Shown one piece after another: positions 1-64,000 of a DNA stretch of 64,000 nt. The notes under the pieces are model-generated. The model was not told the origin of the DNA, did not search any database, and saw nothing but the letters and a program-made list of their open reading frames with translations. Position numbers and translations under genes: made by a program. The stretch is from Verrucomicrobiota bacterium (GTDB lineage: Bacteria > Verrucomicrobiota > Verrucomicrobiia > Opitutales > UBA953): assembly GCA_015061905.1 (NCBI GenBank), contig SUVQ01000002.1, forward strand, positions 124,001 to 188,000. The letters are read 5' to 3'. Within the stretch, counting starts at the first letter, position 1; each line of letters starts with the position of its first letter.

Positions 1-1
1 G

Positions 2-202
2 GAATACGAAATCCGCGCACTCGGCGGGAACGCCGAAAGCTACAAGGCGTTTCGCAAAAATTATAATGCGAAAGAACCTTCCAAGCCGCCGAGCGGCGGT
101 GCCGCCGGGCGTTATTTGGAGAAAATTGCGCCTCTTGTCTCCGCCAAAAAGGATTATTCCAAGTGCTTCGAACTCTGGAAATCGGGAACGCCGAGAAAAT
201 AA
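2..202 (+). CDS. C-terminal end of an unidentified protein (5' truncated by window)
   Basis: Frame 2 is open from the window edge to a TAA at 200-202, giving the last 66 residues of a protein whose start lies outside. The tail is rich in Lys, Ser and Pro, with a short KPPSGGAAGRYLEKIAPLVS stretch. It shows no recognisable motif. It lies 47 bases upstream of the next gene in the same direction, so the two may be co-transcribed. I assign no function. Confidence 0.5.
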   Translation, partial: EYEIRALGGNAESYKAFRKNYNAKEPSKPPSGGAAGRYLEKIAPLVSAKKDYSKCFELWKSGTPRK

Positions 203-249
203 CGGCAAGCTTTCCGTTTTTCGAACCTTCAAAAAAGGAAAACATTTCT

Positions 250-1197
250 ATGCTCAAAAAATTTTTTATCGCCCTGCTCTGCCTGATTTTCGCGGGAACG
301 TCCGCATTCGCCGCGTTTTCCGCCAAAACGTTTGCCGCAGCGAAAAAGCGAAACCCCAAGGATGGAATCATCGTTTATTTTTACGGTCCCGACTGGGACG
401 TGCGCAGCACCAAGATGCTGAAAACGCTTTGGGAAAGCTCTGAAATAAAAAACGCCTGCGGAGACGCTTCCATGCTTTCCGTTCCCGTTTATCAGGAACC
501 GAACGAAAAACAGAAAAAAAATGCGAAAACAATTCGCGAAGGCATGAAAGTGCCTCACATTTTTTCTTATCCGGCAATCGTGATGTTCACGGAAGAAGGA
601 GAAAAATATTACATTTTGCAAGGCGACGAAATTTTTGAGAATAAAGCCGAAGTCGCCGAAACCATCAAGGCAAAACTCAAACTCTTTCGGGAACGCAAAG
701 CTATCTTGAAAAAAGCTGAACGCGCGAAAGGAATCGAAAAAGCGAAGCTTTACGGCGAAGCCCTTTTGGAAGGAATCGAGCCGCCCGCGAACGCGCTTAA
801 AACAATTAAAGCAAACGACCCGAAAGGCGAAACGCCCTACGCCAAACGCCTTGAGTTTGACGTTTTTAAGTTGCTGACGGATCAGACCTATAAAGATCCG
901 GACAAACCGGACAAAGTTTTAATTAAGCCGGACGCCGCCGTCGCCCTCGTCACCCAACTTGCCATAGAGGACGAAACCACCTATTTGCCCGAACAACGCC
1001 AAGAACTTCTCGCCTGTTGCGCCGCCTACCTGCGCCGCCTCGACAAAACCGATTCGCGCATCAAAACGCTTCACAAAAAAATCTTAGAAATCAATCCCGA
1101 TTCCGTTTGGGCGGATTTCGTGAAGGATTCGGAAGCGCAGTGGATGGGTGTTGAAAAGAAAAAAGATAAAAAAGAAAAACGCCGCAAAAGGAAGTGA
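250..1197 (+). CDS. Secreted thioredoxin-fold-like protein lacking active-site cysteines
   Basis: This is a 315-residue protein. The ATG at 250 was chosen because it is preceded by AAGGA at about 235-240 and opens a clear signal peptide (MLKKFFIALLCLIFAGTSAFA). The segment IIVYFYGPDWDVRSTKMLKTLW (about residues 38-60) resembles the start of thioredoxin-like domains, and VPHIFSYPAIVMFTEEG matches their cis-Pro region. The CxxC pair is absent, because GPDWDVR stands in its place. The C-terminal half is helical and charged and ends in a very Lys-rich tail. It is probably periplasmic. A redox role is unlikely without cysteines; the fold call is by eye only. Confidence 0.6.
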   Translation: MLKKFFIALLCLIFAGTSAFAAFSAKTFAAAKKRNPKDGIIVYFYGPDWDVRSTKMLKTLWESSEIKNACGDASMLSVPVYQEPNEKQKKNAKTIREGMKVPHIFSYPAIVMFTEEGEKYYILQGDEIFENKAEVAETIKAKLKLFRERKAILKKAERAKGIEKAKLYGEALLEGIEPPANALKTIKANDPKGETPYAKRLEFDVFKLLTDQTYKDPDKPDKVLIKPDAAVALVTQLAIEDETTYLPEQRQELLACCAAYLRRLDKTDSRIKTLHKKILEINPDSVWADFVKDSEAQWMGVEKKKDKKEKRRKRK

Positions 1198-1230
1198 GCG
1201 AAAACCGCGTCTCTTTCTAATCTTTAATCC

Positions 1231-2559
1231 TCAATCTTTCCGCTCTTTCTTCGCTTCGTTTTCGAGCATTTTTTGAGCGGGAACAAGTCCTTTTTCCGCG
1301 GCTTTTTTTGCCCATTCAAGAGCTTCTGCCCGATTGACGGGAACGCCCTCTCCGTTTATCAGACAAACCGCCAAATTGAATTGTGAAGCCGCATGTCCCT
1401 GCTCGGCGGCGAGGCGGAAAAGGCGCACCGCTTTCGCTTTGTCGGCGGGAACGCCGCGTCCGTAATAATAAATTCGGGCAAGTTCATATTGTCCGATGAC
1501 AGAGCCGGCTTCAGCGGCGGCATTCAGCCATTTAATGCTTTCGGCGATTTTCCCTGAATCTTTGCAAAGAACGCCGTAAAGAGCGCGAAAATAGGCTAAT
1601 TTTTTCGGATCAAATTCTTCCCCCGGCGCAGGCTCCACCGCAAGTTCCAGCCAATGCGTGCCCTGCGCGCGGTTTTTCCGCATTCCGCCGAAGCCTCCGA
1701 GATACGCGTCCACCAGAAAAGAGCGGGCAAACCAAAGACCTTGTTCCGCCGCCTTCGTTATGCGGAGAAGACCGCCTTCGATGTCTGCGGGAACGGCTTT
1801 CCCTTCTATCAGCAGGCAGCCGAGGACAAAATCCCCGTAAACGCTTCCTTGGAGAGAGGCTTTTTCCGCCCAGGAAACGGCTTCTTCCGCGTTCCCGTTC
1901 GTGTAGTAATAACTTGCCAAAAATCCCTGCGCGTCCGCGTCGTTTTGCTCTGCGGCAGAGCGCAAAAAAATCACGCCGAGAATTTCATTTTTCTCAAGAA
2001 TTCCCCCGCGAAGATACTCTTTTCCGAGCCAAAACTGCGCGGGCGCGAAACCTGCCGTCGCCGCATCTTTCATCAACTCTGCGGCGCGCGCAGGATCGGC
2101 TTCGCATACGCCCTCGACCCCGGAAAGTAAAAATAGAGCCAGCGACGCTTGCGCGGGTGCGATTCCCTGCTCTGCCGCCTTTTCCCACCAGAAAAAAGCC
2201 TTTTCCGGGCTTTGCTCAATCCCGGCGAATCCGCCCTGCACGTATAGCCCGCCAAGAGTTCCCTGAGCGGGAGCGCAACCGCCGTTTGCCGATTTTAAAA
2301 GCCACACGAAGGCTTCTTCGGGATTATTCAAAACAGTCGCGCAATAAAAGTAGAGTCGATACTGAGCTACGGGATCGCCGGCTTGAGCCTTTTGCAAATC
2401 TTTTTCGAAATCGTAATTCGGCGTTCCCGGAGCGGCGAACTCGGACTGCTCCGGAGAAAAATCCGCAGGTTCCGCCTCTTGGGCGAAAAGAGGCGCGACG
2501 CACACGCCAAGCGCAAGGAACGAGGTTACTTTTTTAAAAAAACCGAAATTTTGCTTCAT
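1231..2559 (-). CDS. Secreted Sel1-repeat (TPR-like) protein
   Basis: This 442-residue protein starts with a signal peptide ending near the Ala-Gln after APLFA. The rest is a chain of about ten Sel1-like repeats of roughly 36 residues, with the typical A..G...AQ..L...Y..G.GV...  EKA..W...AAEQG pattern. Clear examples are EKAFFWWEKAAEQGIAPAQ and AKAVRLFRLAAEQGHAASQ. Sel1 repeats form alpha-solenoids that bind protein partners and are common in exported adaptor proteins. It converges on the preceding gene (33 bases apart). The partner cannot be told from the sequence. Confidence 0.85.
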   Translation of the reverse strand: MKQNFGFFKKVTSFLALGVCVAPLFAQEAEPADFSPEQSEFAAPGTPNYDFEKDLQKAQAGDPVAQYRLYFYCATVLNNPEEAFVWLLKSANGGCAPAQGTLGGLYVQGGFAGIEQSPEKAFFWWEKAAEQGIAPAQASLALFLLSGVEGVCEADPARAAELMKDAATAGFAPAQFWLGKEYLRGGILEKNEILGVIFLRSAAEQNDADAQGFLASYYYTNGNAEEAVSWAEKASLQGSVYGDFVLGCLLIEGKAVPADIEGGLLRITKAAEQGLWFARSFLVDAYLGGFGGMRKNRAQGTHWLELAVEPAPGEEFDPKKLAYFRALYGVLCKDSGKIAESIKWLNAAAEAGSVIGQYELARIYYYGRGVPADKAKAVRLFRLAAEQGHAASQFNLAVCLINGEGVPVNRAEALEWAKKAAEKGLVPAQKMLENEAKKERKD

Positions 2560-2666
2560 AAAGCGTATAAAAATACGAGAAATTCCGCATTCGACGCAAA
2601 ATCGAAATTTGTTCGCGGGTTGTAAAAAATCCGCGAGCGCGATAGAATGCGCCTTTTGCCTTTGAA

Positions 2667-4118
2667 ATGAAATATTTGTTCAGTTTTATCGGAGCGGTTC
2701 TGCTACTGATGTTTTGCGGTTGCGAGGAAAATTCCCGCCCGAAACTGGTAATGGTAACCGAAGCGACGTTCCCGCCTTATGAATATCGGGCGGGAACGCA
2801 AATTGTCGGCATCGACCCGGAAATTGTCGGAAAAATCGCAGAAAAGCTCGGCTATGATTTGATTATTGAAGACATGAGCTTTGATTCGGTAATCACCGCA
2901 GTGCAAACCGGCAAAGCGGACATTGCCGCCTCCGGAATTACGGTTACGGAAGAACGTAAAGAAAAAGTGCTGTTTACGCGTCCCTACGTCATCGCGCGCC
3001 AAGTAATTATCGTTCCCGAAAATTCTGCAATTCAGGGAAAAAAAGATTTGAAAGGAAAGCGAATCGGCGTTCAGCACGGGACCACCGGAGATATTTTTGT
3101 TTCTCAAAATATTCAGGAGCCTGAACGCTTTTCCAACGGAGCACTTGCCGTCGCCGCGCTCGCCGCCGGCAAGCTCGACGTCGTCGTCCTCGACGGTGAT
3201 CCGGCACAGATTCACGTTTCCCGCCGCTCCAATCTGAAAATCCTCAGCGAGCCGCTCACGCACGAAGAATACGCATTTGCCCTCGGAAAACATAATCCGA
3301 AATTGCACGCACAATTCAATGCTGCGCTACAGGAACTTCAGGCGGCGGGAACGCTTGACGCCGTGCGGGAAAAATACGTTTCGAAAATGCTTGAGGAAGC
3401 CGACGGGAACGCCGCAAACGATGCCGGATTTTTCAAAAAACTAAAAAGCTCGCTCGAACTGAATTTTCTCAAAGACGCCCGCTACCTTTATTTGTGGAAA
3501 GGCTTTTGGACAACCGTCGAAATTTCATTTTTTGCCGTTTTACTCGGCGTGCTAATCGGATTCGGAATCGCCGTCATTCGAAGCACGGCAGACCAAACCG
3601 GAAAGCTCAAAATCTTGAATTTTCTCTGTAAAATTTACCTCACCGTAATTCGCGGAACGCCTGTCGTCGTCCAGCTGCTCATTATTTATTTTGTGATTTT
3701 CGGTGCCGTGGATGTAAGCAAAGTGCTCGTTGCCGTCATCGCATTCGGCATCAATTCCGGAGCTTACGTTGCCGAAATTATCCGTAGCGGAATCATGTCG
3801 ATTGACCGCGGGCAACTTGAGGCAGGACGCAGCTTGGGGCTCAGCTACTGGCAGTCCATGCGCGAAATTATTTTGCCGCAGGCTTTCAAAAACGTGCTTC
3901 CCGCGCTCGGGAACGAATTTATTGTTTTGCTGAAAGAAACCAGTATTTCCGGCTACATCGCCATCGTTGACCTGACAAAGGGCGGCGACATTATCCGCAG
4001 TCAGACCTACGATGCGTTTCTGCCGCTCATGGCGGTTGCGCTGATTTATCTCGCCGTTGTCATGTTGCTCAGCGGCTTGCTCGGACGTTTAGAAAAAAGG
4101 TTAAAAAGAAATGAGTGA
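2667..4118 (+). CDS. Amino-acid ABC transporter: fused substrate-binding protein and permease
   Basis: This single 483-residue chain combines two usual subunits. Residues about 25-240 are a family 3 solute-binding domain ([45 protein letters not shown]). Residues about 260-480 are a HisM/GlnP-type permease with several membrane helices and the EAA loop [20 protein letters not shown]. The N-terminus has a hydrophobic segment ending in FCGC, which could be a lipobox with an unusual residue at -3. It imports a polar amino acid; the exact substrate is not readable. Its stop overlaps the ATPase gene start by 8 bases, so the two are translationally coupled. Confidence 0.9.
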
Positions 4119-4845
4119 AATCGTTTTCGAAATAAAAAATTTGGTTAAACGCTTCGATAATTTTACGGCGGTCGACAGTGTTTCCGCGACGATTCGCCGC
4201 GGGGAAGTCGTTTTCATTGTCGGGCCGTCCGGCTCCGGAAAAAGCACCTTCCTGCGATGCCTGAATCTGCTCGAAACGCCGAGCTCCGGAGAAATTTTGT
4301 TCAAAGGAAAGGAAGTCGTTCACGCCAAGCGCGACATCAATCTCTTCCGGCAACAAGTCGGAATGGTCTTCCAGCACTTCAATCTCTTTCCGCACCTTTC
4401 GATTCTGAAAAACATAACGCTCGCGCCCGTAAAAACGGGGCGTTTCACAGCAAAGCAAGCCGCCGAACGCGCCGACACACTGCTCAATCGCATCGGGCTT
4501 TCCGCCAAGCGCGATGCGTTCCCGCCGCAACTTTCCGGCGGGCAAAAACAGCGCATCGCCATCGCTCGCGCACTCGCAATGAATCCGGACGTTTTGCTTT
4601 TCGACGAACCGACATCGGCACTTGACCCAGAAATGGTCGGCGAAGTGCTCGCGCTCATGAAAGACCTCGCGCAAGACGGCATGACAATGGTCGTCGTTAC
4701 TCACGAAATCGGCTTCGCGGCGGAAGTCGCCGACCGCATTATTTTCATGGACCACGGAAAAATCATCGAAACGGGAACGCCGGAAACAGTGATACGCAAC
4801 TCGAAAAATCCCCGCGTTCGGGAATTTTTCTCAAAAGTTCTTTAA
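4111..4845 (+). CDS. Amino-acid ABC transporter ATP-binding protein (GlnQ/ArtP type)
   Basis: This 244-residue cytoplasmic ATPase has Walker [10 protein letters not shown] (about residue 37), signature LSGGQKQR, Walker [15 protein letters not shown] and the switch His in [10 protein letters not shown]. The spacing and the DPEMVGEVL motif are those of polar amino-acid transporters. The gene starts within the last 8 bases of the permease gene and would power that transporter. The pair forms a complete importer in two polypeptides. An inverted-repeat terminator follows 28 bases downstream. Confidence 0.95.
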
Positions 4846-4872
4846 AAACAAACGCAGTTTCAACCCGCACAA

Positions 4873-4913
4873 AAAAACGTTCCCGCCGGAAATCCGACGG
4901 GAACGTTTTTTTT
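4873..4913. terminator. Bidirectional terminator built from an inverted CGTTCCCG pair
   Basis: AAAACGTTCCCGCCGG is followed by the loop AAAT and then CCGACGGGAACGTTTT, with one mismatch. A-run on one side and T-run on the other make it usable on both strands. It lies between the convergent ABC ATPase gene and mdh. The stem contains one GGGAACG word on each strand. Confidence 0.9.
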
Positions 4914-4934
4914 AAGCTTTCAGCTTTTTGCCGA

Positions 4935-5933
4935 TTAAAGCTTGCAACCGAGCGCGTCCGCAGCCGTGTCGCGTTCTTCGCAAAGCTCCTTAATCGAAAG
5001 ATCAATCTTTTCGCGAGCGAACTCGTTAATCGGAAGATTCGGGACGATTTCCCAGCTTCCGTCTTCCTTCGTGCGAATCGGGAAGCCGGTGATGATACCG
5101 GGTTCCGTGCCGTATTCGCCCTTGGAGACAACTCCGACGCTGAACCAGTCGCCGGCAGGAGTCGGGTTGACGAGATTGCGCACCGTTTCAATCGCCGCAT
5201 TTGCCGCCGAAGCCGCCGAGGAAGCACCACGGGCTTCGATGATTGCGGCACCGCGCTTTTGCACGGTCGGGATAAACGTCGTTTCAAGCCATTCCTTGTC
5301 GGAAATCACTTCCGTCGCCGGCTTTCCGCCGATCGTCGCATTGAAGAAATCCGGGAACTGCGTCGAAGAGTGGTTGCCCCAAATCGTCATGTTTTTCACT
5401 TCGGAAACATGAACGCCCGCTTTTTTCGCGAGTTGGGATTTGCCGCGGTTTTCATCGAGGCGCGTCATCGCAAAGAAGTTTTCTTCGGGAACGCCGCAAG
5501 CATGGCGCATTGCAATCAAGGCGTTGGTGTTGCACGGATTGCCGACAACGAAAACGCGCACGCCCGGCGCCGCATTTTCCGCGATAGCCTTACCCTGCCC
5601 GACAAAGATTTTGCCGTTGATGCCGAGAAGATCCTTGCGTTCCATTCCGGCTTTGCGCGGAACCGAACCGACGAGCAAGCACCAGTTCGCATCCTTAAAC
5701 GCAACCGCAGGATCCGCCGTCGCCACAATATCCGTCACGAGCGGGAACGCACAGTCTTCAAGTTCCATCACCACGCCTTGGCACTTCGGAAGCGCCGGTT
5801 CAATTTCGAGAAGATTCAAGGCAACCGGCTGATCCGGGCCGAAAACTTCACCCGCAGCAATGCGGAAAATGAGCGAATAAGCAATCTGACCGGCAGCACC
5901 GGTGATCGCGACACGAATGGGAGCTTTTGCCAT
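4935..5933 (-). CDS. mdh: Malate dehydrogenase
   Basis: This 332-residue NAD-dependent enzyme interconverts malate and oxaloacetate in the TCA cycle. It is of the cytosolic/group 2 MDH type by length and motifs. Visible are the nucleotide-binding [18 protein letters not shown], substrate arginines in [13 protein letters not shown] and [13 protein letters not shown], and the catalytic His in [12 protein letters not shown]. The ATG at 5933 gives the family start. It is transcribed divergently from dps. The shared upstream region holds two PerR/Fur-like palindromes, so control of mdh from the same sites is possible but not shown. Confidence 0.97.
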
Positions 5934-6024
5934 AATTTTTGTGTGTTGAATAAGGTTAGAAATGTTCTTCCAAGCATGATGCGGGAACGCAAAAAAATCA
6001 ACGCGAAGTTTTTTGAAAAAAAAA

Positions 6025-6085
6025 TGTAATGATTACAATTTTTTACTTGCAAAAACCAAAACATCAATTATTGTAATGATTACAA
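6025..6085 (+). promoter_or_regulatory. Two PerR/Fur-like operators with embedded dps promoter
   Basis: The perfect 15-base palindrome TTGTAATGATTACAA lies at 6071-6085, and a near copy centred on TGTAATGATTACA lies at 6025-6037, 47 bases away centre to centre. The shape matches the PerR box (TTATAATNATTATAA) of the Fur family. A possible -35 TTGCAA (6047-6052) and -10 TATTGT (6069-6074) put the second site over the -10, so binding would repress dps. Known PerR targets include Dps/MrgA. The regulator itself is not in the window. Confidence 0.75.
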
Positions 6086-6136
6086 AATCAAACAAATCTT
6101 TAAAACTAAACAACAAAACAGAAAGAAAACAAAATA

Positions 6137-6625
6137 ATGAAAACGATTAACTACACTCATATTAACGAAGCCTCCGCCAACAAGATTGCCGCCGCGCTTT
6201 CCGCACTCCTGGCGGATTTTCAGGTTTACTACACCAATTTGCGCGGCTTCCATTGGCACATCAAGGGACACGCGTTCTTCCAGCTTCACAGCAAGTTCGA
6301 AGAGCTCTACGACAACACCGCCGAAAAAGTCGATGAAATCGCAGAACGCATTCTGATGCTCGGCGGCGTTCCCGAAAATAAGTTCAGCGAGTATTTGAAG
6401 ATTGCCAAGGTCCGGGAAGTCGGCGTCGTTTCCTGCGGCAAGGAAGCCCTCCAAAATGTGCTCGATACGCTCGGATATCTGATCGGCGAAGAACGCAAAA
6501 TCATTGCTCTCGCAAGCGAAAACGGAGACGACACGACTGCCGCGCTTCTGGGCGATTACCTGAAGGAACAGGAAAAGCTCGTTTGGATGCTTGTCGCGTG
6601 GTCCGGCGGAGAATGCCAAAAATAG
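6137..6625 (+). CDS. dps: Dps-family ferritin-like DNA-protection protein
   Basis: This 162-residue protein belongs to the Dps family. Dps dodecamers oxidise and store iron using peroxide and shield DNA. The inter-subunit ferroxidase residues are visible in FHWHIKGHAFFQLHSKFEELYDNTAEKVDEIAERI (His, Asp and Glu at the expected spacing, about residues 36-70). Its length is typical. It is monocistronic, followed by a strong terminator at 6649, and preceded by two PerR/Fur-like operators, which fits induction by peroxide or iron limitation. Confidence 0.95.
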   Translation: MKTINYTHINEASANKIAAALSALLADFQVYYTNLRGFHWHIKGHAFFQLHSKFEELYDNTAEKVDEIAERILMLGGVPENKFSEYLKIAKVREVGVVSCGKEALQNVLDTLGYLIGEERKIIALASENGDDTTAALLGDYLKEQEKLVWMLVAWSGGECQK

Positions 6626-6648
6626 TTAGTTTCGAAAATTAAACAAAA

Positions 6649-6686
6649 AAAAACGTTCCCGCATCGAAAACAGCGGGAACGTTTTT
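6649..6686 (+). terminator. Terminator after dps, inverted CGTTCCCG pair
   Basis: The perfect 14-base arms AAAAACGTTCCCGC and GCGGGAACGTTTTT enclose a 10-base loop and end in a T-run. This is another hairpin made of one GGGAACG word per strand. It lies 23 bases after the dps stop. Confidence 0.92.
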
Positions 6687-6765
6687 GTTTTCCGAAAAAA
6701 GAGATTTTTCCCGCTTTAAAAAATCTTGTCGCGTTCCCGCGAAAGGAACAGAATTTTTCCCACTT

Positions 6766-8337
6766 ATGAGCAAAACAGTTCTACTCGTTATTCGTGACGG
6801 TTGGGGAGCCAACCACAACGCCGCGCAGGATAAATTCAATGCGCTCAAAATCGCGAACATTCCGTTCTCGAACAAACTTTCCGCCGAATGGCCGCGCACG
6901 GAAGTCGCCGCACACGGTCCCGCCGTCGGGCTTCCCGAAGGCATCATGGGCAACTCCGAAGTCGGGCACCAAAATATCGGCGCCGGGCGCATCGTTCCGC
7001 AGGAAATCATGCGCATCGACCTCGGTTTGACCGACGACGGCATGAAAAACAACGCTGTGCTCCAAGCCGCATTCGGGAACGTAAACGCGAAAAATTCCAC
7101 GCTTCACCTTATGGGCCTCGCTAGTGCCGCCGGCGTGCACTCCACGCTCCCGCACCTCTACGGGCTTATTCGCGGCGCGAAAGCCGCCGGAGTGCAAAAC
7201 GTTTGCATTCACGCTTTTATGGACGGACGCGACAGCCCGCCGACCAGCGGCGTCGGTTTCATCAAGGAAATCGAAGACGAATGCGCCAAAATCGGTCTCG
7301 GCAAAATCGCCACGGTTTCCGGTCGCTTCTGGGCGATGGACCGCGATAACCGCTGGAACCGCGTCGAAAAAGCTTACAACTGCCTCGTCGGCGGAGACGC
7401 GCTCACGGCGGAATCCGCCACCGCCGCCGTAGAATGGTATTACAACAATCCGTCGAGCGACTCCGAACAGGGCGACGAATTTGTCCTCCCGACCCGTGTT
7501 GTTAAAGACGGCGTTCCCGTCGGCTCCATCAAGGACGGCGACAGCGTCATCTTCTTCAATTTCCGCGGCGACCGCCCGCGTGAACTCACGCACGCGTTTA
7601 TCGACGATACTTTCGACGGATTCCCGCGCGCCAAGAAGCTCGATATTTACTACGCGACAATGACCGAATACCAGAAAGGTCTTTGCCCGAATGTCGTCTT
7701 CCCGAAGCCGCAACCGATGAAAAATATTCTCGGTGATTGGATTGCGCAACAGGGCTTGACGCAGTTCCGCACGGCGGAAACGGAAAAATTCCCGCACGTT
7801 ACGTTCTTCTTCAACGACTATCGCGACGAACCGTTCCCGGGCGAAGAACGCGGGCTCATTCCGTCGCCGAAAGAAGTCGCCACCTACGACCAGAAGCCGG
7901 AAATGTCCGCCGAAGGTGTTTGCGAATCCACGATTAACGCGCTCCGTTCCGGCAAATACGCGCTTATCGTAACGAATTTCGCCAATCCAGACATGGTCGG
8001 GCACACAGGCAAGCAACCCGCCATCATCAAAGCTGTCGAAACGGTCGACAAATGCCTCGAACGCATCTGCGCCGTCGCCGACGAATGCGGCGTCGACATG
8101 CTCATCACCGCCGACCACGGGAACGTCGATGAAATGTATGACGAAACGACGAAAGGTCCGCACACGCAACACACGCTCAATCCGGTCGAAGTTGTCCTTT
8201 ACGGGAACGGCGTCAAGAACGTGAAGCTGCGCCAAACGGGCGGTGCGCTCGGCGATATTGCCCCGACCCTGCTCGACATGATGGGCTTGCCGACTCCGCC
8301 GGAAATGACGGGCAAATCCCTGATTGAAAAAGCTTAA
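6766..8337 (+). CDS. gpmI: 2,3-bisphosphoglycerate-independent phosphoglycerate mutase
   Basis: This 523-residue manganese enzyme of glycolysis converts 3-phosphoglycerate to 2-phosphoglycerate. Motifs are the N-terminal metal site LLVIRDGWG, the catalytic Ser in [36 protein letters not shown] and [11 protein letters not shown] chose the ATG at 6766 because it gives the family N-terminus. The frame is open further upstream to 6685, but that stretch runs through the dps terminator. It is followed by its own inverted-repeat terminator. Confidence 0.96.
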
Positions 8338-8360
8338 AACTTACGGATTAAAGACAAGAA

Positions 8361-8399
8361 AAAGCGTTCCCGCGATTCATCTGCGGGAACGCTTTTTTT
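8361..8399. terminator. Bidirectional terminator between gpmI and the LptF/G gene
   Basis: The arms AAAGCGTTCCCGC (8361-8373) and GCGGGAACGCTTT (8383-8395) are perfect over 13 bases, with a T-run following on the plus strand and A-rich sequence before. It separates two convergent genes. It again consists of a GGGAACG word on each strand. Confidence 0.92.
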
Positions 8400-8435
8400 G
8401 TGCGAAATTTTATCTGCCGCAAACGAAAAGCGCGG

Positions 8436-9605
8436 TTAATTTTTTGCGGCGCGATAAAGCAAAATAAATCCGACAACCTGATAGAGAATATTCGGCAACC
8501 ACACCAAAATATCCGGACGGAACGCCGGATCCTCAATCCAGGAAACGAACGTTGTCAGCAAATAAAACAAAAGAGCAAGCCCGAGCGCGATCCCGATATT
8601 TACGAAGGTTTCCGAGCGCGACACACGAATACCGAGCGGGATTCCTAAAATTGCGAGAGAAAAAACAGACATCGCAGAAGTCAGATAATTCTGCATTTGG
8701 AACTGAATTTTAATGCGATCTTCGGCGACTTTTTCCGGCTCATCTTTTTCCGGATCAGCCCGCCATCCGATTTCGCGCAACTCCATCAGCTCCGTAATCG
8801 TAAACCACTTGAGTTTACGGCGTTCTTTGGGCAACGTGCCGTCGCCGAGAATTTGCCCGAGCGAAACGGAAATCGGTGCGTTCCCGATACTGGAAAAACG
8901 GATTGCGGATTTTGTTACGTCCGCCGCATTGCTACGGGAACGCTCCTCTGTCGTTGCGTTTTTCAACGTAATTTCCAACGCGTCTTCCTGCACAAAGGTG
9001 TTTTGTGATTCCACAAAACGAATTGTCGCCTCTTCCGCATGCGTGAAGCGCGCCGGAAGTCCCTGATCGTTCAGCTCCCAAAGCCAAAAATTTTTCAGCG
9101 CATCGCCCTCTCGAGAATCCGCATAAATTGCAAATCCGGGAAATTCCTTGAAAACCACTTTCGGAACGATAAGGCGCGTCGGAGCTTCGCGAAAAGTGCT
9201 TTTCAAAATCGTTTTGTATTGGTTCGCCGCCTTCGGTGCCCAAAAACAGTTAATGTAGCCGCTGACGCAAACGCCAAGCAAAGCAACAAAAAATATCGGA
9301 GAAACAATGCGCCAAAGATTCATTCCGGCGGATTTCATCGCGATAATTTCGTTATTTGCCGACATTCTGCCAAGCACGATCAAAACGCCCGTCAGCATGC
9401 CCAGCGGCATCGCGTAGGGAATAACGCTAACGGAAATCAGCCCGATAAGCTCAAACAGCGTCGGCGTCGAAAGCCGCCCGTTGGCAAGCTCTCCGATTAC
9501 CTGTCGCAAGACATTTCCCGTAACGAGAACGAAAATAAACAACCCCAGCGACATCACGACGGCAGAGGCAACTTGAACAAATAGATAACGATTGAGGATT
9601 TTCAC
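8436..9605 (-). CDS. LptF/LptG-family lipopolysaccharide export permease
   Basis: This 389-residue inner-membrane protein of the YjgP/YjgQ family has three N-terminal membrane helices (about residues 10-115), a periplasmic jellyroll-like middle, and three C-terminal helices (about 310-385). LptF and LptG form the membrane part of the LptB2FG transporter that extracts LPS. Typical motifs are SVIPYAMPLGMLTGVLIVLGRM and NEIIAMKSAGMNLWRI. The start is a GTG at 9605, preceded by GAAAGAG. No partner gene lies next to it, and LptF or LptG cannot be told apart here. Confidence 0.9.
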   Translation of the reverse strand: MKILNRYLFVQVASAVVMSLGLFIFVLVTGNVLRQVIGELANGRLSTPTLFELIGLISVSVIPYAMPLGMLTGVLIVLGRMSANNEIIAMKSAGMNLWRIVSPIFFVALLGVCVSGYINCFWAPKAANQYKTILKSTFREAPTRLIVPKVVFKEFPGFAIYADSREGDALKNFWLWELNDQGLPARFTHAEEATIRFVESQNTFVQEDALEITLKNATTEERSRSNAADVTKSAIRFSSIGNAPISVSLGQILGDGTLPKERRKLKWFTITELMELREIGWRADPEKDEPEKVAEDRIKIQFQMQNYLTSAMSVFSLAILGIPLGIRVSRSETFVNIGIALGLALLFYLLTTFVSWIEDPAFRPDILVWLPNILYQVVGFILLYRAAKN

Positions 9606-9732
9606 GAGGCTCTTTCAGAATCCCGCAAAGCGGCAACAGCGTCAAAACATTTTTCACGTTCCCGCCAAATTAATTTTCAAAAACAAGGTTTGAGTGTCGG
9701 GCAAATAAAGCGTTAAAATCCGCAACTGATTT

Positions 9733-11025
9733 ATGGAACACCCGGATTTTATTCTCGTCAAAAACGGACTTATCATTGATCCCGCCAACGGACGGGAACG
9801 TGTCGGCGACATCGCGATTGCTCACGGTAAAATCGTCGCCGAACTCACTGCCGAACAGGAAGCTCAGGCGCAGATTTTGGACGCATCGGGGAAAGTTGTT
9901 GCCCCGGGGCTTGTGGATTTGAACGCGCACATTTACCAGCCGGGAAAAACGGCGCGGGAAACATTCGCCTCGGGAACGGCGGCGGCGGCGGCTGGCGGAT
10001 TTACCACCATCGTTTGCACGCCGGATGAAAACATCTGCATTGATAACGCGGGAACGGTGCGCCTCGTTAAAGAACTCATCGACGCCGACGCCTGCATCTC
10101 CGTCCTGCCCGCAGGCAACATCACGCTCGGCGGAAAAGGAGAATCACTCGCACCCATCGGAGCCTTGAAAAAAGCCGGCTGCGTTGCTATTACCGACTCC
10201 GTCGGCGGGCTCGTCAACAACGAGATTATGCGTTGCGCGCTCGATTACTCCAAAATGTTCGACATTGCCGTTTTCGACCATTGTCAGGATTCCAGCATGA
10301 CGCAAACGGGCGTGATGCACATGGGCGCAGAATCGCTTCATCTCGGGCTTCGAGGCTTGCCGCGCGCGGCGGAAGACATTGTCGTTTCCAGCGATATTTT
10401 ACTCAGCGAATCGACGCGTTCCCGTCTGCATCTCCAACACATCAGCTCCGGGCGGTCCGTCGAACTCATTCGCGAAGCAAAAAAGCTCGGAACCAAAATC
10501 ACGGCGGAAGTTTCGCCGCAACACTTGCTCCTTACGGACAAAGACATCGGTGATTACGACACCAACAAAAAAATTAATCCGCCGCTCCGCGAAGAAAGCG
10601 ACCGCCGGGCTCTCGTCGACGGGCTGAAAGACGGCACCATTGATGCAATTTCCAGCGATCATTCGCCCCGCACGCCCACGGAAAAAGACTGCGAGTTTGA
10701 CTACGCGCCCTTCGGCGTAATTTCGCTCGAAACAGCACTCGCCGTTTCCCTCGAAGCACTTTATCACAGCGGTGCCATGACACTCCCGCAAATTATCGAA
10801 AAATGGACGGTTGCGCCCGCACGCATTCTTGGTATTCCCGCGGGAACGCTCTCGGTCGGCTCAGATGCGGATGTCGTCATCTTTGATCCGAATTCGGAAT
10901 GGATTCCCGATGCGGAAAATCTTCGCTCCAATTCAAAAAATTGCGCCGTTCTCGGACGCAAACTGCGCGGGCAAGTTGCCGCGACCATCTGCAAGGGAAA
11001 AATCGTTTTCACGCGAAAAGACTAA
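9733..11025 (+). CDS. pyrC: Dihydroorotase homologue with altered metal site (possible pseudo-DHO)
   Basis: This 430-residue amidohydrolase is of the type I dihydroorotase family, the third step of pyrimidine synthesis. Most landmarks are present: GVMHMGAES, LHLQHISS, AEVSPQHLLL, YDTNKKINPPLR, DAISSDHSP and the C-terminal AGTLSVGSDADVVIFD. The metal-binding HxHxR, normally near residue 60, reads NAHIYQ, so the first His and the Arg are missing; HCED reads HCQD and PHH reads PQH. It may be an inactive partner of aspartate transcarbamoylase, as PyrC' is in Pseudomonas. No pyrB is visible nearby. Confidence 0.85.
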   Translation: MEHPDFILVKNGLIIDPANGRERVGDIAIAHGKIVAELTAEQEAQAQILDASGKVVAPGLVDLNAHIYQPGKTARETFASGTAAAAAGGFTTIVCTPDENICIDNAGTVRLVKELIDADACISVLPAGNITLGGKGESLAPIGALKKAGCVAITDSVGGLVNNEIMRCALDYSKMFDIAVFDHCQDSSMTQTGVMHMGAESLHLGLRGLPRAAEDIVVSSDILLSESTRSRLHLQHISSGRSVELIREAKKLGTKITAEVSPQHLLLTDKDIGDYDTNKKINPPLREESDRRALVDGLKDGTIDAISSDHSPRTPTEKDCEFDYAPFGVISLETALAVSLEALYHSGAMTLPQIIEKWTVAPARILGIPAGTLSVGSDADVVIFDPNSEWIPDAENLRSNSKNCAVLGRKLRGQVAATICKGKIVFTRKD

Positions 11026-11054
11026 CGCCAAGCGCGAAGTTTTTTTACCGGATA

Positions 11055-11088
11055 CGGCGGGAACGCAGTCGTTTTTGCGTTCCCGCCG
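11055..11088. terminator. Perfect inverted repeat between convergent pyrC and ruvX
   Basis: The arms CGGCGGGAACGCA (11055-11067) and TGCGTTCCCGCCG (11076-11088) are perfect over 13 bases with an 8-base loop. There is no T-run after the stem, so it may be an RNA 3'-end stabiliser or a weak terminator. It is a GGGAACG inverted pair. Confidence 0.75.
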
Positions 11089-11106
11089 AACCGTAATATC
11101 GTTCTG

Positions 11107-11547
11107 CTAAAAACCGAATGTTGAATTGAAATAATCCTGCAAAATCACGGCGGCGGCACGGGAATCAATTTCCCCCGTAGCCCGGTGTTTTTGGCGCGAA
11201 CGCGCATCGCGCCCGCCCTTTCGCTTGGCGGACATTCCGGATTCCGCCTCATAGCTGGAAAGCGTCTCGTCCACCCGAATCACAGGCAAGCCGAATCGCT
11301 TTTCCAGCTCTTCGATGAACGCATCGACCTCCCGCGTTTTGTAGCCGTGCGAGCCGTCCATATTAACGGGATAACCGACAACGAGCGTCCCGATTCGTCG
11401 CATTTTTATCTCGTTTTCAATATGTAAAAAACGAGCTTCGGGTTCCGCTTCCACCGCCGCCGGTGCCGGCATGGCAATTCCGATTTCGGAATCTCCGTGA
11501 GCCAAACCGATTCGGCGCGCTCCGTAATCAATCGCAAGAAAATTCAT
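11107..11547 (-). CDS. ruvX: YqgF/RuvX-family Holliday-junction resolvase-like nuclease
   Basis: This 146-residue protein has an RNase H-like fold. Motifs are FLAIDYGARRIGLA (first catalytic Asp), LVVGYPVNMDGS, and RVDETLSSYEAE (Glu/Asp), with DSRAAAVILQDYF near the end (final Asp). YqgF acts in pre-16S rRNA 5' maturation and has been proposed as a Holliday junction resolvase. It lies downstream of the prepilin-like cluster but is separated from it by a terminator, so it is probably expressed on its own. Confidence 0.92.
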   Translation of the reverse strand: MNFLAIDYGARRIGLAHGDSEIGIAMPAPAAVEAEPEARFLHIENEIKMRRIGTLVVGYPVNMDGSHGYKTREVDAFIEELEKRFGLPVIRVDETLSSYEAESGMSAKRKGGRDARSRQKHRATGEIDSRAAAVILQDYFNSTFGF

Positions 11548-11551
11548 TTTT

Positions 11552-11590
11552 CAAAAAAAAACGGCGGGAACGCATTCTGACGTTCCCGCT
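11552..11590 (-). terminator. Minus-strand terminator after the prepilin-like cluster
   Basis: On the minus strand AGCGGGAACG, an 8-base loop and CGTTCCCGCC are followed by a run of nine T. It lies 6 bases after the stop of the last prepilin-like gene and before ruvX. It is built from a GGGAACG inverted pair. Confidence 0.88.
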
Positions 11591-11595
11591 ACCGC

Positions 11596-12627
11596 TTAGC
11601 GCCCGCCGAACATGGGGCACGATCGCGAGAACGTTGCTCCGTGTTCAAGAAGGATTTCGTTAAATCTTTCCGTTTCGATTTCTCCCGAGCCGCGTTGCTC
11701 CTGCAGGCCCTGCAAAAGCTCTTTTCCTTCCGGGCTGAGCACCGTAACGGAAACATCCATCGAGCGTAGCGCGCCAAGGGTTTTGGAACCGAAATTTTCG
11801 TCAAAAACAACGGAACCCGCGCTTGCGACAAGGGATTTGTCAAATGTTACAATTGTGGTGTCCGGGTAAACGTCGCGCAATTTTTGGACAATTTTGGAAT
11901 TGTTGACGACGGCGATTTTCGTTTTTCCGTCGGTAAAATCGTCAAACCAAAAGAACACGAAAAAATCCACGATCCCGTCGACAAGAAAATTTTGCATTTC
12001 CGAGCGCCATGCGGAGGCGTTGTATTTTTTCCCGTCGGAAGGATCCTCAATTTGCTCGCCGCCCTTCCAAAATTTAGAAGGGATTCCGGAAGCTTCCGAT
12101 TCGCCCTTTTGCCCGATAATATACGGGATTGCGTATTGAAAGGTGTCTTTCGCATTCAGAACGGCTCTGTAAAATCCGTAGACGAGGTTACCCGCGTTGG
12201 ACGAAGTTTTAGAACCGAACGGAGACTTATGCTCAATTTTGTAAGCAACGGCGCACAAATCGCCCTGCAACAATTCCTTGGAACCGCGTTCCCGCCTCAC
12301 TCTATCCTGAGGGCGCGAGAAAAACATAAATTCCGGCACCGAGTATTTTTCAAGGTTGGAAACTTCGGATTCGTAGCGCACTTCGAACCAATAGTTTCCG
12401 TCATCGGGCATCGACGCCGAAAGCAAATCCTCCTGAACGGGATCGAGCACCATACTCGAATCCGCGTTGGTGGAAAGTGTAGAAATCGTCTTATCGTAAG
12501 CGCGCAACATATTGATGGCGATATTCGTCACGAACATCACGAGAATAATCATGATCGCCGTCGCCGCCATCAACTCCACCAGCGTAAAGCCTCGGCGAAA
12601 AGTTTTTTTTCCGTTTTTTTTCATCAT
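11596..12627 (-). CDS. Prepilin-like protein, GspJ-type (type II secretion / pilus-like)
   Basis: This 343-residue protein has the class III signal RRGFTLVELMAATAIMIILVMFV, which prepilin peptidase would cut after Gly, leaving a methylated Phe and a membrane helix. Size and position, last of four co-directional prepilin-like genes, fit the minor pseudopilin GspJ. Verrucomicrobia also carry 'Verru_Chthon cassette' prepilin clusters, which I cannot exclude. Two Met codons (12627, 12624) are possible starts. The rest of the protein has no motif I recognise. Confidence 0.75.
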   Translation of the reverse strand: MMKKNGKKTFRRGFTLVELMAATAIMIILVMFVTNIAINMLRAYDKTISTLSTNADSSMVLDPVQEDLLSASMPDDGNYWFEVRYESEVSNLEKYSVPEFMFFSRPQDRVRRERGSKELLQGDLCAVAYKIEHKSPFGSKTSSNAGNLVYGFYRAVLNAKDTFQYAIPYIIGQKGESEASGIPSKFWKGGEQIEDPSDGKKYNASAWRSEMQNFLVDGIVDFFVFFWFDDFTDGKTKIAVVNNSKIVQKLRDVYPDTTIVTFDKSLVASAGSVVFDENFGSKTLGALRSMDVSVTVLSPEGKELLQGLQEQRGSGEIETERFNEILLEHGATFSRSCPMFGGR

Positions 12628-12654
12628 CTCGGGAACGGGCTCCTCTCTTTACGC

Positions 12655-13359
12655 TTAGCGTGAAACCACAAGAAATTGTGTCAGCACCGGAATTTGTTCT
12701 TCGGACTCCGCGCTACCCGGCGAATACGGATAAATGTCCACCGTCAGCGGCAAATACGGGAGCGCATAGCGGTCAACATTCGCCGGAAGAGAATTTCCGA
12801 CCGCATACTGCGTCGGCAAAACTTCCCCTTTCGCGTCCATCTCGACATAGCGCCCTTCCAGTTGCGGCGACAAATAAACCCGCATAAAATACGCCGGACC
12901 TTCTGAATTCAGATCCGTCAATTCCGCCTGCGTCGGCGTGCCGGAAGCGTTTTCGCATTTGATAATTTGAAGAACATTTTGCGGCGCGGAATCGTCCGTC
13001 GGGTTCAGTCGGCGGGAAATGCACACGAGGAAAAGCGCGTCGTTCCAGTTTTTTCCGGTTTTTCCCTGAAGCCAATCGTAAACGTAATCAAACGAGGGCT
13101 TTGTCATCTGGTCGGACTTCACAAAAGCGTTCCCGTCCGGCAAAACAACCGCATCGACGGAAGCCAACGCACGATCCAAGCAGGAATAAACGCCGAGTGC
13201 CTGCCGCGTCAGCACATTTTTGCTGACGGTTTCAAACGTCGCATTCATCAGCCCCATCACGGAAAGCATCGCGATTCCCAAAACGGCGAGCGCAAGTAAA
13301 ACTTCGACCAAGCTGAACCCTTTTTTGCGGGAACGCAGTTTATTTTTTAAAATGTTCAT
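12655..13359 (-). CDS. Prepilin-like protein, GspI-type
   Basis: This 234-residue protein starts at the ATG at 13359, which places the prepilin motif KKGFSLVEVLLALAVLGIAMLSVM at residues 13-36 and avoids overlap with the gene upstream; the frame is open further upstream but through the neighbour's 3' end. The conserved Glu at +5 is present. It lies 27 bases before the GspJ-like gene, suggesting one operon. It would be a minor subunit initiating assembly of a pseudopilus or pilus. Confidence 0.75.
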   Translation of the reverse strand: MNILKNKLRSRKKGFSLVEVLLALAVLGIAMLSVMGLMNATFETVSKNVLTRQALGVYSCLDRALASVDAVVLPDGNAFVKSDQMTKPSFDYVYDWLQGKTGKNWNDALFLVCISRRLNPTDDSAPQNVLQIIKCENASGTPTQAELTDLNSEGPAYFMRVYLSPQLEGRYVEMDAKGEVLPTQYAVGNSLPANVDRYALPYLPLTVDIYPYSPGSAESEEQIPVLTQFLVVSR

Positions 13360-13402
13360 GTTTTTTACGGTAAAAATCAAAATACGCAATTCTGAGAGCT
13401 CG

Positions 13403-14128
13403 TTATTCCTCCGTTGCCGCCAAAGCTTCCTCATCATCTCGCGTGAACGAAATTGCACCGCTACGATGAACAACAAAGCCGGAAACGAAGGGATCTTTTC
13501 CGAAATCCACGTCTCCGTTCGACGGGTCAATTTGTCCTTCCGCGAGCATCACGACCGCTTTCGTCATATAGGTTTGCCCGTTAGAATCGAACAAATAAAG
13601 ATACCAACTTTTTTTTCCTTCGCCGAATTTTTGTCCCTTGACTCGAACGTCCGGATCAATTCGCACTTCGGAACTGCCTTCAAGAAGCTGGTTCTCGCTC
13701 CTCGTCCGCACGCCGGCGGCATTCGGCGGCACAAAGTAAACGCCCTGAGGGAGCGTTACGCCTTCCCCGGCGGCATACCAGTAATAATCGGCAATATTCG
13801 TTTTATCCGCATTGTCGGTTCCGCCGACAATCGGCTGAACGAAACGCAAATGGCGGTCTAAATCATCTGGCTCGTTGAGAATAAGCACGCCCGCGCGAAT
13901 GTTGAAGCGTTCGTTCACGGCGGGATCGCGGTCCGGATTGCCGCCAAGCAACGCCTTGCTCTGCGCCACGCGAAATTCCGACGAAATAATCCGCCGGGCA
14001 TCTTCCAAGCCGCGCGGATTTCCCGGACGCAAGCCGACGATAACCGAAGCGACGATTCCGATGATGGCAATCACCACTAAAATTTCAACCAGCGTAAAAC
14101 CGCGTTTTCCGGAAACCCTGCGCAACAT
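13403..14128 (-). CDS. Prepilin-like protein, GspH-type
   Basis: This 241-residue protein has the class III leader KRGFTLVEILVVIAIIGIVASVIVG at residues 8-32. The mature part begins LRPGNPRGLEDARRIISSEFRVAQSKALL, the pattern of GspH/FimT-like minor pilins, in which a helix continues into a small globular domain. The C-terminus is acidic (EEALAATEE). It lies second in the cluster, after the GspG-like gene, and 43 bases before the next. Assignment to a particular pilin class is by position and helix pattern only. Confidence 0.75.
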   Translation of the reverse strand: MLRRVSGKRGFTLVEILVVIAIIGIVASVIVGLRPGNPRGLEDARRIISSEFRVAQSKALLGGNPDRDPAVNERFNIRAGVLILNEPDDLDRHLRFVQPIVGGTDNADKTNIADYYWYAAGEGVTLPQGVYFVPPNAAGVRTRSENQLLEGSSEVRIDPDVRVKGQKFGEGKKSWYLYLFDSNGQTYMTKAVVMLAEGQIDPSNGDVDFGKDPFVSGFVVHRSGAISFTRDDEEALAATEE

Positions 14129-14170
14129 GGATATTTTCTGTTTTTGTTAAAAAAAGATGGAAATTCTCTG

Positions 14171-14188
14171 CGTTCCCGTGCGGGAACG
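14171..14188. repeat. Palindromic GGGAACG pair between prepilin-like genes
   Basis: CGTTCCCG, a 2-base centre and CGGGAACG make an 18-base palindrome just after the stop of the GspG-like gene. It could act as a partial terminator or mRNA stabiliser that raises output of the first, major subunit over the minor ones. Confidence 0.7.
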
Positions 14189-14192
14189 TAAC

Positions 14193-14804
14193 TTAACGCC
14201 AGCTGTAAACGGACTCGTAGTCCTCGCCGTCTTTTTCGGATGTGAAAATGATAACGCGCCCGAGCATGCCTTTTTCGTTGCTTTCATCCTCCGTCGCATC
14301 GCTCGGCAGGTATTGCTGGGGAATTTCGACACGTCCGTTCCCGGTCGTATCCATCACGATATGAATATTGTTGTTCCCGAAACCGTCAACAAGCTTTCCG
14401 AACTCCACTTCCCCGCTCGCCTGCGTAAAATCTTCGCCGGAAAATTCGCAAAACGTCGTTGCCTTGCGGTTGTATTTCGTGCGCTCGGATCCGGTCAGCT
14501 TGTCCCCGGTTTCCGGGTCTTTTCCGTAAAGGGATTTTACAAACGCCTCGCTGTTGGAGCCGTTCGCGAGGTTGAAGTGCGCATCGGAGCCGGAAGGCGT
14601 ATTCTGCCCGAGCGTCGGATAAAATCCGTAGGTCATTTTGTATTGTTCGACCGCCGTTACCCATTCGTTAAAGCGGGCTTTTGACTTTGTCTTCGTCAGC
14701 GCGTCTTTAGCGCCGCCCGCAACCGGAATCATAATCGCGGCAAGCAAGCCGATGATGGCGATAACGACGAGAATTTCAATGAGTGTAAAACCGCGTTTTT
14801 TCAT
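14193..14804 (-). CDS. Prepilin-like protein, GspG-type major pseudopilin candidate
   Basis: This 203-residue protein begins MKKRGFTLIEILVVIAIIGLL, a textbook class III signal with Gly at -1, Phe at +1 and Glu at +5. The helix continues to FNEWVTAVEQYKMTYGFYPTLGQ, as in GspG. It is first of four prepilin-like genes on the minus strand, which fits the major subunit. A GspG-like C-terminal calcium site is not obvious. The cluster lacks the secretion ATPase and secretin, which must lie elsewhere. The prepilin peptidase is about 10 kb away at 24283-25140. Confidence 0.8.
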   Translation of the reverse strand: MKKRGFTLIEILVVIAIIGLLAAIMIPVAGGAKDALTKTKSKARFNEWVTAVEQYKMTYGFYPTLGQNTPSGSDAHFNLANGSNSEAFVKSLYGKDPETGDKLTGSERTKYNRKATTFCEFSGEDFTQASGEVEFGKLVDGFGNNNIHIVMDTTGNGRVEIPQQYLPSDATEDESNEKGMLGRVIIFTSEKDGEDYESVYSWR

Positions 14805-14912
14805 AAAATATAAAAAATGAGGGGAGTGGAGTTTAAGGGGTGAATAAATGGGGAAAAACTGCCGTAGATTCTGACAAAATCCCGCCGATTGGCAACGCTT
14901 TTTGCGCCGGCT

Positions 14913-15620
14913 TCACGAAGCATATGCGAAAAAGAACGGCGGTATTTCGCAGGTAATTTCGATGCGTTCCCGCGTGCGCGGATGCGTGAACGCCAGTTTT
15001 TCCGCGTGCAAGGCGAGGCGCGGAGCGTTCCCGCGTCCATACATTTTATCGCCGATCAGCGGATGTCCCGCCTCGGAAAAATGCACGCGAATCTGGTTTT
15101 TACGTCCGGTCAACAGGCGCACGCGAAGCGATGTCCAACGCGCGGCACGGCGCAAAACCTCGTAGTGCGTTGCGGCAAAGCGGGCGCGCGAACCCAGCGC
15201 ATTTTCGCCCGTTGCAAGCGGAGCGGGAACGCTACGCACGCGATAATTTTCGTCCTCAACAAGCCAAGATTCGATTATTCCGAAATCCTTTTCGACATTC
15301 CCGCAAACCACGGCGAAATACGTTTTTTCGACTTCGTCCCACGCCTCGTGAAGTTTTTCCCGGAAAGCAAAAGATTTAGCAAATACCAAAATTCCGGAAG
15401 TCTCGCGATCCAACCGATTAACGGCGAAAAGTTCCTTCTTCGATTTCGGATTTCCCTTGCGAAAAAAATGCGTCATCAGCGAAAGCGCATTTTTATCCGG
15501 CTCATAGCGCGCGGGAACGCTCAGCATCCCCGCCGGCTTGTCGATAATAACCAAATCCGAATCTTCAAACAAAATACGGATTCCGCGCGGCAAATATTTT
15601 TTCGGCGGCGGCTTCGGCAT
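14913..15620 (-). CDS. RluA-family pseudouridine synthase
   Basis: This 235-residue enzyme converts specific uridines of rRNA or tRNA to pseudouridine. The catalytic Asp sits in the motif VNRLDRETSG (HRLDxxTSG in most members), about residue 71. Also visible are DLVIIDKPAGMLSVP, LLTGRKNQIRVHFSEAGHPLIGD and LHAEKLAFTHP. There is no S4 domain at the N-terminus, so it resembles the short RluA/TruC group. The start lies 12 bases after the fmt stop in the same direction, so the two probably form an operon. The target site cannot be read. Confidence 0.93.
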   Translation of the reverse strand: MPKPPPKKYLPRGIRILFEDSDLVIIDKPAGMLSVPARYEPDKNALSLMTHFFRKGNPKSKKELFAVNRLDRETSGILVFAKSFAFREKLHEAWDEVEKTYFAVVCGNVEKDFGIIESWLVEDENYRVRSVPAPLATGENALGSRARFAATHYEVLRRAARWTSLRVRLLTGRKNQIRVHFSEAGHPLIGDKMYGRGNAPRLALHAEKLAFTHPRTRERIEITCEIPPFFFAYAS

Positions 15621-15632
15621 TTTTACAAAAAA

Positions 15633-16655
15633 TCAGTTCCTTACCGGAAGTTCCGATTTTTTCCACGGCGTTTTTTTGGCAAGCGGCACCATCGCGCGGC
15701 TCTCCAAAACCGTTCCCGTGGGAATTTTCATTCCGATGAGAAAATCCCGCGCCGGAAGCATGCGCCCGCCCGGGCGTTGCAAAGAATGAATTTGCAGAAA
15801 ATCCTTCCCGGTCGCGACAAGCAACTCTCCCTTTTTCCACGCCATCACCGTGCCGGGCGCGGCAGGCTCAAGCTCGGGAACGCACACGGCTTCGACGTGC
15901 CCGAGCTTGATTTCCATTCCGTTAAACGGGAATGTGCACCCCGGCCACGGAGAAAGCGCACGCGTTCGCGCCGCAATCATTTTCGCGGGAACGGAAAAAT
16001 CAATCGCCGAATCCGCACGCGAAATTTTGCGCGTGTAGGACGCATGTTTTTCCGGCTGAACAATGCGCTCCGCATCGCCGCGAATAATGCGCGGAAGCGT
16101 GTCTATCGTGATAAACGTGCAAGCCTCGGAAATGCGCTCGCGCAAAGACGCGCGCGTGGAATCATTGTCGAGCGGGATCACGGCACTTCCGACAACGTCG
16201 CCCTGATCAAGCGCGGGAACAATGCGTTGCAACGTTACACCCGTTCCCGTGTCTCCGCTTGCAATCGCCGCTTCAATCGGCGCAGGTCCGCGAAAATGCG
16301 GCAACAGCGACGCATGATAATTGAAAAATCCGAGCGTCGGCGCGTCGAGCATGTCCTGCTTCAAAATATGCCCGTAAGCCATGACAAGCCCGATGTCGCA
16401 CCCGATTTCCTTGAGCCGCGCCACATCTTCCTCTCCGAGTTTTTCCGGCTGATAAAGCGGAATTTTAAAATCCTTCGCCCATTGCGCAATCGCGTTGGGC
16501 TGAATTTTTTGCCCGCGCCCCGACGGTCTGTCCGGTTGCGTATATATTGCCTCGATACGCACGAGCGCACGCAACGGCGCGCTGATCAAAGTTTCCAGGA
16601 CGGGAAGCGCAATCGCGTCCGATCCGAAAAAAACAACTTTTTTAAGCTCGTTCAT
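15633..16655 (-). CDS. fmt: Methionyl-tRNA formyltransferase
   Basis: This 340-residue enzyme formylates initiator Met-tRNA. Motifs are VVFFGSDAIALPVLETLI, the catalytic region FFNYHASLLPHFRGPAPIEAAIASGDTGTGVTLQ (Asn, His and later Asp) and LDQGDVVG. The C-terminal OB-like domain is present. I chose the ATG at 16655; a TTG further up would add nine residues without support. It is followed after 12 bases by the pseudouridine synthase gene. No def (deformylase) gene lies beside it, although fmt and def are often paired. Confidence 0.95.
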   Translation of the reverse strand: MNELKKVVFFGSDAIALPVLETLISAPLRALVRIEAIYTQPDRPSGRGQKIQPNAIAQWAKDFKIPLYQPEKLGEEDVARLKEIGCDIGLVMAYGHILKQDMLDAPTLGFFNYHASLLPHFRGPAPIEAAIASGDTGTGVTLQRIVPALDQGDVVGSAVIPLDNDSTRASLRERISEACTFITIDTLPRIIRGDAERIVQPEKHASYTRKISRADSAIDFSVPAKMIAARTRALSPWPGCTFPFNGMEIKLGHVEAVCVPELEPAAPGTVMAWKKGELLVATGKDFLQIHSLQRPGGRMLPARDFLIGMKIPTGTVLESRAMVPLAKKTPWKKSELPVRN

Positions 16656-16744
16656 ATTGAGGAGAAATGGTGGAGAAAACAAAAATCAGAAAGAAGAAAA
16701 ACCGCGCGAGCCGATTTTCTATCGCTTCCCGCGCCGTTTTTCGA

Positions 16745-19700
16745 TCAGAAAAAGTAATTGAGCCCGACGGAAACCGCGTTGTCGCGCTCGCCCGCACGCA
16801 CCGTTCCCGTGTAATCCACGAAAACTTCCGTGCATTCCGAAAATGCCCAATTCAGCGATGCGCCCGCTTCCAATGCGGACGTTTCGTTTTCGCGGGAATC
16901 AATCACGTATTCCGTGCGCGTTCCCGGCATGTAAGCGTCGAGCGAGCAAGTATCGTTACCGAAATCAACAAGCCACGCCGCGCGCAATTTCAGTTGCAAA
17001 GTATCGCTGAGCAAAAACGCGGAAGAAATCCCGACGTTCCCGCGCACGCCGGCGACGCCGTCAGAATCGACGGAAAGCGCGCCCTCGCCTCCGTTTTCGC
17101 TAAACGAACCGACGTGCGAATACGCGGCGGAAAGCCCGGCAAAAGCGCGAAGAGCGAGCCAGCTTTGTGCCCGAAGCGTCGCCCCGAACTCCGTCATCAC
17201 GCCCACGCGCCAACCGTCGAAATCTCCGGAATATTCGCCGCGCGTAGAATCTGCCGAGAAAAACATTCCCGCCGTTCCCGCCGTCCAATCGAACCAATCG
17301 TTTTTATAAAATGCGTAGCCGGACAAACCGTAAGCGGAAATTTCCGCCTCGTGGCGCGTATCGGCGCGCATGTCGTAATTTTCCTCGCTTCCGGTAACCG
17401 CGAGTCCGAGCTCCCATTTTTCAAACGGCACGGACGCGCCGACAAGCGCGCCGATGCGTTCGGAGTCGTAAGCGTCAAAACCTTTGCGTTCCCGCTGTTC
17501 GCCGAAAAACGCATTTCCCTGCGCCCAAAAATTGACCGTACGCGCGTTGAGTTTTTCCGCCATCGCCAATTCCTCCTTGCGCTTGGCTTCAAGCTGCGCG
17601 GAAACTTCGCCGCCGCGCTGACGCACTTTTTCAATGTAGCCGCGCATGTAAGGCGATTGCAGTTTATACGCGCCGTAAAGTTCCGGCGTGAGCGTGCGTG
17701 AGCCGCCGCGCACAAGCGTTTGGCGCATGAAATCGTAAGTTGCATTCAGCGATTCTCTTTGCAAGTCGCCGTAGAGCGTGCCGTGGAAATTTTCTCCGTT
17801 GAGCCCGAGGAAAATCAGTTCTTTCGCCGCCGCGTCCCACACAAAACGATCCGAAAGCGAGTAGTTTCCGACATCTTCGATTTTTAAATTTTCAAAAATC
17901 GTTTCGTCTTCGATTCCTAAAACCGGAAGCGCATCCTTGGCGACAAGCTTTGTCGCGTCAATGCGCACAACACCGTTGTTGAGCGTGATTTTTGTTTCAT
18001 CGGCAATTGCGGAGAAATCAATCGCGCTGTTAAACGCCGTAAGATCAATCGTTCCCGCGAGAGATCCCGCCGTATTTCCGTTCGTAAAGCTTGAGCCGTC
18101 CGCAATTTTTAGCGTCGAATCTTTATTTACGATGAGCGTTCCCGCGTTGACAATGTTTCCGGAAAGCTCCGTTTCATTGTCGGCGAAAATGCGTCCGTAA
18201 TTATAAATATTTGAGGAGGAAACTTTCGCTCCGGCGGCAAGCTTCAGCGTCGCGTTCGCCGTTGTTCCCGCCGCACGCGTTGCCGGCAAAGCCGCGCCGT
18301 AGTAAATATTCACGTCACCGGAAACTGCGGTCGCTCCGCTCATTGTCATCGTCGTGCCGTTGGAGACGTTGACGTTCCCGTCAATTTCCGCGAGCGAAAT
18401 CGTTCCCGTGCCGGAAACATCGCCCTGAAGCGTTCCCGCTCCGGAAAGCGCTCCCGTGTTTCCGGCGAAATTCGCCGCGCCGACAAAGATCGTCGACTCC
18501 GTGATTTCGAGCTCACCGGAAAGCGTGAGAGACTTCGTCTCCGTTTTTGTAATCGGATTTCCGTTTTCATCCGTGGTGTTTTCCGTCACTTCAAGCATTT
18601 TGAAGCTTTGGTTTTCGCCGGCGGTGCCGAGCACGGATTTGGCGTTCCCGCTCACCGTGAACGTTTCGAGCCCCAGCGTTTTTCCGCTTTCGGTTAAAAG
18701 CGTGCCGCCTTGGAGCAAAATATTTTTCTTCCCGGCGGCTTGAGAATCGGGCGCGAGTTTAAGCGTTACTCCTTCGGAAACGGAAATCCCGGCGTCCACT
18801 TTCACGGAAGCTGCGATTTCAAAACTTCCCTTGTAAGCCGTCGTCGTTTCTTCTCCGGTTGTTTCGTCCTTAAATTTTTCAAAAAATTCCGAAAAAGAAA
18901 TTTTCGTCGGCGGCTCCGTTGCGCTTGCTTCCGTGTAAAGCACAAGTTTCCCCGTGCCGGAAATTTTCGCGAAAACGTCGCCTTTTGCCGTGCGGGCAAG
19001 GTCGACAATGCCGAGCGTTGCGCCGTTCGCGAGCGCAATCTCCGCGCTTCCCGCTTCGGTGAAAATAAGTTTTTCCGTAACATTAAGCGTTCCCGCGCCG
19101 TCGAGTGTAAGCGTTCCCGCACCGACGGAAAGTTGCGCCACCGTCAGGCTCGCCGAAGCGTCCGCAAAATTAAACGTCGTGCCGTTTTTCACGGAAAACG
19201 TTCCCGCGCCGGAAATTTTCGCCGCGCCGGAAATTTTCGCTTTCGCTCCGTCAAAAGCAAGCGTTCCCGCGAGCGTTGTTTCGGAATCTGCATTAAAATT
19301 CCAAACGGCGTCGGCTCCGGCAACGTTGAATTGCCCCGCAATTTCCGCCGTTTTGTAGCCGGCGAGTTCTTTTTGAAGCGAAACTTCCGCGTCGCTCGCA
19401 AGCGTCATTTTTTCAAGCGAAGAAACCGCGCCGCCAAGCGTCGTTTTTCCGCCTTCGAAATTCATCGAAATTTTTTCGGCGTTCCCGCTTGCGGAAATTT
19501 CGCCGAGCGTCAAATCTCCCGCACCCGTTTTCGTCAGCACCAGCTCCGCGCCGCCGGCAACCGTGATTTTATCGGCGAGCGTCGCAGTTTCGATCTCCGT
19601 GCGCGAGACGCTTTCGTCCTCGTTTTGCGTCAGCTTTGCTTTTGTATCGAAAATCACGGATACAACGGATTTCGCTTCCGTTCCCGTCGCAACGCCGACG

Positions 19701-22690
19701 TAAATTCCGTCGCCGTTCGCGTTTCCGGAAATTAGAGAGTTCCCGGAAATTTTCAGCGTGCTCGCCGTTTTCGTTCCGGCGTCGACAAAAACCGCGCTGC
19801 CGAGCGTTGCGGTGTTACTTTCAATCGTCGCGTTTGCGAGTTCGACGTTCCCGCCGGCAAGATAAATTGCGCCGCCAAAAGTTTTCCCCGTTGCGCCGCT
19901 CGCACTTGCCGTGTTGCCGGAAAGTGCGAGCGTTCCCGCTGTTTGGCGGAAAGTGCCGCCGACAACGGAAATCGCGCCGCCGCGCGCAACGCCGTCTGCG
20001 CCGCTCGCCGTCACGGAATTATTCGTGATTTCATGATCAAAATTTCCGTTCACGGAAAATGTTCCGCCCGCAACGGCAATCGCGCCGCCGGATGCCGAAT
20101 CCGTTCCCGCCGCCGCATTTCCGCCGACGGAAAATTTTCCGCCGACGCGGAGCGTTCCCGCCGAGTAAACGGCGCCGCCGGACGCATTTTTCGGAGCCGC
20201 ATCGGCGACGCCGCGAGATTTATTTCCGCTTGCCGTAAAATCTCCGGAAACGTCAAAAATTCCTGCCGATTCCACGTAAACTGCGCCGCCGTGAGCATCA
20301 CCCAACGCGGCGGCGGAGATGTTGTTCGCGGAGAAAGTCTTCGCGGAAAACGTTCCGCCCGCGACATAAACCGCGCCGCCGAAAGCCGCGCCGTTAGTGT
20401 CGCCGGCGACAGTTGCCGAGCCGTTTCCGAAAGAAACGTCTTCAAATGTCAGCGTTCCCGCCGAGTAAATCGCGCCGCCCGCCGCGCCGGAACGCAAGCC
20501 GTTTGCGTCCGCTCCGGAAGCGGATTCCGCGAGTGCGGCACTTGTCGAAAATTGGGTCGTTCCCGAAAAATTCAAAACAGCGGAAGTCTCGGCAAAAATC
20601 GCGCCGCCGCGCGCAAAAGTCGTTCCCGGCGCGAAAGCATCCGTTCCCGCGAGAGCGTGGTTTTGCAGAGAAAACTTGGCGTCGTTAAAATTCATTTCGC
20701 CGCCCGCGGCATAGATTGCGCCGCCCTGCGCAATGCGTGCGGAAACGCTGTTTTTCGAAAAATCCGCCGCGCCGAGCGTGAGTTTTCCGCCGCTTTGGAA
20801 AATCGCGCCGCCTTGGGCAAGCGCATCATCTTGCGCGGAAGCGTTCGCCGTGTTTCCGGAAAAATTCAACGTTCCCGCGGAAGCCAAATCAAGCGTTCCC
20901 GCAGCAACGTAAATTGCGCCGCCCTGCGCGGCGGGAACGAGATTTTCCGTTTGAGTCTCGCCGGAAGCGAGCGCGAGAAGCGTAGCCTTGTTGTTTTCAA
21001 AAACAAATTCGCCGGACGTTTTCAGCGAAAGCTCCGTGATTTTGTCGAGCGAAGCAAGCGCGCCGCCCTGCGCAAAAGTTTTTCCGGAAACGGAATTTTC
21101 GGAAAACGCGATTGAGGTCAAATTTTCGCCGGAAATGACTTTCCCGCCGACAAGCGCGAGCGCGCCGCCCTGAGCGGAAGATTCGACAATTTCCGTTTTC
21201 GGATTCGACGTCGTTCCCGTTGTTTTTTCCGCCGAAAGCCCGCTTGCGGAAACGCGATTCCCGGTAAAGCTCAGCGTTCCCGCAAGCGTCGCCTGCGCGG
21301 TGTGAACTTTTTCTTTGGTGCCGTCCGGCTTCGTCACGGTTTCCTGCGTTCCCGTAATATAAAACGCGCCGCCGAGAAGCGCGGAGCCGCCGAAGTCCGA
21401 AGAAATTTTATTGCCGCTAAAATCAGTTTTTCCCGCAAGCGAAAGCGAAGCGCCGGAAAGGACGATTGCCCCGCCGCCGGCAACGCTTTGTTCGGCGCCG
21501 AGCGCAAGGGCGTTATTTTCAAAAAGAAGCGTCGTTCCCGCGTCAAATTTCGCTTTTGCGTTTTCGCCGAGTTGGAGCGCACCGCCGAAAGCTTTTCCGC
21601 CGGAAACCGTGCTTCGCGCTTGGTTGGCGGAAAATGTGATGTTTCCGTTTGTCGCGTCAAAATAACCGCCGGAAACGGCAACCGCGCCGCCTTGTGCATT
21701 CGCGCCCGTTGCAGAATTTCCGGAAAAATTCAGCGTTGTTGCGGCAACCTGCAATCCGAATTTCTTTTGCCCGGTCTCATCGGTAACGCTGTCCGGATAA
21801 ACGGAACTTGAGCTCAGCGAACCGTCCTTGTTCAGGCTTGCGTTGACGATAAAAATCGCGCCGCCCGCCGCCGTTTCTTTTTCGGAAACGGCAGAATTAT
21901 TTTCAAAAACGGTTTCGCCGGAACCGGAAACGGCGAGAAGCCCGGACGCGGAAACCGCGCCGCCGCCCGCAAAATTTTCCGCGCCGCCGTGAGCGACGTT
22001 CCCGCGAAACACCACGTTCCCGGAAGTCGCAGACTCGAGCTTAATCTCGTCCATAATGTGCGCGGAAACAAGCGCGCCGCCCTGCGCACGGTAATTCGTA
22101 AATTCGTCTGCAACGAGACGGCGGTTTTCAAACGATGTTCCCGCCCCGATATTAATCGTCGAGAACAGGGAATTGCCCGTTATAAAAACGCGCCCGGTTT
22201 TCTTCGTTTCGTCTGACGTTCCCGCGAACTTAATATTTTCAACGGAAAGCGAAGTTCCGCTCAGAAAAAACAGGTCGCCGGAGCCCTTGACGTCGGAAGA
22301 AATTTCTCTCGAAGAAATCGTAAATCCCGCGCCGGAAAGTTTGCAGCCCGTCGCCGAAACGGAGATTGCGTTGTCCGCGTAGGTGATGTTTTGCGTTCCC
22401 GTAACGTTGCCGTCGGCGTCCTTGATTTCCTCCGTTTGAGTGCGCGTCGTATCAACGGTGATGTTGCCCGCAAGGGTGATGTCGGCGTTATCGTGGTAAA
22501 TTTTATCCTTTTCCTCGGTGGTTCCGTCCAGCTGGTATTTTTCGGAAAGAGCGGCGCGCAAGCCGGCTTCGTCCGAAACGGAAATTTGTTCGCGGGTTCC
22601 TTCCGCGAGCGCGGATGAGAAAGAAAGCGTTCCCGCCGCCAAGAGGGTGAAAAGCGACAGCGTGTTTCGGGATGTTGCAAATAAATTCAT
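16745..22690 (-). CDS. Giant Pmp-like autotransporter adhesin (type V secretion)
   Basis: This 1981-residue protein starts at 22690 with a signal peptide (LFTLLAAGTLSFSSALA). The passenger holds about twenty GGA[I/V/L] motifs (QGGAIYVAAG, RGGAIFAETS, FGGAVYVAGG) alternating with FxxN motifs (FSGN, FENN, FTGN, FSEN), the hallmark of chlamydial polymorphic membrane proteins and their beta-helix. A second part has autotransporter-type repeats (GTLTLDGAGTLNVT). The last 280 residues are a beta-barrel starting near VNFWAQGNAFFGEQ and ending in the canonical aromatic (LNYFF). It would be exposed on the cell surface. GGGAACG occurs 37 times in the gene. Confidence 0.93.
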   Translation of the reverse strand: MNLFATSRNTLSLFTLLAAGTLSFSSALAEGTREQISVSDEAGLRAALSEKYQLDGTTEEKDKIYHDNADITLAGNITVDTTRTQTEEIKDADGNVTGTQNITYADNAISVSATGCKLSGAGFTISSREISSDVKGSGDLFFLSGTSLSVENIKFAGTSDETKKTGRVFITGNSLFSTINIGAGTSFENRRLVADEFTNYRAQGGALVSAHIMDEIKLESATSGNVVFRGNVAHGGAENFAGGGAVSASGLLAVSGSGETVFENNSAVSEKETAAGGAIFIVNASLNKDGSLSSSSVYPDSVTDETGQKKFGLQVAATTLNFSGNSATGANAQGGAVAVSGGYFDATNGNITFSANQARSTVSGGKAFGGALQLGENAKAKFDAGTTLLFENNALALGAEQSVAGGGAIVLSGASLSLAGKTDFSGNKISSDFGGSALLGGAFYITGTQETVTKPDGTKEKVHTAQATLAGTLSFTGNRVSASGLSAEKTTGTTSNPKTEIVESSAQGGALALVGGKVISGENLTSIAFSENSVSGKTFAQGGALASLDKITELSLKTSGEFVFENNKATLLALASGETQTENLVPAAQGGAIYVAAGTLDLASAGTLNFSGNTANASAQDDALAQGGAIFQSGGKLTLGAADFSKNSVSARIAQGGAIYAAGGEMNFNDAKFSLQNHALAGTDAFAPGTTFARGGAIFAETSAVLNFSGTTQFSTSAALAESASGADANGLRSGAAGGAIYSAGTLTFEDVSFGNGSATVAGDTNGAAFGGAVYVAGGTFSAKTFSANNISAAALGDAHGGAVYVESAGIFDVSGDFTASGNKSRGVADAAPKNASGGAVYSAGTLRVGGKFSVGGNAAAGTDSASGGAIAVAGGTFSVNGNFDHEITNNSVTASGADGVARGGAISVVGGTFRQTAGTLALSGNTASASGATGKTFGGAIYLAGGNVELANATIESNTATLGSAVFVDAGTKTASTLKISGNSLISGNANGDGIYVGVATGTEAKSVVSVIFDTKAKLTQNEDESVSRTEIETATLADKITVAGGAELVLTKTGAGDLTLGEISASGNAEKISMNFEGGKTTLGGAVSSLEKMTLASDAEVSLQKELAGYKTAEIAGQFNVAGADAVWNFNADSETTLAGTLAFDGAKAKISGAAKISGAGTFSVKNGTTFNFADASASLTVAQLSVGAGTLTLDGAGTLNVTEKLIFTEAGSAEIALANGATLGIVDLARTAKGDVFAKISGTGKLVLYTEASATEPPTKISFSEFFEKFKDETTGEETTTAYKGSFEIAASVKVDAGISVSEGVTLKLAPDSQAAGKKNILLQGGTLLTESGKTLGLETFTVSGNAKSVLGTAGENQSFKMLEVTENTTDENGNPITKTETKSLTLSGELEITESTIFVGAANFAGNTGALSGAGTLQGDVSGTGTISLAEIDGNVNVSNGTTMTMSGATAVSGDVNIYYGAALPATRAAGTTANATLKLAAGAKVSSSNIYNYGRIFADNETELSGNIVNAGTLIVNKDSTLKIADGSSFTNGNTAGSLAGTIDLTAFNSAIDFSAIADETKITLNNGVVRIDATKLVAKDALPVLGIEDETIFENLKIEDVGNYSLSDRFVWDAAAKELIFLGLNGENFHGTLYGDLQRESLNATYDFMRQTLVRGGSRTLTPELYGAYKLQSPYMRGYIEKVRQRGGEVSAQLEAKRKEELAMAEKLNARTVNFWAQGNAFFGEQRERKGFDAYDSERIGALVGASVPFEKWELGLAVTGSEENYDMRADTRHEAEISAYGLSGYAFYKNDWFDWTAGTAGMFFSADSTRGEYSGDFDGWRVGVMTEFGATLRAQSWLALRAFAGLSAAYSHVGSFSENGGEGALSVDSDGVAGVRGNVGISSAFLLSDTLQLKLRAAWLVDFGNDTCSLDAYMPGTRTEYVIDSRENETSALEAGASLNWAFSECTEVFVDYTGTVRAGERDNAVSVGLNYFF

Positions 22691-22899
22691 ATAAAAAAGA
22701 TTTCGGGAACAAAAAAATCGTGCGGAAATTTTAGCGTTCCCGTCGGCAATCGCAAACCGTAAAAACACGCGACGGCTTCCCGAAAGCGGATTTTTGAAAT
22801 CCCCGAAACACACAAACTCAAAATTGACATTTGCCGCCATAAATGCGGATAATTCCACTGAACGGAATTAAAGAACGTCCGTTCGCTTTTCTTACAATT

Positions 22900-24183
22900 A
22901 TGACACAGGAAATTCAGTCTGATTTTCTCTCTTCCGGAGAAATTTTTGTGGCAATCAATCTGTTGCTGAGCGTAACGTTTCTGGTCTGCTACCTGTATCA
23001 GTTTTTCTATATCGCGGTTCCGTTTTTTTGCAAAGACAAAGCGCACAAGCCGACGCGCGACCACCGCTTTGCCGTGCTCATTTCCGCTCGCAACGAAGAG
23101 GCGGTCTTGCCGATTCTTTTGGAAAGTTTGAACAAACAAACTTACGCCCGCGAAAATTTTACGGTTTTTGTCATCGCCGATAATTGCACGGACAAAACCG
23201 CCGCCGTTGCCAAGGAAAACGGAGCCGTCGTCTACGAGCGCGCGAACCGGGAAAAAGTCGGCAAAGGCTACGCGCTGGATTTTCTCTACGAAAAAATCGT
23301 CGCCGATTACGGGGACGCGCATTTCGACGCTTATATGATTTTTGATGCGGACAACGTGCTCGATCCGCACTACATCGAAGAAATCAACAAAACCTTTTCC
23401 GACGGCTACGAAGTCATCACCAGCTACCGCAATTCCAAAAATTACGGCGACAACTGGATTACCGCCGGCTACGCGCTTTGGTTTTTACGCGAAAGCGAAT
23501 ATTTGAACCACTCGCGAATGCTGATGAACTCAAGTTGCGCAGTTTCGGGAACGGGTTTTACGTTCTCGTCAAAAATCATGCGCGAAGTCGGCGGATGGAA
23601 ATTTTTCCTGCTCACGGAAGATATTGAATTTACCGTCTACAATGTCGTAAAGGGACGAAAAATCGGCTACGCCAAAGACGCCGAACTTTACGACGAACAG
23701 CCGGTTACCTTCGCGCAATCATGGCGCCAACGCCTGCGCTGGGCAAAAGGCTACATTCAGGTTTGGGGCAAATACGGGAACGTGCTCATGAGAAATATTT
23801 TCTCGGACAAATTTGCGTCCTGCTACGACATGACGATGACGATTATGCCGGCACTCGTGCTAAGCATTCTGACGCTGATTAATTGCGCCGTCGGCACGAT
23901 TTTCGGTCTCATCTTCGATTGGGAAATCGGGAAAATTCTCACGAGCTTAATCCTGACTTTTGCCGGAATTTACGGCACGCTTTGGATCATCGGAGCCGTT
24001 ACCACGGCAACGCAATGGAAAAAAATTCACTGCGGGAACGTAAAGAAAATTTTCTATACATTCACGTTCCCCGTTTTCATGCTCACCTACCTGCCGATTG
24101 CAATTACCGCCATTTTCAAAAAAGTGGAGTGGAAACCGATCGCCCACAATCAGGCGAAACGCCTCTCGGACATCACGCGGTAA
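22900..24183 (+). CDS. Processive family 2 glycosyltransferase (membrane)
   Basis: This 427-residue enzyme has an N-terminal membrane helix, a GT-A domain and three to four C-terminal helices. Catalytic motifs are complete: FAVLISARNEE, FDADNVLDPHY, the TED base (LLTEDIEF) and the QxxRW motif (WRQRLRWAKG), which mark processive beta-glycosyltransferases related to cellulose, hyaluronan and poly-GlcNAc synthases. It would polymerise a sugar and move it across the inner membrane. No c-di-GMP PilZ domain or export partner is nearby, so the product is unknown. The ATG at 22900 is chosen; 22843 is also possible, and neither has a clear ribosome site. Confidence 0.88.
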   Translation: MTQEIQSDFLSSGEIFVAINLLLSVTFLVCYLYQFFYIAVPFFCKDKAHKPTRDHRFAVLISARNEEAVLPILLESLNKQTYARENFTVFVIADNCTDKTAAVAKENGAVVYERANREKVGKGYALDFLYEKIVADYGDAHFDAYMIFDADNVLDPHYIEEINKTFSDGYEVITSYRNSKNYGDNWITAGYALWFLRESEYLNHSRMLMNSSCAVSGTGFTFSSKIMREVGGWKFFLLTEDIEFTVYNVVKGRKIGYAKDAELYDEQPVTFAQSWRQRLRWAKGYIQVWGKYGNVLMRNIFSDKFASCYDMTMTIMPALVLSILTLINCAVGTIFGLIFDWEIGKILTSLILTFAGIYGTLWIIGAVTTATQWKKIHCGNVKKIFYTFTFPVFMLTYLPIAITAIFKKVEWKPIAHNQAKRLSDITR

Positions 24184-24282
24184 ATCACAAAGCCGGGGAG
24201 CAACATTCCGCCGCTTCCTCCGCCGACGGGAACGCGACGACTCATTCAAAAATAAGCGGCGAGAAAACGGAAGCCGACAACA

Positions 24283-25140
24283 TCAAACGTTCCCGGCGAA
24301 GCAGAAAAACGCCTCGATAATTTTTTGTCCGCAGGCAAAGTAAACGGCAGCGGCAATCAAAAGCCACGGTCCGAGCGGAAGCGCAGAACCGTCATCTTCG
24401 TCCCCGCCTTCCGGCTTCGCTTTTTTCTTTTTTGAAAAAATCCGCATCATCAAGACTGCAAAAAGCCCGATAAACGAGGAAAAGAAGAACGCGAACAGCG
24501 CCCCCTGCCAGCCGAGAAACGCGCCGATGCCGCCGAGCAAAATCACGTCGCCCTCGCCCATCGCTTCCCGCCGGAAAACCAGCGACGCGAAGTAGCGGAA
24601 CCAATACGCCGTCATTGAGCCGACACCCAAGCCGATTAAAGAAGCAAAAAGACTACCGAAAACGGTTTCCTCGCCCGACATTTGCGGGAACGCCGCCGCA
24701 CAAAACAGCCCGGCGAGCACGAACGGCGCGTTCACGCAATCCGGCAGATACATCGTGTCCCAGTCAATAAAAGCAAGCACGATTGCGAACGCCGAAAAAA
24801 TCATCGCGGGAACGGCAATCTGCCACGCAAAGCAATGCCACAACGCGGCAAAAATCACAGCCGTCAACAACTCTACGGCAGGATAACGCAGAGAAATTTT
24901 CCTCCCGCAACAAGCGGCTTTTCCCCGCAAAAAAAACCACGCCAAAATCGGCACGTTCAGCCACAGCGGAATCGGTTTCCCGCAAGCGCAGTGCGAACCC
25001 GGCACCACCACGCTTTCGCCGGCGGGAATGCGGAAAATACAAACATTTAAAAAACTTCCGACGATTGCGCCCGACACAAAAAACGCACCCGTGAAAAACC
25101 ACGGGAACGCAGTATTTATTTCCTGAAATAGCGAAAGCAT
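24283..25140 (-). CDS. pilD: Prepilin peptidase / N-methyltransferase
   Basis: This 285-residue inner-membrane aspartic protease cuts class III signals and methylates the new N-terminus. Features are GSFLNVCIFRIPAGESVVVPGSHC, a zinc-type cysteine set (CACGKPI and CCGRKISLRYP), and the two catalytic Asp sites (FIDWDTMYLPD and GEGDVILLGGIGAFLGW). About seven hydrophobic segments follow. The N-terminal methyltransferase domain is present. I chose the ATG at 25140; the longer frame upstream has no family match. It would process the four prepilin-like proteins at 11.6-14.8 kb. Confidence 0.95.
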   Translation of the reverse strand: MLSLFQEINTAFPWFFTGAFFVSGAIVGSFLNVCIFRIPAGESVVVPGSHCACGKPIPLWLNVPILAWFFLRGKAACCGRKISLRYPAVELLTAVIFAALWHCFAWQIAVPAMIFSAFAIVLAFIDWDTMYLPDCVNAPFVLAGLFCAAAFPQMSGEETVFGSLFASLIGLGVGSMTAYWFRYFASLVFRREAMGEGDVILLGGIGAFLGWQGALFAFFFSSFIGLFAVLMMRIFSKKKKAKPEGGDEDDGSALPLGPWLLIAAAVYFACGQKIIEAFFCFAGNV

Positions 25141-25205
25141 TGCTTCTTTTTTCCGGAGGAAAATTGTAAGCAATGCCGACGAAACGCCAAGTTTTTTATG
25201 GAATC

Positions 25206-26726
25206 TCAAACAGCGGGAAATGCGCACCAATCGCCGCGCGTAAAATCCGGAATCCGAACCGGCGCGGAACCGAGGCTCACCGATTGCGTCGAAAGCTCGA
25301 CGATACTGCTCCACGCCGCCGCATCGTAAACCGTAAGTTCCGGTGTAATGCCGCGGCGGATACAATCAAGCAGACGAAAACACATCACGTAGTCCATGCC
25401 GCCGCGCCCGCCTTTTCCGGGAAGCGGACAAGCTTCCGGGCGGAACAAATGCCGCATTTTTGAAAAATTCCGCTCATCGAGCCAGCCGCGTGCGTTCCCG
25501 CCGTCTTCGTCGTTATAACTCGGCTCAAGGTCATATTTTTCGGGAAAATCGAGCGCGAGCCTCGGCGGAAATCCGGCAAAAGTTGCCTCCGTTCCCGTCA
25601 GCAAATTTATGCGGGAATACGGGCGCGGAGAAACCACGTCGTGCTGGAGAAGAATGGTGCGCCCGCGTGCCGTTTTTATCAGCGTGGAATTGACGTCGCC
25701 ACAAGCGTATTTTTCGTTCGAAAAACGTTCCCGCATTGCGTTCCCGCCGCGCCTCGTTTCGTTATCTCTAAACGAAGAAAGCCCCGCTTCCGGCGCGCTC
25801 ATCGAAACGAGAAAATCCAATGCGTCGCCGCGATTCACGCCAAAATATCGACACACGGGACCGAGACCGTGTGTCGGGTAAAGATTTCCGTTAAGCGTTT
25901 TGTGATATTCCCGCCGCCAGTCGCCCTCTGAGCCTTCCCGGTAAAGCATTGCCCGCAAATCGTGAATATACGCGCATTCCGCGTGCGTTAATTTCCCGAA
26001 AACGCCGCTCCGAACCATGTTCAGCACAAACATTTCTTCATCTCCGAAGCAACAGTTTTCGAGCATTACGCAATGTCTCCGGGTTTGCTCCGAGGTATCG
26101 ACGAGCGAGCAGCATTCCTCAAGCGTGAGCGCAGCGGGAACTTCGACAAACGCATGCTTACCGGATTCCATCGCCCGAATCGCCATCGGCGCATGCCACC
26201 GCCACGGCGTCGCAATGAAAATAACGTCTATGTTTTCCTCCTCGCAAAGAGTTTCCCATGTGCTTTCCGTTCCGGAAAAAATTTTCGGCGCGGGAACGTC
26301 CGGACGCCTCCGGCGGCAAATTTCCGCCGCTTCTTTTGTGCGCTCATAACTTGTATCGCAAATTGCGGATACGCGAGCAAAAGGAATTTTCAAAATTTCA
26401 CCGAGCAATCCCCGGTAAACGCCGTTTCCGCCGGGAACGCTCCTGCTTCGGGAAAAACTCCCGAGCCCGCGATGCCCGAGCCCGATAATTCCGACGCGCA
26501 CCGTTTCAACAGGCTCCGTCTTCAAATTTAAAACGGATTTCACGCCCGGCGCGCGGGAACGCATCTCGAAAGCGGGCTTTTCTTCGCTACCGGAAACGCT
26601 ACTTTGTTTTACCGGGTTTTCATCGGACAAGGCGGCAAGCGCACTCGGGAACGCCGCCGCGCCCGCACCGACGAATGCGAGTTGCTTTAAAAATTCTCTT
26701 CGGGAGTGATTTTTCGGGAATGACAT
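25206..26726 (-). CDS. Tat-exported Gfo/Idh/MocA oxidoreductase fold, GH109-like glycosidase
   Basis: This 506-residue protein begins with a twin-arginine signal (HSRREFLKQLAFVGAGAAAF), so it is exported folded with its cofactor. A Rossmann motif VGIIGLGHRGLGS (about residue 78) binds NAD. The segment GNLYPTHGLGPVCRYFGVNRGD, with the catalytic-type His, matches family 109 glycosidases, which remove terminal alpha-N-acetylgalactosamine by an NAD-dependent mechanism. Such enzymes are known from Akkermansia and Elizabethkingia and act on mucin or blood-group sugars. Substrate is inferred. The gene lies downstream of the heptose kinase gene with 21 bases between. Confidence 0.85.
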   Translation of the reverse strand: MSFPKNHSRREFLKQLAFVGAGAAAFPSALAALSDENPVKQSSVSGSEEKPAFEMRSRAPGVKSVLNLKTEPVETVRVGIIGLGHRGLGSFSRSRSVPGGNGVYRGLLGEILKIPFARVSAICDTSYERTKEAAEICRRRRPDVPAPKIFSGTESTWETLCEEENIDVIFIATPWRWHAPMAIRAMESGKHAFVEVPAALTLEECCSLVDTSEQTRRHCVMLENCCFGDEEMFVLNMVRSGVFGKLTHAECAYIHDLRAMLYREGSEGDWRREYHKTLNGNLYPTHGLGPVCRYFGVNRGDALDFLVSMSAPEAGLSSFRDNETRRGGNAMRERFSNEKYACGDVNSTLIKTARGRTILLQHDVVSPRPYSRINLLTGTEATFAGFPPRLALDFPEKYDLEPSYNDEDGGNARGWLDERNFSKMRHLFRPEACPLPGKGGRGGMDYVMCFRLLDCIRRGITPELTVYDAAAWSSIVELSTQSVSLGSAPVRIPDFTRGDWCAFPAV

Positions 26727-26747
26727 TTCTTGCTTCGGGAACGCCTT

Positions 26748-27719
26748 TTAAGCGTCGCCGAAAGCAAGAATTTCTTCGGGAGAAACGGTTGCCGTTCCGA
26801 ATTTTGCCACGACGATTCCCGCCGCCGTGTTGGCGAAATGCGCCGCCGTTTCCAAGTCCGCGCCTGCCGCCAAAGCCATTGTCAGCGAGGCAATCACGGT
26901 ATCTCCCGCGCCGGAAACGTCGTAAACTTCGCGCGCATACGTCGGAATCAGTTTCTCCACTTTTCCTTCGCGGGAAAGAAGCATTCCGTCCGCGCCGAGC
27001 GTAACGACCAAGAGTTTCGGGTGATGTTTTTCCCAAATGCGGCGGCAAATTTCCTTTGCGGGAAACTCCGTTCCCGAGATTTCGTTTCCGATATCGGCAA
27101 GCTCAATCGCCTCGTTGCGGTTCGGCGTAATCAGCCCGATATTTTCAAACGGAAGGCGGCGGCGCGGTTTCGGATCGAGCGAAACGAGAATGCCGCGTTT
27201 TTCGGCGGCGGCAAGCACGCTCGCAAGCAATTCCATATCAATCGCGCCTTTCGCGTAATCGGAAACAATAACGGCGTCCGCGCGGTTGACTTCGTCGAGC
27301 AAGGCGGCGCGCACTTCCGGCGCATCAAGTTTATATGCCGACGGAGCTTGCTCGCGGTCAATGCGGCACAACTGCTGATTGCGCACAACGACGCGAGATT
27401 TAATAATCGTTTGAACGCCTTCACGGCAAAATGCACGCGGGAACGCAACCGCGTTTTTTTGAAGAATTTCTTCCAAGTCCGCTCCGGCGGAATCTTTTCC
27501 GTAAAGCCCGCAAAGCACCGCCGCCGCACCGAGCGAGCGGATATTCAGCGCGACATTGGCGGCTCCGCCCGCAACCGAGCGGTCGCGCATGACATTTACC
27601 ACGGGAACGGGAGCTTCCGGCGAAATGCGCGTCGCGTCGCCGTGAATGTAGTGGTCGAGCATAACGTCGCCGATTACGAGAATCCGTTTTTTGCTGATTT
27701 CTTGGAGTAAAGCTTTCAT
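26748..27719 (-). CDS. rfaE1: D-glycero-beta-D-manno-heptose-7-phosphate kinase (stand-alone)
   Basis: This 323-residue PfkB-family kinase matches the N-terminal domain of HldE/RfaE: ILVIGDVMLDHYIHGDATRISPEAPVPVV, GGAANVALNIRSLGA, and the catalytic DVSGAGDTVIA. It phosphorylates heptose 7-phosphate at C1 for the LPS inner core. The adenylyltransferase domain that is fused in E. coli is absent, so a separate rfaE2-type gene is expected elsewhere. It is divergent from recN. Together with the LptF/G gene it shows heptose-containing LPS. Confidence 0.92.
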   Translation of the reverse strand: MKALLQEISKKRILVIGDVMLDHYIHGDATRISPEAPVPVVNVMRDRSVAGGAANVALNIRSLGAAAVLCGLYGKDSAGADLEEILQKNAVAFPRAFCREGVQTIIKSRVVVRNQQLCRIDREQAPSAYKLDAPEVRAALLDEVNRADAVIVSDYAKGAIDMELLASVLAAAEKRGILVSLDPKPRRRLPFENIGLITPNRNEAIELADIGNEISGTEFPAKEICRRIWEKHHPKLLVVTLGADGMLLSREGKVEKLIPTYAREVYDVSGAGDTVIASLTMALAAGADLETAAHFANTAAGIVVAKFGTATVSPEEILAFGDA

Positions 27720-27897
27720 CGGGTAAGGGTGCTGAGAGGTTGCGTAGAATCATACTGAGATTCTTTTATTTTGAAAACAGAAATTTGCCGAATCCCGCTT
27801 CAACCGATGCGTATTTCGCGTGCAAAACAATAAAACTTTCGAACTCGCGAACTTTTCGACATTTATCGAACAGCCCAAAAGCCTTAAACTCTTTGCC

Positions 27898-29559
27898 ATG
27901 CTTCAATTTTTGAAAATCCGAAACCTTGCGCTGATGGACGCCGTCGAGCTTGAATTTGACGGCGGATTCAACGTCGTTACCGGAGAAACCGGCGCGGGCA
28001 AAAGCGTGCTCCTCGGCGCGCTGGCGATTCTCGCGGGCAATCGCGTCTCCAAAACCGTCATTCGCAAGGGCGCGGAATCCTGTGAAATCGAAGCCGTCGT
28101 CGCGCTCGAAAATCCCGTTCCCGCCGATGCGGTTTTGGAAAAACTCGCGCTCCCGCTCTGCGAAGACGGGCAACTCATTTTGCGGCGCACGATCCACATT
28201 GCCAAGCCCGGGCGCATTAGCGTCAACGGTGCGCTTGCCACGCTCGCGCAACTTTCCGAACTCGGCGAAACCTGGATTGATTTTCACGGACCCGGCGAAC
28301 CGCAAAAACTTTTTCACGAAAAATATCAGCTCGAAATTCTCGACCTCTTCGCCGGCAACGTTCCCGCACTCGAAAAATTTTCCGCCCGTTTTCGCGACTG
28401 GAAAAACCTGCTCGCCGAAATCGAAGCCATTCGATCGCAGGAAAAAATGTCGCCCGACGAAATCGCGTTCGCACAGTCTCAACTTGATGCGATGAATCGC
28501 CTCGACCTCGCCGACGAAGCAATTGAGCAACTCGAAAACGATTTCGCCAAAATCGCCAACGCGCAGGAACTGCAGTCGCTGCTTGGCGGCATCGACGCCG
28601 CGCTCGGCGACGACGGGCTCGCGAACACGTTCCCGCAGATTCTGCGCCTTGCCGGAGAAATTTCCGCCATCGTTCCCGCCGCCGAAAATCTCGCCTCGCG
28701 CGCCAATTCGCTTGCCATCGAAGCCGAAGACCTGCGCGCCGAATACGCCGCTTTGCTCGGCGAAACCGAAGCCGATCCCGAAACCGCCGCCGAAATTTCC
28801 GAGCGCATGAACGCGTGGCTCGAGCTGCGCCGCAAATACGGACCGGACGCCGCAAGCGTCCGCGCCAAACGCGACGCGCTCGCCCTGCGTATCGAGCGGC
28901 AAAGCGATGTCGCGGGAACGCTCGCTCGCTTGCAGGCGCAAGCCGATGTAATTGAAAAAGAATTACGTTTGCTCGCGGGAACGCTTCACAAATCCCGCCT
29001 TGCCGCCGCGAAAAAACTCGCCGCGGGAACGCAAAAAATTCTCGTCGAACTCGGTTTCAAAAAAGCCGACCTCGCCGTCAGGCTTACGGAAACGAAAACG
29101 CTTTCCGAAACGGGAACGACGGATTGTGCTTTCCTTTTTTCTCCGAACGCGGGAACGGATTTGCTTCCGCTCAACAAAATCGCCTCCGCCGGCGAAACCG
29201 CGCGCGTTATGCTCGCGCTCAAAGCGATGCTCGCCGAAGCCGACTCAACGCCCGTGCTCGTTTTCGACGAAGTCGACGCAAACGTCGGCGGCGAAATCGC
29301 CGTGCACGTTGCCCGCAAGCTTGCCGAAGTGGCGCGCACGCATCAGGTTTTCTGCATCACGCACTTGGCGCAAGTCGCCGCGCTCGGCAAACATCATTTT
29401 TGCGTCACCAAAACGCAGGACGACACGACGACGAAAATCAAAATCGCGCAACTCGACGGCGACGCGCGTTCCCGCGAAGACGAACTTGCCCGCATGCTCG
29501 GCGACCGCCGCTCGCCCGCCGCGCTTGCGCACGCCCGCGAGCTTCTCGCCTCTTCGTAA
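27898..29559 (+). CDS. recN: DNA repair protein RecN
   Basis: This 553-residue SMC-like ATPase acts early in double-strand break repair. Motifs are the N-terminal MLQFLKIRNLALMDAVELEFDGG, Walker A GETGAGKS, the FHGPGEPQKLFHEKYQLEILD region, two coiled-coil arms (about residues 150-360), the signature SAGETARVMLALKAML and Walker B VLVFDEVDANVGGEIA. I chose the ATG at 27898, where the family begins, over an upstream start. No LexA-type box is evident in the upstream region. RecN also helps natural transformation in some bacteria, which matters for the motif hypothesis. Confidence 0.96.
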   Translation: MLQFLKIRNLALMDAVELEFDGGFNVVTGETGAGKSVLLGALAILAGNRVSKTVIRKGAESCEIEAVVALENPVPADAVLEKLALPLCEDGQLILRRTIHIAKPGRISVNGALATLAQLSELGETWIDFHGPGEPQKLFHEKYQLEILDLFAGNVPALEKFSARFRDWKNLLAEIEAIRSQEKMSPDEIAFAQSQLDAMNRLDLADEAIEQLENDFAKIANAQELQSLLGGIDAALGDDGLANTFPQILRLAGEISAIVPAAENLASRANSLAIEAEDLRAEYAALLGETEADPETAAEISERMNAWLELRRKYGPDAASVRAKRDALALRIERQSDVAGTLARLQAQADVIEKELRLLAGTLHKSRLAAAKKLAAGTQKILVELGFKKADLAVRLTETKTLSETGTTDCAFLFSPNAGTDLLPLNKIASAGETARVMLALKAMLAEADSTPVLVFDEVDANVGGEIAVHVARKLAEVARTHQVFCITHLAQVAALGKHHFCVTKTQDDTTTKIKIAQLDGDARSREDELARMLGDRRSPAALAHARELLASS

Positions 29560-29583
29560 ATTTCCCGCCGCGCCGCAGATAAA

Positions 29584-29967
29584 ATGACATTGTTCGGTTA
29601 CAGCTTTTTGGCGTTCCCGTGGCTTGCGTTCATCGCTCGCCGCAGCTCGCGCGGGACAGCGGCAATTCTGGCGGTTTTATTGTTTTGTGCGATGCTTCCG
29701 GGACCGGTGATGCCGTTTTTCGTCACAGAATACGGCGACGCAACATGGTTGCATTATTTCGCCTTTTTGTGGTCGTTCGGATTCGCGTTTTTGCTCTACG
29801 CCGCCAACGGACATTCTTTCGGCGGAACATTTATTTTCCTTCTTGTTGTCTGTTCTACTTTTCTTGCAACAACCTTTTGGGGAATTTTACTTATTCCCTT
29901 TCTGTGGCTTTATCTCGGCTTTGCAGCGGGAATCGTTTGGCTTATCGAACGCTTCTCCTGTTCCTGA
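29584..29967 (+). CDS. Small integral membrane protein, function unknown
   Basis: This 127-residue protein has four hydrophobic segments (about residues 8-20, 26-46, 58-74 and 80-118) and no soluble domain. It starts 24 bases after recN in the same direction and is probably co-transcribed with it. I see no motif that identifies a family. Coding status is supported by length, spacing and a clean membrane pattern. Confidence 0.55.
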   Translation: MTLFGYSFLAFPWLAFIARRSSRGTAAILAVLLFCAMLPGPVMPFFVTEYGDATWLHYFAFLWSFGFAFLLYAANGHSFGGTFIFLLVVCSTFLATTFWGILLIPFLWLYLGFAAGIVWLIERFSCS

Positions 29968-29999
29968 TAAAAGAGAAACCGGCACCGAGCCCGGAATAA

Positions 30000-31847
<1,848 letters not shown>

Positions 31848-31924
31848 GCCGAAACTTGCGTTTACGCGGGAACGCGAGTAAACTTTTCATTTTGAAATTT
31901 TTCTCTGTTTTTCATTAAAAAATT

Positions 31925-33454
31925 ATGTGCGCTAAAGCTGCAAAAACCGCTATTTCTCCGCGTCGGGACGAAGATTATCCCGAGTGGTATCAACAGGTCG
32001 TCAAGGCCGCCGATCTCGCCGAAAACTCGCCGGTGCGCGGCTGCATGGTCATCAAACCGTGGGGCTATTCGCTTTGGGAAAATATTCAGCGCGACCTCGA
32101 CGCGATGTTTAAGGCGACGGGCCACGTGAACGCGTATTTCCCGCTGTTTATTCCGAAAAGTTTCATCGAAAAAGAAGCCGAGCACGTAGACGGTTTCGCT
32201 AAAGAATGCGCCGTTGTTACGCATTCCCGCCTCGCTGCCGACGAAAGCGGCAAGCTCGTTCCCGCGGGCGAACTCGAAGAACCGCTCATCGTGCGCCCGA
32301 CGTCGGAAACCATCATCGGCGCGACTTACGCCAAGTGGGTGCAGAGCTACCGCGACTTGCCGATCCTCGTCAATCAATGGGCAAACGTCGTCCGCTGGGA
32401 AATGCGCACGCGCCTCTTCCTGCGCACGGCGGAATTTCTCTGGCAGGAAGGACACACCGTTCACGCCACCGCCGAAGAAGCCGAAGAAGAAACCCGCAAG
32501 ATGCTCGACGTTTATGCGGATTTTGCCGAAAACTACATGGCGATGCCCGTCATTCGCGGACACAAAACCGCGTCGGAACGCTTCCCGGGCGCCGTCGATA
32601 CGCTTTGCATCGAAGCCATGATGCAGGACCGCAAGGCGCTTCAGGCGGGAACGTCTCACTTCCTCGGGCAAAATTTTGCCAAGAGCTGCAACATTCAGTT
32701 CCAAAACGAAGCGGGAATGCTTCAACACGCGTGGACAACATCGTGGGGCGTTTCCACACGCCTCATCGGCGGCATGATTATGACGCATGCGGACGACGAC
32801 GGCATGGTCGTTCCGCCGCGCCTCGCGCCGCAACACGTCGTCATTCTCCCGATTTATCGCGATCCCGCGCAACGCGGCGAAGTGCTCGCCTACTGCGAAG
32901 CCTTGAAAAAAGACATTCTCGCGCAACGCTACGACGGACGTCCGATTCTCGTTTCCATCGACGACCGCGATTTGCGCGGCGGCGAAAAAACTTGGGGCTG
33001 GATTAAAAAAGGCATTCCGCTGCGCGTCGAAGTCGGCGCGCGCGACATTGCCGAAGGCAAAGTCTTTGTCGGGCGCCGCGACACGGGCGAAAAAGCGGCG
33101 TTCCCGCGCGACGAATTTGTTGCCACGCTCCCGCAGAAACTTCAGGAAATTCAGGACAATCTGCTTGCGCGTGCGAAAAAATTCCGCGCCGACAACATGC
33201 GCGAAATCAACACGAAGGAAGAATTTTACGAATTTTTCACGCCGAAAAACAAAAACAAGCCGGAAGTGCACGGCGGCTTCGCGCTCTGCCACTGGAACGG
33301 CTCGGCGGAAGTCGAAGCGCAAATCAAGGCGGATTTGAACGTGACGATTCGTTGCGTGCCGCTCGACGACACGGAGTTCCCGCCCGAGCCCGGTATTTGC
33401 CCGTTCTCCGGCGAGCCGTCCCCGCGCCGCGTCGTCTTTGCGAAATCGTATTAA
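31925..33454 (+). CDS. proS: Prolyl-tRNA synthetase, archaeal/eukaryotic type
   Basis: This 509-residue class II synthetase lacks the bacterial editing insertion and has the C-terminal extension ending in Tyr (FAKSY), both marks of the archaeal/eukaryotic form. Motifs are FPLFIPKSFIEKEAEHVDGF, IVRPTSETIIGATYAKW (motif 2 area), ExxxLWQEGHTVHAT and GVSTRLIGGMIMTHADDDG (motif 3). The C-terminal zinc site looks incomplete: CHWNGSAEVE has one Cys where CGxxxC is usual, and GICPFSG has one where two are expected. It lies 77 bases after thiC. Confidence 0.96.
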   Translation: MCAKAAKTAISPRRDEDYPEWYQQVVKAADLAENSPVRGCMVIKPWGYSLWENIQRDLDAMFKATGHVNAYFPLFIPKSFIEKEAEHVDGFAKECAVVTHSRLAADESGKLVPAGELEEPLIVRPTSETIIGATYAKWVQSYRDLPILVNQWANVVRWEMRTRLFLRTAEFLWQEGHTVHATAEEAEEETRKMLDVYADFAENYMAMPVIRGHKTASERFPGAVDTLCIEAMMQDRKALQAGTSHFLGQNFAKSCNIQFQNEAGMLQHAWTTSWGVSTRLIGGMIMTHADDDGMVVPPRLAPQHVVILPIYRDPAQRGEVLAYCEALKKDILAQRYDGRPILVSIDDRDLRGGEKTWGWIKKGIPLRVEVGARDIAEGKVFVGRRDTGEKAAFPRDEFVATLPQKLQEIQDNLLARAKKFRADNMREINTKEEFYEFFTPKNKNKPEVHGGFALCHWNGSAEVEAQIKADLNVTIRCVPLDDTEFPPEPGICPFSGEPSPRRVVFAKSY

Positions 33455-33463
33455 TAATAAACA

Positions 33464-33557
33464 GAAACCGCGAATAAACACCAATTAACACGAATGAACC
33501 GGCAACAAATAATCCGCCAAATAAAATTCGTGTTCATTTGTGTTAATTTGCGGTTCC
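33464..33557. repeat. Long imperfect inverted repeat between proS and the sugar transferase gene
   Basis: Two 32-base arms (33464-33495 and 33526-33557) match at 27 of 32 positions when one is reversed, with a 30-base loop. The core carries AATTAACACGAAT and its complement. It starts 9 bases after the proS stop. A related sequence appears at 34557-34585, so it is probably a dispersed intergenic repeat rather than a unique terminator. Confidence 0.8.
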
Positions 33558-33582
33558 TTTGTTTTTCTGCCGCGCTACTAAA

Positions 33583-34203
33583 ATGTATAAAAATTTCTTC
33601 AAGCGTTTTCTGGATTTTACGCTCGCGCTCTGTGTGCTGATTGCGTTCTCGCCGATTTTGCTCGCGGTTTCCGTCGCCCTGCACTTCGCCAACAAAGGCG
33701 CCGGAATTTTCTTTACGCAAGCCCGCCCGGGAAAAAACGGGAGAATTTTCCGTGTTATTAAATTCAAAACCATGACGGACGAACGCGACGCCGCGGGAAC
33801 GCTCTTGCCCGACCATCAGCGGATGACGCGTGTCGGAAAATTTCTCCGGAAAAGTTCACTCGACGAATTACCGCAACTTTTCAACATTCTCCGAGGAGAT
33901 ATGGCAATCATCGGCCCGTGTCCGCTTCTTCCGGAATATTTGCCGCTCTATTCGCCGGAGCAGGCACGCCGCCACGAGATTCGTCCGGGCGTCACGGGCT
34001 GGGCACAAACCAACGGACGCAACGCCATTTCGTGGAAAAAGAAATTTGAGTTGGACGTTTGGTATGTGGATCACGTTTCGTTCGCGCTCGACGTAAAAAT
34101 TCTTTTTCTGACGGCGCTCAAAGTCGTGAAACGCGAAGGCATTAACCAATCCGACGCTCCCGGCACGGAAATCACAATGCCGAAATTCGACGGCACCAAT
34201 TAA
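33583..34203 (+). CDS. Undecaprenyl-phosphate sugar phosphotransferase (PglC/WcaJ-type)
   Basis: This 206-residue monotopic phosphoglycosyltransferase transfers a sugar phosphate from a UDP-sugar to the lipid carrier, the first step in making capsule, O-antigen or glycoprotein glycans. Motifs are a membrane anchor LDFTLALCVLIAFSPILLAVSV, IFRVIKFKTMTDERD (catalytic Asp-Glu region after FKTM), and KSSLDELPQLFNILRGDMAIIGPCPLLPEY. The ATG at 33583 is chosen. Short length (no N-terminal multi-helix domain) makes it PglC-like. No other glycan genes lie beside it. Confidence 0.92.
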   Translation: MYKNFFKRFLDFTLALCVLIAFSPILLAVSVALHFANKGAGIFFTQARPGKNGRIFRVIKFKTMTDERDAAGTLLPDHQRMTRVGKFLRKSSLDELPQLFNILRGDMAIIGPCPLLPEYLPLYSPEQARRHEIRPGVTGWAQTNGRNAISWKKKFELDVWYVDHVSFALDVKILFLTALKVVKREGINQSDAPGTEITMPKFDGTN

Positions 34204-34352
34204 GCTAATCGGGAATTTGAACCCGACGCTAAAAAACGGGAGAAGCGACACGCATTTCGCTTTCAACGTGAAGTTTGTGCGAACGGAAAGAAATTTTCGT
34301 AACATAACGTTCCCGTGCAAAGCAAAATTTTCTTTCGTGGGCAGAGTAAAGC

Positions 34353-34606
34353 TTCTCGCGCAAAGACGCGAAGACGCAAAGCCTTTGAAAGATAAAAAAA
34401 CTTCGCGGCTTCGCGCGAAAAAAAAGCCATTTCACGCACAGGCTCTTCGCCGGAAGGCGTTTTGTGAGCGAAGCAAAATGAAACACCATTCAAGGCTTAA
34501 AATTCTCGCGCAAAGACGCGAAGACGCAAAAAAAAATACTTTGCCGTAAAAAAATCCGTGTGATTCGGTGTTTATCCGTGGTTCCCAAAAACTTCGCGGC
34601 TTAGCG
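34353..34606. repeat. Repeat-rich spacer: 28-base direct repeats and partner hairpin arms
   Basis: The spacer 34204-34682 holds no credible gene. A 28-base sequence with core CGCGCAAAGACGCGAAGACG is perfectly repeated at 34353-34380 and 34503-34530. Each copy is followed by a near-complementary arm (CTTCGCGGCTTCGCGCG at 34401-34417 and CTTCGCGGCTTAGCG at 34592-34606), so each unit can fold. A fragment resembling the 33464-33557 repeat sits at 34557-34585, inside the second unit. Confidence 0.82.
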
Positions 34607-34617
34607 GCTTTACGCCA

Positions 34618-34655
34618 AAAAAAAACGTTCCCGCGACCGAAGCCACGGGAACGCT
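34618..34655 (-). terminator. Minus-strand terminator after the PEP-CTERM gene
   Basis: On the minus strand AGCGTTCCCG, a 12-base spacer and CGGGAACGT are followed by a T-run. It serves the PEP-CTERM gene whose stop is at 34683. The stem is again a GGGAACG inverted pair. Confidence 0.85.
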
Positions 34656-34682
34656 CACACTTAATATAATTATATTACTAAA

Positions 34683-35429
34683 TTATTTGCGGCGGCGACG
34701 CGATGCCACGAGCGCAAGCGCGCCAAGCCCAGCAAGCATTCCAAACGCCGACGGCTCGGGAACAACTGTTGCTGTAACCGAAAGATTTGTTATTGTTGTT
34801 GTATGTCCTGCGGAGCCATCTCTAAGAAGCACGACCAACTTATCCGTATCCGACAATTCCAAGCCCCCGATTTGATCGGCTGTCAGCGAAAAGCTTTTTT
34901 CTCCGCTTTCTCCAGTTTTCAGAGCATTACTCTTAACGTTATAGACTTCTTTGAACGAGTTTTCTCCAAGAACATAAAGTCCGACCCAACCATCACTCTC
35001 CGACGACGACGAACGAGTATACGAAAGATCCAACTCAAGCCCTGAAAGATCTTTTATCGTATAATCCCCTATTAAAGAATTAATCGCAACGACCTGCGCA
35101 AAAAGGGTATCCACTGCTGCGGCACCACTTCGTCCTGTCAAAACGAGGTCTCCGTCACCGTTGATAGAGACTTGCCCTGTGGTCGCCTCAGCCGTTCCCT
35201 TGTTGTTGAAACCATAACTACCAGACGTCGTAATTCCTAACAACTCGAAATCCGTCTTCAAATTTTCAACAGTAAGACCATTCCAGTTGATATTCACCCA
35301 TGCAGAATTATCACTGGACATTTCCCAGCTAATTTCCGTTGGCATTATATCCGTTGTTATTTCTTCAACTGCATTAGCGCAGGCAGTTCCTGCGGCGAGA
35401 AGTGCCGCGAGTGTGATGTATTTTTTCAT
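34683..35429 (-). CDS. PEP-CTERM sorting-domain surface protein
   Basis: This 248-residue secreted protein has a signal peptide (YITLAALLAAGTACANA) and a C-terminal exosortase tail: VPEPSAFGMLAGLGALALVASRRRRK, with the PEP motif, a helix and a basic end. Exosortase would cut at PEP and attach or release the protein, usually into extracellular matrix. The middle is Ser/Thr/Asp-rich, probably a beta-sandwich, with no family I can name. Base composition is more A/T-rich than neighbours and the gene has no GGGAACG word, so it may be newer in this genome. The exosortase gene is not in the window. Confidence 0.9.
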   Translation of the reverse strand: MKKYITLAALLAAGTACANAVEEITTDIMPTEISWEMSSDNSAWVNINWNGLTVENLKTDFELLGITTSGSYGFNNKGTAEATTGQVSINGDGDLVLTGRSGAAAVDTLFAQVVAINSLIGDYTIKDLSGLELDLSYTRSSSSESDGWVGLYVLGENSFKEVYNVKSNALKTGESGEKSFSLTADQIGGLELSDTDKLVVLLRDGSAGHTTTITNLSVTATVVPEPSAFGMLAGLGALALVASRRRRK

Positions 35430-35655
35430 AGACTTTTAATAATGATTGAGTGTTAAAAAAGTATTAAAGGAATCGGGCAAACGGGCGTTCCCGCCGATTT
35501 GTCCCAATTCTTGACGCGGATTGTCGCAAAAAAAAAACGTCTCCGTCAAGCATATTTTTGAAAAAAAAAGCGTATATTTAGCCCGCCTATTTTTGTAATG
35601 AATTTAATACAAAATTATTGAATCTTTTTTCTGCTTCGATACTCTTTGGCGACCT

Positions 35656-38190
35656 ATGAACGTAATAAAACGCACGGGAACGACGGAGGCCTACGACGGC
35701 AGAAAAATTATCAACGCCATGGCAAAAGCGTTCGGAAGCACCGGGAACGCCGTCAGCCGGGAAACTTTGCAAAAGCTTCTCGGAATTATCGAAAAGAAGC
35801 TGGAAGCGGAAACGCCGAAGACCGTCGAAAAAATCCAGGATTTGGTGGAACAGACTTTGATGGAGGCGGGCTTTTTTGAAGAGGGGAAGCGCTACATTCT
35901 GTTTCGTCAAAAACGCAATGAGTTTCGCCGTTTGCGGGCGGATATTTGCGAGCTGATTGTGCACGGCGATTCCGCCCAGCGGGAACGCTTAGATAAGGTT
36001 TTTTCGGGCATTCAAAAAGATTATTCCGACGATGTTTATTCCCTTTCCATTCTGAAAGCGAAGCTGATGTCTTTTCTGAAAGACGGAATGACGAGGCAGG
36101 AACAGCTTTCCACGCTTGTTCGCGCGTCCTCGGAGCTGGCGAGCCCGGAAGGTCCGAAGTGGGAATTTATTGCCGCGCGGCTTCTGAATTTTTCTTTTCG
36201 GGAAACGCTTTCCGCCAAAATCGAAGAGCTCAAACTCGGGAATCTGTTTGAAAAAATCGAATACCTCACGGAAGAAGGCTTATACGGAAGCTACATTTTG
36301 CGGGCGTATTCCAAGGAAGAAATTCTCGAAGCGGAGCGCTTTATCGTTCCCGAGCGCGACCATCTGTTTACTTTTTCCGGACTCGATCTTTTGCTGAAGC
36401 GTTACGTTATCCGCACGCGCAAGCACGTTCCCGTCGAAACGCCGCAGGAAATGTTCCTCGGGATTGCGCTTCATCTTGCGATGAACGAAAAAGCGAACCG
36501 GATGGAATGGGTGCGACGCTTTTACGACATTCTCTCCCGCATGGAAGTAACGATGGCGACGCCGACACTCGCCAATGCGCGCAAGCCGTATCACCAACTT
36601 TCGTCCTGTTTTATTGACACCGTTCCCGACAGCCTCAACGGGATTTATCGCTCGTTGGACAACTTTGCGAAAGTTTCCAAATTCGGCGGCGGCATGGGGC
36701 TTTATTTCGGCAAAGTGCGCTCTATCGGCTCCTCGATTCGCGGATTCGAAGGCGTCGCCGGCGGCGTGATTCGCTGGATTCGTTTGGTAAACGATACCGC
36801 CGTTGCCGTAGACCAGCTCGGCGTGCGCACGGGAGCCGTTGCCGTTTACCTCGATGTCTGGCACAAGGACTTGCTTGAATTTCTCGCGCTACGAACCAAT
36901 AACGGAGACGAGCGCATGAAGGCGCACGACGTCTTCCCGGGCGTTTGCTATCCGGATCTTTTCTGGAAAATGGCAAAAGAAAATCTCAATCAGGACTGGT
37001 ATCTGATGTGCCCGCACGACATTCGCACCGTGAAAGGCTACAACCTCGAAGATTTTTGGGGCGAAGAATGGGAAAAACGCTATTGGGACTGCGTGCACGA
37101 CAACCGCATTGCGAAGCGCGCCGTTGCGATTAAAGATGTCGTCCGGCTTATTCTGAAATCCGCCGTCGAAACGGGAACGCCCTTTGCGTTTAACCGCGAC
37201 ACGGTCAACCGCGCGAATCCCAACCCGCACGCCGGAATGATTTATTGCTCCAACCTGTGCACGGAAATTGCCCAAAACATGAGCGCGATCAGCTCCGTTT
37301 CTACGGAAATCACAACGGAAGACGGAGAAACCGTTGTCGTGACCAAGACAAAGCCGGGCGATTTCGTCGTGTGCAACCTTGCTTCGCTGTGTTTGGGAAA
37401 TCTCCCGCTCGAAGACAAAGCCTATCTTTCCCGCGTCGTTCACACGGCGATGCGCGCACTCGACAACGTGATTGATTTGAATTTCTTCCCCCTGCCCTAC
37501 GCACAGCTGACAAGCCTCGCGTATCGCCCGGTCGGGCTCGGAGCAAGCGGCTGGCACCACGCGCTCGCCAAACGGAAAATCCGCTGGGAAAGCGACGAGC
37601 ACCTGGAATTTGCCGACAGTGTTTTCGAATGCATAAATTTTGCCGCCGTCGAAGCCTCCTGCAATACGGCGGAAGAGAAAGGAGCCTACTCGCTTTTTGA
37701 AGGTTCCGACTGGCAAACGGGAACGTATTTCGAAAAGCGTAATTACACGTCGGAAGCGTGGAAAAAACTCGCGCTCCGCGTGCAAAAACACGGCGTGCGC
37801 AACGGCTACATGCTCGCCATCGCGCCGACAAGCTCCACGAGCATCATTTCGGGAACGACTCCCGGAATCGATCCCGTTATGAAGCGTTGGTTTCTCGAAG
37901 AGAAAAAAGGCTACATGCTCACGCGCACCGCACCGGAACTTTCGCCGGGAACGTGGTGGTTTTACCAAAATGCCCACCAGATCGACCAAAGTTGGTCCGT
38001 TCGCGCCTGCGGGATTCGCCAACGCCACATCGACCAGGCTCAAAGCATAAATTTGTATATTACAAACGAATACAGCATGCGACGTGTTTTAGACTTATAC
38101 CTGCTGGCATGGGAAAGCGGCGTAAAAACCGTTTATTATGTCCGCAGCAAATCCCTTGAAGTCGAAGAATGCGAAAGCTGCTCCGCATAA
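35656..38190 (+). CDS. nrdA: Ribonucleoside-diphosphate reductase, alpha (catalytic) subunit, class I
   Basis: This 844-residue subunit reduces ribonucleotides for DNA synthesis. An ATP-cone regulatory domain occupies about residues 1-90 (VIKRTGTTEAYDGRKIINAM). Catalytic-site landmarks are SSCFIDTVP, the CSNLCTEI motif with the thiyl-radical Cys, VCNLASLCLG with the partner Cys, APTSSTSIISGTTPGIDP, and the C-terminal redox pair CESC. It lies 31 bases before nrdB. No NrdR boxes were found upstream by eye. Confidence 0.97.
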   Translation: MNVIKRTGTTEAYDGRKIINAMAKAFGSTGNAVSRETLQKLLGIIEKKLEAETPKTVEKIQDLVEQTLMEAGFFEEGKRYILFRQKRNEFRRLRADICELIVHGDSAQRERLDKVFSGIQKDYSDDVYSLSILKAKLMSFLKDGMTRQEQLSTLVRASSELASPEGPKWEFIAARLLNFSFRETLSAKIEELKLGNLFEKIEYLTEEGLYGSYILRAYSKEEILEAERFIVPERDHLFTFSGLDLLLKRYVIRTRKHVPVETPQEMFLGIALHLAMNEKANRMEWVRRFYDILSRMEVTMATPTLANARKPYHQLSSCFIDTVPDSLNGIYRSLDNFAKVSKFGGGMGLYFGKVRSIGSSIRGFEGVAGGVIRWIRLVNDTAVAVDQLGVRTGAVAVYLDVWHKDLLEFLALRTNNGDERMKAHDVFPGVCYPDLFWKMAKENLNQDWYLMCPHDIRTVKGYNLEDFWGEEWEKRYWDCVHDNRIAKRAVAIKDVVRLILKSAVETGTPFAFNRDTVNRANPNPHAGMIYCSNLCTEIAQNMSAISSVSTEITTEDGETVVVTKTKPGDFVVCNLASLCLGNLPLEDKAYLSRVVHTAMRALDNVIDLNFFPLPYAQLTSLAYRPVGLGASGWHHALAKRKIRWESDEHLEFADSVFECINFAAVEASCNTAEEKGAYSLFEGSDWQTGTYFEKRNYTSEAWKKLALRVQKHGVRNGYMLAIAPTSSTSIISGTTPGIDPVMKRWFLEEKKGYMLTRTAPELSPGTWWFYQNAHQIDQSWSVRACGIRQRHIDQAQSINLYITNEYSMRRVLDLYLLAWESGVKTVYYVRSKSLEVEECESCSA

Positions 38191-38221
38191 ATTTGAATCA
38201 TCACTAAAAACCAGAAAAAAA

Positions 38222-39265
38222 ATGAAAACGTTAACCAAAAGCCCCCTGTTTAATCCGGACGGAGATATCGACGTCCGCCTCCGCCGCATGGTCGGCGGGA
38301 ACACCACGAACCTGAACGATTTCAACAACATGAAATATCCGTGGGTTTCCGCGTGGTATCGCCAAGCGATGAATAATTTTTGGATCCCGGAAGAAATCAA
38401 TCTCTCGCAGGACACTAAAGATTATCCGAAACTCGATAAAGCCGAGCGCACAGCCTACGATAAAATCCTCTCCTTCCTCGTGTTTCTCGATTCCATTCAG
38501 ACGGTAAACCTGCCGAATGTCGCCGAATATATCACCGCAAACGAAGTCAATCTCTGCCTGAACATTCAGACATTCCAGGAATGTGTTCACTCTCAGAGCT
38601 ATTCCTACATGCTTGATACGATTTGCTCACCGGAGCAGCGGAACGACATTCTTTATCAATGGAAAACCGACGAACACCTGCTTCGCCGCAACTCTTTCAT
38701 CGGCAACACCTACAACGCCTTTCAGCTTGATAAAGACTTTTTCAGCTTCATCAAAGTCCTTATCGCAAACTACATTCTCGAAGGCATTTATTTTTATTCC
38801 GGATTCATGTTTTTCTACAATCTGGCGCGCAACGGAAAAATGCCCGGGAGCGCGCAGGAAATCCGCTACATCAACCGCGACGAAAACACGCACCTTTGGC
38901 TCTTCCGCAATATTATTTTGGAACTGAAAAAAGAAGAGCCGGAAATGTTCACGCCGGAACGCGTCGAAGCCTACGCCGCCATGATGCGCGAAGGCGTCGA
39001 TCAGGAAATCGCGTGGGGAAAATACGTCATCGGAAACAATATTCAGGGGCTGACGCCGAAAATGATTTCGGACTACATCATGTATTTGGGAAATCTGCGC
39101 TGGACGAGCCTCGGCTTTGCGCCGCTCTACCCCGGCTACGACAAAGAACCCGAAGACATGGCGTGGGTTTCTTCCTATGCGAATGCCAACATGGTAAAAA
39201 CGGACTTTTTCGAAGCCCGCTCCACGGCTTACGCCAAAAGCACCGCGCTTGAGGACGACCTGTAA
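38222..39265 (+). CDS. nrdB: Ribonucleoside-diphosphate reductase, beta (radical) subunit
   Basis: This 347-residue diiron protein generates the tyrosyl radical for NrdA. The ligands are visible: Asp in FLVFLDSIQ, the ECVHSQSY motif (Glu-x-x-His-x-x-x-Tyr, where the Tyr carries the radical), and RDENTHLWL (Glu and His). This places it in the tyrosyl-radical class Ia group rather than the chlamydial Phe-type class Ic. The ATG at 38222 follows nrdA by 31 bases. A terminator shared with folK comes next. Confidence 0.97.
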   Translation: MKTLTKSPLFNPDGDIDVRLRRMVGGNTTNLNDFNNMKYPWVSAWYRQAMNNFWIPEEINLSQDTKDYPKLDKAERTAYDKILSFLVFLDSIQTVNLPNVAEYITANEVNLCLNIQTFQECVHSQSYSYMLDTICSPEQRNDILYQWKTDEHLLRRNSFIGNTYNAFQLDKDFFSFIKVLIANYILEGIYFYSGFMFFYNLARNGKMPGSAQEIRYINRDENTHLWLFRNIILELKKEEPEMFTPERVEAYAAMMREGVDQEIAWGKYVIGNNIQGLTPKMISDYIMYLGNLRWTSLGFAPLYPGYDKEPEDMAWVSSYANANMVKTDFFEARSTAYAKSTALEDDL

Positions 39266-39279
39266 AAACGTTTCCGCGA

Positions 39280-39316
39280 AAAAAACTCCTTCTCTAAAGC
39301 AGAGGAGGAGTTTTTT
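39280..39316. terminator. Bidirectional terminator whose stem encodes the FolK C-terminus
   Basis: AAACTCCTTCTCT, the loop AAAGC and AGAGGAGGAGTTT form an 11-13 base stem flanked by A- and T-runs on either side. It serves nrdB (plus) and folK (minus). The folK stop codon and its last residues (Thr-Pro-Pro-Leu-Leu) lie inside the stem. This terminator does not use the GGGAACG word. Confidence 0.88.
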
Positions 39317-39791
39317 CATTTAAAAAGCGAAAGCAGGCGGGAACGCGCTCACCAAGCCCGGAAAGCATTTCCCGCAACGGAATCGTAACAAATTCGCGTT
39401 CCCGCCAACGCGGATGCGGAAGCGTCAAAAAAGCCGTATTCCGCACTTCATTTTCGAAAAAAATCAAATCCAAATCCAAGGTGCGCGGCGCATTCGGAAA
39501 AGGACGTTCCCGCCCGAATTTTTTCTCGATATCAAGCAATTCCGCCAAAAAATCCTCCGGAGAACGCGTTGCGGGAACGCCGACGAGAGCCGTCGCATTC
39601 AAAAAATCCGGCTGGTTCAAATAGCCGACCGGTTTTGTTTCGTAAAAAGAAGAACGCGCAAGAACAACGTTCCCGCGCGCCTCCAGCTCGGCAAGCGCGG
39701 CGTCGAGCGTTCCCGCACGATTGCCGAGATTTGCGCCCAGCGCGACCACCGCCGGGCGCAAGCTTCCAAAATTTAGCGACGAACCGTGCAT
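39294..39791 (-). CDS. folK: 2-amino-4-hydroxy-6-hydroxymethyldihydropteridine pyrophosphokinase
   Basis: This 165-residue folate-pathway enzyme transfers pyrophosphate from ATP to the pterin alcohol. Motifs are VVALGANLGNR, SSFYETKPVG, FLNATALV, and the metal/ATP-binding PRTLDLDLIFF with PHPRWREREFV. Its ATG lies 19 bases inside the end of pheT, so translation is coupled to pheT. The 3' end lies in the terminator shared with nrdB. Confidence 0.95.
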   Translation of the reverse strand: MHGSSLNFGSLRPAVVALGANLGNRAGTLDAALAELEARGNVVLARSSFYETKPVGYLNQPDFLNATALVGVPATRSPEDFLAELLDIEKKFGRERPFPNAPRTLDLDLIFFENEVRNTAFLTLPHPRWREREFVTIPLREMLSGLGERVPACFRFLNEKTPPLL

Positions 39792-42226
39792 TTCACGGCG
39801 CGCTCAATATCGAGCATGATTTTTTCAAAAACCTTCATCACTTCCGCATCCGTCAGCGTCTTTGTTTCCGAACGGAAAACGATTTCGAACGCGAGCGATT
39901 TTTTACCTTCGGGCAAGCCCGTTCCCGTGTAAACGTCGAAGCAGTTGACTTTTTCCACGTTAAATTGCTTTGCCGTCGCCTTCGTCGCCGTCGCCTTGAG
40001 GCGGTCCGCCACGTCTCCGGCGGGAACGGACGCATCGACGATGAGCGCAATATCCTTCGTTACCGGCGGGAACGAGGAGAACGGTTTGAAGCGCGGACGC
40101 TTCGGCGCGTTTTTAAATACGTCTTGCGTGAAAAGGATTTCTCCGGCGATAACGTTTTCGTTGATGTCCCAAGTTTGCTGAGCAAGCTTGACGTTGATCA
40201 GCCCGAGCGAAAGTTCCGCCGCGCGGGCGCGGTCGCTTCCGGCGGCAGCGTGTCCTTTTTGCCAAATCGGCGTCGCTTCCGCATCCATCGCGGAAAAGAG
40301 CAGGCGTTGCTCCGCGATCCCGGCGCGAGCGGCGAGCTCAAGGCAAAGTTTTTTCGCAAAATAAAAATCGATTTTTTCGCGGGAACGCCAAGTGCGCGCC
40401 ACCGGTTCGGCGAGCGCGACAAAGGCAACGGAAACCATTTCACGCAACGAACCGTCCTTTTGCGGGCGGAACACCGTGCCGATTTCAAAAAAGCGGCGCG
40501 GTTCGTTGTGCGCGGCAAGATTGAGCTTCATCGCGTCCAGCAAGCCCGGCAAAAGCGACGGGCGAATGTGGGACTGATCGCTCGTGAGCGGATTTGCCAG
40601 CGCGAGCGCGGCAGTCATTTTTTCTCCGAAGCATTTTTTGAGTTCAACGGAATCGCGCAAAGTGTAATGCACGCATTCTGCAAAACCCTGCCCCGTGAGC
40701 AAAGCTCCCGCCTTGCGGCGAAATTCCGCCGCGGGCGCATCGCTGTCCGGCGCCTTCGGCGCGGGAATTGCTTCGGACGGAATTGTATCCGTGCCGTAAA
40801 TACGCACAAACTCTTCAACGAGGTCGATCGGGCGATCCACTTCCGGGCGAAACGCGGGAACGAGCACTTTCCACGCGTTCCCGTTTTCGGAAACGGAAAA
40901 TCCGAGGCGGCGGAAAACGTCGAGAATTGCCGCATCGTCCACGGCGTAGCCGCAACGTTCCCGCACGTAATCGCCGGAAATTTCGATTTCGCGATCTCCG
41001 CGCGGAAACTCGCCGAGCGCGATCTGCGGACCGGAAATTTCGCCGCCGGCGATTTCGCAAATAAGTTGCGCGGCGCGCGCTCCCGCCTTGGCGACCATGG
41101 TCGGATCGACATCGCGCGTGAAACGCATTGAGCTGTCGGAAGAAAGCGCGAGCCTGCGCGAAGTTTTGCGGACATTTGCCGGATTAAACCATGCGGCTTC
41201 AAGCACGACGTCCGTCGTCGCGTCCGTCACGCCGGATTCTTCGCCGCCCATAACGCCTGCGACGACGAGCGGTTTTTCCGCGTCGGCGATCAGGCACATT
41301 TCGGGCGAAAGCTCGTAGGTTTTTCCGTCGAGCAATTTAATTTTTTCGCCTTCTGCCGCTTGGCGCACGCAAATCGCGTTCCCGCCGATTTTAGCCGCGT
41401 CAAACGCATGAAGCGGATTGCCGAGCTCCATCAGCACCCAGTTCGTGATGTCGACAACGTTGTTGATCGGGCGCAAGCCGACGGCGAGCAAATCGCGTTG
41501 CATCCATTCCGGAGAAGGCGCGATTTTCACTCCGCGAATCGAAAACGCATTGTAAAGCGCGCAGTTCGGCGAAGTGATTTCAAGTTTTTTCAAAAGGGAA
41601 TTTTCTGCGGGAACGCTACTGATCGGCGCAAGATTTTGCGGGAACGCCGGCAAATTCAGCGGTTTGTTAAAATACGCCGCGAGGTCGCGAGCCACGCCGA
41701 GAATGCTCAGGCAGTCGCCGCGATTTGCCGTAATCGAAATGTCAAAAACCGTGTCTGCGGGCGGGAAATGGTCGTTAATCGAAGTGCCAATCGGCAAATT
41801 GCGCTCCGTCAAAATAAGCAAACCGGCGTGATCTTCGCTGATGCCGAGTTCGCGCGCCGAGCACATCATTCCCTGAGAAACTTCGCCGCGCATTTTGGTT
41901 TCGTTGATGGCGAAGCCGCCCGGCATCACCGCGCCCGGAAGCGCGACGGGAACGATATCGCCCGCTTTAAAATTTTTGGCGCCGCAAACGATTTGGCGAA
42001 TCGTGCCGTCGCCGACATCGACTTGGCAAACGCTCAAGTGGTCGCTGTTCGTATGCGGAACGAAGGAAAGAATTTTTCCGATAACGATATTTTTGAGCGG
42101 CACTAAACCCGCCGAGGAAATTTCTTCGACTTCGAGCCCGATCATCGGCAAAACGTCCGCGATTTTTTCTGCGGGAACGTCGCTCAAATCCACATACTTA
42201 TTCAGCCATTGCAGGGAAACTTTCAT
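39773..42226 (-). CDS. pheT: Phenylalanyl-tRNA synthetase beta subunit
   Basis: This 817-residue subunit contains in order an EMAP-like tRNA-binding domain (about residues 40-150: HTNSDHLSVCQVDVGDG, SQGMMCSARELG), the B3/B4 editing region, the B5 domain and the C-terminal ferredoxin-fold anticodon-binding domain (FPPVTKDIALIVDASVPAGDV). It pairs with PheS to charge tRNA-Phe. PheS usually lies directly upstream, but dxr is there instead, so pheS must be elsewhere. The 3' end overlaps folK. Confidence 0.97.
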   Translation of the reverse strand: MKVSLQWLNKYVDLSDVPAEKIADVLPMIGLEVEEISSAGLVPLKNIVIGKILSFVPHTNSDHLSVCQVDVGDGTIRQIVCGAKNFKAGDIVPVALPGAVMPGGFAINETKMRGEVSQGMMCSARELGISEDHAGLLILTERNLPIGTSINDHFPPADTVFDISITANRGDCLSILGVARDLAAYFNKPLNLPAFPQNLAPISSVPAENSLLKKLEITSPNCALYNAFSIRGVKIAPSPEWMQRDLLAVGLRPINNVVDITNWVLMELGNPLHAFDAAKIGGNAICVRQAAEGEKIKLLDGKTYELSPEMCLIADAEKPLVVAGVMGGEESGVTDATTDVVLEAAWFNPANVRKTSRRLALSSDSSMRFTRDVDPTMVAKAGARAAQLICEIAGGEISGPQIALGEFPRGDREIEISGDYVRERCGYAVDDAAILDVFRRLGFSVSENGNAWKVLVPAFRPEVDRPIDLVEEFVRIYGTDTIPSEAIPAPKAPDSDAPAAEFRRKAGALLTGQGFAECVHYTLRDSVELKKCFGEKMTAALALANPLTSDQSHIRPSLLPGLLDAMKLNLAAHNEPRRFFEIGTVFRPQKDGSLREMVSVAFVALAEPVARTWRSREKIDFYFAKKLCLELAARAGIAEQRLLFSAMDAEATPIWQKGHAAAGSDRARAAELSLGLINVKLAQQTWDINENVIAGEILFTQDVFKNAPKRPRFKPFSSFPPVTKDIALIVDASVPAGDVADRLKATATKATAKQFNVEKVNCFDVYTGTGLPEGKKSLAFEIVFRSETKTLTDAEVMKVFEKIMLDIERAVKCTVRR

Positions 42227-42314
42227 AATTGGCGAAAAATGATAGACGTTCCCGCCACGCCGCGCAAGTATGCAAAATCACCGCGATGCCGCCCGCCTGC
42301 GGCGGCGCGAAGAA

Positions 42315-43472
42315 TTAAAGCAAATCCGATGCCGTGTGCCGGGCGGCGGCGTCGACGGCGAGCACGTCTTCGAGCGAAGACGGTTCGCGAAGCGGGAACG
42401 CGGCGAGCGTTTTTTCGATGATTTCGGGAATTGCCAAATACGGCACGCATTCCCGCAAAAACGCGTCGACGGCGATTTCGTTTGCCGCATTAAAAATTGC
42501 CGGAGCGATTCCGCCGACGCGGGAACATTCGCGCGCGAGGCGAAGGCATTTGTATTTTTCGTAGTCCGGAGCGCGAAATTCCAGCGACAGCGTTTGCGAA
42601 AAATCCAGCGACGGCACAACGCCCGCAAAGCGATGCGGGTAGAAAATACAATTCTGAATCGGGAACGTCATCGACGGCGGCGCAAGATGCGCAAGCACCG
42701 AGCCGTCCGTAAATTTCACCATCGAGTGAACGATGCTTTGCGGGTGGACGACGATGTCGATTTTTTCCTGCGGCAAGCCGAAAAGCCAAGTCGCTTCTAT
42801 GAGTTCCAAGCCTTTGTTTGCCATCGTGGAAGAATCGACGGTAACTTTCGGTCCCATTGCCCAATTCGGATTCTTCAACGCATCTGCGGGGCGCGCGCGC
42901 GACATTTCCTCCAAGCTCGAATCGCGAAAAATTCCGCCGGAAGCCGTGAGAATAATGCGGTCGAGGTGCCGCTGAGGCTCCGTTCCGATGCACTGAAAAA
43001 TGGCGTTGTGCTCGCTGTCCACCGGCAAAATTTTCACGCCGTATTCGCGCACGGCGTTCATCACAAAACGCCCCGCAAGCACGAGAATTTCCTTACTGGC
43101 GACGGCGACATCCTTGCGGGAACGGATTGAGGCAAGCGTCGGGCGCAAGCCCAGCGTGCCGACGACGGCGGTAACGACCAAGTTGGCTTCGGGAAGCTCC
43201 GCGAGTTCGCACAAACCGTTTTCCCCCGTATAAAACCGCGTTCCCGCCGGAAATTCGCCGGAGCGTTCCGCTTCCTTGGCGGCGGTTTCTTCAAAAATCG
43301 CCACGTTTTTTACGCCGTATTTTCGGGCGATTTCCGCGAGTTCGCGCCAACGGGAACGCGCGGCGATGCCGACGAGTTGCGCCTTGTCGCGGTGTCCGTC
43401 CAATACTTTCAGCGTATTTTCGCCGATTGATCCCGTCGCGCCCAACAAAACTATTTTCCGCATCGTCGTCAT
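42315..43472 (-). CDS. dxr: 1-deoxy-D-xylulose 5-phosphate reductoisomerase
   Basis: This 385-residue NADPH enzyme makes methylerythritol phosphate, the first committed step of the MEP isoprenoid pathway. Motifs are VLLGATGSIGENTLKVL, DVAVASKEILVLAG, the metal-binding VDSEHNAIFQCI, PNWAMGPKVTVDSSTMANKGLE and VHPQSIVHSM. Two starts (43472 and 43463) are possible. It lies 88 bases upstream of pheT in the same direction and may share its transcript. It shows that isoprenoids are made by the MEP route. Confidence 0.97.
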   Translation of the reverse strand: MTTMRKIVLLGATGSIGENTLKVLDGHRDKAQLVGIAARSRWRELAEIARKYGVKNVAIFEETAAKEAERSGEFPAGTRFYTGENGLCELAELPEANLVVTAVVGTLGLRPTLASIRSRKDVAVASKEILVLAGRFVMNAVREYGVKILPVDSEHNAIFQCIGTEPQRHLDRIILTASGGIFRDSSLEEMSRARPADALKNPNWAMGPKVTVDSSTMANKGLELIEATWLFGLPQEKIDIVVHPQSIVHSMVKFTDGSVLAHLAPPSMTFPIQNCIFYPHRFAGVVPSLDFSQTLSLEFRAPDYEKYKCLRLARECSRVGGIAPAIFNAANEIAVDAFLRECVPYLAIPEIIEKTLAAFPLREPSSLEDVLAVDAAARHTASDLL

Positions 43473-43603
43473 TTTTTTTTGAGAAAAGCAAAGATGTTTT
43501 TCTTTCTAACACGTTCCCGCGCTGCGTGCGAAGTTTTTTAAACGTTTTTTTTTTTCTCTCGCCGCGCTCGCGCGTTCACGGTTTGATTTTGGTTTTTCAT
43601 ACA

Positions 43604-44410
43604 ATGAAGAATTGTTGCTCAGACGACATCGAAGAAGAAATCGACCTTTGGCAGGAAATGCGTTGCCGGGCGGAACAAATGTTGCAGGCGGAACCGCTGA
43701 TTGCGCACTTGTTCGTTGATTTTATTCTGTCGAAAAACAGTTTCGCCGACGCGCTCGCCACGCGCCTCGCGCATAAGCTTTCGAGCACCCGGAAAGAATT
43801 TGATACTTTTTTTGCGCTTTCAAAGGAAGCGTTCACGGCAACGCCCCGCATTCTAATACAGGCACAGAACGACATGCAGGCGACGGCGGATCGTGACCCG
43901 GCATGCGATTCCGTGCTCGCGCCGTTTCTTTGGTTCAAAGGCTTCCTCGCGCTTTCCGCCTACCGCGTATCGCATTACTTCTGGAACGCCGGGCGGCGGC
44001 ATATCGCGCATTATTTGCAGAGCCACATTTCGGAAACGTTTTCGGTGGATATTCACCCGGCGGCAAATATCGGTTGCGGAATTTTGCTCGACCACGCAAC
44101 GGGCTTCGTTGTCGGCGAAACCGCCATTGTCGAAAATAACGTTTCGATACTTCACGCCGTTACGCTCGGCGGAACGGGAAAAACGCGCGGAGACCGCCAC
44201 CCGAAAGTGCGCTCGGGCGTGCTCATCGGTGCCGGTGCAAAAATTCTCGGCAATATCGAAATCGGCACCTGCGCCAAAGTCGGCGCAGGCTCGGTCGTTT
44301 TGGACAACGTTCCCGCGCACACAACGGTTGCCGGCGTTCCCGCGAAAATTGTCGGCATGGCAACGGAAGCGGAACCCAGCCTCGGCATGAATCATCAATT
44401 ATTCAGTTAA
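43604..44410 (+). CDS. cysE: Serine O-acetyltransferase
   Basis: This 268-residue enzyme acetylates serine for cysteine synthesis. An N-terminal helical domain (about residues 1-140) is followed by a left-handed hexapeptide-repeat helix: DIHPAANIGCGILLDHATGFVVGETA, where DHATG bears the catalytic His, then LGGTGKTRGDRHPKV and VLIGAGAKILGNIEIG. The ATG at 43604 is the family start; the open frame upstream crosses into the dxr start region. It is divergent from dxr. The C-terminal tail is short, and no cysK is adjacent. Confidence 0.95.
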   Translation: MKNCCSDDIEEEIDLWQEMRCRAEQMLQAEPLIAHLFVDFILSKNSFADALATRLAHKLSSTRKEFDTFFALSKEAFTATPRILIQAQNDMQATADRDPACDSVLAPFLWFKGFLALSAYRVSHYFWNAGRRHIAHYLQSHISETFSVDIHPAANIGCGILLDHATGFVVGETAIVENNVSILHAVTLGGTGKTRGDRHPKVRSGVLIGAGAKILGNIEIGTCAKVGAGSVVLDNVPAHTTVAGVPAKIVGMATEAEPSLGMNHQLFS

Positions 44411-44432
44411 AAATAATAAAAAAAACGCACAC

Positions 44433-45068
44433 ATGGCAGAACTTATCAATTGGTGCTTTGAGCACATTAATTACTGGACGGTTACGCTCTTTATGGCGAT
44501 CGAAAGCTCGTTTATCCCGTTCCCGTCGGAAGCCGTCGTTCCGCCCGCCGCCTACAAAGCAGCCGCCGGCGAGATGAATATTTTCCTCGTCGTTATTTTC
44601 GCAACCGTCGGAGCGAATATCGGCGCGCTCTTCAACTACGTTCTCGCGCGCTGGCTCGGACGCCCCTTCGTTTATAAATTTGCCGCCAGCCGCCTCGGGC
44701 ATCTTTGCCTTGTCGACGAGGAAAAAATCCGCCGCTCGGAAAGTTTTTTTGAAAAATACGGCATCATCGCGACGCTTATCGGACGCCTCGTTCCCGTGAT
44801 TCGTCAGTTTATCTCGATTCCTGCCGGATTGGCGAAAATGCCGATTTCGACCTTTCTGATTTACACCACCGTCGGTGCCGGAATTTGGAACATCATTCTC
44901 GCCGGAATCGGCTACTACCTGCATTCCTTTGTTCCGAAAGAACAACTCATGGACAAAGTTTACGAATACAGCCACGCGATCGGCTATTCAATTGCCGCGG
45001 TCGTCGCGCTCGGGCTCGCGTTCTTGGTTATCAAATCTTTTTTGAAGAAAAAAGCCTCCGAGAATTAA
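44433..45068 (+). CDS. DedA-family inner-membrane protein
   Basis: This 211-residue membrane protein has the DedA/SNARE-associated signature: IESSFIPFPSEAVVPPAAYKA near the N-terminus and GRLVPVIRQFISIPAGLAKMP in the middle, with re-entrant and membrane helices. Recent work assigns some members to flipping of undecaprenyl phosphate or phospholipids; which applies here is not readable. It lies 22 bases after cysE. Confidence 0.92.
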   Translation: MAELINWCFEHINYWTVTLFMAIESSFIPFPSEAVVPPAAYKAAAGEMNIFLVVIFATVGANIGALFNYVLARWLGRPFVYKFAASRLGHLCLVDEEKIRRSESFFEKYGIIATLIGRLVPVIRQFISIPAGLAKMPISTFLIYTTVGAGIWNIILAGIGYYLHSFVPKEQLMDKVYEYSHAIGYSIAAVVALGLAFLVIKSFLKKKASEN

Positions 45069-45118
45069 ACGCTTCGGAAAAAAATCCGCAGAAAAAAACA
45101 CATTTTTAATTCCTTTCT

Positions 45119-46390
45119 ATGAATAGCCTTCAAATCATTTTTTTGATTTTGCTCGCCGCGAAAACCGCCGCATCGGTTTTCCTCGACGCGCTCAACCGCA
45201 AGGAAATCCTGCGCAACGCCAACCGCATTCCCGAGGCATTTCGCGATTCCGTCGACGAGCCGACGTATCGCAAATCCGTCGCCTATTCCCTGCGCAAAAT
45301 TGATTTCGGCTACATCGAAACGTTTTTCAGTGCCGCCGTAACGCTCCTGCTCGTGATTTCGCTTTTGCCGCCGCTCTACGATTTTGCGGGAACGCTTTTC
45401 GGACTAAACGACGAACTTTCCGGCTGGGCTCGCATTTGGCGCGAAGGCGCAGTTCTCGTCTTCATTTCCTCGCTCATCGGGCTTCTCGACCTACCGTTTG
45501 ACTGGTATGAAAATTTCCGCATCGAAGCTCAATTCGGCTTCAACAACTCGACACAAAAACTTTGGATTTCGGACAAAATCAAAGGGCTGATTCTCGGTTG
45601 CGTCATCGGACTTCCGCTCCTTTGGGCAATTATCGCCTTTTACTACGCGTTCCCGCAAACCTGGTGGATTTGGGCGCAAGCATTTTTCATCGGCTTTCAG
45701 TTGCTGATGCTCGTCATTTTCCCGAAAGTTATTCTGCCGCTTTTCAACAAACTTTCCCCTTTGCCGGAAGGCGAGTTGCGCGACACGCTCAATTCGCTTG
45801 CCGAACGTTGCGGCTTCATCGCAAAAAAAATCGAAATCATCGACGGCTCCAAGCGTTCCGGGCATTCCAACGCGTATTTCACCGGCTTCGGGAAATGGCG
45901 TCGTATCGTGCTTTTCGATACACTCGTTGAACAACTTTCGCCGAAAGAAATCGAAGCCGTGCTCGCTCACGAAATCGGGCATTCCAAGCGCGGGCACATC
46001 ACGAAGCGGCTCATCGTCTCCTCCGTTATCGGGCTGGCGATGCTCGGCTTTGTCGGCTGGCTTTTGGGACAACAGGAATTTTTCACGGCGTTCGGCTTCG
46101 AATTTGTTCCCGGGCTCATGCTCGTTCCCGCGTTTTTACTCCTCTCGCAAATCGCTCCGCTCATCACTTTTTGGATTTCTCCGGTCTCCGCGCATTTCTC
46201 GCGCAAACACGAATACGAAGCCGACGATTTTGCCAAAAAAGCAACGGGAACGCCGGAAACGCTTATTTCCGCGTTGCACAAGTTGCATGAAAAAAATCTC
46301 AGCAACCTGACGCCGCACCCGCTTTACAGCGCATTTTTCTACTCGCACCCGACGCTTGCCGAGCGCGAAAAAGCGCTGAGAAAACCCTGA
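45119..46390 (+). CDS. M48-family (Ste24-like) membrane zinc metalloprotease
   Basis: This 423-residue protease has several N-terminal membrane helices and the zinc site HEIGHSKRGH (about residue 283), with a third ligand in KHEYEADDFAKKA. The long form with an N-terminal helical bundle matches Ste24/CAAX prenyl protease 1 more than the short HtpX. Its bacterial role is uncertain; membrane protein quality control is likely. It follows the DedA gene by 50 bases, and converges on rsmI. Confidence 0.93.
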   Translation: MNSLQIIFLILLAAKTAASVFLDALNRKEILRNANRIPEAFRDSVDEPTYRKSVAYSLRKIDFGYIETFFSAAVTLLLVISLLPPLYDFAGTLFGLNDELSGWARIWREGAVLVFISSLIGLLDLPFDWYENFRIEAQFGFNNSTQKLWISDKIKGLILGCVIGLPLLWAIIAFYYAFPQTWWIWAQAFFIGFQLLMLVIFPKVILPLFNKLSPLPEGELRDTLNSLAERCGFIAKKIEIIDGSKRSGHSNAYFTGFGKWRRIVLFDTLVEQLSPKEIEAVLAHEIGHSKRGHITKRLIVSSVIGLAMLGFVGWLLGQQEFFTAFGFEFVPGLMLVPAFLLLSQIAPLITFWISPVSAHFSRKHEYEADDFAKKATGTPETLISALHKLHEKNLSNLTPHPLYSAFFYSHPTLAEREKALRKP

Positions 46391-46430
46391 CGCGAGCTTC
46401 GCGCTACGCGGCGCGTTCCCGCCGTTTTTT

Positions 46431-47168
46431 CTACAACGCAAAGCTTTCCGGCGCGATGAGAACGACAAATTCTCCCTTGAGGTTTTTTCCCGTAAGTTTC
46501 GGCAAAACCTCGGCAATCGTTCCCGTCAGCACCGTTTCGTGAAGCTTCGTCAACTCGCGCGCAAAGCAAACCACGCGCCGCTCACCGAGCACTTCCGCAA
46601 TTTCTTCCGCAAATGCACGAATGCGGTGGCAGGATTCGTAAACCGCCAGCGTTATTTTTGAGCTTCGATTTTCTTCGAGAAAACGCCGCCGCGCCGCCGT
46701 TTTCGGAGCCAAAAATCCGTGATACGCAAAAGCGTTGGTCGGCAAGCCGCTCACGGAAAGTGCCGCCACCAACGCGCAGGGACCGGGAACGCTTTCGACC
46801 GCAAGCCCTTGTCGGCGGCACTCGCGCACGACGCGAAAACCGGGATCCGAAAGCGTAGGCGTTCCCGCGTCGCAAACCAGCGCGACATGCGCGCCCGACG
46901 CAATTTTTGCCGCGATTCCGGCGGCGGAAGCCTGCTCGTTGTGTTCGTGGTAAGCGAGTAGCGGACGGGATATTTCGAATTTCCGGAGCAAATTCCCCGT
47001 CGTGCGCGTGTCTTCGCAGGCGATAAAATCGGCGGCGGAAAGAGTTTCTTTCGCGCGCGGAGAAAGATCCTCAAGATTCCCGATCGGCGTTGCGACTACG
47101 CTCAGGCGAGCTTTTTGCGGGAACGCGTTTTCCCTTTCCGTGCATTCTGCTGAAAAATCGTTTTCCAT
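46431..47168 (-). CDS. rsmI: 16S rRNA (cytidine-1402-2'-O)-methyltransferase
   Basis: This 245-residue SAM enzyme of the tetrapyrrole-methylase fold modifies C1402 in the ribosomal P site. Motifs are SVVATPIGNLEDLSPRA, ACEDTRTTGNLL, and VCDAGTPTLSDPG, with ESCHRIRAFAEEIAEVLG later. The ATG at 47168 is chosen. It follows the metallophosphoesterase gene by 16 bases, so the two are probably one operon. Confidence 0.95.
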   Translation of the reverse strand: MENDFSAECTERENAFPQKARLSVVATPIGNLEDLSPRAKETLSAADFIACEDTRTTGNLLRKFEISRPLLAYHEHNEQASAAGIAAKIASGAHVALVCDAGTPTLSDPGFRVVRECRRQGLAVESVPGPCALVAALSVSGLPTNAFAYHGFLAPKTAARRRFLEENRSSKITLAVYESCHRIRAFAEEIAEVLGERRVVCFARELTKLHETVLTGTIAEVLPKLTGKNLKGEFVVLIAPESFAL

Positions 47169-47184
47169 GAGAAAAAAATTACGC

Positions 47185-48333
47185 TCAAAAAATATCAATC
47201 ACGACAAGCTCCGAACAGCTTCCGATACGATACGGAATGTGCCAAAGCCCCAGACCGGACGTCACGTAGCCGTGCGTTCCCGCCTCTTTCCAATGCCCGT
47301 AAACATACGGATTAAACAAGCCGACGAGCCATGTCGCCGGCCAAAGCTGTCCGTTGTGCGTGTGTCCGCTAAAAACGAAATCCGCACCCGCGCGCACGGC
47401 TTCGTCCGCGCCTTTGGGCTGATGGTCAAATACGAAAAGAAAAGCATCTTCCATTGCCGCGCTCGGCAGGCTTTCAAGCAAATCCGCCAGCGGCATGCGG
47501 GAACGGTTGCTCGCATCGTCGCGCCCGACGAATACGATTTTCATGCCCATGCCGTCGTTTACAAGCACCGCGTCGTCGATAAACAGGCGAATCCCCGCGC
47601 GGCGAAAAAACGCCTTTTGCTTTTCGATATCGCCGAAGTATTCGTGATTTCCGAAATTTGCAAAAATACCGAGCGGAGCGTCTATTTTTTTCAAAACTTC
47701 GTCTAAATTTTCCGCTTCCACCGGCTCAATGCGCCCGTCGATTAAATCTCCGGCGATTACGAGCAAATCCGGGCGCTGCGCGTTAATGAGGCGCACGAAC
47801 CGCTCTGCACGTTCCCGCCCGATTCGCGTCCCCAAGTGCCAATCCGCCGTTGCCGCGACGCGCAATCTCGGCTCCGCCTTCCTCGCCTCCTCCGCCGAAA
47901 CTTCGTAAACTTCCCCGGCTTCCGGATTCCACGCCAAATACCGCACTTCCGGATTTTCAAACTTCCAAAATCCGTAAATACAAACTGCCGCAATCAACGC
48001 GACGCCCGCTCCCGCAAAAGCATATTTGAAGCGGCGAACTGCCGGAAAAAACTTAAACGCAAGCGTTCCCGCCGCCGCCCAAAGTGCCAGATAAACCATC
48101 GGCACGAGTGCCCACGCAAGAAATTCCCAAGCGAAAGCAAAAAGCGGATTTTCGTGCGCACGAAGTAAAAAACCGACAAACGAAAGCGCAAAAATGCCGA
48201 GCACCGCCAACGCCGTTCCCGCCGCCGCAATCTGCAATTTTCTGTCCGGCGCAAAAAATTTCCACAACGCCCAAGCAAGAAAAAGATTAAGCCCGAGTAT
48301 CGTTCCCGGCAAAGCTAAGAAAAAAATCCACAT
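47185..48333 (-). CDS. Membrane-anchored metallophosphoesterase (YkuE-like)
   Basis: This 382-residue protein has four N-terminal membrane helices (about residues 1-120) and a calcineurin-like domain with all metal motifs: TADWHLG, VIAGDLIDG, FGNHEYFG and FSGHTHNGQLWP. Members of the YkuE/LpxH-like group act on phospholipids or UDP-sugars, but the substrate is unknown here. It is first in a two-gene unit with rsmI. Confidence 0.9.
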   Translation of the reverse strand: MWIFFLALPGTILGLNLFLAWALWKFFAPDRKLQIAAAGTALAVLGIFALSFVGFLLRAHENPLFAFAWEFLAWALVPMVYLALWAAAGTLAFKFFPAVRRFKYAFAGAGVALIAAVCIYGFWKFENPEVRYLAWNPEAGEVYEVSAEEARKAEPRLRVAATADWHLGTRIGRERAERFVRLINAQRPDLLVIAGDLIDGRIEPVEAENLDEVLKKIDAPLGIFANFGNHEYFGDIEKQKAFFRRAGIRLFIDDAVLVNDGMGMKIVFVGRDDASNRSRMPLADLLESLPSAAMEDAFLFVFDHQPKGADEAVRAGADFVFSGHTHNGQLWPATWLVGLFNPYVYGHWKEAGTHGYVTSGLGLWHIPYRIGSCSELVVIDIF

Positions 48334-48541
48334 TTCGTAAGATTCTACCGAGGAAAACTTTTTTGAGAAACAGAATTTTCCGCCCGCACGAAAATTCCGG
48401 GGTAAAGTGCCGCGAATGCAAAGTTTTTAAGCATTTCTAAAGCAAGCGCAGCACCGGCAAAGTTTTTTCTAAAAAAACGCTCACGCGTTCCCGCCGAGAA
48501 ACTGTTCGCTAAAATCCGGGAAATATAAGAAAATCTCCCGC

Positions 48542-49696
48542 ATGAAACAAATTCGCCTCAAACTCGCCGCGCGCCCGGCACGCGTTATTTTCGGTCATCC
48601 TTGGGTTTTTTCCGGAGAAATCGAAACCCCGCCGCGCATTGCCGACGGGGACGCCGCCGAACTTCTCGACACGCGCGGACGCTCGCTCGGATGCGGCATT
48701 TGGAATGCGAAATCTCAAATCGTGTGGCGAAAATTTTCGTCGGCGCTCTGCGACTGGAACGAGGAATTTATTGCCGCCGCCTTGGAAAAAGCCGTCTCCA
48801 AGCGCGTTCCCGCTCCCGCATCGCGCCGCATCGTTTGGTCCGAGGCGGACTCGCTCCCGGGGCTCGTCGTCGATCGCTTCGAAGATTCTCTCGTCGTTCA
48901 GGCGCTCACGGCGGGAACGGACAAGATGTTGCCGTTCATCGCAGGTTGGCTCGACAAAAATCTTTCGCCGAAAGAAATCATCTTTCGCAATGATGCACCG
49001 TCGCGCCGCTTTGAAGGGTTGGAAAATTCCATTTCATTTTACAAAAACCGCCCGCATGAACCGCGTTGGTTCGAAATTGACGGCGTGCGCTATTTCCTCG
49101 ATTTGGCAAACGGGCAAAAAACCGGATTTTACCTCGACCAGCGCGAACAACACGCAAACGTTGCCAAATACGCACGCGGAAAAACCGTGCTCGACGCCTG
49201 CTGCAATCAAGGCGGCTTCTCCTTCCAATGCGCCAAAGCGGGCGCGGCGGGAACGCTCGGAATCGACATTTCCGAATTCGCCGTCGAAACCTGCCGCCGC
49301 AACGCGACCGAAAACGGTTTTGAAAATTGTGCCTTCGAAACGGCAAATCTTTTTGACTGGTTCGGCGCCAATCGGGAACGCAAGTTCGACGTAATCGTTC
49401 TCGACCCGCCGCCGTTCGCGCGCTCAAAAAGTGCCCTCGAAGGCGCACTTCGCGGCTACAAGGAACTGAATTTGCGTGCGCTCAAAATGCTCAATCCCGG
49501 CGGCATTCTCGCCACGTATTCCTGCTCCCAGCGCGTCGGACTCGAAAAATACATCGACGTTGTTTCCCGCGCCGCGCACGACGCCAAGCGCAACGTTTCC
49601 CTGCTCGAAATCACCGGTCAGCCCGAAGACCATCCCTGCCTGCTCAATTTCCCGGAAAGCCATTACTTGAAGGGGCTTATTTTGCGCGCCGAATAA
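48542..49696 (+). CDS. RlmI-type 23S rRNA cytosine-C5 methyltransferase
   Basis: This 384-residue enzyme has an N-terminal PUA domain (RVIFGHPWVFSGEI, about residues 1-75), a linker domain and a Rossmann methyltransferase with VLDACCNQGGFSFQCAKAGA (SAM), VIVLDPPPFARSK and the TYSCSQ cysteine. These match RlmI, which methylates C1962 of 23S rRNA, though RlmK-type relatives share the layout. The upstream 208-base spacer (48334-48541) shows no further gene. Confidence 0.9.
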   Translation: MKQIRLKLAARPARVIFGHPWVFSGEIETPPRIADGDAAELLDTRGRSLGCGIWNAKSQIVWRKFSSALCDWNEEFIAAALEKAVSKRVPAPASRRIVWSEADSLPGLVVDRFEDSLVVQALTAGTDKMLPFIAGWLDKNLSPKEIIFRNDAPSRRFEGLENSISFYKNRPHEPRWFEIDGVRYFLDLANGQKTGFYLDQREQHANVAKYARGKTVLDACCNQGGFSFQCAKAGAAGTLGIDISEFAVETCRRNATENGFENCAFETANLFDWFGANRERKFDVIVLDPPPFARSKSALEGALRGYKELNLRALKMLNPGGILATYSCSQRVGLEKYIDVVSRAAHDAKRNVSLLEITGQPEDHPCLLNFPESHYLKGLILRAE

Positions 49697-49739
49697 AATT
49701 TTGCTTTTTTTTCAAAAAACAGCATCTAAGGGGTCGCCA

Positions 49740-49758
49740 AAACGTAAATTTTACGTTT
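49740..49758. promoter_or_regulatory. Perfect palindrome just upstream of dgkA
   Basis: AAACGTAAA, a central T and TTTACGTTT make a 19-base perfect palindrome 13 bases before the dgkA start. It is unlike the GGGAACG hairpins and has no T-run, so an operator is more likely than a terminator. No regulator is identified. Confidence 0.45.
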
Positions 49759-49771
49759 CAATACGCGTGAA

Positions 49772-50221
49772 ATGTCGAAAAACGAAAAGCACTTTGCGGA
49801 AAAACAAAAATCCAAAGGCGGGATTGCCCGAATTTGGCGTGCGTTTCGCTACACTTGTGCCGGGTTCGCGGCGGCATTCCGCGGAGAACAGGCATTCCGG
49901 CAGGAAGTTTTCGTTTTCGTTCCCGCGACCGTTCTCGTTTTAATTTCACCGATTGATTGGATTTTTAAAGCGGCTTTGCTGTTCCCGCTCGCACTCATTC
50001 TCGCCGTCGAGTTGATCAATTCCGCCATCGAAGCCGTTGTTGACGATATTTCCACGGATTACCGAGAGCTCGCCAAACGCGCGAAGGATTTCGGCTCCGC
50101 CGCCGTTTTTTGCACCATCGTTTCCGCCGTTATCATCTGGGTCGCCGTCATTTCGCACTGCTTCGCAATCGGACAATTCGACGCATGGTTTCCCTACGGA
50201 GTCGCAATTGCCGCCAAATAG
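49772..50221 (+). CDS. dgkA: Diacylglycerol kinase
   Basis: This 149-residue inner-membrane kinase has three membrane helices and the DgkA signature ELINSAIEAVVD, with an N-terminal amphipathic segment (RIWRAFRYTCAGFAAAFRGEQAFRQE). It recycles diacylglycerol to phosphatidate; some homologues phosphorylate undecaprenol. A longer than usual C-terminus follows. The next gene starts 2 bases after its stop, so the two are coupled. Confidence 0.92.
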   Translation: MSKNEKHFAEKQKSKGGIARIWRAFRYTCAGFAAAFRGEQAFRQEVFVFVPATVLVLISPIDWIFKAALLFPLALILAVELINSAIEAVVDDISTDYRELAKRAKDFGSAAVFCTIVSAVIIWVAVISHCFAIGQFDAWFPYGVAIAAK

Positions 50222-50223
50222 TC

Positions 50224-51663
50224 ATGACGGCAAAAACAGCGAAGGAAATTAGAGCGGATGTGCTCATCATCGGCGCCGGCATGAGCGGACTCGCCGCCGG
50301 AATCCGCCTCGCGCATTTCGGGAAAAAGGTTCTGCTCGTCGATCGCCACTACTCCGTCGGCGGGCTCAACGGATTCTATACCATCGACGGGCGCGGCTAC
50401 GACGTCGGGCTCCACGCGATGACCAATTACGTTCCCGCCGGCACCAAAAACGCGCCGCTGACCAAGCTTTTGCGCCAGCTCCGAATCCGCTACGAAGAGC
50501 TCGATCTCTGCCCGCAACGCGAATCCGCCATTCACGCCTTCGGAAACAAACTCCGCTTTTCCAACGATTTTTCCCTTTTCGAAAGCGAAATCGCGCAGGC
50601 GTTCCCGCAGGAAATCGACGGTTTCCGCAAACTCGACGAATTTCTTAAAAACTTTGACGAAACCGCCCTCGACGCCAAAGACAGCTCCGCACGCGCCTGC
50701 GTCGGCAATTTTTTGCGTTCCCGCGAACTCGTCGACTCGCTTTTCATTCCGCTTTCTTTCTACGGAAGCTCCCTGCCCGACGATATGGCGCTTCCGCAAT
50801 TTGCCATCATGTGGCGAAGCATTTTCCGCGAAGGTTTCGCCCGCCCGCACATCGGCGTGCGCCAAATCCTGCGTCTGCTGAATAAAAAATTCTCGGAGGC
50901 GGGCGGCATTAGAAAATTGCGTTGCGGTGTGAAAAAAATTCATGTCGAAAACGCTCGCGCCGTTGCCGCCGAGCTTGACGACGGCACACGCGTTTACGCC
51001 GATAAAATTCTTTCCTCCGCCGGATCCACGGAAACCATGCGGCTCTGCTCTCACGTTCCCGCCGATTTCGGGGCGGAAAATATCGGGCAACTCGGCTTCT
51101 GCGAAACCATTTCCGTGCTCGATGCCTCTCCCGAAAAGGATTTCGGCTGGAACGAAACCATCATCTTTTTTAACGACGCGGAAAAATTTAATTATCGCAC
51201 GCCGCCCGGCTTGATTGATCCCCGCTCCGGCGTAATTTGTATCCCGAATAATTATACATGGAGCGATCCCGCGCGCGCGCCGCAGGAAGGTTGCCTACGC
51301 GTAACCTGCCTCGCCAATTACGCACAATGGAAAGCCCTTCGGAAACGCGGGGAAGAAGCCTACGCGCAGGCAAAAGCCCTTGCTTACGAAAAACTGCTCG
51401 ATGTCGCACTGACGCACCTCGCGCCCGTATCCGAAGAAAAAATACGCGCGAAACTCCTCGCCAAAGACATGTTCACGCCGCTTACCGTGGAGCGTTTTTC
51501 CGGCAAACTCGGCGGCGCTATTTACGGAGCCACACATAAAAACCGGACGGGAACGACGGATGTCAAAAACCTTTTCCTCTGCGGCACAGATCAAGGTTTT
51601 CTCGGGATTACGGGCGCGATGCTCTCCGGAATTTCAATGGCGAACCTTCACGGACTAAGCTGA
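50224..51663 (+). CDS. FAD-dependent oxidoreductase, phytoene-desaturase-like
   Basis: This 479-residue flavoprotein has the dinucleotide-binding motif DVLIIGAGMSGLAAGIRLAHFGKKVLLVDRH at residues about 12-42, a second region GGLNGFYTIDGRGYDVGLHA, and the closing FLCGTDQGFLGITGAMLSG. The fold matches the CrtI/carotenoid isomerase and related desaturases. Its substrate is unknown because no carotenoid genes are adjacent. The ATG at 50224 is 2 bases from dgkA, and a methyltransferase gene follows after 6 bases, so the three form an operon. Confidence 0.85.
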   Translation: MTAKTAKEIRADVLIIGAGMSGLAAGIRLAHFGKKVLLVDRHYSVGGLNGFYTIDGRGYDVGLHAMTNYVPAGTKNAPLTKLLRQLRIRYEELDLCPQRESAIHAFGNKLRFSNDFSLFESEIAQAFPQEIDGFRKLDEFLKNFDETALDAKDSSARACVGNFLRSRELVDSLFIPLSFYGSSLPDDMALPQFAIMWRSIFREGFARPHIGVRQILRLLNKKFSEAGGIRKLRCGVKKIHVENARAVAAELDDGTRVYADKILSSAGSTETMRLCSHVPADFGAENIGQLGFCETISVLDASPEKDFGWNETIIFFNDAEKFNYRTPPGLIDPRSGVICIPNNYTWSDPARAPQEGCLRVTCLANYAQWKALRKRGEEAYAQAKALAYEKLLDVALTHLAPVSEEKIRAKLLAKDMFTPLTVERFSGKLGGAIYGATHKNRTGTTDVKNLFLCGTDQGFLGITGAMLSGISMANLHGLS

Positions 51664-51669
51664 ACGCGC

Positions 51670-52551
51670 ATGAATATTTCTCTTCTCACAACGGATTTCC
51701 CCGGATACGCCCTGCTTGATTCCGGAAACCGGCGAAAGCTGGAACAGTTCGGTAGCATTCGCATCATTCGCAGCGAGCCGAAAGCGTGGTGGTCGCCGAC
51801 GCTCCCGCCGGACGAATGGAAAAAAGCCGTTGCAATCCACGAAGACGATTCCCGCGAAGGTCGGTGGAAATTCCGCGGGAACGCCGTGCCCGAGCCGTGG
51901 AGCTTGCGCTTTCGCGACGCCTTCGCCTTGCAGCTTCGCTTTATGGATCGCTCCAAGCAAATCGGAGCTTTTCCCGAGCAGTCTCCGCATTGGGATTGGA
52001 TTTTGAAAAATCCCGTAAACGGAAAAAAGCCGATGCGTTTGCTCAATCTTTTCGGCTACACCGGAGCAGCAACGCTCGCGGCAGCGCGCGCAGGCTGGCA
52101 CGTAACGCACGTCGACGCGTCCAAGCCGGCCGTTGCCTGGGGACGCCGCAATCAGGAACTTTCCGGACTCGGGAACGCGCCCGTTCGCTGGATTCTTGAA
52201 GATGCCGTAAAATTCTGCCGCAGAGAAGCACGGCGCGGGAACGCTTACGAGGCGATTTTGCTTGATCCGCCGGCATTCGGGCGCGGCCCCGACGGCGAAC
52301 TCTGGAAGGTGGAACGCGATTTGCCCGATTTGCTTCGCGTTTGCCGCGATCTGCTTTCTCCGGACGCGCGAGCGCTCATTCTTACGATTTATACGATTGA
52401 TGCGTCTTCCGTTCTCTGCGGAAATTTACTCGCAGAAACAACGGCACATTTACCCGGCGGGAAAATTGAAATCGGAGAGCTCGCCACGCGTGAAAGCTCG
52501 CCCGCCGCGCGCCTTTTGCCGCTCTCGCTTTGGGCACGTTGGAGCCGCTAA
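51670..52551 (+). CDS. Class I SAM methyltransferase, RlmI/RlmK-like without PUA domain
   Basis: This 293-residue enzyme has RLLNLFGYTGAATLAAARAGWHVTHVDASKPAVAWGRRN as SAM site and ILLDPPAFGRGP as the catalytic DPP motif, the pattern of rRNA C5/G-N2 methyltransferases. There is no N-terminal PUA domain, unlike the homologue at 48542-49696. The start ATG follows the FAD oxidoreductase stop by 6 bases. The target nucleotide is not known. Confidence 0.88.
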   Translation: MNISLLTTDFPGYALLDSGNRRKLEQFGSIRIIRSEPKAWWSPTLPPDEWKKAVAIHEDDSREGRWKFRGNAVPEPWSLRFRDAFALQLRFMDRSKQIGAFPEQSPHWDWILKNPVNGKKPMRLLNLFGYTGAATLAAARAGWHVTHVDASKPAVAWGRRNQELSGLGNAPVRWILEDAVKFCRREARRGNAYEAILLDPPAFGRGPDGELWKVERDLPDLLRVCRDLLSPDARALILTIYTIDASSVLCGNLLAETTAHLPGGKIEIGELATRESSPAARLLPLSLWARWSR

Positions 52552-52562
52552 ATCTTCCGAGA

Positions 52563-53261
52563 CTATTGCTTCGAGGCACCGCCGCAAATTTTGCAATCGG
52601 GTCCGCTCGGGTCGTCCGTTAAATATCCGCGTGTATTTTTAAAATTTTTACAATTCGAGTTGTGCACTTTTCCGCTACTTATTGTTACCCAATATAGAGG
52701 TTTTGCGGATTGGTCCGCGTTGTCCGTTTCGGGAACGTCCGCAATTTCCGGCTCGGCGACCTCGGGGAGTTTTCCGCTTTTGCGGGAACGCCGAAAATCC
52801 CATGGGCGAACGCCTCCGTTCGGCAAACTCCAAACGCCCGATTTATACTTCCGGGCAAAAGCTTCTTCCGCGCGCAAACCCGCATCATTCGGATAGTAAT
52901 ACACGTAATGATAGGCAAGCCCTTCGTGAACCAAAAGCTCATTAACGTCCACTAAAACAAAAACGCGCCCGAGTTGCCTTCCGTAGCGATCCTCAGAATC
53001 CGTTTTTACGACAATCGGGCGGTTTTTCACTAACGCGGCAAGACGCTCTTTGGAAACATTTGCAAACGGTTGCCCTTTTTCCGGCGCATCAATTCCCGCC
53101 AGACGGATTTTGTGAGAAACATTATTTTCGTCACGAACCGTCAGCGTATCTCCGTCGGCAACAGAAACCACGTTCCCGGAAATCTCTTTTGCAATCAGTT
53201 CAAAGGGAAAAAAACAGCACGCGGCAACCGCAGCCCACGCGCACATAATGTAGCGGTTCAT
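52563..53261 (-). CDS. Secreted staphylococcal-nuclease-like (thermonuclease) protein
   Basis: This 232-residue protein has a hydrophobic signal sequence and an SNase domain (residues about 25-140): VVSVADGDTLTV, RLAGIDAPEKGQPF, and DRYGRQLGRVFVLVDVNELLVHEGLAYHY carry the calcium-site Asp residues and the catalytic Arg/Glu positions. The C-terminal 60 residues (KVHNSNCKNFKNTRGYLTDD and CKICGG) look like a small Cys-containing zinc-type tail often fused to such nucleases. It would degrade extracellular or periplasmic nucleic acid. Just beyond it lies the tRNA-Leu integration site. Confidence 0.92.
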   Translation of the reverse strand: MNRYIMCAWAAVAACCFFPFELIAKEISGNVVSVADGDTLTVRDENNVSHKIRLAGIDAPEKGQPFANVSKERLAALVKNRPIVVKTDSEDRYGRQLGRVFVLVDVNELLVHEGLAYHYVYYYPNDAGLRAEEAFARKYKSGVWSLPNGGVRPWDFRRSRKSGKLPEVAEPEIADVPETDNADQSAKPLYWVTISSGKVHNSNCKNFKNTRGYLTDDPSGPDCKICGGASKQ

Positions 53262-53394
53262 GATAAGTTTAGGTTAGAAAATTACCAATCAGAAGTTGCC
53301 CGCAGTCTAATTTTTGAGGGTAAAAAAATGCAATCGAAAATTTAATTCTTGCGTAGAAGAACAAAAATCCGTTTTATATGCGCATTCTTTTTTT

Positions 53395-53479
53395 GCCCGG
53401 ATGGCGAAATTGGCAGACGCGTCAGACTCAAAATCTGATACCGCGAGGTGTGTGGGTTCGACCCCCACTCCGGGTACCA
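53395..53479 (+). tRNA. tRNA-Leu (anticodon CAA)
   Basis: The 85-base gene has a 7-pair acceptor stem (GCCCGGA with TCCGGGT, one G-T), a long variable arm typical of Leu tRNA, a T-loop GGTTCGACCC and an encoded CCA. The anticodon stem TCAGA/TCTGA encloses the loop CTCAAAA, giving anticodon CAA for UUG. A terminator follows and then an integrase gene, so its 3' end is the probable attachment site. Confidence 0.95.
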
Positions 53480-53482
53480 ACT

Positions 53483-53524
53483 CAAAGAATCCCGCTCAAC
53501 CCTTTGTTGACGCGGGATTCTTTG
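53483..53524 (+). terminator. tRNA-Leu terminator
   Basis: The arms CAAAGAATCCCGC and GCGGGATTCTTTG are perfect over 13 bases, and the loop itself contains the inner arms TCAAC and GTTGA around CCTTT. It lies 3 bases after the tRNA 3' end. The stem contains no GGGAACG word. Confidence 0.85.
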
Positions 53525-53551
53525 TTTATGCGGGCTTGCGGGCGATTTCGA

Positions 53552-53606
53552 TTTTTTCAGTTTTTTACAGTTTTTGCTCGTTTTTGTCAGTTTTTTGTAG
53601 TTTTTT
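53552..53606. promoter_or_regulatory. Phased T-tracts, predicted intrinsically curved DNA
   Basis: Six T-runs of 5-6 bases start at 53552, 53561, 53571, 53581, 53591 and 53601, an almost exact 10-base period equal to one helical turn. Such phasing causes stable bending. It lies between tRNA-Leu and the integrase gene, where bent DNA can assist recombination complexes or promoter use. Confidence 0.7.
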
Positions 53607-53610
53607 CGAA

Positions 53611-53632
53611 AAATTGATGTCAAATTGATGTC
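53611..53632. repeat. Tandem AAATTGATGTC repeat before the integrase gene
   Basis: The 11-mer AAATTGATGTC is present twice head to tail. It could be an arm-type integrase or excisionase site because of its position, 17 bases before the integrase start. Function is inferred from position only. Confidence 0.55.
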
Positions 53633-53649
53633 AAAAAATTCGAGGCAAT

Positions 53650-54744
53650 ATGAAGAACCTCACAGTAAGAAAAAACCGAAAGAAAAAATACTGCGTCCAA
53701 GTCATGAATGACGGGAAACGGACGTACAGATATTACTACACAAAAGAAGAGGCGATAGCCCAACTTGACAAAATAAAGGGCAACAAACTTTTAGGACTTG
53801 CCCCCGAGATTGCCGCAGAAACAGTGGTTTGTCTTCAAAAGCTCGACGGCAAGGCGACGCTTTCGGAGGCGGTAGAGTTTTTTCTCAAAAACGCGATTAC
53901 GGACACGGAAGCTCCGGTTATTTCCGTCGCGACGAAGCAATTTGTCAAATGGCTCGAAGAAAGCGGTCGCTCGAAAAGCCACGTCCGCACCACAAGTATT
54001 CACTTAAAAGCATTCACCGAGGAATTCGGAGATAAAGTTCCGTCCGTAATCACAACGCTCCGCATGAGTGAATGGATAAAAAAACTATCCGCGGACCACA
54101 AGCACAGCCCGAGAACAAAGCTCAACCAAATAGGAACCGCGAAGAATTTCCTTGGCTGGGCAAAAACACAAGGGTGGATTAATTCCGTTCCCGCAGTTGA
54201 TGAACGTATTTTACCGCGCCAAGAAATCAAGGAGCCGGAAATCTACTCCGCAGAAGAAGCTCGAGCATTCTTTTCGTTGCTTGAAGAGCAATTTCCGCAA
54301 CTCATTCCGCATTTTGCCGTCCGTGCATTTCTTGGGTTGCGCACATCGGAAGCTGAACGCCTCTCATGGGACGACATTGATATGGAAAACAAAATGCTCC
54401 GTGTCCGAGCCAAAAAGACAAAACTCGGCATTGCTCGGACTCTCGACGAAGACCTTGTCCCGCCGACAGCATTTGCTTGGCTTAAAGCGTATCGCGAAAA
54501 CGGAGTATTCAAAGTAAGCAAACACTACGCAGAAAAACTCGCGAAAACGTTCCCGATGAAAAAGAACGCTTGGCGTAAAACCTTTGCAACGATGCTAACG
54601 TCGCTCCGAAAGAACCAACAGGAAACGATGTATGCCACCGGGCATACATCGCTATCCACGTTGAAAACACACTACGCGGGAGCAAAGCAGGCGAAGCGTG
54701 AAGCCGAAGCGTATTTTGCTATTCTTCCTCGGAATCTTCCGTAA
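53650..54744 (+). CDS. int: Tyrosine recombinase / integrase of the element
   Basis: This 364-residue site-specific recombinase has an N-terminal arm-binding region (about 1-60), a SAM-like core-binding domain (about 70-170) and a catalytic domain. Catalytic residues are Arg in FLGLRTSEAERLSW, Arg in NAWRKTFATML, His in GHTSLST and the nucleophile Tyr in TLKTHYAG. The usual first His of HxxR is replaced (Asn/Ala-Trp-Arg), a variant seen in some phage integrases. The start has the ribosome site GAGG in front. Its 3' end overlaps the giant gene tail-to-tail by 26 bases. Confidence 0.94.
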   Translation: MKNLTVRKNRKKKYCVQVMNDGKRTYRYYYTKEEAIAQLDKIKGNKLLGLAPEIAAETVVCLQKLDGKATLSEAVEFFLKNAITDTEAPVISVATKQFVKWLEESGRSKSHVRTTSIHLKAFTEEFGDKVPSVITTLRMSEWIKKLSADHKHSPRTKLNQIGTAKNFLGWAKTQGWINSVPAVDERILPRQEIKEPEIYSAEEARAFFSLLEEQFPQLIPHFAVRAFLGLRTSEAERLSWDDIDMENKMLRVRAKKTKLGIARTLDEDLVPPTAFAWLKAYRENGVFKVSKHYAEKLAKTFPMKKNAWRKTFATMLTSLRKNQQETMYATGHTSLSTLKTHYAGAKQAKREAEAYFAILPRNLP

Positions 54745-57700
54745 TTTTATCGACAAGACGCATAATTGATTTTGCACCGCCGAAAGACTTGCAGAACTCA
54801 ACAAACGCGTCCTTACCCTCGACTTCTTCGTCGCCAAGCATTGAAACCGCCTTTGCCGTGTGCGTTCCCGTATTGAGCAAAATCGAAACGGACGGAAGCG
54901 AGGCGGCAACAGCCGCAGGACGACGCCCCGGCATTTCGGCATCAAACGCCCAATTTGCAATGCGCCGACCGACATCCTCAATGTTCATCAAATCGAACGC
55001 GACAAATGCAATCGTTGATCCGTAAAGTCCGCCTCCGACCGTCGCGGCACCGAGTTCCCACAGATTCAGCTTTTCCCAAAATGTCGACTCATCGTCATCG
55101 TCTCCTGAAAGAGCGATGAAAACGCTCTGCATCACGAAATCGGAAAACGCGCCAAACAACAAGTGATACGCCACCACGGATTTTAATGCTCTTTTCCAAC
55201 GTTTCGCGCTTTTCAAATCAGATGCAAGATCCGAAAGCACACGAGATTCGTTCCCGAACGCTTGATCGTTCATCGACTTAAACTGCCCGAGGATCTGCCC
55301 GGACAAGCCGGTGTCGCGTTGGAGACGCGTTTTATTCATCACGCGACGCGTCTGTTGCGTTTTTTCCGTCAGCGCTATCATGTCATTCATTGCTTTTTCA
55401 TGCGCTTGCGCATCGGACATACCTTTCCGCAGATTTTGTGCATAGAACATCCGATAAAAGCCGACGCCGCAGGTCATAATCGGAACAGCATCTCCAAAGC
55501 GCACTCCGTAAAGCGATGCGTTTTTCAGCTTTTTGAAAAGACGCTTCGTCGCACCGGGAACGCCCGTTCCCGCGCCTCCGCGCAATGCCTCTTGTTCAAC
55601 AAAACGGGCGGCTTCTTCGTATCGAGCCCGGAACAACGGATCGCGAACCACGCGCAACAGGTCTTTCATATACTGCCCTCCCCACAGCGTTCCCCACACG
55701 GCATACGTCATTGCGGCCGTCGTTGCGCCCACTCCGAACGGAGATTCCGCCGCATAGGTTCCGCCACCTGACATTTGACGAATCGGCGTAAAGAGATTCC
55801 CAGCGAGAGCAAGCACAGTTGACGTTCCCGCGACGAAACGACCCATACGGGAAGCCTCGCCCTGTTGCGACGGCAAAGCCAAAATATCTGCAAGATGATC
55901 CTTGAATCCTTTCACGTCGCTATAAGCCACACGAGCATTTCGCACGTCGGAAATTGCGGCATTGCCCATGAACCGTTCCGCATCACGATGAACCTCGGCA
56001 TAAGCAATCGTATGAAGCGTGTTTTCCATTTGCTCAAAAACGACCTCGGCGAATTTGCGATTCGCATCAAGCTCGGCGACGTTAATCGTGCGGCTTTGAA
56101 ACCGGCGACCCACGGGAAGCATAATAGCTCCGGACTTAGCAGTTATCCCCGACGCGTGCGCTTTCGCCTCGGACTTTAACCGAAGCGGATAATAATCCGT
56201 TTCCCCGAACGGATCATACATATCAAATCCGTAAACTTTGCGATAAGCCTCGTTGAGTTGCGGGAGAATCTCTTTCCACCGAACAGACCACGCGGTTTTG
56301 AGCTTCCAAAGCACACCTCCCTTGTGCGTTTTCAGAAACGTTTCTAACTCACCTCCGTCTTTTGCCTGCTTAATGTATGCCTTGCGGGAAAGTAAAGCAC
56401 CTTCCGATTCTTCCGAAAACATTGCCGGGTGTAGCAACGGTGCCTGAAAGCTCTTTTGCCGAGCAGACATATAAAGATGCAACGCGTGCATCGCCGTCAA
56501 CCCGTCATCGGTTTTTACGCCGCTCCGAGACGTGCGGTCAAACTTTGCAAGTTCCGGCACGACAACTGTCGAAAGCTCGGCAATTTTTGCCTGCCATGCT
56601 TTTCCGAAAATCTCCCGCATCGTGCGAATCTGCCAATCATGTTGAGCAATCACGAGGCGGTCATACTCGGAGGCAGCGTCCGAAAAACGACGCTCAAAAT
56701 CATCGACAAACGCAGAAGCCTTTTCCCAAAGTTCGCCCTTTGCGTTTTTAATCCAACCGCGCAAGCGGTCTCCAAGACTAAGCCCGTTCTGCGACGTTGC
56801 GTTTTCTTTCACGGACTGCGTCGTGCTCTTGTCGGCGGGCTTTGCATGAGGATTTGCTTTCAGTGCCTCGACAAAAAATGTTGCACGTTGCTCCACGTCC
56901 GCCCGGCGTTCCCGCAAATCGGAAACCTGTTCTAAAAATGCCGTATCGCGCTCCGCGAGTATCGTCCAAAACGCCATATCCAACATTTCTGCCGACATAT
57001 GCTTTGCCCCGCCAACCATTTGCAATGCCTGCAATTTTGCGGTTGTGTGGTCGTCTCGGTTTTCAAGAGATTCCAAACGGTCGATTTCCGCCTGCACTTC
57101 CTCGAAAGACTTTTCCCACCAAGCGTTCCCGACTTCGCGCAACTGATTCGCAAGAACTCGGAAACGCGCAGAATAGTAGGACGCATCATCATCTGTCCGC
57201 TCGTCCAATTTCGGGAGCGAGGAAATCAATCCGCGCAACCGACCGGAAAGATACGGAATGTTCGCCTCCGCTTCGCGAGTGCTTGCTGTCATAAATAGCT
57301 TGTAAGCCTTGCCGAGTGCGTCGCGAAGCGTGACGGCACCACGCAACGCAGAAAGAGCATTCGCCACCGAGAAGCCGCCGCCCCGTTTGAGCATGTCTTT
57401 CACAAACTCTTCCGCGCCCTCTTTGAAAACTTCGGTAAACGTTCCCGCAGGGGCTACAACGTCACGGAAAAGCAACGCCTCCTCACGGAGCTTATTGCGT
57501 TCTTCATTCGCCTCACGGCTTTCCTCAGAGGAAAGCGTTTTACTGTGCAGTTTTTCGGTAATCGCATCCGCCTGCGCGTCCAAATCATCGGCACGTCGTT
57601 CTGCCGACAAAACGATGAATTTTAGCACAGCGGCGGGATTCGTCGCTCCGTCTTCGACATCGGCGTTATAATCGACACCGCGCAGTCCCAATGCACGCGC

Positions 57701-60700
57701 CGTGTTTCTCCATGCAGACACAAGGACACTCGTCGCCACGCGACGGGCAATCATGGACGGGTCTTCTCCCTCAAATCCTGCAAGCGCGGCTTTTTCCGAC
57801 CGTTGTGCTCCTGCGCTTTCCGCCTCAATTCGGGAACCGACAGCGCGATCTTTTACCATGTTCATTCCCGCAACGAGCATCTCGTTTTGGACAGAAATCG
57901 CCGCTTCCACCTCGGTAAGCAAATCTGCCGCGTTCGCACGAAGAACATTTGCGGCATCGCCTGTGCCGGCGAACTCTTTCGTCGAAACCTGTCGGCGGAG
58001 CTCTCGGAGTTTTTCCGTCGGCAATGCCGCATCTTCGGCTTCGGCAATTATTGCATCAATTACGGTTTCCCGTGACGAATCTCGCGGCATGAAGCGAGAT
58101 TGCGCCGCCTGCAAAATCACGCGAGGAAACGCCATAGCGCGTTCATGCAACGTTTTTGCAGATTTACCCATTGATGCCTTTGCCCCCTGCGCACGTTGCA
58201 GAGCTACGCCGAGAGCTTTCGTTGCATCGCTTACACTTGAGGGAACATCAACGCGGGAACGTGCCATGCGTTCTGTTTCGTCTTGGATTCTGCCGCGAGC
58301 CATGCGCTCAACGGAAACACCGTTTGCCATTGCGTCCGCCGCGACAGCGTGAACGAACCGTTCCGTGACTGCACGGTTCGCTTCAATCGCCGCAGTATTT
58401 GCGGCATCCGCACTCATTGAATTTTTGATCAAACCACGAGCTTTCGCTACGCGGAAAAGATTGAACGCACGATTAATCGCCCCGATACGTTCCCACTCCG
58501 GAAGTTCCTTTAGCCACGCCGGCAAGCGAACATTTTCCTTGCCGGATTGAATCATTTTAGAAGCAAGAGCCACGGCATACGCCATTCGAGCCAATTCCTG
58601 CTCGTGAGTATCCGCCGCGCGATAAGCGCGGGAATGACGTTCCGGATTGACGTCCCCGCCCGAAACGGTAGCATTGCCAACGAAGTTCCGGTTTGGACCG
58701 CCCAATGCCATAAGGTCATTAGAGGGATACGCGTTCGCCCTCCAAACCGGAGCTTCTTTTTTGTATGTGTTATTACGGATCGGATGCCCATTTCCGACAT
58801 CGTAAAAATCTCCAGCTTCTGATTTCTTCAAGTAAATCAAAACCTTATCCGCACTTCCGGATTCCCCTCTTAGTCTCGCGACAAGATCAAACCCGCCATT
58901 GCGACGACGATAAACCTCTACGACGTTTTCAATTGTGCGCTCCACAAATTCCTGTGCGCTACTCGCCCCCACTTTTGCAAGTTCGTCCTTGTGTTCACTC
59001 CAAATGTGCTCATACGCATCATCGTCGCAAACAATCTTTCCTCGAAGCTCGGGAACAGCCGCCGTCACGGATTCGGGAATCGTCCATTCATTCTCTCCGA
59101 TTTTTGCAAAGTGATTCGCCAAGCTCCAACGAATATCCGGATTGCTCGCATCAAACGTTCCCGCGTTGTCCGTAGCCGATTTAATTTGCTCGGGAAGGAA
59201 AACAATTCGGAAATCATCAGAAAACGTTCCAACAGGAATAAATCCGTCATATCCCAAAACTTCAATAATTCCGCGCAAGGCATCTTCCTGCCCCCACACC
59301 GAAAACAATTCTCCGATAATGTCCGAGTCAGATGTTTGGGAGTAATTCTTACGCGTCGAAAAGATAGCTTCGACAGCTTCATTTAGTGCGTTCTCATACC
59401 ACGATTTTCCCGGATAGCCTTTACTGCTAATCGCATAATCCGCAACCGTGTCTCCATGCGGGTCGATAAAACGAATCACACGCTTCAAATCTTCCTTTGT
59501 GATTTCATTTTTCGCCGGATGAAGCGGGTTCTTTAAGTTAAGGAACACGGAAAATACGTTCCCGCCGAATCCGGACGCGTATTCCTCGTCAGTGGTAAAA
59601 TAAAATCCCCGCCCAAGCATCGCGCCGTTCCGCATCGTAAACTCGTGCGAAAACGCATTAAAGCTCGCTTTACTTCCGTGATACACCACCAACGGCTCAC
59701 CGTTCTCGTCAACCACTTTGGAAACGTTGAAAAACGTGTTGACGTAATCCCGCACCTCGCCGATACTACCGCCGAAGCTCGATGCGGGGATGCGCTTGGA
59801 TTTCGATTCAAGCCTTCCCACTGAACCGTCGAGCTTTTTTATTTCATCAAGCTCAACGCTATAGAGCTTGTTTCCGGTCGTGTTTTTTACCGTAAGCACC
59901 GCAACGACATGGTGCCCATCGAGATAAAAAGGCGAGAAAAATCGAAATACCGACTTTACGTTAGCATCTCCGTCGTCGTCCTCAAACTCGCCAAGCAAAA
60001 CGGCGTTTTCATAAAGACTCGCGACTTTAGAAACAGCAAAGTTGTGTTGATCGAAAGAGAACCCGTTTTTGACAGATTTGTCTTTTGCACGACCGCTAAG
60101 AAGCTTGTCTCGTTGCGTCGAATTAATCTGTGCAACAATCCCCGTCTGCGTGTTCACAAGGTCTTTCCCGGCAATCTTCATCAACTTTGTTTTGGCATCC
60201 GCATCACGAGTTTTTTCACTTACGAATGTAAACTTCGCAAGGCGCTCCCAATCGCCGAACCATTTCTTAAACGCCTCCGTGCGCACCTGCACCCATTGGC
60301 GCGGGTTCAGATTCGACGGCTTGCCGTTCGGAGCTTTCAGCCACGTCCCGTTTGCCTTGGCTTCCGCCTCAATCCTCTGCGCTTCTGCGTCCCCGCGAGA
60401 GAACCCTCGTCTCCTGCTCCAACGCTCATCGTCCTTGCGTCGCGTTTCTTCCGCATCGTCCCATCCGCGCAGGAACAAACGAAAATCCGCCGCTGTTTTG
60501 TCTTGATTGGAAAGAATCCATTTGAGAACATCCGCAGTCGAAGTCGCAGGAGCTTTGACACTCGAATGCGCCGAAATTGCTTTCGGTAGCCGTGCAGTCA
60601 TGCCATCTGTAGCTTTTTTACCGAGCTTGAACGCCGCTTTTAAGACACTTTCGGATTCTCCGGATGCAGTCGTTTCAGTCCACGCGTTCAAGCTCGCTTT

Positions 60701-63700
60701 TTTTATGGAATTTACGGCTTTCACGCGAAGCGAATCTTCACCGGTGCAAGTCACGGACACATAAAACGGTGTCCCATTAAAGTCCACGACCCCTCCAAAG
60801 CTCCCGTGCCGAATGCCTTTGAACTCCCTGTAAAATTCCTCGGCATTCGCAAAAAACTCCGGCAGTTTTAAGACAAAATCCAACGCCCCATCCCGGAATT
60901 TACTCTTCACGTTCGGCATATGTTGAAGAATATTTGCAATTCCGTTTGATGTGATTTCGACAACGCGTCCGTCGGGCAAATCCACTTCTCGATTTCCTTC
61001 CGGAATTACCGCGAGCATTTTTCCTGCAAGAGCACGACGAGCAGACGTAGCGGCGGTTTCACACCAAGCGTCCGCCGCTTTTCGAATTTCCTCCGAAAGC
61101 ATTCCTGTGACGGAAACTTTATTGTTTGCCTCGATTCGTTCTGCAACTTCGCGCGGGGACTTTCCGTCGGGAATGTCTCCCGTTCTGTTCATCGCGGCAG
61201 CTGCCGCTGAATAGCGTTCCCAATTTATCGGAGTAAGCCCGACAACGTCCACGCGCTGATTGTCAGGAAGCACCGTTTCGGTCATCTGCATATTTTCGGA
61301 GTTGTAGGGAGTTCTATGGGGTTTTAGCAAACTTTTGCCCGAATGTGCTGATGTGTCGAAATGGGCTCCTCCCTCAGCTTCCGCATAGTATCGGCGAGCA
61401 GAATCCGTGATTTCGCTTTCAACGGGACCGCCGCGTAAATCGCCTTTCATCTCTCCGTCCAAAAATCCTTTCATAAGCTCGCGAACGGCGTCATGAGCAT
61501 CGCCCGTTTTTTCGTTCCCGCGAAGCTTTTTGAATGCCTTTCCGAACGTTTTCTGCAATCCGTCCCACCAAGAACGCGACTCTTTGTTAAGTCCGTTCAG
61601 AAAGTCTCCCTCGAACTCATTCTCAAACATGAATGCGCCGATTTCGTCGGAAATTTCGTCAAAGCTCACACCGGACTTTCCGGCGTAGTCCTGCGCAATC
61701 TGTTCCCGCAACCAACGCGGAGCATTGCGAACGTAGCTTTGCATTTGCTTGTAAAGCTCCGGAGCCGATTGTTTCGCCCATGCCCATGTCGCGTGCCACA
61801 CAACCTCGTGTAAGCCCGTGCCGACAAACGCATCATCGGCAATCCAAACTTTCCCGGAAGCGTAAGCCCCGTTGATTTCTCCGCGAGCAATAGCCGCCTG
61901 TGCCTCTGCGGAAGCCCATGCGGGAATCCCACCCAACTGCACTTGCGTTCCCGCAAAAATCTTTCCGAGCATTGTTTGCATTTTCCCGCGTTGCTCATCG
62001 GTAAGCGTCCCGAGCGAACGCCGGTTCTGCGTTCCCGCAAAATACGCCAACCGCATAAAACGTTCATAATTCGTGTCCGGACGAGCCAACGTCCCGACGT
62101 GCTGAAAGCCGTAGTAAAGCACACGCGCCGCTCGAGTCTTTGCGTTCGTGCGCGTTTTCAGATTAGCATCGCAACCGGCGGCATAGGCATCAAGGAACGA
62201 AAGGAACTCAAATGCGCTCGTGCAACGTTTCGCGATACCGTTTAGCGCGGCGATAACGTTTTCATCTGCGCCCTCTGCATCTTCTCCCATAAAAACGGCG
62301 CGAAGCTCTTTTGAAATGTCCGCATCACCCATCTTCGGAGAAGACTCCAAAAACCGCCCTACAAGCTCGCCTAAATGCTCACGCGACAAAGTAGCCGGAT
62401 TTACATCAACGCCGCCATTACCGGGCAACGTCGCATTAGCGAAAGCATCCTGCTCTGCTTCTTTGCCCTGCAATTGCTCTACACCCTCGTTGAGTTGCTT
62501 ATCGGTTGCCGCTTTGAATTTATCAACCGCTTCCTTGACCTGTTCGCCGGCAACTTCCGATGCGGCATCGAGCAAATCGAGAGCTTCACGCATTTTTGAG
62601 GAAACGGATTTGCCACCGTTAATCGAACGCAAAAACGCATCTTTTTTCTTTGTGTTCCACGCACGATCGTAAACCTCCGTTGCGTTCCCGTTTTCGTCCA
62701 CCGTGGGAATCATTGCTCGATGAACAAAAGCCTGCATGTCGGCGGTAAGTTTCCCGTCGCCGCCGAATGCTCGACCGTCGGACGCATTATCAATTGCCGC
62801 CATTACCTCAAGCGTTGCTTTTCGGGCATAAGCATTCTTTGCTTCGGCAATAAAGATTTGTTCCGCTTCCGCACGAGATTCGGGAGATGCTCCCGAACGA
62901 CGCACTGCGGCTTCGACTGCTTTGCGGTGATCGTGCCATTTTACCCCGCGAGCCATAGCTTGCCCGCCCAATGAAATTGCAAAAACGCTCGCCGCTAAAT
63001 CGAACCCGTCTTTTCCGAAAGACGAATCCCACAAAGAATTTACGGCTCCGCTCTGCCAGTCGCCGTCAATTGCCCATTGCGTAGCTCCGCCCTCCAGCGC
63101 GGACTGCGAAAGCTCCGTTCCCATTTCGGATGCAAACGTTCCCGCAAAAGATTTCACCTCCCGTGCAGATTTTTTCCAAAGTGTTTTCGGCAAAAACAAA
63201 TCCGCCAAATCAGAGTTCGACACCTCGGAAAGACTTTTAACGACGCGTTCCGTGCTTTCTCCGAAAAGCCCCTGCGTGAAACGCGTAAAACCCCGACTGG
63301 CAACCCCAAGCAGACGTGAAACCGGTATTGCCTCCAATGCCGCGCTTCCTACGCCTGCAAATTTTCCTGCGGAGACAGCGTCCAAGGCTGTTGCACCGCC
63401 TGCCAAAGCCGCGTTTGCCGTTCCCGCATAAGAATCCGCACCGTAGCGAGCCATCATCGCCGGTGTCGCCCAACCGTAAGTTGCAATAGATGCTCCAATC
63501 CACATCAAATTTTCCGTAATGCTCGGTAAATTATCCGCGGTCCAGTCCCCTACCGCGTTCCCGTCTTCAAATTTCTTCGCATAATTCGACAAAACAACGG
63601 AACGTGCTTGAGCGACATCTGCCGTCTCTTCGCCGATTTTGCGGTATTCCCGCGTCAGCGCGAGTTTTTCCTTATCGTTCAATTTATGATACTTGCCCGG

Positions 63701-64000
63701 TTCGTAAACAATTCCCTGTTTTAAAAGCTCACTGCGAACAGCATCAGCGTATTCCTTCCCCGCCAAACCAAGCCAAGCATTCAAATCAGTTAATTCTTTT
63801 TCCGTAAAAGCACGTCCCTCTTCAAACGCGACTGCGCCGAAAGAAAGAATTTTCGACGCGTCTTTCGCAAGCCCCACGTTGACAAAATTTCCGCTCGAAG
63901 TATCAACCATTTCCTCAAAGCGTGTCGCAAAACGAGAAAACCAATCCGAGTCCGCTTCCGGCAACCGGGTCTTTACAGCCTCAAGAACAGCCGAGCGGCG
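54719..64000 (-). CDS. Giant polyvalent phage-type protein, 5' end outside window
   Basis: The frame is open for more than 3,090 codons and has no stop before the window edge, so the start is missing. In residues counted from the TTG at 63964: a Gly/Ala-rich hydrophobic stretch at about 146-220; a GLHEVVWH zincin-like motif at about 715-725 (HExxxH, not canonical); PNGKPSNLNPRQW and WFGDWE at about 1215-1245; an ADP-ribosyltransferase-like module at about 1420-1610 (NGEPLVVYHGSKASF, GRGFYFTTDEEYA, QIKSATDNAGTFDASNPDIR); a nuclease-like stretch at about 1650-1730 (AYEHIWSEHKDEL); alanine-rich coiled-coil regions; and C-terminal hydrophobic helices. Such polyvalent proteins are delivered with phage or plasmid DNA to counter host defences. 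Exact domain names need a profile search. Confidence 0.85.
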   Translation of the reverse strand, partial: RRSAVLEAVKTRLPEADSDWFSRFATRFEEMVDTSSGNFVNVGLAKDASKILSFGAVAFEEGRAFTEKELTDLNAWLGLAGKEYADAVRSELLKQGIVYEPGKYHKLNDKEKLALTREYRKIGEETADVAQARSVVLSNYAKKFEDGNAVGDWTADNLPSITENLMWIGASIATYGWATPAMMARYGADSYAGTANAALAGGATALDAVSAGKFAGVGSAALEAIPVSRLLGVASRGFTRFTQGLFGESTERVVKSLSEVSNSDLADLFLPKTLWKKSAREVKSFAGTFASEMGTELSQSALEGGATQWAIDGDWQSGAVNSLWDSSFGKDGFDLAASVFAISLGGQAMARGVKWHDHRKAVEAAVRRSGASPESRAEAEQIFIAEAKNAYARKATLEVMAAIDNASDGRAFGGDGKLTADMQAFVHRAMIPTVDENGNATEVYDRAWNTKKKDAFLRSINGGKSVSSKMREALDLLDAASEVAGEQVKEAVDKFKAATDKQLNEGVEQLQGKEAEQDAFANATLPGNGGVDVNPATLSREHLGELVGRFLESSPKMGDADISKELRAVFMGEDAEGADENVIAALNGIAKRCTSAFEFLSFLDAYAAGCDANLKTRTNAKTRAARVLYYGFQHVGTLARPDTNYERFMRLAYFAGTQNRRSLGTLTDEQRGKMQTMLGKIFAGTQVQLGGIPAWASAEAQAAIARGEINGAYASGKVWIADDAFVGTGLHEVVWHATWAWAKQSAPELYKQMQSYVRNAPRWLREQIAQDYAGKSGVSFDEISDEIGAFMFENEFEGDFLNGLNKESRSWWDGLQKTFGKAFKKLRGNEKTGDAHDAVRELMKGFLDGEMKGDLRGGPVESEITDSARRYYAEAEGGAHFDTSAHSGKSLLKPHRTPYNSENMQMTETVLPDNQRVDVVGLTPINWERYSAAAAAMNRTGDIPDGKSPREVAERIEANNKVSVTGMLSEEIRKAADAWCETAATSARRALAGKMLAVIPEGNREVDLPDGRVVEITSNGIANILQHMPNVKSKFRDGALDFVLKLPEFFANAEEFYREFKGIRHGSFGGVVDFNGTPFYVSVTCTGEDSLRVKAVNSIKKASLNAWTETTASGESESVLKAAFKLGKKATDGMTARLPKAISAHSSVKAPATSTADVLKWILSNQDKTAADFRLFLRGWDDAEETRRKDDERWSRRRGFSRGDAEAQRIEAEAKANGTWLKAPNGKPSNLNPRQWVQVRTEAFKKWFGDWERLAKFTFVSEKTRDADAKTKLMKIAGKDLVNTQTGIVAQINSTQRDKLLSGRAKDKSVKNGFSFDQHNFAVSKVASLYENAVLLGEFEDDDGDANVKSVFRFFSPFYLDGHHVVAVLTVKNTTGNKLYSVELDEIKKLDGSVGRLESKSKRIPASSFGGSIGEVRDYVNTFFNVSKVVDENGEPLVVYHGSKASFNAFSHEFTMRNGAMLGRGFYFTTDEEYASGFGGNVFSVFLNLKNPLHPAKNEITKEDLKRVIRFIDPHGDTVADYAISSKGYPGKSWYENALNEAVEAIFSTRKNYSQTSDSDIIGELFSVWGQEDALRGIIEVLGYDGFIPVGTFSDDFRIVFLPEQIKSATDNAGTFDASNPDIRWSLANHFAKIGENEWTIPESVTAAVPELRGKIVCDDDAYEHIWSEHKDELAKVGASSAQEFVERTIENVVEVYRRRNGGFDLVARLRGESGSADKVLIYLKKSEAGDFYDVGNGHPIRNNTYKKEAPVWRANAYPSNDLMALGGPNRNFVGNATVSGGDVNPERHSRAYRAADTHEQELARMAYAVALASKMIQSGKENVRLPAWLKELPEWERIGAINRAFNLFRVAKARGLIKNSMSADAANTAAIEANRAVTERFVHAVAADAMANGVSVERMARGRIQDETERMARSRVDVPSSVSDATKALGVALQRAQGAKASMGKSAKTLHERAMAFPRVILQAAQSRFMPRDSSRETVIDAIIAEAEDAALPTEKLRELRRQVSTKEFAGTGDAANVLRANAADLLTEVEAAISVQNEMLVAGMNMVKDRAVGSRIEAESAGAQRSEKAALAGFEGEDPSMIARRVATSVLVSAWRNTARALGLRGVDYNADVEDGATNPAAVLKFIVLSAERRADDLDAQADAITEKLHSKTLSSEESREANEERNKLREEALLFRDVVAPAGTFTEVFKEGAEEFVKDMLKRGGGFSVANALSALRGAVTLRDALGKAYKLFMTASTREAEANIPYLSGRLRGLISSLPKLDERTDDDASYYSARFRVLANQLREVGNAWWEKSFEEVQAEIDRLESLENRDDHTTAKLQALQMVGGAKHMSAEMLDMAFWTILAERDTAFLEQVSDLRERRADVEQRATFFVEALKANPHAKPADKSTTQSVKENATSQNGLSLGDRLRGWIKNAKGELWEKASAFVDDFERRFSDAASEYDRLVIAQHDWQIRTMREIFGKAWQAKIAELSTVVVPELAKFDRTSRSGVKTDDGLTAMHALHLYMSARQKSFQAPLLHPAMFSEESEGALLSRKAYIKQAKDGGELETFLKTHKGGVLWKLKTAWSVRWKEILPQLNEAYRKVYGFDMYDPFGETDYYPLRLKSEAKAHASGITAKSGAIMLPVGRRFQSRTINVAELDANRKFAEVVFEQMENTLHTIAYAEVHRDAERFMGNAAISDVRNARVAYSDVKGFKDHLADILALPSQQGEASRMGRFVAGTSTVLALAGNLFTPIRQMSGGGTYAAESPFGVGATTAAMTYAVWGTLWGGQYMKDLLRVVRDPLFRARYEEAARFVEQEALRGGAGTGVPGATKRLFKKLKNASLYGVRFGDAVPIMTCGVGFYRMFYAQNLRKGMSDAQAHEKAMNDMIALTEKTQQTRRVMNKTRLQRDTGLSGQILGQFKSMNDQAFGNESRVLSDLASDLKSAKRWKRALKSVVAYHLLFGAFSDFVMQSVFIALSGDDDDESTFWEKLNLWELGAATVGGGLYGSTIAFVAFDLMNIEDVGRRIANWAFDAEMPGRRPAAVAASLPSVSILLNTGTHTAKAVSMLGDEEVEGKDAFVEFCKSFGGAKSIMRLVDKITEDSEEE

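What the first reader, a model, noticed from the sequence alone, without database searches (positions are those of the whole stretch)
1..64000. GGGAACG/CGTTCCC: a candidate undescribed genome signature motif
The word appears about 38 times in 1-10000 against roughly 1.2 expected, and it continues at high density through the window. It lies in coding and non-coding DNA, both strands, and different codon frames (for example Gly-Asn, Ala-Gly-Thr, Arg-Glu-Arg, Val-Pro, Arg-Ser-Arg), so it is selected or spread as DNA. Density is like HIP1 of cyanobacteria; unlike HIP1 it is not palindromic. Candidate roles are a DNA uptake sequence, chromosome-organising site, methylation or repair site, or a gene-conversion product. 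I know of no description of this motif, but I could not search.
Basis: partly seen in the sequence, partly recalled or inferred. Interest (0 to 1): 0.95.

Follow-up and report, generated by a model that had tools for sequence, protein, structure and literature searches.

The report
Genus-wide eight-letter self-DNA tag, CGGGAACG
Six of the eight genomes held for an uncultured gut-bacterial genus carry one eight-letter DNA word about once every 260 to 370 letters, and it is likely a tag by which these cells would recognise and take up DNA of their own kind, a device that the papers I saw describe only in two families of Proteobacteria.

Summary
The unit is the octamer CGGGAACG (often gCGGGAACGc). 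It occurs 235 times in the window and 6,550 times in the 2.08 Mb genome, against 85 for the reversed word. All six reading frames and both strands are used. A synonymous-codon shuffle predicts 130 copies where 1,252 are seen.

Among 273 genomes of the order, only the window's genus exceeds 0.2 copies/kb, in 8 of 8 genomes: six strongly, two weakly. A four-gene tree groups the two weak genomes inside the genus. Their copies look decayed, except that in one of them inverted pairs in terminator hairpins persist. In the rich species pairs compared, sites are conserved far above matched control words, and a probably acquired ribonucleotide reductase gene has gained 10 copies.

In the sampled genome 26 of 60 terminator-like hairpins contain the word, as DNA uptake sequences do in Neisseriaceae and Pasteurellaceae. 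Type IV pilus ATPases, minor pilins (a FimU-class one is in the window), ComEC and DprA are present. I read it as a probable DNA-uptake tag of a third, independent origin. No receptor, ComEA or lost gene was identified; uptake is untested. A methyltransferase-linked (HIP1-like) or chromosome-structuring role remains possible.

The parts
1..64000 (.). 235 dispersed copies of CGGGAACG / CGTTCCCG (+ strand 96, - strand 139), about one per 272 bp
4878..4905 (.). inverted motif pair in a terminator-like hairpin (A-tract, ACGTTCCCG...CGGGAACGT, T-tract)
6654..6681 (.). inverted motif pair, terminator-like hairpin with A and T tracts
8365..8391 (.). inverted motif pair, terminator-like hairpin with A and T tracts
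11058..11085 (.). intergenic inverted motif pair (opposite arrangement)
11565..11588 (.). intergenic inverted motif pair (opposite arrangement)
14171..14188 (.). intergenic inverted motif pair between two pilin genes
34626..34653 (.). inverted motif pair, hairpin with A-tract on one side
11596..12627 (-). minor pilin (N_methyl), 343 aa; likely PilW/GspJ-like (inferred from size and place only)
12655..13389 (-). minor pilin (N_methyl), 244 aa; likely PilV/GspI-like (inferred from size and place only)
13403..14128 (-). [not shown]
14193..14804 (-). minor pilin (N_methyl), 203 aa, likely GspG-like (inferred)
35656..38190 (+). ribonucleotide reductase large chain, 10 motifs; the five nearest spirochaete-labelled relatives have none in this gene
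39773..42226 (-). PheT, 12 motifs; orthologue alignment of 18 genomes used to trace gain and decay

Best explanation
CGGGAACG is a genome-wide, conserved DNA word of one Opitutales genus and is likely its DNA uptake sequence, the tag by which type IV pilus-dependent natural transformation would prefer DNA of its own kind. How it would work (inferred): a surface protein, possibly a minor pilin, binds the word in either orientation; tagged fragments are pulled in by PilT retraction and enter through ComEC; recombination replaces untagged or damaged copies with tagged ones. Mutation plus this uptake bias raises the word wherever protein coding allows, and inverted pairs are co-opted as transcription terminators. 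Shown here: abundance beyond codon expectation, site conservation, copies in an apparently acquired gene whose outside relatives have none, terminator-like pairing, and depletion with an excess of near-miss copies in one subclade. Inferred: the receptor, the uptake bias, and that loss of this bias caused the decay.
For: Density 3.1/kb in the genome; the highest DUS count reported by Frye et al. is 5,918 in 2.4 Mb (PMC3630211 passages). Non-palindromic; both strands nearly equal (3,233:3,317; leading:lagging 749:681). Overrepresentation falls with mismatch load: 30.4x, 1.66x, 1.03x, a decline also described for uptake sequences (PMC1939737 passages). Close intergenic pairs are inverted in 35 of 40 cases, against 45 of 93 for the other close pairs. 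26 of 60 terminator-like hairpins carry the word, 16 of 19 in G017, 11 of 25 in G012+G015, 0 of 18 in two other genera; DUS and USS do the same in up to 37% and 22% of terminators (PMC13020248 passages). Conservation: G012-G015 213/245 and 213/253 sites kept, against 561/1161 and 561/1185 for matched words; G000-G013 155/184 and 155/163, against 403/689 and 403/562; G000-G012 78/117 and 78/101, against 152/492 and 152/471. With sites chosen in G012/G015, G000 and G013 differ at 3.6% of positions inside and 7.4% outside. Decay in G014/G016: 0.65 and 0.29 copies/kb (rounded sizes), 2.4 and 4.7 excess near-misses per excess copy, against about 0.4 in G000 and G017; in G014 21 of 25 remaining intergenic copies sit in inverted pairs, against 75 of 201 in G000. 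Machinery in all 8 genomes: ComEC, PilB/PilT-type ATPases (domains of the G000 set), seven shared pilins, DprA; one window pilin is FimU-class.
Against: No uptake data, no culture. No ComEA recognised: the strong HHH_3 match in each genome of the genus lies in an ORF of 773-831 aa; the only others there are five weak ones below the family cut-off, one of them in a 186-aa frame of G011. No nuclease domain recognised in ComEC of G000. All seven pilins are acidic in the window's genome, and no pilin is specially diverged in G014/G016, which keep every competence-related gene tested; no gene lost with the word was found. Those genes also occur in genera without the word. Enrichment of one-mismatch forms is modest. 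Intragenic position looks roughly flat (counts only), unlike Pasteurellaceae uptake sequences (PMC2346458). In G016 only 1 of 4 intergenic copies is paired and 0 of 7 hairpins carry the word.
Confidence: 0.5

Rival explanations
1. HIP1-like: the word is made and kept by a DNA methyltransferase coupled to mismatch repair, which biases mutations towards the recognition sequence, so that abundance is a by-product of repair.
For: Same kind of genome saturation by an octamer; Elhai's model predicts such a ratchet (PMC4390886, abstract and section 3.4 part 1 of 2). Common near-miss forms include CpG transitions at the last two bases.
Against: The word is not a palindrome. Of the two methyltransferase families searched, PF00145 has no match in G011 and G015, and PF01555 genes are patchy: 1 to 4 matches per genome, in G014/G016 too; PF01555 genes were told apart only by length, place and score. 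Some sites in PheT differ from their relatives at several of the eight bases.
Confidence: 0.17
2. Chromosome-structuring or nucleoid-protein binding site: selection favours a coat of binding sites over the chromosome.
For: Present in each of the 21 sampled stretches of this genome tabulated, 1.5 to 3.85 per kb; position-specific strictness at bases 1, 2 and 5 looks like protein recognition.
Against: Spacing is random, not even (gap CV 0.95 to 1.34 in the six rich genomes); no leading/lagging polarity; no candidate protein.
Confidence: 0.13
3. Recombination or repair hotspot (Chi-like) recognised by a RecBCD or AddAB type enzyme.
For: Short, non-palindromic, overrepresented, lineage-specific.
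Against: Chi sites are expected to be strongly polar with replication (recalled); here leading:lagging is 749:681. Density is far above the Chi sites that I recall. AddAB/RecBCD were not searched.
Confidence: 0.07
4. Restriction target, repeat family or codon artefact.
Against: Flanks carry little information beyond one base on each side, so it is no repeat element; synonymous shuffling gives a tenth of the copies; a restriction target is expected to be avoided, not enriched (general knowledge).
Confidence: 0.02

Closest known systems
DNA uptake sequence (DUS) dialects of Neisseriaceae
   Same: Non-palindromic word, thousands of copies, both orientations, inverted pairs in terminators, lineage dialects; Frye et al. 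foresaw slow degeneration if specificity is lost (PMC3630211 passages)
   Different: Unrelated sequence and phylum; 8-bp core against 12 (PMC5031613 passages); higher density than their maximum of 5,918 in 2.4 Mb; no ComP-like basic pilin found; uptake untested
Uptake signal sequence (USS) of Pasteurellaceae
   Same: As above; its receptor is predicted to be the FimT/FimU-class pilin ComN/PpdA (PMC12616744 passages), and a FimU-class pilin lies in this window
   Different: Unrelated word; no clear bias to gene ends here, against PMC2346458 (part 1 of 3 read)
HIP1 of cyanobacteria
   Same: Octamer saturating genomes of a clade, low or absent in some members (PMC4390886 abstract)
   Different: Not palindromic; about three times denser than one per 1,000 nt; no consistent methyltransferase in two families; pairs up in terminator-like hairpins

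Membership tests
DNA uptake sequence (DUS/USS) | short word overrepresented by orders of magnitude in the genome, in coding and intergenic DNA, both orientations | tested here: met
   6,550 against 85 reversed; 1,252 against 130 after synonymous shuffle; coding and intergenic
DNA uptake sequence (DUS/USS) | intergenic inverted pairs in terminator stems | tested here: met
   35 of 40 close intergenic pairs inverted; 26 of 60 terminator-like hairpins contain it; termination itself not tested
DNA uptake sequence (DUS/USS) | overrepresentation declining with mismatch load | tested here: met
   30.4x, 1.66x, 1.03x; weaker at one mismatch than I recall for H. influenzae
DNA uptake sequence (DUS/USS) | type IV pilus, ComEC, DprA present | tested here: met
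   PilQ was not searched; the decayed genomes and other genera have these genes too
DNA uptake sequence (DUS/USS) | periplasmic receptor such as ComEA | tested here: inconclusive
   strong PF12836 matches only in ORFs of 773-831 aa in the genus; other receptors exist, such as ComH of H. pylori (PMC6877725, start of abstract in listing)
DNA uptake sequence (DUS/USS) | sequence-specific DNA-binding minor pilin | tested here: inconclusive
   seven pilins shared by all 8 genomes, all acidic in the window's genome; one is FimU-class; binding untested
DNA uptake sequence (DUS/USS) | DNA carrying the word is taken up preferentially | not testable with these tools
   needs a competent isolate
HIP1 / highly iterated palindromes | the word is a palindrome | tested here: not met
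   CGGGAACG is not its own reverse complement
HIP1 / highly iterated palindromes | cognate methyltransferase in genomes that carry the word | tested here: inconclusive
   PF01555 and PF00145 patchy; PF02384, PF07669, PF02086 not searched
Chi / KOPS-type polar sites | strong polarity with replication | tested here: not met
   749 leading: 681 lagging by local GC skew, 21 stretches
Interspersed repeat (REP, MITE) | homologous sequence beyond the core | tested here: not met
   in the window information drops to near background two bases outside the octamer; other species show a weak further C

The most novel reading that the evidence does not exclude
A third, independently evolved DNA uptake tag, the first outside Proteobacteria and denser than any reported: a genus of gut Verrucomicrobiota marks its whole chromosome about every 300 bases, terminators included, with its own receptor, and one subclade has dropped the system and is being erased clean, one of its members keeping the tag mainly in terminator stems.
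Probability: 0.48. Interest if true: 0.9.

Novelty: new variant of a known kind. Interest (0 to 1): 0.8.

Why it matters
A 2016 review describes uptake tags in two proteobacterial families (PMC5031613 passages). A third origin in another phylum would allow a real comparison of how such tags arise, how receptor and genome co-evolve, and how fast a tag erodes once its force is gone; here the intact, decaying and never-tagged relatives all sit in one family. If the mechanism turns out to be something else, it is still an unexplained force whose word occupies about 2.5% of a genome's bases (6,550 x 8 bp in 2.08 Mb) and reaches into amino-acid sequences.

Tried and rejected
Seven-mer as unit: replaced by the 8-mer. 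Chance, composition, codon usage: rejected. Repeat family: rejected. Polar site: rejected. Even spacing: not seen. A lost pilin, ComEC or DprA in the decaying clade: none; instead G014/G016 keep a further GspE-type ATPase and four pseudopilins that the rich six lack. Replacement dialect in G014 or G016: none recognised in about 80 kb each; G016 has clustered CCACCACCAACC repeats.

Enrichment outside the genus: by my count 11 of the 265 other genomes exceed the reversed-word control threefold or more (for example G178 133 against 14, G189 713 against 143). On samples of 15-80 kb G189, G118, G240 and G223 are at Markov expectation (2/1.6, 8/7.1, 2/1.2, 3/3.4); G178 and G208 show a weak excess (15/6.4, 10/3.3), one genus, not followed further; 31,972 of the 8-base windows counted in G178 (both strands) are masked as N. 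The other five genomes were not sampled.

Of those, 3 of at least 5 kb have 1 or more per kb with both strands used, and there most copies sit in local clusters, so no phage with the dispersed word was recognised. Foldseek alone gave no match at E <= 0.001 for the FimU-class pilin model; the second look by VIA-align did. ComP, FimT and ComN are not among the rows, which says nothing against them. Interspecies exchange between G000 and G014: three genes are 85-87% identical in DNA against 74% for PheT, not clearly more than gene conservation. Recalled resemblance of GGGAAC/CGTT to ECF sigma-factor promoters: dropped, since most copies are coding and spacing shows no peak. Gain versus loss between G000 and G013: of 39 differing sites 9 could be polarised, all losses (6 in G013, 3 in G000); 22 had no outgroup base and 8 were ambiguous. 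So no gain was polarised on that pair. Single-gene trees of PilB and PilT place G014, G016 and G017 differently with low support; the concatenation decides.

Full report
What is there. The word is CGGGAACG: 235 copies in 64 kb (96 on +, 139 on -), 10 to 22 expected by Markov models. Six of the 241 seven-mers lack the leading C. Before it G is preferred (about 60%), after it C (about 50%); further bases carry little in the window, and a weak C two bases before it shows in other species. In 475 kb of this genome (23%; plus the window) there are 1,485 copies: 1,283 in ORFs (3.0/kb), 201 between them (4.2/kb), 1 straddling. My ORF caller is a greedy longest-ORF method, so coding and intergenic labels are approximate.

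It is not a coding effect. Shuffling synonymous codons within each gene keeps protein and codon usage and gives 130 copies against 1,252 (334 ORFs, 30 shuffles). The word is read as Gly-Thr, Gly-Asn, Arg-Glu-Arg, Val-Pro, Phe-Pro and Arg-Ser-Arg.

Where it occurs. The window lies in an uncultured Opitutales bacterium; the closest named record by ribonucleotide reductase is a sheep-rectum MAG (98% protein identity), and a contig of Candidatus Spyradosoma merdigallinarum (63%) has 78 copies in 18 kb. Counts per genome: G000 6,550; G011 6,161; G015 5,434; G017 5,322; G012 5,274; G013 5,192; G014 1,362; G016 546. The 71 other genomes of the family have at most 375. In 273 genomes of the order (88 genera) the 265 outside the genus have at most 713 (in 4.2 Mb, 0.17/kb). 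Some of these exceed the reversed-word control several-fold, but four of six sampled lie at Markov expectation and two, of one genus, show a two- to threefold excess (see Tried and rejected). Genome sizes other than G000's are rounded by the tool.

History. PheT alone and PheT plus three pilus ATPases (2,341 columns) give ((G000,G013),(G012,G015),G011) against (G017,(G014,G016)); four alternative arrangements are rejected (AU p 0.0006 or less), though support for G014+G016 as sisters is 93/89 and single genes disagree. Both sides hold rich genomes, so the word was most likely abundant in the genus ancestor and is being lost in G014/G016. In PheT 5 of the 10 G017 sites are shared in place and orientation with the G000 side; one of the five is shared with G016 and an outgroup too, so protein constraint may explain that one. 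At these five, G014 is one base off at three and G016 at one (perfect at another); elsewhere they differ by two or three bases. Genome samples agree: excess one-mismatch copies per excess perfect copy are 0.41 (G000), 0.43 (G017), 2.4 (G014) and 4.7 (G016). Two separate gains remain possible but are less simple.

Maintenance. Between close species the sites are conserved far above composition-matched control words (80-86 words per pair; numbers in the evidence field). G011 and G017 were not in that test. In G014-G016 none of 3 and 6 sites is shared (49 control words: 25/152 and 25/151), a small sample. When sites are chosen in G012/G015, G000 and G013 differ at 23 of 632 positions inside and 163 of 2,212 outside the word. 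The nearest relatives of the ribonucleotide reductase large chain outside the genus are in contigs labelled spirochaete (74-80% protein identity). The gene has no copy in 4 of 4 that were aligned, nor in the fifth, partial one, whose single copy lies outside it; it has 10, 10, 5 and 5 copies in G000, G013, G012 and G015. The donor is inferred from labels of MAG contigs. Its neighbour nrdB has 0 copies in 1.1 kb, so gain is uneven.

Terminators. Of 40 close intergenic pairs (starts 32 bp apart or less) 35 are inverted, 27 of them as CGTTCCCG...CGGGAACG, often between an A-tract and a T-tract; the other 93 close pairs show no such bias (48 same-strand, 45 inverted). By a simple hairpin-plus-T-run scan, 26 of 60 hairpins in G000, 16 of 19 in G017, 11 of 25 in G012+G015 and 13 of 30 in G014 hold the word, against 0 of 7 in G016, 0 of 13 in G007 and 0 of 5 in G010. 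G014 has a fifth of the copies per kb but the same share of terminators: the stems seem to preserve them. Of G014's 25 intergenic copies 21 are in inverted pairs, against 75 of 201 in G000 (Fisher p = 1.6e-5). G016 does not show this (1 of 4), nor does the rich G011 sample (2 of 22).

Against this reading: no ComEA recognised, no basic pilin in the window's genome, no gene found that was lost with the word, no uptake data, and the same machinery in genera without the word. Methyltransferase families PF01555 and PF00145 do not follow the word either. I therefore put the uptake reading at one half.

In print: a whole-word search for the word and its forms found three papers, unrelated by title. 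Searches for uptake sequences with Verrucomicrobi (1 paper), Spyradosoma (1), uptake sequences since 2014 (12 of 16 listed) and overrepresented octamers (10 of 274 listed) showed no such report in their listings. Only open-licence papers are held. TerminatorNet, which scanned terminators of thousands of genomes, names Neisseriaceae and Pasteurellaceae for uptake sequences, and Verrucomicro and Opitut do not occur in its text.

Noticed in passing
window 35656-39265: nrdA-nrdB pair whose nearest relatives outside the genus are in contigs labelled Treponema/Spirochaetaceae; no nrdA homologue at E <= 1e-50 in G014, G016 and G017, only 33-37% identical ones in five of the eight genomes searched from other genera; nrdB has no copy of the word.
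   Followed up: partly
G014 (L204, L233) and G016 (L205, L236): A further GspE-type ATPase and four type II pseudopilins are kept in the two motif-poor genomes and missing from the six motif-rich ones.
   Followed up: partly
G016: L116-L118, L120: Clustered CCACCACCAACC / CCACTAACC repeats, in small groups and often in both orientations, perhaps a repeat element of its own.
   Followed up: no
G178 (L421-L424) and G208 (L425-L427): Weak two- to threefold excess of CGGGAACG in one genus of another family of the order.
   Followed up: partly
window 53395-54744: tRNA-Leu(caa) followed by a gene with a phage-integrase match, next to a 3,081-aa ORF with low motif density (1.95/kb): possible integrated island.
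   Followed up: no
window 16745-22858: 2,037-aa ORF with 38 copies of the word, 37 of them in sense orientation (6.2/kb).
   Followed up: no
window 34683-35429: Predicted PEP-CTERM protein without any copy of the word.
   Followed up: no
L166:11296-13146 and orthologues: ComEC evolves fast in this genus (32-36% identity of G000 to G014, G016, G017, against 73-77% for PheT).
   Followed up: no
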